In this document: piece by piece, positions 1-64,000 of the stretch | How positions within the stretch are numbered: the stretch's first letter is position 1 | How the letters are laid out: every line of letters starts with the position of its first letter | Made by a program: the position numbers and the translations under genes | Notes under the pieces: generated by a model | The model's input: only the letters and a program-made list of their open reading frames with translations | What the model was told of the DNA's origin: nothing | Database searches by the model: none | Assembly (NCBI GenBank): GCA_964023205.1 | Contig: OZ026844.1 | Coordinates: 32,225,326-32,289,325 of the forward strand | Reading direction: 5' to 3' | From: Lutraria lutraria | Taxonomy: Eukaryota > Mollusca > Bivalvia > Venerida > Mactridae | Length of the DNA: 64,000 nucleotides

Positions 1-56
1 AAATGAATTTTGATGGGCGTATTTTGTGACCTGGCACTCTTGTTTTATTTGAAATG
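1..56 (+). mobile_element. 3' end of the ACGCCC-type interspersed repeat
   Basis: AAATGAATTTTGATGGGCGTATTTTGTGACC is nearly identical to 29174-29222, the tail of the better-preserved copy at 28957-29222. The rest of this copy lies upstream of the window. Confidence 0.75.
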
Positions 57-65
57 AAATTTAAG

Positions 66-300
66 GGGGCTACATGATCCAGTGGTTACGGTCTTTGACT
101 AGTTGTCACAAACCTCGCATTGCTGCGAGTCTGAACCCACATTGGACCAGTCAGATTTTACATGTAAGGAAGCTGCTCAGTTAACTTGGGAAAGGTTGAT
201 CATTCTACCCATGTATATACCTAGGATCTTCCTCTACTGTTAATTGTGTGAAAGTTGCCAAATTACCCCAGCTGTTACTCCAAATAAACAAATAATTGAA
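66..300 (+). mobile_element. tRNA-derived SINE (bivalve type)
   Basis: A-box-like TGATCCAGTGGTTACGG and B-box-like GAGTCTGAACCC are about 50 bases apart, followed by a body (GGAAAGGTTGATCATTCTACCCATG, GATCTTCCTCTACTGTTAA) that I recall from bivalve V-type SINEs. The 3' end is not sharp. Confidence 0.6.
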
Positions 301-351
301 ATGAAAGTTCAGAAGAGTCTTGTATCTATGAAGTTTGTCTTTTACTTTCAG

Positions 352-510
352 GGATTTACCGCTGGCAATGAAAAACTGACATTTTCATTTGACCAAGTAC
401 AGATTTATGCAGATGGTAAATTGTCCTCAACTTTTGTTGATGAAGAGTCACCATCATTAATCCTGCAAATAACAACACTTTTAAGACTCCATGCTGGTTC
501 TAAAATAGAA
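352..510 (+). CDS. Exon 1 of window (phase 0-0): beta-rich part of a glycine repeat
   Basis: Acceptor TTTTACTTTCAG, donor GAA|GTAAGG, 53 codons. FSFDQV matches the FDEV motif of segment a in later repeats, so the window opens inside a repeat and not at the protein start. No methionine near the start could act as an initiator. Confidence 0.8.
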
Positions 511-3500
511 GTAAGGCATTTTGATTTGTCTATAATATTATGCTATCAAACTGATCATAATTTGATCTTGTGTAAAAGCCTGTAATTTATCTTTTACTAA
601 TCTAATAACACCTACATTTACATGGAGAGCAATATAATGATATTCAGCGTCTCAAAAATTAATTCATTTGTCCAAGGTGTTGTGCTTGCTGGTTATTGTG
701 AAGAATGGGAATGTTTCAACATCATGGTGGTTCTCTCCTTACTTGTGATCAGTTGTGATAATTGATATATAGTTCATGAATACTAAATTTCTGTTTCAGG
801 CACCATGGGTGAAAGTTGATGCAAATACAGGCACCATACAGATAGACGCAGCAAGTATGATAAATGCTAGTGAATCAGCACCTAGTTACCTGAAACAAAG
901 TGGGGTGAAAACAGATGAAGGAGGTGATTGTACATTTTATACTTATAATATCTCATCTTAATTAAATGGTTTTGCATTATGATGTTGCAGTTTACACTTA
1001 AGGCAAGCAGTGCTTGTGATTTTAATGATTTTTTTTTAATGATTCATTTATGCAATACAACATAATTATTTATTCCCTCAAATATGAAATATATGTGGAC
1101 TTTTTTTTATTCACACTTGTCGGTTGGCCAGTATGTCGGGTCGATATGTCAGTCCATGTGACTATAGACAAAATTTGTCATGGCAATTTCTCAGCAACTA
1201 CCTACAGGAATTCAATGAAACTTCACAGAAATGATAAGTAGAAAGCCTAGTTCTGCTTGCATTATGCAGGTTCTGTTTGGATTAATTTTCAATTAGTTAG
1301 TGTTTGGATTAATTTTAATGAGTTACGGCCCTTTGCTCCTTTTTATATAATGTATATATAGAAATTGTCCAGGGTACTTTTCAGCAACTATTTGCAGATA
1401 CCGAAAAATATATATACAAAAGTGACTGTTATAATATTATTTCCCTTTGTAAAATGTAACAGTAACTGTGTTAAGGTAGCATCTGGGGGTATTCATCACC
1501 TTTAGTGATAGTTCTAGTTCTTTTTTTATAAACATACATATGTTCTGTGTTATTAGGTGGCTCTGGAGCTGGTCACGGTGCTGCTGGGGGGAAAGGATCA
1601 TACCAAGATTATGTTGGACCGCCACCAGATGATGGTTCTATCTATACACCTACCCAATATGGTGGTAATGGAGGTGCAGGTGGTGGATCTACTCTCAATG
1701 TGAAATGTACATTCTCATCAGTACAAGAAGGAGGAAGAGGGGGTGAGGAAGTACTTACATCAACTCAAATTTTAATCACTGTATTACATAAACATGACAC
1801 AGCTTATATAAATTTATATCTTAAAATTTCTTTCTTATTGTAGCTACGTCCCAAGTAACAGATTATCCAATGTGAACAATACAGTGGAAAGGAATCAGGG
1901 CTATATCAAATTGCACTGTCATTGATTTAATATAGATTTGAGTTTAATCAAAATTTGTATGGTTTGTAGATCTGTTACATACTCACCTAGTGGTATGTCT
2001 GAACATTCCTTGGCTTATTACCATCCACTTGTGAAGTGTATTTAAAATTGAAGATATGATCGGTTTCGATAGGTTACACGGAAATGCTGGTCCATTCAAC
2101 TTACCAAGTTAATGTTGAATTTTGTCTTGAAATACAAAAGCTCCATTTACTGAGTGTTTGAAATAATGCTTTTCCTTAGTGGCATAAACAATTATGTGTA
2201 TGATATTTACAATACAGGTGGAGTGGTTGAACTTGTAGCCAACAATTTAATTCTTGATGGAGATTTGAATGTTGGAGGAGGTGATGCTGAAGGACCCAGG
2301 GGTGGTGGTGGAGCTGGGGGTAGTGTCTACATTCAAGTAAGTTTAATGCTTGCTTAGGTTTTGGATTACATTGAATACCATTGAAAGTTTATTTATGTCA
2401 TTAATGTACACATACGGTCTAACCTGTGAACAAAGGCCACCCATAGGACAGACAAAATGTGACCTTTATTGACAGGTTGCCTTTATTTGGAGGTCAGTTT
2501 GTTTTAAATAATGACAGTTTTTGAAAGAATGGTCTTTATTTACAAGGTGGCCTTTATTCGGAGGTTGCTGCTGGCACAGGTTTGACTGTATTTGCATTAT
2601 TGATTCAATACATATTGTTTGGCATCTATTTATTTTTTGTTATTTTCAAAGAACATTGTATAGCAGCCATTTCAGGTTTAATTTTCTGAAGTTCTGCATA
2701 ATTGCACATTACATACAGTAAAAAAAGAATTGTTAGTACAAGAAGTTAAAAAAGGTTGTTTTTTATGTGTGTGTCATCAAATAGGTATGTTTTTAGGCTA
2801 CAGAGATGTCTGGTGATGGAAGTATTGATGTTTCTGGTGGATCTATTGGTCCAGATCTAGGTATATGGACAACTGTAGCACCTCCGGTTACACCGGCACC
2901 TAACAACACTGATAATACAAACAGTACTGAGATTGATGAAACAGGTAAATTCTGCCATTTGAAGAATTATAGTTGAAGTTAATCTTGTTAAGCATATTTG
3001 ATGTCACTTATTGAGACTAACAAATTATATACAGTCAAACCTGTGAACAAAGGTCACCCTTGGGAAATAAAATATTGCCTTTATAGACAGGCAACCCTAA
3101 TTCGGAGGTCAGGTTGTTCTAAAATGATAATGACGGTTTTTAAAAGCATGGCTTTTATTCACAGGATGACCTTTATTTAGAGATGGCCCCTAACACAGGT
3201 TTGACTGTATTATAATCACATCAAATATTCATTATATGGTATGGTTGAATAATTAAATCATGTAATTATATAATTTTGTTCTATTGATGAATTATTCAGC
3301 CCCAGTACTGGATTTGGACACAAACTGTGTGGGAGGTGGAGGTGCAGGTGGAAGAGTTGCCCTGCATGTTGCTGTAGATACGTACACAGGAACGATCAGT
3401 GCTTATGGTGGATCTGGATATGAATGTGGTGGTGCTGGAACAGTTCTGAAATATAATACCGAAAGTGATTACAAAGAATTAATTGTTGATAATGAAGATG

Positions 3501-6500
3501 TCTGTACACCTCTATCATCTAGAGTAGAATGGTCACAGCTATCTGAAACACATAGAGGACAATTAAGTTTTCATACATGGATAGTTGATGAATCGCATGA
3601 ACACATTTTTGATGTAAGCCTATATTGTATAAATTTTAATGTCTGCATGGTGCTGTAAAATTGATATCCTAAATTTGTTGATTCTTTTACCTGGTAACCC
3701 TTCCATGCTCAGATGAGAAAAGTGCCAGATGAATATAATCCTAAGTGCACAAGAGTTTATTCATACTAAACAGAACTGCTTTTGGTCAGTCTACAGTCAA
3801 ACTTGAGAACAAAGGCCACTCTTGGGTAATACAAAATGTGGCCTTTATTGACAGGTGACTTTTATTTGGAGGTCAATTTGAACATGGTGATCAATCACTT
3901 TTTAAAAAGAATGGCCTTTATTCACAGTGTGGCCTTTATTCAGAGATGACCACTAACACAGGTTTGACTGTAATTTATAGATTTCACATTGACATTATGT
4001 CCATTCTTGAGAAATAGGAAATTTGTTATTTCTTATTTTGTACATATCTATTATGATCTATGTCAAATTTTCATATATCATTTTACAATAATGAATTCAC
4101 AAATGGTAATATTTTCATGGACATACCATAATTCAATAGCATAAAGTATGCTTATTCAATCATTAAATTTTCAGAATGTATATCTAAGTGGACAAGCACA
4201 ACTTGCTGTTTATAGGAAATATGAAGAGACATTTACACAGACAATCACAGTGAAAAAGACTTCTGGGAACAAATCTGGCATGTGGCATATAGGTATACTA
4301 AAATGTTACAATTTGCATTGAATTATTAAACTAAGGAAAGTTTGTGTTTTAATGAAATGTATGATGTATGATTTTTATGCCCCCGTATCGATAGATCGGG
4401 GGCATATTGTTTTTGGTCTCTCTGTTTGTCTGTCTGTTTGTACCAAACTTTAACCTTGCCTATAAAATCAAAATGCTTGCACCTACATTCATCAAACTTC
4501 ATATGTAGGTTCCTCATGACAACCTCTACAGGACCTGGGCATTTTCAGGTCAGTAGGTCAAGGTCACGGGTCATGGTGTTTAAAAAAATGTGTACATTTC
4601 TTTTAGGATACTACTCCTACATTTTTTTATGGGATTTTGACGAAACTTTCACAGACTTACCAAGAATTACTGCACATATATTCCGGGTTTTGTGATTTGA
4701 TCATGTTTGAAGGAATTATGGCCCTTTGTTTATTTTGTGCATTTTCAAGTTAAAGGGCACCCAGAGGGGGCATTGTGTTTTTGAAAAACATCTTGTTTGT
4801 TTTACATATTTCATGTTTATTAGTAGTTATAAACAGATCTACAAACTTCTATAAATATTTAATGATGAAATAATTCCCTACCAACCATGTCTCTTTATGT
4901 GAGAAAGTAGGCAATTGCTAATGGAGCATGGAAGTCTAGTACTGGTTCTTCATGGGAATGATGGTTAGGTGAACTGTCCGCCTCATATGACTCTTGACTG
5001 GTATGAAGAGGCGTAAAACTTGTAATAAACAAACAAATTAACTGTGTTTATGATGGAGGGATTATGGAAATCAAAATAAGCTTATACTCGTTGTCTGGTT
5101 AAACTAGGTCCACAACAAGAATTTGCTGCAAGTCTACCAGATGATAGTCCAGAACTTCAGTTTGGAATGTTTGTATATGAGAATGGTGTAATGTTAGCGG
5201 AACAAATTTTGACTGTTACTGGTATCACCATAGAGAATGAAGGAGCTCTGAGTGGTGTGGAAAATCTGGTGATAGGTCCTCAAGGAAAAATTATCCTCAG
5301 GTATCACATGAAGGTTCTCTCGTTTTATAATTCTGTGAATAATATTGAACAAATGAAATGTATTTGCTTGTTAAACAAACTTTTCATTTTTGGTATCTTG
5401 TCTGTTGCGTCTATAGCAGTAATTTGGTATATAGTATTTGTATTCATAAATTGGCTGTAATATCGACAGCAAAATTAGCTCAGTTGGTAGAGCATCTGAC
5501 TTGCAAGCAGGAGGTCGCGGGTTCGATCCCTACATCAGGTACATTATTTTCCCCCTGTTTTTACACATCGCTACATAAGGTGGTGAATGTATACATGTAT
5601 AACTGCAGCTTTACTGCCAAAATCAATACTGCAATGATAAAATGTAGCCTAATGTCTTAAAACAATTGTAATGCGATGGACTTAAATATATCATTAATAA
5701 GATTTGTTTTGTACAATACAGACCTGATACCAGTGGTAGTGTACCAGTGATCACATTTACATCAGTAACTGTACAAGGTGGAGGTACTTTAGTCATTGAA
5801 ACACAAGGTAATGGTATGAAATTGGTGGGTACAGATTTTACAGTACAAAGTGGTGGAACAGTGGAAGCTGATAATCTACATATAGAAGCAAACACTCTTA
5901 CTGTAGAAGACTCTGCATATATCAAGGCTGACAAATTGGTAAGTTTTTGTCCATTTTACTTAAATAAGGCCATCCTAAAAAAATGTTTGTTTGAGGTAAC
6001 CCTACCCAGAGAATTTTTAGTGGGTAGGTAAGTAGGAAATGGTTTTTTTTAACTTCAAGTACCCGTCAAAATGCTATTTATACATTGAAAAAATAAATGT
6101 TTACCCAAGAGACCAAAAAAAGTTGATTAGGGCCGATTCTGGTTAGGAGGTAATGTAACCACAAGCAAAATATTTTTTAACAATGGCCTAATGATTCTTG
6201 TTTATGAATGCCTGTTTTACAAGTTAATATGTGGTTGAAGATTTTGCAGAATGTTGAAGTAAAGCATGTACTGTGGTACTACTTGTGTATTGAAAACATG
6301 TTTAAATTGTTAACTGTTTATTTGCAGAACATGTTATTAATGGATACATTCTTATTTGACTTTAAGGCTGTCCACACTGATGGAGGGCCTGGCAAGGGTG
6401 AAGATGGTCGTGGCGCAGGACATGGCGGTCAGGGTGGTAAAGCTACTGATTCAGCTTTCAACCTTACAGTTACTACATACGGAGGTGGTTTGTATTATGG

Positions 6501-9500
6501 TAATGTGATAGAGCCTACATCATCTGGAAGTAATGGACTCTTTCAGGATTATACTGATAATGTGGAGGTGATTGGTGGTGGAGTCCTCAAGTTTGATATC
6601 TCTTCAACAGCCAATATCGATGGTAATTTATACATTGTTGGACGTCATTAATTTCAAGATATTTTATTTATTTTTAAGAAGAATTGACTTGCCAATGAAT
6701 TGTCATGTAGAACTTGATCCAAGCCAAACTGCCTCAAGAACGAATGTTTTGTTAATTAAATCTGAGTAATGTCCCTTGTCAGGAGCAGTTTTTTAAATTT
6801 CTAGCACATAATAATAATTTTATAATGATGAATACGGATGATTGTAAGCTATGTATGATTGATTGATGAACATGTCAAGTGAGATCTGTTATAATCAGTC
6901 CCCATATGTATCAAACATATTAAACATATTAATTAATTACAATAGAAATATGATAGTGTACAAACTTTATCATTATTGATGGTTATGATATATATCTTGC
7001 TAAGGAAAAGGGCTGTACTTATCATGCTTTTTTAATGCAACAAGCAGCCTATGCATCCAGCATTGAATTGATGAGACATTTACTTCATAAAACATTGTGC
7101 TTATTCCGTGAATCTTACATTGCTTTGTGTTTTTCCTTACAATATCTGCACAAGAATGAATTTTCTTTAATTAGTGAACCATTAACAGTCAATGAAGTTC
7201 ATACTTAATTGAGGATTTTGTATTTTATACTCTATTTCATCACATCTGTGAACATAAGACACCTGTCTACAAATAATACTGTATGGTTTTCTGCAGGTTG
7301 CCCTTTGTTCACAAGTTTGACATGACCTATTAACTTTTCATATTAAATCAATTTTGAACTCAGTAATAAGTGTGCTTGTGTTAATGCTGTATTTTTCATT
7401 GATTTTAGGAGTTATCAGCAGCAATGGAGAATCTGGTACAAGTCTTGCTGGTGGTGCCAGTGGTGGAAGTATTATATTGAATACTGTAACATTCAATGGA
7501 AAAGGAAAAGTCACTTCCAATGGTGGACAAGGTATGACCATGGTTCATTTGTTGTGTTTAAAGTAGAAAATTGTAATTTTTTTAAAGTGTGATAGTGTGA
7601 TAGTGAATGTATCTTAAAAAAAAGTGTGTTTCGAAAGTCTTATATATCATGTTTCTATGTCTTACATCATATATCATGTTTCTATAAAGGTTCATCAAAG
7701 TCTTACATCATTTATCATGTTTCTATGTCTTACATCATATATCATGTTTCTATAAAGGTTCATCCAAGTCTTACATCATATATCATGTTTCTATGTATTA
7801 CATCATATATCATGTTTCTATGTATTACATCATATATCATGTTTCTATAAAGGTTCATCAAAGTCTTACATTATATATCATGTTTCTATGTCTTACATCA
7901 TATATCATGTTTCTATGTCTTACATCATGTATCATGTTTCTATGTCTTACATCATATATCATGTTTCTATGTCTTACATCATATATCATGTTTCTATGTC
8001 TTACATCATGTATCATGTTTCTATAAAGGTTCATCCAAGTCTTACATCATATATCATGTTTCTATGTATTACATCATATATCATGTTTCTATGTATTACA
8101 TCATATATCATGTTTCTATAAAGGTTCATCAAAGTCTTACATTATATATCATGTTTCTATATAGGCTCATCCAAGTCTTACATCATATATCATGTTTCTA
8201 TGTCTTACATCATATATCATGTTTCTATGTCTTACATCATATATCATGTTTCTATGTCTTACATCATATATCATGTTTCTATAAAGGTTCATCAACTACT
8301 GGAGGTGGTGCTGGAGGTAGAATTGCTATTACATACACAGACTCTGAATATACAGGTACATATGTTGCCTATGGTGGTAGATCTACACACAGTACTGGTG
8401 GTGCTGGTACTGTCTATGTCAGTGCTAATGGTAAAACAAAGCTTTACATTGACAACAAGGAACCATATAATGTCCAGGTATGATTTCATTCCATCATACT
8501 GTTAGAGTAAATTATTTTTGTTTGTTGAAAATATATTCCATTCAGTTGACACAATAGCTCTAAAACAAGACTCATAGCCACAAACTCTTGTTGTCAGTTT
8601 TATGCATTATATTAAACAACCAACCTTATAACAGATGGTGCTAATGTACAGTTAGAATATAGGTACAAATCATTGGAGAGAATTCTTTTGTCAATCTCAA
8701 TTTTATTTGTATTAACTTAAGCTTATTAATGTCATCTTTGTTGAAGGCGACTGTGAGCAGTTATGATGTGACAGGCATTAAGAATTATGATTATGGACGT
8801 ACTTGGATTGTCTTTCCTGATTCTGGTTCCCTAACAGTGGACTTTGTTTACTTGTACAATGGAGCACATGTAGCACTGGAACCAGCTGAATTTCCAGACA
8901 GAGATGATTACAGTTTTACAACTGAAGGTTTCTATGGTGATGGCTTTGTTAAGGATGCTTCAAATTTAGGAACTATTCATACTGGTCCATATCAGACATT
9001 CACAGTCAGGTTGGTGATTTGATGTCATTATTTATGTAACAATGTCATTTAATGCATTTTTCTAGTTACTTTACATTATACGCTGTTCTTGATGTGGCTT
9101 GATTGAATATTTAGAATAGTTTTGATGCTTTACTTTACCTATTATATAAAAATTATCCCATACTGATCAATACTCTTTGAAAGCATTTTTAATTGTAAAA
9201 TGAATTTTGGAAAAAGAATTAGCAGACTATTTTCAGTGGCTTTATTTTAGCATGTTGTTTCTTCTGTTGACAGGGCTATAGATCTGTATTTCCCAGCTAA
9301 TGCTGTTGTGTATGAAAATGGTCTTCTGGAAATGCCATCTAAAGTAAAATGGTTCAACTCTGACAGTAAAATTTATGGAACTATTGGAGGTGTAACAGAA
9401 TTAACATTGATACAATCAGCACTAGATTTGAAAAATACCAGTAAAACACAGGTATAATGACATATCTTTATTCATTGAATAAAAGGAATCATATTGTTAA

Positions 9501-12500
9501 AATTGTCCCTGCTTTAAATTAGCCTTACTTGGAAATGCACAAAGCAAATTTGTTCATAATACAGTGCAACCTCCCTACTACAGCCAGCTATGAGAAGGAC
9601 AAAAATAGTTGTTGTCAGGAGGTGGCTGTTGATGAGAGGGTGAAAATAGAGTAAAATGTCAGTTTGGGTTACTAGTATACTGGCTGTAACAAGGAGGTGG
9701 CTGTTGTTCAGAGGTGACTGTTCATAGAGGTTAGTTACACTGTAAAACTCAATAATTAATGTTTTATGTTGTGACAGGGTAATAAATTAGATGGCAAACA
9801 CTCAATATCTACTGTCAATATAATGGCTGGAGGTATTATGAAGATGTCAGATGATATCCAGTATACTTTAGAAACCACGGATATACACATAGCTCCATCA
9901 GGAAAGATTGAAGCAAGTTCATTGACCATTATATCATCATCTGTTACAATAGAAGAAGGCGGTGTTGTAGATCTCAGTGAAACAGGATACATCAAATACG
10001 GACCAGGTATGGATTGAAGCCTTTCAAAATTTCAGTCTGATTACAATCATACCTCCAAACCTGCTACGCTATGAGGATCTGAGTGAGGAGTCAGATTGTT
10101 CAAAATTTATGCACTTATTTCTTAAAGTTTGTTCATAATTCCTTGCTTGTTACATTGACTCCCATAGAATTTTTTTATCATTAGTCATAATTATATTCAA
10201 ACAAATGCTTGATGAAAGAAATTGGATGTAATCAGATTTCCAGTATTAAAGATATACCTATTGATGTATTTTGAATCCCCCTACCAAAAGCCGAGTAGGA
10301 TATGACAATGGTGTCCACTCATCTGTCTCTCCAGGCAGAATGTTTGTTCAGAACATAGCTCCAAAGCCATATTTAGTAGTTACTTTTTAATCAAGTGAGA
10401 TGGCTATGAGATGAAATTTTTAGTTTAAGAACCACAACCCTGTGATATCAATTTTTTTTAATTATTGCCCTTTGCTTAATTTTTAAGATAACTGTAGTTT
10501 TGACTGCCGCATAAGTCAAGAACCATTTGAGATATTTATTGAAACTTGGACTTTGTGTGGCAGTGCAGAGCACAGGATTCATAACTCTGCCATAACTATT
10601 TTTCGAATTACAGTGTTCCCTCTCTTGAGCAACATTTTGCGGAGACCGGCAGATTGGTTGTTGTAGAGAGGGAGTTGTTGTAGAGAGGGAACAGTTCATT
10701 ACAGAAATCTGTATAGAACTGTATAGATATATGCGTTTATACATGTATAATGCATATTGTGTATGTTTATTCATATGCACTGAATCATTATACATGTTGT
10801 GTGTATAATTTCATTCATACAAAATACTGTACTTATTCATTTATTCAATTGTTAATGTAAACAAATCAACTTCATAGTTTTCGTTGGATTATGTTGTTTA
10901 TATATGTGCACAAATGGACTTTAAATCCTGTGTATTGTCCATGGCAGATGTATCAACTTTACTAAAAAGTAACAAAAGAACACATGACAGACAAAGTAAT
11001 GCAAGTCAACACAATTTTAATAATAGATAAATTTCAACTCATATAATAATAATTATTATTTATTTGTTTTATATATTTTATCCTCGTATCAATCAACTCT
11101 CGTAGTCTGCCATTAGCTCAGTCTTGTAACGCTTCTTACATTCCTGAAAAAAGAGGAAGGTATTTAATTAGGAAAGTTACGTATTGCTGCTCCAAAGTAT
11201 AAAACTATAATGTTAAAGAGACTTTCTTCAAATGTCATCAAACCAAACATTGCACGATACAACTTATACTTTTGGAGATGTGACTCTCGTCCACTTCACA
11301 CCAAAACAGTTTGCATTGTTTAATGAATGTTAATGGAAAAGAGTTGTTTTTAAATTTATTTTGCCAAGGGGCAATATAAAAATTATCACAAACAATTGAA
11401 CATCTATGTAGAGTCCCCCGTGTAGTCACACAAGAATAGCAACCCTTTGAAATAAATAACACGTACCCGTCATGTGTGAAAAACAATCGACACCAACAAA
11501 AAACAAAGATCCATCCGTTAGTCCATAATCAGTTAGTCGTCTTTGTATACAAACACGCTCAAAATATGCCTACGGCGATTACACATTCCTGGTTCCTGTA
11601 CAGTTAAATTTTAAACGCCCGAAGCGGAAACCAACACATGGCATAATGGGTTTCGGCGATTTCGGACTTTACCGATGTCGTTTGAGAGAGGTAATCTGCC
11701 GTACCGGTACGTACTTTCGACTGCCGTTTGTCGTTATAAGGAGTTGTCGTTCCTTAGAGGTAAAAATACGTGCAAATTGCAGGGGAGGAAAATGAAACGC
11801 CGTTGCAGAGAGGGAACCGTTGTAAGGAGGTGACGTTTCGAGAGGGAACACTGTATTGTCTTTTGTTTAATCTTACAGATTAATTATATCGCAGCATTAC
11901 TGGTATTCCAAAACTGTTTTAGATATTACTTGAAACTCAAAATTGAGTTAGAAGACAATGCCTAGAAGTATGGAACATAGGATTCATAACTCTGCTTTGA
12001 AAAATATTTTAGTTATTGCCCTTTGATCAATTCTTATGAAAAAGTTTCTCAGGAGCTTAACACAAAAACCATTTAGATATCTACATGAAACTTATAATAA
12101 TGTTAGATGGCAATGAGATGAAGTGTAGGGCCCATTTATCATAACACTAATGTAAATGCATTTGAGTTATTGCCCTTTATCTTAATTTTCTGCTGACCAC
12201 TATTCAAAGCCCTTGATGGTATTTGCCTGAAACTTAGTATGAAATTAGAGAGAAGAAGTTCAAGTTCAGAGTTCAAGTCCTGTAACCCCACATTTTTTCT
12301 TTAGTCGATGCCCTTTCTTTTATTTCAATGATAAATAGTTTTTACACTTGTAAGGAACAAGGAAGAATTCTCTATTTTTGACTTACCCTTTGACAGGGAA
12401 ATTGGCCATATCAGCAAGGGTTATAATTTCAATTTCATAATTTTTTAGGTTATTTACAAAATTATGGATCTGGCCACAGTGGAGAAGGTGGTGGATATTA

Positions 12501-15500
12501 TGATTCTACATCACAATCATACATTCGTGGCTCAGCTTATGATGACTTCAAGGAACCCACTGAACCTGGGTCTGGTAGTGACACAGCATATGGTGGTGGT
12601 CTGATAAAAATCGAAGCTACTGGTACATGTGATATTCAGGGAGAAATACAGGCTGAGTAAGTTTTGATTTAAATAATTGTATTAACAAGATATGTACCGA
12701 AGAAAATCCTGCGAGTTCAGCATGTGTGAATAGACTTTAATGCAAGTATACTCCTTATGGAGGGATGCAGTTACTCAAGATGATGATGATGATGTTCTAT
12801 AATGACAATTAATTTTTGTGCCTTTCTTATCTTGTTCATGAATTGATGATAACTATACATGTATAAATATTTGTATCATTTATTTCAGAAAAGTTACTAT
12901 TTAATTTGACCAATTTCAATAGTTCATGTGTTGGAATAGGTCTTATGATTTTATCTGTGCTTATAATTATGATTGATCACATGCAAATGTATGTGTTGTA
13001 TTCAGTGGTGGAAGTGCTACATCTGTGGATGAGAATGGTAATTCTGGCTTGTATGGTGGTGCTGCTGGAGGAAGTATATGGATAACTTGTTCTACTGCAA
13101 GGATTGGAGGTAATGTTTAACATTGTGATTCAATTGATTTATTATGCCCCCTTTCGTTGATAAGGAGGTTTCGGCAAACTATTCATTGATATTTCTTATT
13201 GATATGCTAATTTAGGAAATTTTCACACAATCTAAAGGATACAAACTTAAACAATAGATATCTTTAAAATAGGTTTGATTCACACCAATGGTGGATCTTC
13301 AACAACATCTGGTGGTGGAGGTGGTGGTTTTATATCTATCTACTACGACACTGGCTATGTTGATGATCGTTACATTACATCCTATGGTGGAACAACACAG
13401 AGTGGTGAAAATGGTGCTGCTGGAGTTATATATCTTGAAGAAAATGGACAAGGACAGGTTTGCATATCAATTTTATGTTAGATACAGCAGTGGTATTGAT
13501 TGATCAAAGAATGACTTTTAAGATTTTTATAAAATGCCTAATATGAGTAGTTCATTTTGAAGTAACTTTTTACACAATTTGTGTGAATTGCAAGTTTTTA
13601 ATTATGTATCATTACTGATGATTCAACTACTAGAAACATAATGAGTTTTATCACTTATAAAAATCATTTTTGCAAATAATGAGCATTATGATCTATTTTA
13701 ACAGGCATTAGTAAAGGCTGTTTCAGTAACAGATTGTTTATCAACTCTATCTGTTCCAACTACAAAATACACCACAGAGGTGGACACCTTAAAAATAGTT
13801 GGACCTGCTACAGCAGGATTTCTTAGAAGAGAAAGTCAACCTTCTCTCAGTGCAAATGTTGGACAGATAGATGGAAATCCTTTCTCCCTAGTGCGAGTTG
13901 ATAGAAATGTTGATTTGTATTGGAGCACTAGGATAGGCAAAGTTGATGAATTACATATTGGTACCAATGTCCTTGTACAAGCAGAGGGATCTATAGATCT
14001 TCCAGAAATTACTATCATCGACAAAGGATGGTGGCTAGATATTTGTGGGACAATCACTTCAAATACTAATGAGTTAACAGTACGAGAAGACGGGGCTTTA
14101 AGAATGTCCTATCCTGCATCAGACCTTGAGATTCATACTCTAGTTATCGACTATGAAGGAAAACTGGAGCCATCATACTACTGTGATACAACTGCGAATA
14201 AAGTCAATTTGATGCTTACCTACTTTAACGCAACATCAGAATTTAATTTGAATACAGAGAAGTTTTCTTTAAGCGCATCAAAACAAGGAACTGTCTCTAA
14301 AACAGGTACTAACGGTCAAGATACAGAATGTCCTAGCAGTGGTAGTATAACATTGAAACGAGATCAATATTGCACACTACCAACAGGCACCCATGAATTT
14401 ACTACCATAACAATTTATCCAGGAGCTGAAATCAGACTTGATGGAAGCACAGATGGCTCAGCCAAGACAACAGTTAATGCTAATAATATTAATATACATT
14501 TTGGTGGTTTGATAACAGGAGTTGGTACTGGATACAAGTCAGGTGGCCCAGGTGCAGCCTCATCTTCAGGCAAAGGTGCCACATATGGTGGTAGAGGTGT
14601 AGGTAATACAGAATCGACATACGGTAGCATCCAAAATCCTGTCAAGTATGGCAGTAATGGACCTAGTGCAACAGCCACATCAGGTAGAGGTGGTGGACAG
14701 ATTAAACTGGTAGTTTCAAAGACATTGACAGTTGACGGAGCAATAGATATGAGTGCTGGATCTGGTGATGGAGGCAGTGGTGGTTCTATACTTGTTAATG
14801 CCAAGACTGTTACTGGAGATGGTTATATGAAAGTGGAAGGTAGTTCTGGAGGTGGTGGTGGAAGAATAGCAGTAATAGCTTCATCTGCTTATACTTATAC
14901 TGGTACACTGTCTGCTCAAGGTGGAGAAAATGGCTCTGGAAATAAAGGATCTCCAGGTATTTGCAGATTTTTCTTACACTCCACCACATGTATACCCTCA
15001 ATACACTTTTCAAGCCTGTTTATTCGTTATTAAGATGTATACATACTGGTATAGGAGTCTGCTTGTCTTGTCCAAACTATTAAAATTCATTTTGTGTAAA
15101 ATATTGGAATTGACTGGTGATTTTTGGCTATAAGCCTTAATAATTTGGCTTTTGACTTGAGAAATTCCCTTTCCTAATCATACTAGTTCTGCTTGTGACA
15201 ACTGTTGGTTGTTACACTTATGTTTGTAAGGTCAGTTAATATTGGTGAAATTATCATTTATACTCCTTCAGGTACTTCTTACATTGAATATCCTGGAACT
15301 AACATGGTAATTATAAGTGGCAATGGTACAGAAAGTACTCCTGTAAATGATGATATTGAGGTATTAAGCATAGAAGATGGTGCATCTGTCAGCATAGAAA
15401 GTACTCTTACTATTGGAGAGGTTGTTGATGTTTCACAAGGGTCAGTTTGTACATTAACCGTTATTGCTGGAAATTCACTTCAGTCAACTACATTTGGTAA

Positions 15501-18500
15501 GCATGTGCTGCATTGATAGAGCATTTGTCATATTCACATTGTATTATTATACATTATAATATTGTTATAGTGTTATATCAATTAATTAACTACTTAAGTT
15601 GTTTATAAATGTATTTATCCGCCACTATGAAAATAGAGTCAGTGTATAGGTTGAGGTTAGTTAAGTACTAGAACTACAGTTGAATCATAATAGTTCGAAA
15701 AATGGCACAGGAACGTCCGAAAATTTCGAACTATCGCACTTTTCGAACTATCACAACTTTTTGTTTATGAGAAAAAAATCTGGAATGATTGAGACGACCG
15801 CGCCCATTAAAGCGTGATTTCTACACGTTTTCATAATATTTCTATTCAAACCGAATTTTCCGCGGCTGAAAACGGTCAAAATCGGAACAAGCTGAAATTA
15901 ATTGTTCACCGGAAACAAGTTTTGCAAATGATAGCTAAACAGACAAGGGAAATAAATCTTTCGTAAAGTTTATCTAAAAACAATATGGTTCCGTACTTTC
16001 CCGGGATTACTTAGCACAAAACAAACAAATGGCGCCGACATTTTTCATTTTCTCGTCATTTTTTGGTCACATGTCTTTGCAAATGTGTCTTACATATGAA
16101 AATATTTTCCCTAGACTGTCACAGATGTTTGAATTGCGTCTGATACGCACATGTGACCTTTACACAAATGATAAGAGTACAGTAGACAATTATAAAATAC
16201 GCACAACTTTTGTAGTCAAAGTTTTAAACACTTGTTATTTTATACACCAGTTATAATTTCAGATTTTCACAGTTTTATGGCCAAATGATTTCTTTTTAAC
16301 AATGACACGTGTCAAAGTGGTAGACAAATAAATTCAATTAACTATCAAATAAATTAAATAGGTGTGAAAAATAGTGTACAGTCACTTCAAACTTTCGCAT
16401 CTTATTGTAGTGTAAAAATGTATCTGGGGACTTCTGTTTTATTTCTAACTTTCGCATTTTTTGTACTATCGCATTTCGAACTATTGCATCAAATCTATAT
16501 TGAAATAGAAGGAAATTCGCTGGGACTGACAAACGATTTCAAACTATCGCATTTTTCTAACTATCGCATTTCGGACTATCGCAATTCTCAACTGTATAAG
16601 AATTGTGAATTCTTCTTTGCTTTAAAATATTCATATTGATTCCAGTTAATACTCCTATAATTTCACTTCTACTTTTGTTGTTACATTTGTTTAGAAGTAT
16701 GAAATAATTGTATTTACAGGTGATGAACACAAGGGATTTGCATGTGAGGTAGTTATTGAAGACAATGGAGCACTTACAGTATCTGATGATGTGTTAATTT
16801 CTGGTGATCAACCAGTTCTAGATGTTCAGGGTACCCTTACTGCCAATAGTCTAACAATTGATAACCATGGTATATTGACTGTACCCTCAACTGGACAAGT
16901 TATCACAAGTACTTTGAGACTATCTGCCTGGTCACAGACATCTGTAGCTTTAACTGCTGTGTTTGGTTCTACGTCCAGTAAAGTGGCTGTAGATGTACTT
17001 GAACTTGGATATCAAGCAAATATTACCTTTGAACATAGTGAGTTGAATATTGAAACCACAACTTTCAAGATGGATGCATTGTCTAAAATCATATTGGAAG
17101 GTGCAAAGAAGAAGGTAAGCATAACAACCACAGATTTTACTATTCAAGATGGAGCTGAAATCAATGTCAGTGAAGGAGGTGAACTTGACTCTGGATCTGG
17201 TTCATCATCTGGGACTGAAGGTGCAAGTTATGGCGGAGAGGGAGGAGGAAATTTTGGCACTACTTATGGTGATGCAACTGATCCATCTAATCAGTATGGA
17301 AGTGGTACACTAGATGTTAGAGGAGGAGGAATAATTCACTTGGAAGCTTCAGGTACTGCAGAAATTGATGGAATATTATCAGCAGAAGGAGGGACATCAA
17401 TTACTAGTGGGGGTGCCAGTGGTGGGTCTATTAGTGTGGTGTCTGACATTATACAAGGTCATGGAACATTATCAGTTAATGGAGGTCACAGTACACTTGG
17501 TGGAGGAGGAGGTGGTGGAAGAATCTCTCTTGTTGCTCCATCATTATCTTCATTTTATGGAATTGTCACTGCATACGGAGGTGTAGGCAACATGGAGCAT
17601 GGTGCTGCTGGAACAGTCTACTCATATTATGAACAATCAGGTGGGGTCACCATCCAAAAAATTACAATTGATAATAATGGTTCAATATCAGAAACATCAT
17701 CTTTTATTAATGGAATTTATTTCTTATCTGAATTAGAAATAAACGGTTATGGTCGGGTTCAATTTGACAGTACAGATCAAGATGTTATTCTAAAAACCAT
17801 AGCTGGAGATTATTCAGGAACCTTGACTGTTGCAGCTGGTCAAGTGGTTGAGATTGCCACATCTTATGGTATACTAACACCATATGGTTTGAAAAGTAAG
17901 CTGATTATTAAAGAGGATGGCATGGCAACAATTCCAGCAAAGATACTTCTGACTGATGATGATACTACAGGTCTAGATTGGTACAATTTGGAAGTTTATG
18001 GTACAGTTATTGGTATAAGAGAAATGACTGTATCCTCTGGTGGACAGGTCCTTATACATTCAAAGAGTAGGTCTGGACTTTCATCAACTAACCTCAAACC
18101 TATTGGTACATTGTCATTTAGCAAAATTGATGTCACAACTGATGGTCTACTTGAGTTGAGTATGGACAGTGTTGATTTATATACTCTTGAGATGATCAAG
18201 GAGTTTAATGTGAAGTATGGTGGTACAGTTACAGCAAGACATCTAAATATTCTGTCACCCGATGCTGAAGTTGCCTATGGTGGAGTACTTAGTGTCAATG
18301 GTGGTAATTTGAACCAAGGTGCAAGTGTTGGTAATTCTGGACCCAGTGGTGCTGGTGGAAGTCATGGAGGATCTGGTGGTGTGTCAGTTGATGATATCCA
18401 ACCATCTGCAAACTACACTGGAGAAATAAGCACTGCTACTGAATTTGGATCAGCTGGTGGCAATGGCAGTACATATGATGGAGGAAGAGGAGGTGGATAT

Positions 18501-21500
18501 TTGTACATTTCTATTGCTAACTCATTCACAATGCATGGTATGATCAGTGCTGATGGTAATGGAAACAGTAGTATTGATGGTGGTGGTGGCAGTGGAGGTG
18601 CTGTCTACATTCATGTTACTGGAGATATGTATGGTTCTGGTACTGTATCCGTGAAAGGTGGAAGTTCTGGTTCTGGTGGTGGTGGAGGAGGTGGAAGAAT
18701 ACATATCAATGTTGATGGAAGCTATGACTTCCTAGGTGGTTTCAGCTTATGTGGTGGCTCTTCTAACACTGGTCAGGCTGGTGGCTCTGGAACAGCTTTT
18801 GCTACCTTCCAACAAACTGGAACACCAGGCTATGTGAATTATGCTTACTTGGATAATTCTTGTGGCACAGGAGCTGTTGATGGCTTGACATACATTGACC
18901 TGCCAGGAACAACACTTTATACACTCAGTAATTTGAATATTGGTGATAGTACAAAGGTTTGGATCAGTACACCAAGTCTTCATCTTCAGGCTAAGACTCT
19001 CACATGTGGTTCTGGCAGCACAATAGTGGTAGATGATGATGTTGTATTCAGTGCTGATGTTGATCTTTCCTACAGTGCCATTACATGTAGCTTTGATCTC
19101 AAGCAGGATGGAGAACTGAGACTTCCAAATTCTGTTGAACTGAAAGGAGAATCAAGTACATTAGAAGGTAATAATACTTAAGTGTTGTAACATAATTTTA
19201 TTATGCCCTGTCGACCGATTTACAGCTGTTTCTTTTCAATGCAGATCAATATTGATACTGGTTTAGCAATACAAATCTAAAACATTAAACAGTTCATTTA
19301 TACATAATCACTGTCACAAGAAGTACACTTGAATTTCCAAAAATAACATTTATGATTTTATTTATTGTAGGCATTCTCTCCAACATACAAAACTTGATCA
19401 TATCCTCTTACCAGAAAGTGACATTGTCAGCTAAAGCACGTACTGGAGTTTGCTGTGACAGCAATGGACAACATACATCCCTCTCAAATAAAGGAGAATA
19501 CAGTTTCTCAAAATTCACATTGGAAAGTTATGCTGAAGTTATATTTGAAAAAGACCCAGTTTCTTTGAAAGGTATTCAGTTTGCTATTCTTGAACTGCAC
19601 TATGGCTCAGTTTTGATTGGTGAAAGTCTGGATATCACTACGAATGACCTGACACTGCATCCTGGTTCTACACTCAAGTTACAAGGTGGTGGATATAGTG
19701 CTGAACAAGGTCCTGGTGCTGGTACTGAGGTAAGCTTTATTCTGTAGTATTAGCAATAAATCATATCTCACCTCTAGCATAATTTCACTGGTCTTTGATT
19801 TCCTTGGTTTCTGCTGATCTTTTAATCAGCAAAAATAGTTTGTTTTTATTTTTTGACTATGCAAGTCATCTATAATTTTTATCAGTGCCTTAAAGTGGTC
19901 CAGTTGAGTTTTATTTATAATTTGTGGTAAAATGTTGAGTCAAGAGCTGGCATTTGTTCATAAAATAACATTTTTGTATAATGACCTTTGATCTAACTAT
20001 TGCTATTTGATGATGTATGTTTATAAGAAATACAACTTGTGTTCTTTCAGACAAATCAAATAGGAACTGGTGCTGGACATGGTGCTCCTGGTGGGTCAGA
20101 ATCAGCAAGTGTAACAGGTGGTCTTGTCTATGATAATACTAGACTTCCTACAGAAGCTGGTAGTGGTGGAGGTAATTCAAACAGTGGTACTGGTGGTGCT
20201 GGAGGTGGTTATCTCAAACTCTTCCTGTATGGAACACTCACCATTGATGGTAAACTTACTTAATAAATGTATTGCATTTATATATCTTGATGAAACTAAA
20301 ACTGTACTTAAAGTAAAAAAAACATAGCTGCATACCTTTAGAAATACATTTGGTAGTTAAAAGGTAGTTTACAAAAATTAAGTTCTCATGTACATGTTGT
20401 TGTAACCTACTATTATACATCAACTGTATTGGCATTGTTTTTGTTGCCTTAACACACATTTATTCTGGAGTTATTTATCTTCAGGCACCATTCAAGTTGA
20501 TGGCGATGATGGAAATGGTACAAATGCTGGAGGTGGCAGTGGTGGTACTATAGACATCACAACACCAGTACTAGAAGGTGATGGAGAAATCAGAAGTAAT
20601 GGAGGTAAAGGAAATGGTTATGGTGGCGGTGGTGCTGGTGGACGAATGGTGATCCAAATAACCAATACGTGAGTATTATTGATAAAGTTGTTCCTTATTT
20701 TGTTATTTTCACTTATTATTTTAACATATCAAATATATTGAAATTATATGACATCTTGGACTATGTTAATGTAGTTTTGATTTTTTATTTGTACTTAGAG
20801 TTACTTTTTTCTTTGAAGTATGAAAATGCCTTTCCTCATCTAGGTTTGCTAAAATAAACTGTAGAAGTGGTTAATGGTGTAATTCTATAACTTTACAGTA
20901 ATGATTTCACTGGTGATGTAAAAGCATATGGTGGAGGAAATGATAATAATCTGGATTCTGTAAAAGCTGGACCAGGAACTATTTACATGTTGACTGGAAA
21001 ATCTCCAAAGGAAGTCCACTCTCTTACCATTATTGGTGATGCTGATTCTCCTGTTCAAGAACAAACATATACTTACATTGATGGCAAAAACGATGAATTT
21101 GAATACAACCTACTTACAATCTCAGGTAATTTGAGAACAAAACCAGTTTAGGTTTACATGTATTAATGTGTTACAAATCAGAAGGTAATTGACCTTTAGA
21201 ATTATTATAATCTAAAACAAAAACTATCAATGCTGGATCAATTACATATATTGAGTGGAGATATGATAATTTTGTTCAGAATTTGAAATTATTTATTTTT
21301 TGTCCTTGCCATTCATATCATCAGCAATATGTCCGCCCCTTTCAGCTCCAGCTTTGCCATCCCCTTAAAAGATTAATTTGATGTATTTGTTGTGACAGAT
21401 TTTGCCTTTTTGTTGAATGTTTGTTGTTATTTTAGGATATGCAAATGCTGACTTTGGAGTTGCTGACACTGAATTCAGACTTTCTGACATTGCTGGAGAT

Positions 21501-24500
21501 GCCACAGGAACTCTTCATCTTACAGATCAACAAGTTGTCCGTGCTGCTGTTGTTGAAGGAGAAATAGGTAGTTTTACCACCACAGTGAATTTTAACATTG
21601 GTGAGGAAGCTACACTCCATGTCCCAGAGACATTAACTGTGGCTGGTGTTACTCTTGACATCAAGGGTACCTGCACATTCAATTCTTTAGTAGTTGAAGA
21701 TGGTGGTACAATTGTTGGACACAATACAACATTCACCTCAAGTTATGTTGATGGAGTTTACTCACCAACTAGTACAGCTGGCAGCTATGCTTTAAGTTCC
21801 ATAAAACTTAAAGCAGGATCTCAATTTATTCTTACTTCAGGTGGTTTAAAAATGACCATTGGTACTCTTGAAATGAAGAGATTTGTTGTACTACAAGTTG
21901 ACTTTATTGAACTTGTAGCTATAAATCTGATCTTAGAGCGTGAGGCTGCTTTTAGTACAGATGGTGCTGCTGCTGTTGATGACCCACTGGTTCCTACTAC
22001 TGCTCATGGAACAGCTAAAAATGGTGGTGCCCACACCGCAGCTGGAGGAGTTGGTAAAGATTATACAATAGAAGATGCATCCCAACCTTATGGAACAATT
22101 TATATGCCTCTGACACCAGGAGCATCTGGAGGTGAAGGTGGAACTGGTGGTGGTTACATCAAAATAACCACTGATGAACTTGTTCTTGATGGAATCCTGC
22201 GATCATCAGGATCAGACTCCACTACTGGTGGTGCTGGTGCTGGTGGCAGCATATATGTAGTATGTGCTTTTGCTCTTAAAGGTCTGGGGTCTTTTGAAAC
22301 CAATGGAGGTTCAACTCTTTCAAGTGACGCTGGAGCTGGCAGTGGTGGACATATTGCTGTAGATATGAAATCTGATGAGTTCCAGGGTACATACACTGCA
22401 AGTGGCGGTACCTCTCCTGCTCTTCATGGTGATGGTGGACCTGGTTCTATTTATCTACTATCAGATACTAATGGTGAGAAGCTGATTGTTGATAATGAAA
22501 ATGGACAAACAGATTACTATACTACACTGGATGAAACAGATTTGATTCTTAACTTTGATGATGTTGACATATACAATTATGCCAAGCTTCAAGTTATCAA
22601 AGATGGTATGCCAAGAGAATTGAACATCGTGAAAGTTAATGGAGATGGAACTGGTCTTGTAAGAATTCAGACAAACCAGAAGGGCACACTTGAAAGGTCA
22701 GTAACGGACATAAAGGCAAATTCAAAATTGAACATTAACATTGAATTACATGATGGTGGTGAGTTTATTATGTCTGAAACAGTTACTATTCTTGGTCTTG
22801 GTTCTGTGGCTCTAGATTTGGATGGTGTTTTGAGAGGAGTCTCTAACATGTATCTTGGTCCAAGCAGGAAGATGAGAATGGGATCCAATGCTAAGATTGT
22901 TCCTTTCTCTGCTACAAACATTGCAAGTATTACTTATGTAACATTTGGAATCTTCCAACTTGAACCAGGTAGTATTGTGGAATATGACGCTGAGACTGGT
23001 GCTAACATACAAGCTGGAACCATCAATGCTAAATTTGCTGCCACCGTGTATGCTGATTATTTTAATGTTATTGCATCAAATATTGATCTTGAGCTTGAGA
23101 GTGTTTTCAGCTGTTCAAGTGCTGATAGACCAGATTCAGCTACAATTGATATAACAACAGGATCAGGTATTGCTGGTGATGGTTATAATGGAGGTGCTGG
23201 ACATGGTGGTGTTGGTGGTGGAGGAGAAGATGAATCTAGTGTCTCTGTACCTGGAGGTTCTTACAATTCATTGTATGAGCCAACTACTGCTGGAAGTAGA
23301 GGAACCTACAATACTTCAACTAGTGAAAAATCTGGAGGAAGAGGAGGTGGTTGGACTAGATTCCAGATTGGTAACAAACTTATTAATGATGGAACTATAA
23401 GTGCAAATGGTGAATCAGCATCTGTTGACAGTCAAGGAGGTGGTGGCAGTGGAGGTAGTATTTGGATTGATGTATATGAATTTGAAGGTTATGGATATAT
23501 TTCTTCTATTGGAGGATCTGGTATTGGAAAGAATGGAGGTGGATCGGCTGGTAGAGTAGCTATTTATTGTACCTTACAGATGGAGTTTGAAGGCACATAT
23601 GTTGTCTATGGTGGAGCTGGTGCTGATGATACACAGAGTGCTGGAGGTGGTACTGTTTATTTACAAGATACCAGAACAGCTAAGGTTTACAAACGCTTAC
23701 TACTTGATAATGGAGGTCTACCACATGATAAATATGCAACAATAGATGAGACTTTCACAGATCACTATTTTAATGAAGTACATCTAGTGAACCAAGCATC
23801 TGTACATTTAGCAGATGATGACAGAAATACTGTTCTAGAAATCGATAATGTGTTTGGTGATGGAACAGGCTTGATTCATTTACATAAAAATCAAATACTC
23901 AAAGTAGAATACAAACCAGCAGTTAGAAATGCTTTCCTTACAGGTGTTAACTTCATAACAGATGCAGAATCTGAAGTGTATTTCCCATCCATAGTTTATG
24001 TCTATGGTACAGGAGTATATCTAACTGGACAAACAGAATCTAGATCTATGGCAATATTTGGACGTCTAACTGGTATAGCAGATCTTATACTAGGCTTTGA
24101 AACCTTGTTATATTTTGGAGATGATGCTCACACAGCATCTATTGATCAAACAACACAAACTTATGGAAGTATCGACACCGCCGGAACTGTAACATTTGGT
24201 ACCGTGGATCTAAGAAGTTACTCAGAAATAAAATATTCACCAGATCAGACTGTATTACAGAAAATTGCAAGAATTGATGCAAGATTCCAGTCTGTTATTT
24301 CAGCTGAAAGTATTACAATACAAACTGGTACTTTTAACTTGGAAGCAGGAGCCACGTTGACTTCATCAGCCATTTACCGACCACATGATACTTTGGATGA
24401 GGTTTTAGGACAAGGAATCAATGCTGCTGGAAATATATCTGTTGGTACTGGAGGTGGCTATGCTACGTCTGGTGGAGGTGAGTATTAATTGTGTAATGTT

Positions 24501-27500
24501 TAATTATTCTCTGTCTCCCTCATCATATAATATAATACTACAGTAAAACCTCTCCAGAGCGGCCCTCTGTAGAGCAACAAGTTGTAGAAAACTAGTTAGG
24601 TGACCCAGCTGTGGTATATAACTGAATTATCATTGTTAAATGGCATTAAAACAAAAATCTGAAACAGTTTTATTACAGTATATTTATTGAACACTATTAA
24701 TGTATTCATCATTTTATTATGAACTATCAGTATAGTATTTGTTACAATGTCTTCAAACAGGATACTATAATTCCTCTGATGCATTACTGGCTGCTGGTGG
24801 ATCTTACTATGGAAGTTTGTATGTACCAACACATCGTGGTAGTGCTGGTGGTGAGGGTTCAACAACTGCTGGAGGTAGAGGAGGAGGCTATATTAACCTT
24901 CAGGTAAGACCATATAAGGATAACTTCTTCAAATTTTATCAATTATTTTTTAACTCAAATAGAGAAATATAAATAGTCTTTAAGATATTGAGAGGCTCTG
25001 AAATTTGTTGTTCATGATAATATTCATTCAGGATACTGATTCTAAAGATATTAGACATGAACTATGAGTAATAAAAACTGACTTTGATGATTACAGGTAG
25101 CAACAGATCTTCTAGTAGATGGTACAATATCTGTGGATGGTTCACATGGAGGCAGTGATGCTGGTGGTGGTACTGGTGGAACTGTCTATATTGAGTAAGT
25201 TCTAATGGAATATTGAAAGATCAACATTGATAGGTACATGTAGAGAAATTAAGTACAATAATATACTGGGGTTATGTTAATTTTAGCAACATAAATGGTT
25301 AAACATGAAAGATAATTAATACATGTACTTGTATCTTCATTGGGGGATCTGAATAATGAATTTGTAAAAAGCATAATAAGTTATGTGGAATGATGATGTA
25401 CTGGACAAACAATTATTGTTATTCCTATAGCAGACCTAACATTTTATCTCATATCTTTAAACAGGTCATACAATTTAGAAGGCCATGGAATATTACAATC
25501 TCTTGGTGGTGATGGATATAACGGTGGTGCTGGTGGAAGAATTGCCGTTTATCTTAATACAGAAATATATTTCCATGGAAACTATGAATCTCTTGGTGGA
25601 GATGGTGATGGAAATTATCTAACTGAAGGTGGACCAGGATCTGTTTACATACAAGATGTCAGGTTTGTGACCTTGTTTATATTATCATTGGATTTAAAGT
25701 AAGAATATGGTTGCCAATATTTCATTGCAAAACTTTGCTTAATTGATTTTTAACTCTCTATAGTAAGCATATATAGTGTAAGTGAAATAAATGCTTGTCA
25801 TATAATGTAATATGCATTTTTTTTGTTAAAGTTTGTATGGAACATGTTGATAATGTATAAAGGTAAATTGGTTAATTTATTTGTGTCACATCACTCACAT
25901 GTTGTAATAGCTTTGCATCCACAGACAGTCTGTTCTTTGGATTAATGTACCAAATGAATTTTACATAAACACTTAGCCAGTCAGTGATTTATCAATTGTG
26001 TTATTTACCAAGTACAATCAAGCATGAAAGATAAAACTGCTAGTGCATTGTTTAAATGTTGAATTGTCTAAATTATTACAGGAGTTCACGTCCATATGAA
26101 CAGTTACACATTAACAACAAAGAACGCTCCTGGGATCACCAGTATATTCTTGATGAAACAGAAAACAATGCTCCAAAATCTATGTTCTACTTTGATGAGA
26201 TTTATCTGACACAAAATGCTTCACTACAGATGAAAACTGGTGATGGAGTATCTAGAAGTTTGGAATGTAATAAGATTTATGGTGACGCTTCTGGTAGAAT
26301 TTACCTTCAGGTAAAATTGTGTTCTTTCTGTACCATTAGCTTTTTGCTATAAAAAATATGCAAAAAACAAGCAATGGCTGTTATTATTCCAAGATAGTTA
26401 TTACCGACGAAACGAGCCCTATTTCTTCTAAAAACAATTATTTCACTGTGATTTTTGCTTTTGTGAACTGGAAATATATAGAGTGCGTTATGTCACTTTA
26501 TGACGTGTGCATAGCATTACTGCGGGAAAACACAGTTGTTCTACATATATATAAACAATAGTGGTTTTGGAAACATTTTTTCTTGCTATAAAGTATGCAC
26601 GGGAGGAAAACACACCAAATTCCTCTGTTATAGGACAAACATAAACTATTACGACGATAAATCTATAAGCTTATGGGACTGCCAAACAGGCTTTTAAAAC
26701 TACTGATGTGAACTATTATTCTTTGTTAAACACGCTATTCAAAAGATATGATGTCTTCATGTTGTAATTATTAACCATTTTGTATTTATTACAGGCCTAT
26801 CAGACTGGCTATCTTGAAGAAGACCAATCACTGACAAAATTACCAATCAACTTATGGATTGATGATGCTTCTAGAGCCTATCTCTCACCTCTTATATACA
26901 TTCTTGGTAAAGGAGAAATTGCTCTGAAATGGAATGGTGAAATGATAGGTGTACGCCATATCAGAATTGTCCCAGGAAGAGTAATCAACATTAAAAGTGA
27001 AGCTATGACAAGTTATGTTGAAGATGGTGTACTAGTTGAAGGAACTCCTGGTGCCTTTGAGTTTGCTACAATGGAACTTGGAGCCAAAGCTATCATGGAA
27101 TTACCTCCACCCATGCCTCTGGTCCTCACAGTTGGAATATTGGTTAGAAAATAATGAAATACATTTCTTTATATCAGAATTAATGTAAAAACATTCTCTT
27201 TTTAAATAGAATTAATGGACAATTAGTATGTTTTATTATCATAGTTAAAGAAATGACAGTGTTGTATTGCAAGTTCTGAAATATCCTAATGGTTTAATTA
27301 TTGCTAGTCATGGCTAAAAAACTAGACTGATATAGTTATGTATTTTGATATTTTTTGTAATATGAATTCAGGAAATAAATCTTGTCAATTTTCTGTATAA
27401 TGAAGTTATTGATTCTTTCAGGACATAAAGTATGACTCGAGATTTAAATCCGATTCCATGGAAGTACTAGCTACAGATTTCTACCTTGAACCCCTGGCTC

Positions 27501-30500
27501 AGTTCATCTGTGTTGGAACAAGCCGCACACCTCAGTTGGGTGATTCCCAGACTGCAGGAGCTGGTGGTGGTTATGCTTCAATGGGAGGTGGAAGTGAGTA
27601 TTGATGATTACAACTGTATACTTACTACTGCTACCGGTATTTCTACGAACTTAATAAATGAAAAGCATTTTGCCATGTATATATCTTGCAGGGATTTTTT
27701 TCTCAGGTAGGGGAAGGGGCATTTTCCTTAAATTTTGTGAAAATAATGTATGATTTTTGTAAAAGGGGAAGAAAAAATTTGATGTAAATTGAATTTTAGG
27801 GGAAAACGGCAAGATTTTAAAGAATTTTCCTGAGGGGAAGACACCTATTAATGGCCCCTGTTATAGAAGGAAAAAAAGCCCTGTTTTGTATATATCTTTT
27901 TATATGACTTTCATCTTAATGCATTATATACCTGTACTGGTTTAAATTAAGTATGTTTAATTATTCTTATTGTGAGCCATGGGTTGCACAGTAGTTTCTG
28001 TTTCCTTGTTGACTTCAATGACTCTCTTGAACAAAAACCTCCCTTCAACAACAGCATGATTTTTCCCCACTGCACGATTTAACAATTAATTCAACCTCTA
28101 TAGAGCAGCAACCTCTCAACAACATAATTTTGCTACTCCAAGGGGTGTTGCTTTAGAGAGGTTGCACTGTACATAAACTACCTAACTTTTTTTATAGTTC
28201 CGGATAATGTGTCTGCTGGTGGGGTAGCCTATGGATCAGTTTATATGCCAAGTGATTCTGGAAGTGCTGGTGGAGGAATAGGGCATGGTCTTGGTGGAGG
28301 AAAGGTAAAAATCCGAGTACCAGCTGAGTTTCTGTTGGATGGATATATACTTACTGATGGTGGAGATGCTGGTTTTGATGAATTGTCAGGAGGAGGTGGT
28401 GGCAGCGGAGGTTCCATTCTTATTGAAGCTGGTATGTACTTGTGTTACAATGTTTATGTATAATTCCTGCATGTGACAAAATTTAGTATCCAAGTTTATG
28501 GAACTTTAGATTTTGTGAATACTTTAAGTTCAAAACATTTTATCTCACTGTTATGGTTTTCTTACTTATGAGTGATTATACAATATATATACATTGAATT
28601 AATGGACTGTTTGAGTCATGCTTTAGAAAATGTTCAATGACTTCTCAGGTCAGCTGTCAGGGCACGGTGTACTATCTGCCATTGGTGGGTTTGGATACGA
28701 GTCTGCTGGTGGTGGTGCTGGTGGTAGAATAGCCATTCACACATGGGACAGTAATGACTACAAAGGATCTTTACTAGCATATGGTTCAGGTGGTACAACC
28801 ACAGGTGATGTAGGAGGACCTGGTACTGTGTTTGTTGAAGATAAGGTTGCAGCGTACACCTATCAGAGCAGGTTAGAAATGTTACAGTTAGTCATATCAT
28901 CCTCATTATTTGATAATTCTAGTATACTTTGTTATCCTGTCTGAAATGGTGCTTCTTATACGCCCATTTGAAAAACGGGTCATATTATGGGAACTCCCCT
29001 GGTTTTGGGTGGGCTTGTTGGCGGGCAGGTGGCGTCCACAACAGTGTCCGCAGTTTTATTTGGATCCTCACCAAACTCGATGGAAATGTTTATGGCTATG
29101 AGATCTCGGCCAAGTTCGATAACCAGCCCAATTGGCCCGGACACTTCTGAGTTATTTCCCTTGACACCTCGAAAAATGAATTTTGACGGGCATATTTTGT
29201 GACCTTGCACTCTTGTTCGTATTGTTTTTGAAAATGAACTATTGGCACATATTTCATTTTTGTCATTGTATATAATGACAGTATGTTACATTTTGTAGAT
29301 TATATCTCGATGGAAGGGGACTTGAACTCCCAAAACCAGTAGTAATTGATGAGATAAATCCTAGACACATTACTGATGCTGCCGATGGACTTTCAAACAC
29401 AAATGATGCTGATCTAGACTTTGAACATGTGATGCTTAATCAAAATGTAACTATATAAATTTTGCATAAATTTACTTTTTGTTAATGTACTTCTAAGTGT
29501 TTGTCAAGTCATGGTTAATTTATTGGTGTATTCTAACTAAGTACTGGTAATGAATCATTTTACACTAGACGATTGATAGTTAATAATTTAGTTTAAACTC
29601 ATTTATTTTACATCGATAAGTTCTTACAACTTATATTTACTACTCTCGATGACTGCTTCTTGGGTCTGACCAGTACTCACACCTGAAAGAAGGGATTGTG
29701 AAGGTTCCAGTCAAATTCCACCACTGACAGGATTTGAACCCCCAACCTCCGGCTTAGGAGTCCAACGCTCTACCCCTACTGTACCACTAGTTCTCCTGTT
29801 AATAATTTGCTCATGGGTTGACTCATGGTTGTCATAAAATAATGATCATATAAATATTTAATGCTTATTGCAGGCGATGTTGGAAATTGGACCTGGGTCA
29901 AGTAGCATATCATCTATAAACCTTGACTATGTTATGGGAGACATGACTGGATATTTACATATACAGGATGGCCAGATAGCCTTTGTTGAATTTTCTGAAT
30001 ATTCAGTTCTTAGATCTGCTCCACCTATGAACTTTCATGTAGATCATGGATCACAAATTTGGCTGTCTACAGATTTTAAAGTATTTGGAACTCAAGAACC
30101 TGCATTCAAAGTATGAACGTATTGATATATAATGTTTTTTGTATGTACAGTCAAGCCTGTGAATAAAGGCCACCCTAAGGGAAGACAAAATGAGACCTTT
30201 ATTGATAGGTGGCCTCTATTCAGAGATAATGTGTTCTTAATAATGAATGATGTTTTTTAAAAGAATGTTCTTTATTCACAGAGTAGCCTTTATGCAGAGG
30301 TGGCTGCTAACACAGGTTTTACTGTATATTAACTATATAAATGAATTGACTGAAATATGCTTGTTTAAAAAGTGGTTCATATTATATCATTTGTTAAATA
30401 ATATGAGCTATATATTTTATTCCCTTGTTGGGGACAGCATATAGTGAATGTATAATCCCTTCTTTAGTCAGTCCCCCTGTTATATGTTCTGTTCAAGATC

Positions 30501-33500
30501 TTTTTAGAACTTCATGAAATTAATTTGAACAAATTTTCGTATGAAAAGACAATGTGTCATGTTAAAAATCAAGATCTGTAATTCAAGTCACAATATTAAT
30601 GTAATTGAGAAGCCTTAGTGAGATTTCTTGTCCAGCACATAACTTACAAACTTTTCACTGATGGATTTCATTTGGTTGATGAGTATTGCTAGATTTTTAT
30701 ATCAGAGGATGAAGACACTATTAGTCATTTATTTCTGAAAACTTTCTGATTTTCTTGTGGCCTGTCTGCATGAGGATTGGATATATGAAATCAGTGACAT
30801 TTTATGTTCATATAGAGAAAGTGCAAATACCATCACAAGGATTTAACAATCTAAACATTTCCAGTTGGAGCATTTTCTTTATGTTTGGAAGCTAAATAGC
30901 TAAACATTGAACTTTTATATTGCACATTGATATAGTTGGATGGTCAGATGATTGGAGTACTTAATCTTTCTCTGGAAGAAGACAGGAAAATGGATATATC
31001 AGATACAGCATCAAACAGTATTGTAGTTAATGGAGAACTAGAGACATATCCTGATGGTACACTTTGTCTGTTTTTATGTTTGACTATCATAAAAATGTAA
31101 TGCTTATTATACCCCCGCAAACGAAGTTTGAGAGGGGGTATATAGGATTCACTCTGTCGGTCGTTGGTCGGTCCGTCCGTCCGTCTGCATAAAGTTTGTG
31201 GAGCGAACTACTTTCACATTTTTTAAGCTATTGCAATGAAACTTGAAATATGTTATCACCATCAAGTGTAGATGTGCAAGACACAATTTTCATGCCCAGC
31301 TATTCACTCATTGCAGAGTTATGTCCCCTTGAACTTAGCGGCGGGATATTAGTCACCTCTGTGACAGCTCTAGTTAATTTTCAGTTGCTACACTAAATAT
31401 GATCTTTTTCAAGCATAACAGCAAAATTTAATTTGGGTTCAGTGCTTTACTGCATTAAGTTCATTCACGTGTTTGATTTGATCCATGTCTAACAGTACCA
31501 ACCATATACATAAATAATGGTCAATTTCCCAGACGGTGTGGGAATTCAGGGTGTGTGAAAAATGAACATCTACAAAATATTTTCATTATGAATTCACTCC
31601 AAAAAGAATTGTGGCTTGCTTTAGTCTTTGACCTCTGAAGCAACAGACAAGCCCAGAGCCTAATAAACCACTTTGATTGACAAAAGCTTGTGGCTCGATG
31701 TATATTAATTTGTGTTCAGCAGAATGCATCATTGTAAGTTTGTTGTTGCGTTATACTATAGACTAAAATGTTACTGTTTTATGTTCTTATTCAAGCCAGT
31801 TATTTTGTCCAACTACACGTAGTTATAGAATACATACTAAAACTTGACCCTTTCTCTTCATTGTATTGAACTTAGGCTTGTATCTTTCAGCATAACGTTT
31901 TCTACATCTTCTTCAATTCACATAATATTTTCTAAAGATAAATGAAAATTTCAGGTTTGCTTGGAATTGGACAATTTGTGATGCAGGCAGGGTCTGTTAT
32001 AAACCATGAAGATCATTTCAACTTTGAAGTTTCTGATATACATATGAGATACAACTCCATGATTACAGCTAATAGAATATCCATAACTGCTAGAGACATT
32101 TATTTGGAAGGTGAAGCGACATTAGATACAACAGGTATTTGATCTTAAGGTTTTATACCCATAATATCCAAAATTATTATCTCAAAATGGAGCGGACATT
32201 CATGATTTTTAAAGGTTTCTGTGATAGAAAATGATTTACCATGATATCTTTAAAAAAAAAAAGATAATCTTTTGAGTTATTGATCCTTCGAATTTGCATT
32301 GAAGCCTATGGGAGTAGACCATTTTTCAGAGATTATATAAAAAAGGAGATCAATTCAAATGAAAAACTCATGGTAGAAAGATGCCAAAAACACGATATCA
32401 ATGTAATCTGGTGAAAAAATGTGTGTTACTGTGCAATATCATCAGAAATTAACATTTTTATCATTTTCAGCAAGGGCAACAACTCTTACAAAATTTTCAA
32501 AATGTGTTGTTAAATCAATCAAAGTATCCAGGGTAACTATCAAACAAATTATATACAGATAACTGGGCAAAACTATTTTTGAATATTAACATTCTTTAGT
32601 AGCATTGAGTGGGTATGTCAAAAAAGAACAGTCTTATGTATATAATACCATAATTTTAGATGGTTGAACATGGAACAATAACTGTATCTGTTATTTATAT
32701 CATTCAATGTGGTCCAAGACAATATTCTCATTATCCAATAAACTTTCCTTGTGTATTTAATTGGATGAAATATAGTGTCAAGCCTGTGAACAAATGCCAC
32801 CCTTGGAGTATACAATTGGCTGAAATCTTTCTCAATTAGTTGCCACCCTTTTGATGATATTTTAATTGAACCACAGTTATGCCAATTAATGTTACATGTC
32901 ATTTTTACTATTTTACTATTTTGCTATTCAGCACTTTTATTTGAAGGTATCAAACAAAGTCAGCTGCAATCATTTGACACATTTATATCATAATGATTTA
33001 TTGTCATATTTTATAAGGTCGGGGAGGATATGGAGATTATAGTGATTCTATGGGAGGAGAGTTTGAAATTGAAACATCTGATAATTCTACACTATCTGTT
33101 GGAATTGGTGGCGGCCATGGTGGATATGGAGGTGGTGCTAACTATGGAAATTTTGAATCTGGTATGAAATCTTAGTCTCTTTGTAAATTATGTATGTGTC
33201 CAAGATAGTGTTTTTTTAAAGCATTGACTTTCAATGTTTTAATGAGTCTATACATTACATATTCATGTACAGTTTGCATAACAGTTAATGATGTTAGTGA
33301 CAAGCACATTTTCATGTGTAAACTAGTTTTAATTCTCTTTTAATTTTAGGCAAGCCTTATGGCTCTTACATTGAACCAAGACATACAGGAAGTAAAGGGG
33401 GTGGGCTTGAACTTGGTTTGGGTGGGGGTAGAACTGAAATTCATGTTTCCCGTGCATTGCATCTTGATGGAAATGTAGAAGCACTTGGAGGGTCTGCCAC

Positions 33501-36500
33501 TGGAGCTAACAGTGGAGGTGGTAGTGCTGGTAGTGTCTACATCATGACACAAAACTTCTCTGGACATGGTCTGATTGAAGCTACGGGAGGTGATGGTTTT
33601 GGTTACGGCTATGGTGGTGCCGGTGGTAGAATTGCTGTTCATGTGAAATGGTTTAGAGAATACTCTGGAGATTCTAAAGCCTATGGTGGCTTAGCTGGAT
33701 CAAGTGTATCTTCAGATGATGAAACAAGAAATGGGGCTGGTGGAACTGTCTACACTACCGATTCAAATGCTTTTGGTCTGGACAAGAAGGAAGTTGTAAT
33801 TGTAAATGGCACAAACACCTATGTTGATGGCTACACAAAGCTTCTTCTGGACAATGATAACAGAAATCATGTTCTTGGTACATCTGTAATGAATGATGTT
33901 GGGACCACTCCATATGTATTTGAGTTTGATGAAGTTGAAGCCAACAACCATGCTGTACTTTGGCTTGAAGGAGATGATTCAGAGCTTGTTGTACATAAAT
34001 TTGATGGAGACAGAACTGGTTTAATGCATTTATTGGGAAGTCAGAAAGTGTATGCAGAATATGTTGAATCTACAAGTGGATATACTGTTGCTCCTGTGAG
34101 TTATAAAATCGATTCTGGGGCTGAAATTATTCTACCATCTACAACTATCATACTGGGTACAAGATCAGATATGAGTGGCTTGTTAACAATGGTACAAAAT
34201 CTTACTATTGCTGATGGTGCAAACTGTGTCTTTACTTCTACAGCTCGCACAGCTCTCATAGAAGCTGGTGAGTATGTTCATCTTACACAACCTGGAAACA
34301 TTACTATTAGTCACTTAACAATCCAAAGAGGGTCTGAAGTAACATTCACAGAAAAAGTAGGCTCTAACCTAGTACTGGACTTGACAAAGCTAAGTATAAA
34401 ATATGAAGGACTTATGTGGATGAACAAGGGCTCCATATTTTCTGGTAATGCTGTAGTTGAAAGTCTCGGTATCTTAAATGTTGACTACATGGGTCATGAT
34501 GCAGATAATGGTCCAGGAGCTGGTGGATTTAATGGTTATGGTGGAGCACATGGAGGTCATGGTGGAGCTCCTGAACCTAATGTTGGTGGTACTCCATATG
34601 ATTCTGTCTACAAACCTACACATCCTGGAAGTGGAGGTGGTAATGGTGATGGTGTTGGTGGCAGAGGTGGTGGTTTTCTGTACTGGGAAATTGGTGAAAC
34701 TTTATGGGTTGATGGTGAAATAACACTTGAAGGAGAAGCTGGTCAGAGTGGCGATGCTGGTGGTGGTAGTGGAGGTGGACTGTTTATAAGAACAATGAAC
34801 TTTACTGGATTTGGTCACATTGATTGCCATGGTGGTGCTGGCATTGGTAATGGTGGAGGTGGCTCGGGTGGTAGAATTGGTATTCATATCAACTTCTCCA
34901 ACCGATTCATTGGTAGATTGAATGTTATTGGAGGACTTGGAACTGGAACATACCCATCTGGTGCTGCTGGAACAGTGTATCTTCAAGAAAATAACAGAGG
35001 GCCACAGTATGCTGACATCAAATATGACAATAATGGAAATGTTGTTGTTACAGCTACACACAGAAGAATTGAAATTAACAATGATGATATTGACAGTCAC
35101 TTGTATGTTGACCACAAGGAACCTTGGCTGTATACAATGCTGTTTGAGGAAGCTGACCAAGAATATGAATTTGATGAAGCCATGCTTGAAGGTCACTCAA
35201 ATCTACTGATTGAATATCCTACTGGCACTGTCAGTGGCTCAGGTTGGGCTGTTGAAGTAAAGATTCACCTTTTCCATGGTGATAGAACAGGGGTTGTAAG
35301 AGTGAGAGATAGACAGAGATTATATGTTGAAGTTGTTGAATCAGTCTCTAATGAGACCATTGCTCCATGCAGTTTTAGAATTGATGATGGTGCTGAAGTA
35401 TTCATGCCAACAACTACCAATCTTGTTGGATCAAGAACTGTAATGGCAGGTATTATTACTGGTGTAGAAGATATGATGATAAGAGGAGGTTCCAGTATTT
35501 TCATGTCTACTGCTCAAACAGCTCTTATGGAAAATAGAGTATACACTATGATGACAACTCCTGGTAACTTCACATTTTCATTTTTGAGGGTTATGGCAGG
35601 AGCTCAAGCAGAGTTTAGAGATATTACTGGAGAATGCATCATCACTGTTGCAGAGATGTATGTCAAATATCAGGCACTTCTGCTCATGAACTTTGTACAG
35701 ATAGATTCGGCATATGCTCATATAGAAAGTCAAGGTGAAATGAACATGGATGGCGTTGGTCATGGTCCTGAAGATGGGCCAGGTGCAGGATCAACATTAA
35801 ATGGTATAACTGGTATTGGTGCAGGACATGGTGGATATGGTGGTGGGCCAGGACCTAATTATGGTGGTATACCTTACAATTCCATCTATGAACCTCTAGA
35901 AGCTGGTAGTGGCGGAGGTAATGGAGGAGGTGTAGGTGGCTATGGAGGTGGATACTTGGAATGGAATGTTGGTGATCTAATAGAAGTGAATGGATTCTTG
36001 ACTGTTGCTGGAAGTGATGGTGTTGGTAGTAGTGCAGGAGGCGGTAGTGGTGGCAGTATTCTGATGCACACAACTAACATTACAGGACATGGAATTATGG
36101 CTGTCAATGGAGGAAATGCTGCTGGAACTGGAGGTGGTGGTTCTGGTGGTAGAATCTCTATCAATTGTCGATTCAGATATTCCTATGGTGGTGAATATCA
36201 CAACTATGGAGGTGATGGTACTGGTGTAAATCTTGGTTCCCATGCTGGTGCATCCGGTACCACATTTAAGGAAGAGAACCTTAGAGCTGTAGAATACAGA
36301 GAAACCAAGTACGATCCTGTACATAACACAACTTTCCTAGATGTAGACCATCATATGATACACTCAGACAACAGATTGAAATACAGTCCAGCTCCTACTG
36401 TTATACAAGATCCTCCAAGAGAACTTTATGAATTTGATGAAATGGAAATAACTGGTTCTACATATGTCTGGATATACCACCCAGCTGGAGTTAATCTAGT

Positions 36501-39500
36501 TGAAGTCATTGCTCATAAGTTCATTGGAGACAAAACTGGCCAACTTCACATTCGAGCAAACCAAAAGGTATGGGTAGAATATATTGAATCAGTATCAAAT
36601 AAAACAGAAGCACCAGTTAGCTACATCATAGATAATAATGCTGAAGTTGTATTCCCATCAGAAGTTCATATTCATGGTACAAATAGTACATTTGCTGGTT
36701 TGGTTACTGGTGTTCATAATCTTTACATTGAAGATAAAGTATGGGCTGAATTCAAGAGTACTGGTAATACTTCCTTATTGGAAAATGGTGTCTATTTTAG
36801 AGAGACAGTCCCAGGACATTTCATATGGGATCAACTTCACATGAAACAAGGAGGAACTGCAGGTTTCCTTGATATTAAGAATGAGCTTCTTGTTGAAACA
36901 AGTGAGATCAAAGTAAAATATCAGGGTAATTTATACATGAATAAAGCAAGAATAAACAGTACATACTCCTGGATTGAAAGTGAAGGTATTTTCCACTTAA
37001 ATGGACATGGTTATGGTCCTGAGACAGGTCTGGGTGCTGGGCATACTAATTCTAGTGGAATTGGCTATGGTGCCGGTCATGGTGGCTATGGAGGTGGATC
37101 TGATCCTGTAGCAGCTGCAGAACCCTATGGAAGTATATTTTCACCGATAGAACCTGGAAGTGGTGGTGGTAATGGTGGTGGTGTTGGTGGAAGTGGTGGT
37201 GGTGCTCTACACTGGGTAACAAGTCATTACTTCGAGCTTCATGGTTTGTTAGCACTACAAGGCAGCAATGGAGAAGGTACTAATGCTGCAGGAGGAAGTG
37301 GTGGATCAGTGCTTATTGAAACAATGAACTTAACTGGCCATGGTGTTATTGATACAGCAGGTGGTAATGGAACAGGAGTTGGTGGAGGTGGTGCTGGTGG
37401 TAGAGCAGCAATTCATTGCAAGGTATGATGTCTGTTAACCTTGTCTGTTATGAGATGGAAATATCTTTACAGTTTCCTGTAACTTACTGTTTATAATTTG
37501 AAACATAGTGCAATTCAGTTAGCAAAATGTTGCTTTATTTCTGTATAATTTTTGAAACCAATAGAGGATTCTGAATTTTGTTTGTTCACATTTTTATTAC
37601 ATTAAATCAGTCCAGCTGTTATAGTCAGTTGAGATCTACGGATGGCTACTACAAAATGCAATTATAAGTTGTATGTCCAGGCTTTTTAAATCAATGTCTT
37701 CCTTTTATGGATTTTTTTTTCAATTTTTATTTTTCATGATTATATTTATGTGTTGTAGTGGAGGTATGAATTTGGTGGTACATTTATCAATCACGGTGGT
37801 GTAAGTTTGCATAGTGATACTGAAGACAGTCATGCTGGGGCAGCTGGTACTTCATTCGTAAAAAACAACAAGAGACCCCTTGAATATAGACTTGTAAAGT
37901 ACAGAGAGGGAACCAACAAAAAGTATTTTGAAGTAGATCATAGGTAAGATTTTCTGTTTGTATCATTCAAATCAATAGGGAGAATTGGTCTATTATTAGA
38001 GGTTATTATATTTTACTTGTTCGAGTGTAAACAATCATATAGTTATTAAAATTATTGCCCACATTCAATGATTTGTACAGTGGAGTACTATTTGCTAAAT
38101 TGAAAGATTGCTGATCCCAAAACTTAGTAGAACTAGTCACTTGGTAACGCAGCTTGTGACAGTTATTGATACAACCATTATGATGTCTTGGCTTACAACA
38201 GTACTTATTATATACAAGTGATTTTCATCAGCTTGGTCTGATACTACTAATTTCCTTTTACCTAAATATTTCATTGATTATCTGTTAGGTACCTTCACAT
38301 GGACAATGCAGGAATAAAATCTCCAGTTCCAACAATGATTATGGAAGATCAAACAAAGCTTTATGAGTTTAATGAAACACAAGTGGATGGCTATGCTAGA
38401 GTAATGTTTTATCATCCAGCTAATTCCCAGGTAGAGGTTGTCATTCACAAATTCCTTGGTGACAGAACTGGCCAAGTCCATATGAGATCAGACCAAACTA
38501 TCTATGTAGAGTATGTTGAATCAGAATCTAATGTCACTGAAGCACCAGTAAGTTACATCATTGATGACGGGGCTGACGTAATTTTCCCTACTGAAGTTCA
38601 TTTACAAGGTATTAATACAACACTTGATGGAATGATTACTGGAGTTCATCATTTATACATGGAAGATGGTTGTACTCTTAGTGTTTCTAGTACTGCTCAA
38701 ACTGCACAACTTGAAAATGAACAACATGTTGAAATTTCAGACCCTGGAAATTTTGAGTTACCAACAATCAATGTAAGGTATGATGGAATACTTGAATTCA
38801 GGAAAATTACCAATGATTTCACAATTACTGCAGCTTTCTTAGAACTGAAATATGGGGGTACAATTTTGATGAATCATGGTTACATTGAAGCAGGTGATCT
38901 TGATATGGAATCTACAAGTATATTTAGTCTTGAAGGGAGAGGTTATGGTGCACAAGATGGGCCTGGAAATGGAACATCTACAAATGGTGCAAGTTATGGT
39001 GGTGTAGGTGGTGGTGCATCTGATTCTAATGCTTACGGTTCACTATTTGATCCTTATCATCTTGGTAGCGGTGGTGGTGGTAGTACAGGTGGTGCGGGAG
39101 GTGGCTTTGTGAACTTCGCTGTTGGTAAATCTTTACATATTGATGGATATGTTGATGCTTATGGAGCTGATGCTACAGGAACTGCTGGTGGTGGTAGTGG
39201 AGGTACAATATTTATCAAAGCATACAATATGTCTGGTCTAGGAACATTAGATGTATCTGGAGGAGATGGTAGTGGTTCTGGATATGGTGGAAGTGGTGGA
39301 AGAATAGCTGCCCATATTGAGAGTTACAATCTATTTGCTGGACAATACCTTTCTCATGGTGGTGTCAGTGGTAACAATGTTGCACAGAATGCTGGTGGTC
39401 CTGGTACCATATACAAGTTTGAATCCAACAGAGGTCCATCATACAGAGAACTTAAATATAATCCAAGACTTGATAAGACAATTATTGAACCAGAACATCG

Positions 39501-42500
39501 AAAAATTACTGTTGAAAATGGTGACCTTCAGACTACCAATCCAGCTGTGGTTATGGAAGCTGAAAGTTATTATTATGAGTTTGAAGAGGTTCAAGTTGAA
39601 GGTTACAGTTATGTCCATTTTTATCATCCAAGTACAATAGATGTAGTTCAAATTGTCATCCATGAATTAACTGGTAACAGAAAAGGAATGGTGAGAGTAC
39701 AAAGTAATCAACAACTAATGATACACTTTGTTGAAGCAACACATACATATCTTGACACACCTTGTGGTTTCCATGTTGATCCTGATGGTGAAGTTATTCT
39801 ACCTTCTACTGTTGTCATGCTTACAGAAAAGACTATTCTTGGAGGATTAATGATTGGTGTAGAAGAACTTATACTTGAAAGAGGAGCAGAATTTGTTATT
39901 GAATTAGATGCTGGAACTTCAGCAGTTACTGCAATTAACTTAGGAACCATGCAGTCACCAAACCCTGGAATTATGGATATACCTACAATTTCTGTGAACA
40001 ATTTGGGTCTATTTACTGTTGAAATGGACCCAACACATGCTATTGTTAATTCTGGCCTGCTAACTGTACGCAATGGAGGAACAATTGTCTCAGGAACATC
40101 CCAGACATCCATCATATCTTCAGATGTAGATGTGGAATACAATGGTTTAATCACTGGTGCAGGTTATGGTCATCCAAAAGGTGAAGGACTCGGAGCTGGA
40201 AATTCTAACAGCTATGATGCAAGTGGCGGTTCCTTTGCAAGTCAAGGTATTGGTCTTAGTTTATTCTATTGAACAAATTGAAAAATTGAAGCTTAAGAGA
40301 ATGAAGTAACAGGCCATATGCAATGTTTATAATGTTCATCAAAAATTGTTCATTAGTTGTTTTTACCATTCTGATCTAAATTCTTCTCATAATCATTATG
40401 TTTTCCTTTGTTATCCCTACATTTTCTTTCTTCCTGTTGATCAAGGTGGTGGTGGTTACAATGGTGCAGCCAGAAGTTCAGCATACGGTTCAACAGATTG
40501 TTCTGGCATACAGTATGGTAGTGGTGGTGGTGGAGAGAATGGTGGAGCAGGTGGTAGCTACTTGGAATTTCATGTTGGATCTGTGAGTAAACATAATGAG
40601 TGCATTTTGTACTTTTACGACCTTAAATATGCAAATCTATCAGCATTTCAGTTGTGATTATTCTTGTGAAAACTGCTTTTTAATAGATATTTTGTTTAGA
40701 GTTGCTGAGGATGTTGACCTATTTGTTGGCTTTGTGATAGAATCTCAGGTAAGTAAAGAATAAAGGTCAAAAGATAAGAGCCTTTGTCATGATTAATATG
40801 ATAGTTGTAGCTTCCTTGCCTGTCCTTGGCATATAAGGGTGGTTCTTAGCGTGATAAGTCTGCTGTTAATGGCACTGTCTGTAGTATAATTATTTCTTAT
40901 CAACAATGTGGTTTTATTCTGTGTGACAGACAGTACCATAGTAGCTCTAATTCAGTGGTTGGGATGTAAACCCCTGCATCAAGAAAACAATCTGAGCTCA
41001 TTTGAATGGTTTTTATTTGCCATGTTACAGACACTGACACTCTATGGTACCATATCAGTGGATGGTGAGTCAGGTACCAGTACTTACAGAAGTGGTGGTG
41101 GAAGTGGTGGAACCATCAAGGTTTTTACACATACTCTGATCGGTAGAGGTTCTCTAAGAAGTCATGGTGGTAATGCTGAAACTGGTACATACAATGACAT
41201 ATATGTTGGTAAGTGATTTTAAAAGGTTTCATAAACATTGAATGCATCTGAATAATCTATTTGCATAAACTGCTTAATTGATTATTACATTATTGCCATA
41301 TATTTGTATGATTTTGTCACATTTTATGTATAAAAAAGGTAAAGGTTTTGTTTATTATAGTGTCACCCCTATTGAAAGGCCAGCTAAGCTGGCTTATGAG
41401 ACACCTATCTTATGTTTGCCCAGTACCTCCCGAATCCCTTCTCCTTTTGCGGGGTGCCAGGCTGAGATGGGCCTATGGTAACCATTATCTAACTAGCTGA
41501 TGGCTCACCAACCGACTACATCAGTTATAACCAAGTCCCCACTGGGGTTCGAACCTTCGATCACCCGTTCGAAGGTGGACACCCTAACCACCCGGCCACA
41601 GTTGCTGTTATATATTGCCACCAATATGATTTCAGGAAATGGAGGTGGTTCTGGTGGCAGGATTTGTGTTTTCTTGGATGATCCATTGAGATTCCTAGGA
41701 TCAATATCAGCTCTTGGTGGAAGCAGTTCTTCTTTCCCTGGATCTCCTGGAACTGTATGGGTAGAATCAACTGTAGGCTCAGATATCACAAGCCATCTAT
41801 GGGTGGATCATTCCTCCAGAACTTTCAGTTGCACAACTTACCCTGTTTATGTTGATATTACAACAGTTAATCATTTCCATCCTCTCGGGAATGCATGTGT
41901 TTATCCTACTCAGGTAAGTAGCAGCTTACACTCTCATTTTATTTTACTTCATGAAATATACAGCTATACGTGGAAAAATAAAATGTCAATGAGAAATCAA
42001 TGAAATCTTCATTAATAGCACCATGTTTAAAGATGCATGTTCAGAAATCCTTCTTTCCTGTTAAAAAAATTGTTTGAGGCAGGTATTGTGTGCTGGTATG
42101 GTCATTTAATTAAAATCATTTAGTCTATTGCAGTACAAGGTTGATGCATAGAATTAATATATATATAACTAATTGTGTACAGTACATCCAAGCCAAGTAC
42201 ATGCTAATGCATTTGCTTATTTTTGTCTCCAATATTTAACATAATGAACATTATTATTCACTGGCATAATAAGGATTACTGATCAAATTATACTTAAGTC
42301 TAGAAAACACTTCAAATGTTATGTTCACCAGTCTCAATTTTTGATGTAATGAAGTACAAAGTCTGTCATTGAAGTGAATAAAACATCAGCTTCTCACTGT
42401 ACTGTGCACCTCTCCAAAGCAATGCCTTTTGGGAGTAGCAAAATTATGTTGTTGTTGAGAGGTTTTTACTCTAGAGAGGTTAAATTAATAGTTCATTTGT

Positions 42501-45500
42501 GCAGTGGGAAAATATCTTGCTGTTGTTAAAGGGAGGTTGTTGCTCAAGAGAGGGTCACTCTGGATAGGTTGTACACATTGTACTGATAATAAGAGTAAAT
42601 TAAAGTAATGAACAGCATCTTTATTACACTAGGGCTAAAATTTATTTGTACTATTCATGAGCTCTTTATATGCAGCTTTGAAAGTTTATGAGGTACTTTG
42701 TTAAGACTTGTTTACGAATAAAACTTGATATTATGCATGAATTGTGCCATGCTAGAAAGTGTACAATTTAAAAACATCTTCCTCATCATTTTTATAGAAC
42801 ATATGGGTGGAGCATATTGGAGGAGATGGCACTGGTGAGGTTCAGATAAGTTCTGGAATAATCATGGATCTTGCTGAAGATCATATGAGGACACACGTTC
42901 AATCATCTCTATACGTTCATGGCATTGTCAATTTCCCAACAACCACATATGCCGAAAGATATGTCACTATTGAAGGCAATATGAATGGTGTGGAACATTG
43001 GTATTCTAGAGGTCATACAAAATTGATTTCTACAGGACAGTCAAGTTGTTCTTCTGTTGATATACATTCTGGAGTTTATTATTTCACAACCTTTACCGTC
43101 TTGAGTGATGGTCACTTCAGTTTTGCAGACATCAGTTCATTTAATGTTAGTAGCAGCATTTCAATATTTACCGACAAACTCCGAATGGAGGGTCAATCAC
43201 ATGGATTTATCAACCAATCTGCAAATGCGATTGGTCAAGAAATGGAAATTGAGAAGCAATCAAATCTAGATGGAATTGGTGAAGGTTATCAAACAAATTC
43301 TGGACTTGGGTCTGGATGCTCTAATGGCTGTGGATCTGGTGGAGGTCATGGTGGTTCTGGTGGAAGTTGCAATGGCTGCGGAAGTTGTAGTGGTGGTAGT
43401 GAATATGATAGTCAGATATTACCATCTGTATCTGGAAGTGGAGGTGGTAGTTGTTCCCATAATGAAGGTGGTGCTGGTGGCTCAGCTGTTAGACTTGTAC
43501 ACATTTTCAGTGCAGTTGATGGTACCATTAACATGAGTGGAGAAGACAGTATTGGTGGAAGCGGTGGTGGTGCAGGAGGATCTGTATGGCTTGATAGTGA
43601 TGTTATAGAAGGATGGGGATCTATCTTCGCAAATGGTGGGACTGGGTCTTCAGATTCATGCAGTTACTATGATTCCCACAGAGGAGGTGGAGGTGGTGGT
43701 GGCCGAATAAGAACATGGGGGAAACATTACACAAATAAACTAATTCTACACAATAGACAGGTGAATGGTGGATCTGGATCTTATGGAAATGGTGGATCAG
43801 GCAGTACATACAGATATCATGGACAAGTCTGCAGTGGATATGGAACCTGGAATACTACCACTGGTTTATGTAAATGTGCAAGTGGACATGTTGGCCATGA
43901 TTGTCAGTTTGTCTGTGGCAATGATATAACATGTGGTGGAAATGGTATTTGCAATGATCAAGGACAATGTGAATGTAACACTGATTTTGTTGGAACACAC
44001 TGTGAGAGTCAATGTCACAGAGATGTAGATTGTAGTGGTAATGGTGAATGTTCCACTTGTGGTTCCTGTGTATGTGATCCATGCTTCTCAGGTCCAGATT
44101 GTTCCATTGAATGTGGAGGATTTGGTTCATGTGTTGCTGATCAGTGTGTATGTGATGATTGTCATCTTGGAGTTTTCTGTGAATCAGAATGTAATTCACA
44201 TGGTGCTTGTAATGCAAACAGCAACTGTACATGTGATGCCAACTGGGGAGGAGACAAATGTACAATCAAAGGTTGTCCTGGAGCAGATCTGAATTGTAAT
44301 GGACATGGAATCTGTAATTCTGGAACTAGCGAATGTTTCTGTGACATTGGATGGGAAGGTAAGTTCTAAATCATGATTGAAAGCAGCTTAGAAATTTTAT
44401 AGTAATACATGTACTTCTTTATTAGATATGAGTTCATACTTTTAATTTCAAACCTTGTTGAGCAGAACAAACCCGTAAGTATAACACATTATATTTTAAC
44501 ACAGGTGATGATTGTGGAGTACCTAACTGCCCTGGGGAACCTAATTGCTACAATCAAGGATTGTGTAATGAACTCTATGATCCACCTATATGTACCGACT
44601 GTCACACTGGTTGGATGGGACCAGCTTGTAATGATGTATGTCTGTATGGAACACCAAATTCTAACCATACAATATGTCATTGTGATCAGACATGTCACCA
44701 TGGTAAAGGATGTGATATTGAATGTTCAGGCAATGGTATATGTGATCCTAATGGAAGTGGTGACTGTTATTGTGATCCTTTGATTGGATGGGATGGAACT
44801 TACTGTGAAATACCAGGTATGTAGAATCACGTAACCATATACATGTAATTACTTCAATTGTCATTCTTTTTATCTACTCAGTATACTTCTTGCTGTGTAT
44901 CAACATGTATTTTCTCTCCTTAAGTACTTATCAAGGGTTATTTAGCTTCCCGAGCACTTGTGAATGTAGAGTTAGGTATGTTAAAAAAGAACCAAATTTT
45001 TCCTACTTGTAGGTTGTCCAAGAAACCCTGTTACAGATGTTGAATGCAGTAACCGTGGCAACTGTGACTCAGAAAAAAGAGAATGTATGTGTGATGCTGG
45101 ATGGGAAGGTGCAGCCTGTCATATTGCTGATTGTCCAGGTGAACCAAACTGTATGGGACGTGGAACATGTGATGAATCAACTAATCCACCACTTTGTGTA
45201 TCATGTGATGCAGACTGGATGGGTCCAGCATGTAATGATCCTTGTCTTCACGGAGTACAACAACCAATGGACAGTGGTATATGTGTTTGTGAAGAAGGCT
45301 GGGCAGGAGTAGGATGTAACTCTGAATGTTCTGAACATGGCAGCATAAGTACTGTTACCAATATGTGTGTTTGTACATATGAACTTGGCTGGAAGGGACG
45401 TGTCTGTGATATTCCAGGTTGTCCTGGATTGAACAATTTGGACTGCAGTGGAAGAGGTAACTTATTGTTGTTTTAAGTCATTGCAGTTTACATAGGTACA

Positions 45501-48500
45501 AATTTTGTGGTTTCTTTTCAAATGTCTGAATCATTTGTGTTACAAAAGAAAGTTATAAAGACTATACGTCTAGCATATATTATTGTGGGTGCATATTTTA
45601 ACACAGTTTTTTATTATAGGTGGTTGTGATAGTACAACAGCAACATGTACATGTAACAAAGGATGGCAAGATATTGGTTGTGAATATGCTGATTGTCCTG
45701 GTGAACCTGATTGTAACAACAATGGAGCATGTATTGACTCTACAGATCCACCAACATGCTTGTAAGTATCTCTGAAGTGTTTGCTTATTTTAAATGCCTG
45801 CTCTGTTTAAAAATATTAAAATACTTGAGGAAAACTTCTTCTGATCAATAGAAATCAGAAAAAAATTAAGTTTTTTACATTATTGGAAAAAAGTAAGGAC
45901 ATCTCACAACAATTTGACCCTTTTTATGCCCCCTTATCGATATATTGGGTGCATATTGTTTTTGGCCTGTCTGTTAGTCTGTTTGTTTGTACTAGAATTT
46001 AACCTTGCATATATTATCAAAATGCTTCCAAAATACAGTCATCAAACTTCATTATGTTGGTTCCTCATGACAACCTCTACAGGGCCTGTGCAATTTAAGG
46101 TCAGTAGGTCAAAGGTCAAGGTCACCAGAGGGGACATTGTATTTTAAAAATGCATCTTGTTTATGTTAGATTTGTACGTAAATGAACTGGTGCTGGTACA
46201 GATTACCTAATCTTATAAAAATTATGTCCAATAATTGAGTTTAATTAATGATAATTTAAAGTGTACTTCATATTTGAAAATGTCTGATGTTTGAATGGTT
46301 TCTTGACAGATGTTCTGCTGGTTGGTTTGGTGAAGCATGTGAGGAACCATGTGTCAATGGACAGATGAATCCTGTTGGAAGTCAGAATTGTGAATGTGAT
46401 CCTGGATGGTCAGGTATCAACTGTGATGCTGAATGTTCATACCATGGTAAAATTATCAACAATGCCTGTTTATGTGATATTGGCTGGAGAGGCAAAGTAT
46501 GTGATACCCCTGGTTGCCCTGGAAACCTTATAGATTGTACTGGACATGGTGACTGTAACACAGCAACTCATGAATGTACATGTTACAGTGGGTGGACTGG
46601 TCAAGATGATGGAAATGGTTATGTAGATCCACTGATCAATGCATGTGATGTACCTGACTGTCCTGGCTCTCCTGATTGTAATGATCAAGGTGTATGTGAT
46701 GCTTCACTGACCACACCAAAATGTCGAGACTGTATACCAGGATGGATGGGAGAGGCATGTGCTGATATTTGTGATGCTGATCATGGAGAACAAAGTCCTA
46801 TGAACAGTGGATTCTGTTTGTGTGATTCTTGCTACACTGGTAAAGGTTGTAACAGTGAATGTGATGGACATGGACAGTGTGTTAATGGTAAATGTAATTG
46901 TACTGTTGGTTGGAGAGGATCCAAATGTGAGGTACCAGGTTGTCCTGGTAATGGAACAGATTGTACCAATCATGGTGTGTGTAACTCTGCACTGCACATG
47001 TGCACATGTCTTCCAGGTAAGTGGTATACGAACTGTTACAATGCTGATTGTTCAAATATCAAATCTTCTACATACAAAATAAATAATCCTTATACATATA
47101 GGTTATGGTATTTTAGAAATTAGGTCTCTTGGAATTTAACATGAGTTTTATTTCTAGGATTGAGTATTTGATATACTATGTGTGATATTTATTGTATTCA
47201 GACAATTAGTGTACTTCTATCACACATGTAATCCTCTTGTTTATATGTATAATATGTGTGTCATATCATACATTTTGTTTCAGGTTGGACTGGAGATGGA
47301 TGTGATATACCAGACTGTGGTGATGGTGCATGTTATATTGCTGAAGGAAGAGGTTTATGTGATGGATCAACTGGTGCACCTATATGTGTCTGTAATACTG
47401 CTGAAGTAAGTATAGATTCATACTGTACTGAACCTTTACATTGTTAACAAGTTCTTTAATCTGGTATAAGCTCCTCAATCAAATTATTTTAATGTTTTTA
47501 TCTTGTCTATTTCAACTCTTTTATAATGATATGTATCATTTGCTGTCTGGTCAAACTGATGTAGCATATCATATATGATTTTGCTGATTTTTGCCATATC
47601 CGTTCAAATTAATTTTTAATCTATTATTTAAATAAATGTTCTATTCAGGGCTGGTTTGGTCTCGACTGTGACAAGAAATGTGAGAATGGAACAGTTGTGA
47701 TGAACAATCTTGGTGGAGAATGTGTCTGTGATCCTTGTTATAATGGTGATAGATGTCAAATTGAATGTTCAGATAATGGTGTTTGTGACAATTCTACTTG
47801 TCAGTGTTTCAGACAACCTAGTAAGTTAACTTAGATGACATGTATTATTTAAATATATCATGCATTCTCTTCTCTCATTTGTGGTTGGTGTTCACAATAT
47901 GTTCAAATTAATTTGTTTCATTATTCGATTACCACATTATATGTGTTACCATTTTTATTCAAAATTATTATGGAGGTTCATTAATGTTTACTTTCTATCA
48001 CAGAAAATGCTTGGGTTGGAAGCCTGTGTGAAACAGAAGGATGTCCTGGTACAGATGGTCAGTGTGAACAACATGGATCTTGTATAAACATGGAATGTGT
48101 TTGTTTCCCTGGATGGCAACATTATGACTGTAGTATTCCTGAATGCCCTAATGACTGCCATGGTAAGCTCATTGTATACTCAAAATGCGTAAAAGTCTGG
48201 GGTGATATGGAGCTGAGCACTATATTATAGAATGTGATATATTTCTTTCTGATATAAAACAAATAAGAAAATTATTAGTCTACAATAAACATTAACAAAT
48301 TGATTCAATCATAGGAACCTATAAATAAATTAGCTTACAAAAAAGATAATGGACTATTTTTGGAAATGCAGTGTAACAAACAAATTTCGATGTGCATTGT
48401 CTTTGTTCAGTTGTTCTCGACGTACAGTGCAGCCTGTCCAAAGGAAGGAGCAAAACTATGTTGTTATTGTGAGGTTGTTGCTATAGAGAGGTTAAATTAA

Positions 48501-51500
48501 TAGTTAAATCATGCAGCGAGAAAACTTCATGCTATTGACGAAGGGAGGTTGTTGCTCAAGAGAGAGCCACTTTGGAGAGGTTGTACTGTACAAATTTTTA
48601 ACAAGCGAATCATTTATTTTCACTCTTGTTGAATTAAAGGTCAAGGACTTTGTGAGTATGACGAAGAACTGGAAGCAGGAATATGTCTGTGTAATCCTGA
48701 ATGGATCGGAGATGATTGTAGTATACCATGTATAAATGGAACAAATACTGGTGATGGTATATGTACTTGTCATAGAACTTGTGATACAGGTGTGTTTTAT
48801 CTTTGTCATTATAGTCTGAGAACAATGTCAGACAATTTTGTAATATTTTTGTTTTGATCTGAATTTCAGTAACTGACCATGAATTTTTATTTTTTCATAA
48901 TGTTTGCTCTAATTGACCTAAGAAATCATATGGGTTTAATATGCTTAACAGCATGAAAACAAAAAATGTGCTAACTTGCATTAATAATTTTATTGAAGTA
49001 TTGTGTATTTTGGGTGTGTGTTTTAAGTTTAATGTAAAATACTTATTTTTCCGAATGTTACACTATTTTATCATAAATAAAGCTTCAATATTTTTCCAGC
49101 ATTGTGAAAACTGTCTCACACGGTGTTTTGCAGTTTGTTAACATTTTTAATTTGACATTATTTAAGGTCTTTCCTGTCACCTGACTTGTGAAGGACATGG
49201 TACATGTGATCCAAATGGTGATTGTATATGTGACTTTGACATGGGATTTAAAGGTATTGACATATATTAACTTAAACCTATGTTAACAACAAAAATTTAC
49301 GTCACATAATTATCTATGTGAATCACTTCCAGAATTGTTGAAGACCTTTTATGATGGTTTATGTGTAAAAACATGTTGTTCTAGTTGATGGCAGATGATA
49401 AATGTTGGATAACCAGGCTAGTCAGAAAACTGCATTGAATATTGTGTGTAATGAATATTGTACTGTATTTATTTTACTAAAGGTGACCTGTGTAATGTTG
49501 ATAGGTGTCAAGGTTGGCCAGAAAACTGTACAGTATAATGTATTAGTAATGTAATGTATTTATTTTACAAAAGGTGACCAGTGTAATGTTGACGGATGTC
49601 CAGGCTGGCCAGAGAACTGTATGGGACATGGTACATGTAATGCTGCTAATGGAGAATGTCAGTGTGAACAAGGTTGGAAAGGAAATGCCTGCCATATACC
49701 CGACTGTGATTGTAATGGCATAAATGCTACATGTGAACAGAGGACTGGAGATCTCAAACCTAGATGTTATAATTGTGACCATCCATATATTGGTGATCAA
49801 TGTCAGTACAGATGTGTACATGGAGTTGAAGATCCCAACACATTTGAATGTATCTGTGATGCATGTTACAGTGGGGCTGAATGTGATTCACCCTGCAATA
49901 ACCAAGGCAACTGTACCACTAATGGAACATGTGATTGTGGATTTGATGGTTACAGAGGTGACTTCTGTGAAATAAAACAATGTCCAGGTTATGATATATC
50001 TTGTACTGGACATGGTCAATGTAACCCAGCAACCAGTGACTGTAGTTGTTCTACAGGATGGGTTGGTATTGGTTGTCATATTGTTCAATGTGATAATGAC
50101 TGTAGCAATTCAGGAACCTGTTTACCCCTGGATGTCCCAGAATGTAACTGTAATACTGGTTATTTTGGATCTGATTGTGGAAGTTTCTGTCACAATGGTG
50201 ATATCATAACACCAGATCCTAATGATTTATCCAGTCAGTATTGTTCATGTCACTCATGTTTTACTGGTTACGAATGTAACACTGAATGCTCTGGTCGTGG
50301 TTCTTGTCAGAATGGTGCATGTGACTGTGGCACTGATGGTTGGAGGGGAGACAACTGTGAGAAGGCTGGTTGTCCAGGTTTATATGGAACTGATTGTTCA
50401 GGTCATGGTAGCTGTATCACAGGAGCTGCTGATGCCATTGGTAAGACTAAGACCTCATTCTGAATATTAGCCAAATAATCATAGTTAAAGAAACCTTTGA
50501 TGCTGAGCATACAAGTACTCTATCCTTAAACTGTTTATGGCTTAAAATGCTGTTGTCTTGTTTGCATTTGAAATATTTCTTGCCTGTCAAGAAATTTAAC
50601 TTAATTACATTTTTCTACTGTTGCCTTACTTTATTCTGTTTGCTTTAGTCTTTAAAAGTATTTTGAGAAAACAATTACAAAGCATCATAATTAATTGGTT
50701 ATTTTTTATTTTGTAGGTACTTGTACATGTGACACTTACTGGGTAGGAGATGGTTGCTGGACGGCTGAATGTTTCAACAATTGTTCTGGAAATGGTCTAT
50801 GTAATGATACAGTTGATGTACCATTCTGTACAAATTGTGATCAAGGCTGGATGGGACCAGATTGTAGTGAGCCATGTTATGGTATCCAACAACCAATGGA
50901 TAGTGGTATGTAATACATTTGAAACTGTTCATAGTTTTACTTTTATTTGTCTAAATATACTAATGACAGTTGTAAGTTCTTTTAGTTGTATTCAATTTTG
51001 TAAACACTCAAATAACAATAAATGTATGCTATCAAGACTGTTGTTTTGTAATGTATGACTAATTTGAAAAAAATGCACACCTTTAATTAACCATATGTGA
51101 TGGTGTTATGTAAAGTTCATCTTACTTCCAGGTATTTGTGTTTGTACAAGTAATTGTGAAAGTCAAGCAGACAGCTGTATGACAACTTGTAGTGGATATG
51201 GTACCTGTGACTCAAACACTGATTCTTGTGTATGTAGTGATGATACAGGATATAATCCTACTGGATATTGGGGAACATTATGTGAAACAAAAGGTTGTCC
51301 TGGTATTGGATCATCTTGTAGTGGTCATGGTCAGTGTATCCAAGGTAACTGTAAATGTGATCCTGGCTGGACAATCAACTCTACATCTTGTCACGTACCT
51401 GACTGTCCTGGTACCCCAGATTGTAATGGAAATGGTGATTGTGATACTAGTGGAGTGGTACCAGTATGTTCATGTTTCCAAGGATATATGGGAAATGAAT

Positions 51501-54500
51501 GTCAATATCCATGTATTAATGGCCAAGCACAACCAGATGATACATGTCTCTGTGATCCTTGTTATACTGGTGCAGCTTGTGATGAAATTTGTAGTGGACT
51601 TGGAACATGTCAGAATGATACATGTGTCTGTAATAGTGGATTCTGGGGTAAGTTTATTATGTTTGATAAACAATGCATAGCATTTTATATGTGTGATATG
51701 TGTACTAACATCATACTCATCTGAAAAGTGTTGTTATATAAAAGGTACAAATATCTGAGAATTGGGAAACATCAATTTCATTTATAATGGTGAATTGCAA
51801 AATCTTTACTTCAAGTTAGAAAATATGAAATGTTTACAGCTGATGTTGTTTTATGACTCAATGATTCTGAAATTTATTTTAGGTGCTGAATGTGATGAAC
51901 AAGGTTGCCCTGGTGATGGAGAAAGTTGTTCTGGAAATGGTATCTGTACTATAGCCACACAAACATGTACATGTGATGTTGGTTGGACAGATATTGGTTG
52001 TAATGCTTGGGACTGCCCTGGTACCCCAGATTGTAATGAAAAGGGTAATATTTACTGTTTTTGCGTTAAATTTTATATGCTCAAATAAAACAGCAATTGA
52101 AAAAATGCATTTCCATACTGAAATTAATGCATATTTTGGTTTATTTTGTATTTATATAATTATATGTTTTTATAAGACCATCAAAAATGGGGAAACATGT
52201 TGGTTATGACAATACAATGACTTGAATGTATGTGCAAATGTATTAGTTATATTGATTCATTATATATCTAGGTATTTGTGATGGTGCAACTTACTGGCCA
52301 CCAAAATGTATTGACTGTCTTGACTCCATGGGAACAGAATGTCAGTATGATTGTATACATGGTATAGAGGATCCACCATTTTCATCTGAATGTGTCTGTG
52401 ATCCATGCTTTGGTGGTTTCTCGTGTGACATTGAATGTAGTTCTGTTGGCAGTTGTTCTGTTGATGGTTCAGGAGTAGTGGTAAGTTCTGTTACACTACT
52501 ATGTCTTAACATTACATATTTTGTTATGATGAACTTACACTTACCTACTTCTAAGGTATTACTAGTTTAAATCTTGACAAATCTCACTATGTATGTTTCT
52601 TATTAAATTAATTTTGAATTAATCAAATCTTGTCTGACTAATTGCTAGAGAACGATTGGGCCTAAGGTTCTCAGACTTGGTTTGAAGGTTTACTCATCAC
52701 TTGTAGATTACCCTTATTGATTTTGAGGTCAGTAGGTCAAAGGTCACGGTTACCTTAACACAAAAGCTTTGTCTGCCATTAACTAGAGATTGTTTTGGCT
52801 TATGGTCCACAGATAAGGTAACAAAGGATAAAATTGTTTGAAAATATTTGCCAGAAAGCTTACAGTTACTTTCAGTATAAATCTTTCTCAGATCAATAAC
52901 TTAATCAATAAATTATCAACCAGCTGGCATTTCAGGGGCTTGTCTGTTTGACCTACACCTTGGTCATTTGTGGAGAACATACAAGTTTTTTAAAAGCATA
53001 CTTAATCAAATTTGGTTGATACGATTTTTTTTCCAATACTTTCAGGGATGCTCTTGTAGTCCTGGATACAAAGGGGACTACTGTGAACAACTCGATTGCC
53101 CAGGTAAGTTATCATAGCAACTATTCATGCTTTAAACAATAATGTGTACCTTTTTATGTTTAATTTTGATTTGCAGACTACTCTATTGTTTTAGATATTA
53201 TAACATTCTATGGTATTCTATAGAATTATATCTGTATTGTGCCATTCATTGAAAATCACACTTTGAGTGATCAACAATGTTTTAGAGCTCCTTTCCATCT
53301 ATTTAAATTGTATTCAGAAATATGTTTTATTCTTGTACATTTGTTTTCTGTTTAAAAGGTGACTGTTCGGACTATGGGCAGTGTATAAGAGACACAACAA
53401 CTGATAGTTCTAAGTGTATATGTGATGCTGGCTTTACTGACGATGATTGCTCACAGTTTGTCTGTCCTGGACCTGATGATGATCCTTGTAATGGAAATGG
53501 TATGCATTTGTTAGTGAAATCGCCTCCATATATTATTAAGGGATACATTTTTGTGTGTGTTTATGATGATTGTAAAAGACTTGTTATCAATATTTTATTT
53601 TCTTCCATTTCCTAAAACCATTGAATACTTCCGAAAATTATTAATATCCCCCTCCCCCCTTGGAAGAAGCGGGGTATATTGCTTTGCACATGTTGGTCTG
53701 TCCGAAATCATACTTTGCCAGACCTATAACTGAGAACAGTTTGGCCTATGACTTGCTTCATCATGTGCAGTTGATCCCTTTTGATTTTGAGGTCAATAGA
53801 TCAAAGTCTTTCTAATAAGTTGGCATTAAGTGAGCGTTCATGTTTAACAAACACCTTGAACATCTACTGCGCTTATATCACTATTAAAAGTGCTTTATTT
53901 TGTTTGCTTCAGGTGACTGCTTGTTACTACCAGGATATGCCGCTCCACAGTGTGTATGTTACCATGGCTTCAATGGTCTTGCATGTGACACATGTGTGAC
54001 TAACTTTGTTGGTACAAATTGTGAGAGTTGTCGAGATGATTATATTGGATATAATACAACATGTGATACTTTCTGTGCAAATGGATATGCTACAGAATAT
54101 GGTATACCTTTTATTCAATATATCTAACTTCATCATTTAGAAAAACAATAAAAGACTTCATTTTTCACCTGATAAGTATTACTGGAGATGCATTACTGTG
54201 GTTTCATTCATTTCCATTTGATATAATTTCATGGATGACCCGAACCATGATATCCATAAAAACAAATCCCCTACAAAAAATAGCGAACTACTGTATCCTG
54301 TATAAACTCACTTTCATGTTCTAGTATAATGGCTTCTAGTTCTGTTTTTGTTTAAAGGTGGAGATGTATGTGAATGCTATGATGACAATACAAATGGACA
54401 CTGGATCAACCCTGAGGCAGGATGTGGAGATTGCTTGATTGGATGGAATAAACCAACATGTACACAGTGTGCATCCAGTATGTTTCTAAATCTTACGTTT

Positions 54501-57500
54501 TACTTCCTTAGGCAGTATATCCTGAAAGTTTTCGTTGATGGAATATCATTACTTGATACAAAATGCTGGTTTAATTTTGCTTATGGAATTGCCACAAAGA
54601 AGCGCTTTAATAGATACAAACTCAAGCTGGCTGTCTGGCTATTCTTGTTGGCTGACTGCCACTCGGTTATAAACAGTATGACTGCAAAGTTGTCTTGCTG
54701 CTAATACGTAACTTTTCATAGATTAATGATAATTATGTATTCAGGCAATTAAAAAGAACAGTGCATAATTATGCACCATTGATACTTAGTATCTAACTCA
54801 TGTTATTATTCTTTATACTATTTCTGTTATCAAAATTTAATTATGCTTATCTTCAGATTTTGTTGGACCTGATTGTGATATTGAATGCATCGATGATCAA
54901 GGATATTTTGTAGACAATGATGATGGCAATGTACTTAACTCTCCTATCTTACCTGATTTCAAATGTATTCAACAAGTTGACACTGATATGTACCACGCGT
55001 TGTTCGGATATGAGAATACAAATCCGAATAACATCTATATTACTGCTACAAGTGAGAATTCTGTATACCGGAGTGCAGCTGCAGATAATTCCTTTATTCC
55101 ACCAACAAAGTTTATAAAAGGATCGGTGTACTTTGCCTATAGTATTGGGTAATTTTGTTATTTTCTTTATTGACTGTTTATTATATAAGTATGAACATTT
55201 TATAAAGAGGGTTGTTGGTGCTTGTTTTCTTCAATACTAAAAAAATACTTAGCTGTTATAATTCAATTCCTTAAGTTTACTCATGAATATTTAAGCTCCT
55301 GTTTGCATCCAATGAAAAGAAATGAAATAAAGAATACATGCAAAAAAATGTTCTTCTCGTTTTTCAGTCCGATGAACATTAGTGAAATTGCTAAATACAG
55401 TTGGCAGATAACAACATTGGCCTTGGCTGAAACTTCTATTGCAGCGGTTGATACTTCAAGTCTCTGTCCTAGTACACCTGTACTGGTATGATTTTCATTT
55501 TATACTCATGCATGTCTCACCTTATATAAGGTGACTCACTACCATGATTGTTTGCTTATATGATAAATAAATAAATCACTGTATTTATTAGTGATGAACT
55601 TTTTTATGCTTTTTAAGAATTTCCATTAAGATACAGTGTTACCTCCCTACAACAGCTGCCAATGGGAAAGACAAAAATGGATGTTGTAAAGAGGTGGCTG
55701 TTGTTGAGAGAGTGAGAATAGAGTAAAATGTCAATTTGGGTTACTAAAATACTGACTGTAACAGGGAGGTAGCTGTTGTTCGGAGGTGACCATTCATGGA
55801 GGTTACACAGTAGTACCATATTAAAATTAATTGTGGAAACTTAACTTGTAATATTATACTTACCAAGTTAATTAAATATTTGTAATAAGTGTCTAAAAAA
55901 TGATTTTCTTACAGGATACTCTTCCACAAGTGACAGGTACATGTAGATGTCACCATGGTTACTTTGGTGAAGACTGTTCAATTGACTGTCCGGGAGGCGG
56001 AAACAATCCATGTTTTGGTAAAGGATCATGTGATGCTTCTACAGGAGAATGTACATGTATACAAGGAGCAGATCAATCCAACAATTGTGAAACTTGTATA
56101 TCTGACTGGTTTGGAAATGACTGTTCCCTTGCTGATACCAATATTGAAGGTAATTATATTCAAACTTATTTTGGTTGTTTATGTTTGGTTCACAGCATCT
56201 TCACTAACAGATATAATGATTTTAGGAAGAGCTGTGGTTTAGGGGTAGAGCGTCGGACTCTTTACCCAGAGCTTGTGGGTTTGAATCCCGTCAGTGGCAG
56301 AATTTGACCGGAACCTTCACAATCCCTTCTTTCAACGCAAGTACTGGTCAGAATCCAGGAAGCATTCATCGAGAGTAGTTAATATAAGTTGTAAGAACTT
56401 AATCTACAATCGATGCATAATAAATAAGTTTAAACTATGTAATAATTCAAACAAGCATCTTTCATAAGCTCTTATATTGCTGAAGTTCAAGCTGATGTAA
56501 TGTTGTTTTTAATTGGTGAGATTTTATGAATGGGGAAAATAAGGAAAATGACATAACAAAACTTATCTTGTCTAATATCTCATAATCTATGTTGAAGTGG
56601 AATACAATGTTTAAAGACTACAATAACTTCTAGTGATCAGCATCTTGCACCAGACTGACTTACCAAGTGCTTTATTACACATTTAAAGATGCTAGTTAAT
56701 TTTTTAAGAAATTGTTTTGGTAATACGATCATTCAGGGGTTTAAATATGGTTCTGTCATTGAACTTAAGACAGCATTATGAAGCTAATCCAATGCAAACA
56801 AAATTCAGTGAGACAGAATTCAGAAGTTGGTAATATATAATTCTCAGACCTAATTTGGTCTGATAATAAAACACTGCAATGATAATGTTTGACATTTTGT
56901 TATGCAGACTGTTGAATATATCTTTATCAATTGTTTTTTTTACTGTATGCAAATTGCATAATGGTTGGTGGAGTAAATACGTATTCACCCCAAATTGTGT
57001 CATCTTATACCTCATTAACATATCACAATTATGGATCAATGTAGTCTTTCATGAGTTTATTTTTTCCTTGAATGTTTTAAGTAATACTTTGAAGAATAAG
57101 TCTATATTTTTATGTTATTTCATCATAGGCTCTAGCAATGAATGGCACAGAGGTTATGTATATGGATATGGCCATACACAAACATACGATGGTACAAAGT
57201 TTGATAGCAATGAATATGGACAGTATTTGATGTCATCTGTTACACTGGCCACTTCACAGAATCTTGAAATACATGGTCTCAGAGTAAGTTAATTGTTGGC
57301 TTTTTTTGTTCTTTCAGCTTAACTATTTGATATCTGACTAAATCCATGTGACATAAAAAAATAACTCATCACTCATTGGTTTAAAAGTTTACTTAAGTTT
57401 AAACAAAACGCTTTTATAATGAATATTGTTATTCATTGTAAATAATGAGTTTTATTGTTTTATTCATAATTCTTTATTAGTTCAAAATTATACAATTCAA

Positions 57501-60500
57501 TACCAAAATGAAATTTCATAGTTTATGATGGTGATTTTTATGTCATGAGTGTGTCTACATAGGGAGATATTAATGCATCTCATAAAACTTATATCATTAA
57601 AGGTGTCAGGCTCAAATACTGTCCCAGTTGCTGTAACAAATGCAGTAGCTTTCACAGTGGGTGGAAATACATTAGTCATACAAGCTGATGGTGATGGATC
57701 TAAAGGTTCGGTATGGTACAATAGTGTTGAATATACCATTGGGTCGGGATTAGAGTTTGCTGCTGAAGTAAGAATTACCCAGTCTTCACCAACCAAATTT
57801 ACTCTAACTGCTTCAACAGATCTCCTTGTCAACATTGATGTAAAAGATGGGTTCCTGAATATGTATATCAATAGTAAGAGTTCAATTTGTGCAACAGCCA
57901 CAGGTTTCCTAGGAGGATGTAATGCTGATCCTACTGATGACTTTGTTACATCAGATGGTTCCACTCTCCTGGTGAATTCAGATGATCCAACACATCAGTT
58001 GACAGCTGACAACATTGCCAATGAATTCATATCATCTTGGGCTACAGAAAATGCCCTTTTTAATGATATCATCCCAGCCTTCACCAATGCAGCTGGTGAG
58101 ACTTGCCTCAGGGTAAGTTCAAGTCCATTAGCAAGCTCAACTGTGAACTACTTCACTCCATCAGAACTCACCATTGATATGATTTTCTATCTTGAAACTT
58201 TGTCTGATGATTGTGCCACACTTTGGTCTTACAAAAATCCTGATCAGAAAACATTTGCTGTACTTGTTTGTGACTTATCTATTTCTTATACCACCATTGA
58301 TTCTTCTGGGCAGACAATATCTCATGAAATTATTGACACCTTATCAGTGGATCTTAATACTTGGTATAAATTAACTGTGGTATGGACAATATCTGATGAG
58401 ACTTTCTTCTTCTATATATTTAAAGACGATTTATCTTTTAACAATGCATATGTAGTTACCAGTGATATGACGGATGTATTTACGCCAGGTGGGTATTTCA
58501 TGCTAGGCTTGACAAATAACCGCTTGTACCAATTTGATGGCTTTATAGATGACTTCACAGTATGGAAACAAGCGTATAGTATGGATGACATTGCTGGCAG
58601 AGCGTTTAGATACACAGATTCATCTTCTGAAGATGGACTGTCTTACATTTGGAGATTCAATGAAGGCCATGGATATATGACAACAGACTCAAGTGACTTT
58701 CACAAGTCTATAAGCTGGTTAGATGGTAACTGGGCTAATGTGCAGTGGACTGTTTGTTCATATGAAATGGATTATCCTACAAGTGAGGATATCAAAAACA
58801 TCTTGATATCTGATCCTTCTCCTAGCGATAGTGAATACTGCTGGAATCTTCTGAACTCTCTACCTGATATAAATCTTTTAAATGAAGCTGCAAAATATTT
58901 GTTTTATGAGGACTGCTTGATGGCTATAGCAATTACAGGCGATCAAGAAAGTGGAGATGATATTTTAGAGCCTATAAGTGATACAATTGAACCAAATCGT
59001 ACTTCACCTTGGTATCCATTGAGACAGCTCTGTAATGAACACCAAGAGATCTCAAACTGGCATGGGCCTAGCTGTGACATATATTGTATAAATGGAGCTG
59101 GTGTGTTTAATACCATAGATGACACATGTACTTGTAATAATGGTTACTATGGTGAAAGCTGTGACAGTCAATGTCCTTATGCACGTGGAGAAGCTTGTGG
59201 TGGTGGAACATGTAACCCTGTCTCTGGTGAATGTACTTGTTTATCAGAGAACTTTGATCCAACAACTGGATGTGAAACATGTTCTAGTGGCTGGATTGGA
59301 GAAGATTGTTCATCCGTAGCTGCCACGATCCCGTCTGGTCTCTCTCAGTATACAGCCATGTGCTTTGGTCAAGGTCACTGTACGATGTTTGATGGTCAAG
59401 CCTTTAGCATAAAAGCACCTGGAGAGTATTTGTTATTTGAAAAGCAATCTGAGTCACTATCAGTGTATGTGAGGATGAGACCCTGCGCTGGATGTAAAGT
59501 TTGTATACAACAGGTCTGGTTCAAACTGTTATCTGATGATTTTACTGTGAAGATTCCTCTAACTGAAGATAAAGCTGTAATTATGCAACACAATGGCAAT
59601 GCTGTAAGCATTCTCAGCCTTGAATCTTACACATTAGATGCGTCATCATCTGTTACATGGATAGACAAAGTTACTCTTCAATTTATTCATGATGCTGTGT
59701 CAATCGACATTTCATACATAGCTAGTTCTCCTTACTTTTCAATTAGTATAAAAACACCATGCTCAGTGGATGATCAATTTGGAATACTTGGAAATTGTGA
59801 TCTTGATTTGGACAATGATTTTATAAACAGTGATGGAAACACTGTCTCCTATAGTGCAATCAGTAACCAGATAATTGATGAATTCAGTGGATCTTACTCA
59901 GCTAGTGATCTTGGTATTAAGCATTTTATTTACTCTTATCCAGATTTAGATATGGAAGAAGCAGAAATCATGTCAAGTGGTTATAGTTTACTATTTAATA
60001 GCAGCGGTGTTATGTCAGGAAGAGTTCCAGATAATTCATTCGTCTTAAATGAACCTTTTAACGTTTCTGTTGAAATCACGATGAAAATTCTGAATGCTAA
60101 TGGTCTCATATTTGGTTACTATCCAGAACATCCATTTGCTCTGTACTTAAGTGACTCAATGCTGGAAATATATTTACTTGGAACAATAATACCAACTGAG
60201 TTAACATTATTGGAAAATCTATGGTACCATATTATTGTGACCTTAAATGTCAATAGTGAAGAGCTTCAAATATTGGTGTATCAGGATGGAAGTTTGCATT
60301 CACAGTTCTTAAGTTCTCATCCATCACTTGCTTTCCCTAATTCGGGTAATTTCTTCATTGGAGAATGGTTGTACAATTCACCTAAAGATTTTGGACAATT
60401 TCATGGCTTAGTTGGTGAATTTAGGGTCTGGAACATCTATCTTGACAGTTCAAAGATTCACCAACTTGTTAATCATGCTGATGTCACAAACATTGATGGA

Positions 60501-63500
60501 TTAGTGATGAACTACCAGTTTACAGAAGGATATGGCTACATCACATATGATTCTAAGAATGAAGTAGGAATGTCTATCACTGAGACAGGCTATAATATTG
60601 CTTGGATAATTTCAGACAAGCCTGGTAATGGTATTGATGACAATTCTTGTCAAAATACTTACAATGAAGACCGTATTGAAAAATGTAATGAAATGTTTGA
60701 TACCCAATCTGTAACAGAAGCTTGTGATGATCTTGGTACTGACTATTCTACTTTCTTTGTGGATGCATGTAAGAATGATGACAGTTATGTACCAGCTCTA
60801 GTTGCATACATAGAAGAATGTGAGACTATTTTAGAACCATCTACTGATCCAATTGATGACCTCTGTGATGATCATACTGCTGAACACTATGACAGTTTCT
60901 GTGCACATTTCTGCATGCATGGTACACCTACTGAACTTGGCTGTGAATGTGATGTAGGTTACTGGTCCTGGAACTGTGCAAAAGAATGCCCAGCTCGACT
61001 GGTCAGCAATATGCCTTGCTTTGGACATGGAGCATGTGATAAGAATAATGGCACCTGTATATGCAAAACAAATTTTGATCATGGCACAGATTGTGAAAAT
61101 TGTAATACACCTTGGAGTGGGGACTATTGTGAAAGGGCCAATGTAGATTTACCACCACAAAGTGGTAGCGGCAGTTCAACATATTCAACATGTGAAATGT
61201 ATGGAGAAATGAATGTTAGAGACTTTGATGGTAATGTTTTCTCTATTGCTCAAGTGAATGAATGGTACCTCATGAAATCATCAGACAGTTCAATCCCAGA
61301 AGTTAAAGTGCAAACTATCCAATGTGGAAGAAGTATATGTCTTAAATCAATGCAAGTAACCTATTCAGGTGATACTGTAACAGTAGATGGGACTGTTGAA
61401 TCACAATTAGAAAGGATAGTTATCAATGGAAACCCAGATTCTGTTTCTTCAGACATTTTCAATTTTTATGAACTGTCAACATATTCTTGGCTTATTGAGA
61501 CCAATACCAATGCTGATCATTTCTTAAAACTACGTGTAAATTTTCAGAAAATGGGATACATGTCTCTTTTGCTGAAGACTGATTCTTACGCACTTTCTGA
61601 GTTCACTTTATGTAGAACAGAACAGACATTTATAGACTCATACAACCCTACCAACTCATTAACGTTTGGAACAGTTCTTGTTTCTGGCGAGGATGAGACA
61701 CTTGATAATACACCCATTGAACCAAATACAGGTGACTTCTTCTCATTGAATTTTAGTTCTGATTCTTCCAACAACATTGGTTCATCTGATGGCTCTGTTC
61801 CTGTACCAGCATCTGGTGATAAATTTACAGTTATAAATTCACCAATCCTTAGTAATGTCTTTTCACCAGAGGAATCAAATACTATTAAAGTCAGCATAAA
61901 GCCAAATTCTGAAAGCTCAGGTGGTGTTATACAGTATGGTGGTGAATCAACATTTACATGCTTCCTAGAAAATGGTGTAGTAAAGGTACAAGCAGATGAA
62001 GACATTATTGATACTGGTATTAGCCTGCCTGCTGAAGAATGGAGTGACATAGAATTTACATTTAATCCAGTTCAAGAACTTGTGACATGTAGTGTTTCTC
62101 CAACCACAGCTTCAGATTCAAGTTCATCTAGTGAATCAACATCACAAACATTCACATTCCCAGTTCCCAAAATTTGTTTTAATGATGGAGGTACACTGAT
62201 GATTGGAAAGCCCATTGGTGCATTCAATGCTGCATTAGGTATTGTTACTGATGGCTCATTTGCAGGTGAAATGGAAAATGTTGAAATTTACAGAGGTGAA
62301 TCAGACATCCCTGTTGTTGATTACAACTTTAATGAAGGTTTAGGAAATACAATTTATGATCAGGTGGGAGGAAATGATCTTACTTTACATGACGAATACA
62401 ACAAAGGTTCTGCTGGATTTGTAATATCTTCAATACCATCTGAACCATTACAAATTGAATTATCAACTGGGTTTGAAGATGTAGAAACTTACAAGAATGC
62501 AAATGATGTCTGTGTGGCACTTTTTGAAAATGCTGATATTTCTAGTGCATGCTCAGACTTGAATGTTGATTTAAAAGCAATACATGAGAGTAGCTGCATG
62601 GATTTAATAGCTAGAGAAGGAGAAGGCTCAGAAATTTATTCTCTTGTTGCTTATGCAACTGCTTGTAATGAATTACTAATTGAAACAGAATCAGATGAAA
62701 ATAATGCTGAAACAAATGATCCAATCAAATATGCCTGTCACAATTATTTTCCATTTGCTGGCTATGTTGGTGAATCATGTGACATTAGATGTGTGAATCC
62801 TGTTCCTACAAGTGATGGTTTGACTTGCTTCTGTGCTGAAGGTTATTATGGTGCTGAATGTGACAGTGAATGTCCAGGAGGAGCAGACAATCCTTGTTCA
62901 GGTCATGGATTATGTGATACTACTACAGGACAGTGTACTTGCAGCTTCAATCGTCAGGGAGAAACTTGCTCAGAGTGTGCATCTGGTTGGTATGGAAGTG
63001 ATTGTCAAGCAACTATTCAAGATACATCATCAAACATGCAGAAATTTTCTGCTGCTTTCACAAGCAACAGTTTCCTAACAACTTTTGATGGAGTACATGT
63101 ACAAATGAACAATAATGATCAACCATGTATGTTATACAATGATGGAACAATAAATATTGAGGCTCAAGTAGGACCAACTGATCTATACCCAAGTGCTCTC
63201 AAAGCATTGGCATTATCAGTTGGTGATGATAGTGTAACCATCCATCCATATAACTCAGGATCTGTTTCATTGAATGGTGAAGTTTTTACATTAGGAACTT
63301 TGGATTTACCATCTAATTACAAAATAGAAAAAATCAACTCTGATCAGATTTCCATAACTGGACCAAAACAATTTGAAATGACATGTACTATTGCTGGAGA
63401 GGATGGTTTGGGTGTTGGTATGTCAGTAAGTAAGGCTGGGTGTAGGACTTCTGTAGGAATATTTGGCAAATGCACTTCAGGAGATTCATCTACATGCACT

Positions 63501-64000: not shown

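Follow-up and report, generated by a model that had tools for sequence, protein, structure and literature searches.

Whether the 64,000 nucleotides of Lutraria lutraria DNA analysed here (the window) belong to one gene, and what kind of protein such a gene would encode, is the question raised by this locus. A sequence-only reading had described a single gene whose product has glycine repeats followed by EGF modules and then by VWD-LamG-C8-EGF units, an order that looked novel, perhaps encoding an extracellular component. The present analysis suggests instead that the window lies in the middle of a bivalve gene for a giant type I membrane protein forming a very long cell-surface rod, a reading to which a probability of roughly 0.7 is assigned. 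If this is true, a cell-surface protein among the longest known is present in animals from anemones to clams to brittle stars, and its repeat unit, which has no Pfam match in the stretches scanned, also occurs in bacteria. Gene prediction would then have split such giant genes into pieces lacking function names.

Gene prediction

A splice-aware Viterbi gene finder was applied, with GT-AG splice sites, phase and cross-splice stop checks, and with gene starts and ends optional. Its coding Markov model was trained on the window's own long open reading frames, and its splice-site weights were general metazoan values. In a six-frame translation, the longest plus-strand frames are 57549-63998 (2,150 codons, open at its end), 33322-37428 and 21417-24488. 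The first solution comprised 64 exons in one plus-strand gene with no intergenic state, and lower splice penalties gave 66 exons and 10,994 codons. When five hints from self-similarity (introns resembling the protein itself) were added, ten exons were created or altered, and the final model is a single plus-strand gene of 71 exons from 352 to 64000, open at both ends, with a coding total of 33,626 nt (11,208 codons).

The model scores 5,691 on the plus strand as compared to 219 on the minus strand, an imperfect control as the gene finder was trained on the plus strand, and to 22, 23 and 34 on three 2-mer shuffles of the window. The single gene starting at 352 and still open at both ends, as claimed earlier, is reproduced, with controls that score far lower and relatives that are collinear; the giant size also stands, at 71 exons and 11,208 codons as compared to the earlier figures of 69 and more than 11,300. 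All 70 donors are GT and all 71 acceptors AG, the latter being imposed by the model and the former nearly so. The 11,208 codons contain no in-frame stop, which is informative mainly for long single exons since stops were forbidden to the gene finder. Among these are exon 41 (33350..37422, plus strand), a well conserved exon of 4,073 nt, and exon 71 (57603..64000, plus strand), which stays free of stops for 6,398 nt or more. Exons 4 (28 nt), 8 (17 nt), 57 (30 nt) and 68 (41 nt) may be false: exon 4 has no homologue and is the sole exon with under half of its residues covered by relatives, exon 8 sits within a repeated element and exon 57 within a 91-bp tandem duplication.

Arrangement of the domains

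The window protein begins with about 18 tandem Gly-rich units (GU) of about 400 residues each (352..43802, plus strand), encoded by exons 1-46 and the first part of exon 47 (residues ~1-7099), with 17.1% Gly and 0.6% Cys. A 332-position GU profile gave 19 matches in the window protein, the first two being probably parts of one unit, and no Pfam model matched the repeat in the stretches scanned. The EGF array follows (43830..56149, plus strand; residues 7109-8967, exons 47-69), with 43 profile matches, 297 Cys in 1,859 residues and the Pfam matches EGF_TEN, EGF_2 and EGF_Teneurin; 14 of its 23 exons are phase 1-1. Exon 47 (42798..44358, plus strand) reads without interruption, in a single frame, from the last GU into the first EGF modules.

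The remainder, also on the plus strand and mostly within exon 71, consists of units resembling D assemblies. VWD domain 1 (57161..57959) lies in exons 70-71, split by the intron 57284-57602, and is detected by both profile and Pfam. LamG domain 1 (58146..58592) is matched by Pfam Laminin_G_3 and the family profile, and C8-like segment 1 (58836..59033) by the family profile. There follows an EGF-VWD2-LamG2-C8-like-EGF/TIL-like unit (59271..61127), which was modelled in 3D, with VWD2 at 59364-59837, LamG2 at 60093-60458 and the C8-like part at 60678-60866. VWD domain 3 (61200..61601) is detected by profile and Pfam, C8-like segment 3 (62505..62678) by the family profile, and VWD domain 4 (63078..63479) by the family profile and not by Pfam, its exon still being open where the window stops. 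Pfam detected no C8 at E<=10 in the four window pieces scanned; the C8-like identity is suggested, at low confidence, by a predicted structure. The domain order read from the sequence, with Gly repeats preceding EGF and then VWD-LamG-C8-EGF, is borne out with about 18 GU, about 43 EGF modules and four VWD domains with LamG and C8-like parts.

Relatives in other animals

Among the best 120 of 701 matches listed, the closest named relatives are two heterodont bivalves, Mactra antiquata (82%) and Dreissena polymorpha (77%), each aligned over part of exon 41 only, and one relative reaches up to 86% identity in that exon. Ruditapes philippinarum, Mya arenaria and Pinctada are also among the relatives, and the matches make a heterodont bivalve origin of the window very probable. 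Overlapping family records are those of Pinctada imbricata (FSP39_005732), Ruditapes (LOC132750181), Mya (named 'TENX-like'), Amphiura, Diadema, Ptychodera, Branchiostoma (Bbelb_427260) and Actinostola (QZH41_005193). Module types and module order agree with those of the window protein in these overlapping pieces, and the alignments stay collinear across thousands of residues, but each record is partial or without one module, and their names give no function. Some database models are garbled, for example in the EGF region of Actinostola. One further record, P0132, is a 7,239-residue frame in a nearly intronless contig of 22,777 bp, probably a transcript, and runs from EGFs through D-like units to a membrane segment and tail. 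Two alignments were used, A1 with 32 of the 120 listed relatives and A2 with 10 relatives.

The module order recurs in bivalves, echinoderms (brittle stars and sea urchins), a hemichordate and amphioxus, and in a shorter form in a sea anemone; the window itself shows the GU array, the EGF array and the VWD-LamG-C8-like units collinear with these relatives. A search of other molluscs, as had been proposed, finds the order in other bivalves in overlapping pieces, and the notion that it is peculiar to this gene is contradicted by its presence across several phyla. As judged from these alignments, the order belongs to an old, widely shared animal protein and is not a mollusc peculiarity. The vertebrate and insect rows surfacing among the matches listed consist of teneurins and one reelin, which match in EGF modules alone, a picture that draws on 6 of 6, the best 120 of 701, and 47 of 47 matches listed, with a limit on candidate length.

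Conservation by position was evident from a tree of 65 GU from eight proteins, 28 of 93 profile hits (model span under 220) having been dropped beforehand. In this tree, 48 of the 65 units fall in 17 clades with support >=0.8 and at most one unit per species, and 17 units fall in no such clade. Different phyla are joined in nine of the 17 clades, six of which hold four to five species (two with five and four with four, two of these four including the anemone); the other three are one of brittle star and window and two of anemone and brittle star without a bivalve. The remaining eight clades are bivalve pairs only. A part of the GU array was probably fixed before the cnidarian-bilaterian split. 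Repeat arrays usually expand and shrink, and the many GU still paired by position across phyla therefore imply a length- or position-dependent job.

Continuity of the gene

Cover and junctions were assessed with 70 of the 169 proteins found, using alignments chained by score, in which a repeat unit may in places pair with a neighbouring unit. Collinear alignments with at least one of these relatives include 11,160 of the 11,208 residues. At 50 of the 70 splice junctions some relative aligns gaplessly across; over the 18 residues compared, identity is 44-89% at 40 of these junctions and 11-39% at the other ten. Mactra antiquata P0137 aligns to window residues 1-899 (66% identity), Actinostola P0134 in one piece to 179-1442 (24%), and Mya P0131 to 1014-5961 (61%) and 6504-7268 (54%). 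A single alignment of Amphiura P0129 extends over residues 2622-8706 (44%), from GU into EGF, while Pinctada P0127 covers 5681-9160 (46%), from GU through EGF into the VWD1 region, with a second alignment at 9235-10928 (22%), and Diadema P0130 covers 7108-11194 (29%), from EGF into VWD.

A break between its exons 46 and 47, taken here as near the GU/EGF boundary, was named by the sequence-only reading as an example of what would refute a single gene. This site is bridged by exon 47, and proteins of Amphiura, Pinctada and Ptychodera cross the boundary in single alignments; a gene break there was rejected, since exon 47 holds both parts. Pinctada P0127, the sole record to join GU, EGF and later modules, has no VWD profile match, and its precomputed Pfam list has LamG and not VWD; the link from EGF to VWD hence rests on Diadema, Branchiostoma, Ruditapes and P0132, in each of which one record has EGF and then VWD.

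It is improbable that two or more neighbouring genes have been read as one, for instance a GU-only gene that stops close to exon 16 and another that begins at exon 19, or EGF and VWD parts that belong to separate genes, though several observations lean that way. The Mactra record ends at exon 16 and the Mya record begins at exon 19, intron 16 is the largest intron (2,442 bp), and 20 of the 70 junctions, including 17 and 18, have no gapless homologue support, junction 69 (EGF to VWD) having it at 28% identity only. When gene ends carry no penalty, the gene finder places 17 breaks, and its output alone is hence no proof of a single gene; at a gene-end penalty of -12 or -6, however, no break appears, and at -3 there is one (30116-30989) without a gain in score. 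One GU (residues 749-1053, 242 bits) spans exons 14-19, and on this ground a break in the exon 16-19 region was rejected. Both the Mactra alignment end (899) and the Mya start (1014) fall inside this unit, and neither looks natural by eye, the Mactra record reading at its end into sequence unlike a GU and the Mya record starting unlike a signal peptide. The Actinostola alignment is also unbroken over 179-1442, albeit at 24% identity, and the four records with EGF and then VWD speak against a split at that junction.

That the window is a decayed or mis-assembled tandem array without a single product is far less probable still. Two Mactra records that match different parts of the window, P0137 and P0060, do sit on different contigs (41.9 and 45.8 Mb), which possibly reflects a second locus, a translocation or a misassembly, and P0137 may be a paralogue; there is also the 91-bp tandem duplication at exons 57/58. 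Such an array is, however, hard to reconcile with the lack of in-frame stops, telling mainly in the long single exons, with the protein identity of up to 86% to relatives, and with the brittle star alignment over window residues 2622-8706. The comparisons together suggest that the window covers the central part of a single, very large gene, and the single-gene reading is well supported.

Membrane segment and full length

A strong C-terminal hydrophobic segment was found in three of 15 proteins scanned, P0127 (Pinctada imbricata), P0132 and P0134 (Actinostola), with a mean hydropathy of 3.42, 2.98 and 3.05, respectively. Clustered Cys and basic residues come next, and then tails of about 441, 343 and 73 residues, respectively; the extracellular stretch before the segment aligns in all three relatives (FYCQ..V..C.L.G). 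The other 12 proteins scanned show no C-terminal membrane segment; they include the window protein, which ends before that region, and several that begin or end within a module and seem truncated. The records of Diadema, Branchiostoma and Ruditapes possibly reach the C-terminus, yet have no membrane segment. P0133 has two weaker hydrophobic stretches near its N-terminus, probably model errors, and the other 11 proteins have none. No signal-peptide-like N-terminus was seen by eye in six relatives.

No single database record covers the full protein. Upstream of the position that corresponds to window residue 1, Mactra P0137 continues for 6,539 residues, in which there are about 14 GU matches and, according to the precomputed list, an F5/8-type domain (PF00754); downstream, Ruditapes P0128 goes on for 2,685 residues after the window's end. 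A three-species composite (6,539 + 11,208 + 2,685 = 20,432), with P0137 assumed to be an orthologue, suggests a whole protein of about 20,000 residues.

Predicted structures

Two consecutive GU (34981..37422, plus strand) inside exon 41 were modelled with AlphaFold2 (pLDDT 88.7, pTM 0.79). The model is a parallel beta-helix, for which beta-helix structural matches were found, and the GU would thus be a parallel beta-solenoid as far as a predicted model can tell. Foldseek alone gave no PDB match for it at E<=0.001. As compared to the bacterial beta-helix adhesins EtpA, Ag43, pertactin and IcsA, sequence identity is 10-14%, and the secretion parts of those adhesins are not seen in the GU protein. 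In sequence searches of the PDB, the GU alone had no match at E<=10, the GU alignment matched only two antibody chains (E 0.75), and exon 71 had one weak EGF match (0.0069). A PHROGs search gave one weak match (0.002), and the best hit in a viral structure library (4.8e-6, TM 0.13) was uninformative.

The model of one VWD-LamG-C8-like unit, of low confidence (pLDDT 60.3), superposes on the D assemblies of mucins and VWF. Unlike in VWF, MUC2 and MUC5, a LamG domain is inserted here between VWD and the C8-like part, and three relatives of this family, in contrast to those proteins, have a membrane segment. The usual rise is 0.48 nm per rung in a beta-helix and 2.5-3 nm per EGF module, and a rough reckoning puts the part encoded by the window at about 0.25-0.35 micrometre if extended.

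Related units in bacteria and archaea

Eleven distant proteins were each matched 6-10 times by the GU profile built from the window, with scores of 13-152 bits that mostly exceeded 70, and an alignment of ten such proteins found loci (L001-L079) in bacterial and archaeal genomes. A GU-like Gly-rich unit is widespread in Verrucomicrobia, Planctomycetota, Lentisphaerae, candidate phyla and some archaea, and no EGF or VWD profile hits occurred in the bacterial and archaeal GU-like proteins examined. P0120, a GU-like protein of the prokaryotic type, has no Pfam match at E<=0.01. The NCBIfam model AgmC_N matches P0142 (Candidatus Auribacterota) at 8.1e-47, with a score of 160 against a cut-off of 275. 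For 21438-24476 of the window it yields 11 bits, below the 275-bit cut-off that defines AgmC; no AgmC_N match is listed for 33352-37422 or 38290-40245, and one window exon is matched only at an E of 0.14.

Proposed protein

The modules and the tail together suggest a rod with a beta-helix tip, an EGF stalk and D-like units, serving in adhesion or as a surface brush. The outermost part would be made of stacked beta-helix units, of which the window encodes about 18 and the upstream region perhaps another 14, followed by a stalk of about 43 EGF modules. D-assembly-like units (VWD, inserted LamG, C8-like, EGF/TIL-like) strung together would lie closest to the membrane, and the protein would end in one transmembrane helix, a cluster of cysteines and a cytoplasmic tail. 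By homology, the Lutraria copy presumably carries the membrane segment and the upstream GU. From its fold, and by analogy to bacterial beta-helix adhesins, the beta-helix part may bind glycans or other cells. The D-like units could let neighbouring molecules associate into an epithelial surface brush or glycocalyx.

One giant gene might also have a secreted product, a matrix, mucus or adhesive polymer assembled via the D-assembly-like units as in gel-forming mucins; the membrane segment of the relatives would then have been lost, spliced out or shed in Lutraria. This is unlikely, if considerably less so than a split into several genes is. A type I membrane protein fits better, since three relatives have the membrane segment, and this segment with its preceding stretch aligns between pearl oyster (Pinctada), P0132 and sea anemone. 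The pairing of units across phyla also speaks against a fast-evolving, mollusc-specific secretion, and Pfam reports no mucin family in the stretches scanned. On both counts, segment and pairing, the earlier proposal that the protein is part of a matrix, of mucus or of shell or byssus is disfavoured.

Beyond the membrane-anchored rod proposed for Lutraria, a broader view is held tentatively, at somewhat less than even odds. The protein may represent an undescribed class of animal cell-surface giants of at least 20,000 residues, each a membrane-anchored rod of about half a micrometre. Its beta-helix array, of bacterial type, would have been gained near the base of animals, its units and EGFs would have been kept largely one-for-one since the cnidarian-bilaterian ancestor, and it would be missing from vertebrates and insects.

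Comparison with known families

The EGF modules of the window match teneurin EGF profiles; the window protein differs from teneurins, however, in that no NHL, RHS/YD or Tox-GHH is found and GU and D-like units are present instead. Teneurins among the listed proteins, such as P0157, carry PF05593, PF25021 and PF15636, whereas the relatives P0127-P0134 do not. A teneurin identity was rejected, as VWD and LamG follow the EGFs in place of NHL, RHS/YD and Tox-GHH. The tenascin identity implied by the Mya name 'TENX-like' was likewise rejected, with no FN3 or fibrinogen match in seven long open reading frames, in four window pieces (Pfam) or among the precomputed domains of P0131. Neither the Ser/Thr/Pro-rich domain nor the cystine knot of gel-forming mucins has a Pfam match in exon 71, the C-terminus lying outside the window. 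VWDE combines VWD and EGF, as the window protein does; it is not known to have a GU array. The literature searched holds, among the matches listed, no description of a GU-EGF-D-like giant or of its module order, which is weak evidence of absence as subscription journals were mostly outside the search.

Other elements in the window

A tRNA-like element at 5469-5541 (Rfam tRNA, 44.7 bits) is perhaps the head of an intronic tRNA-derived SINE; ARAGORN finds no tRNA in the window. A minisatellite with periods of 27, 68 and 95 bp occupies 7642-8282 and ends just before exon 13 (8287-8477). The 91-bp tandem duplication (49459-49642, 80% matches) copies the acceptor side of exon 58 and may provide an alternative or decayed 3' splice site, modelled as exon 57. 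Dispersed intronic repeat pairs, 83-92% identical, lie at 9559-9733 and 55631-55805 and at 42431-42574 and 48443-48586, and a third pair, at 4502-4561 and 46053-46112, overlaps the doubtful 17-nt exon 8.
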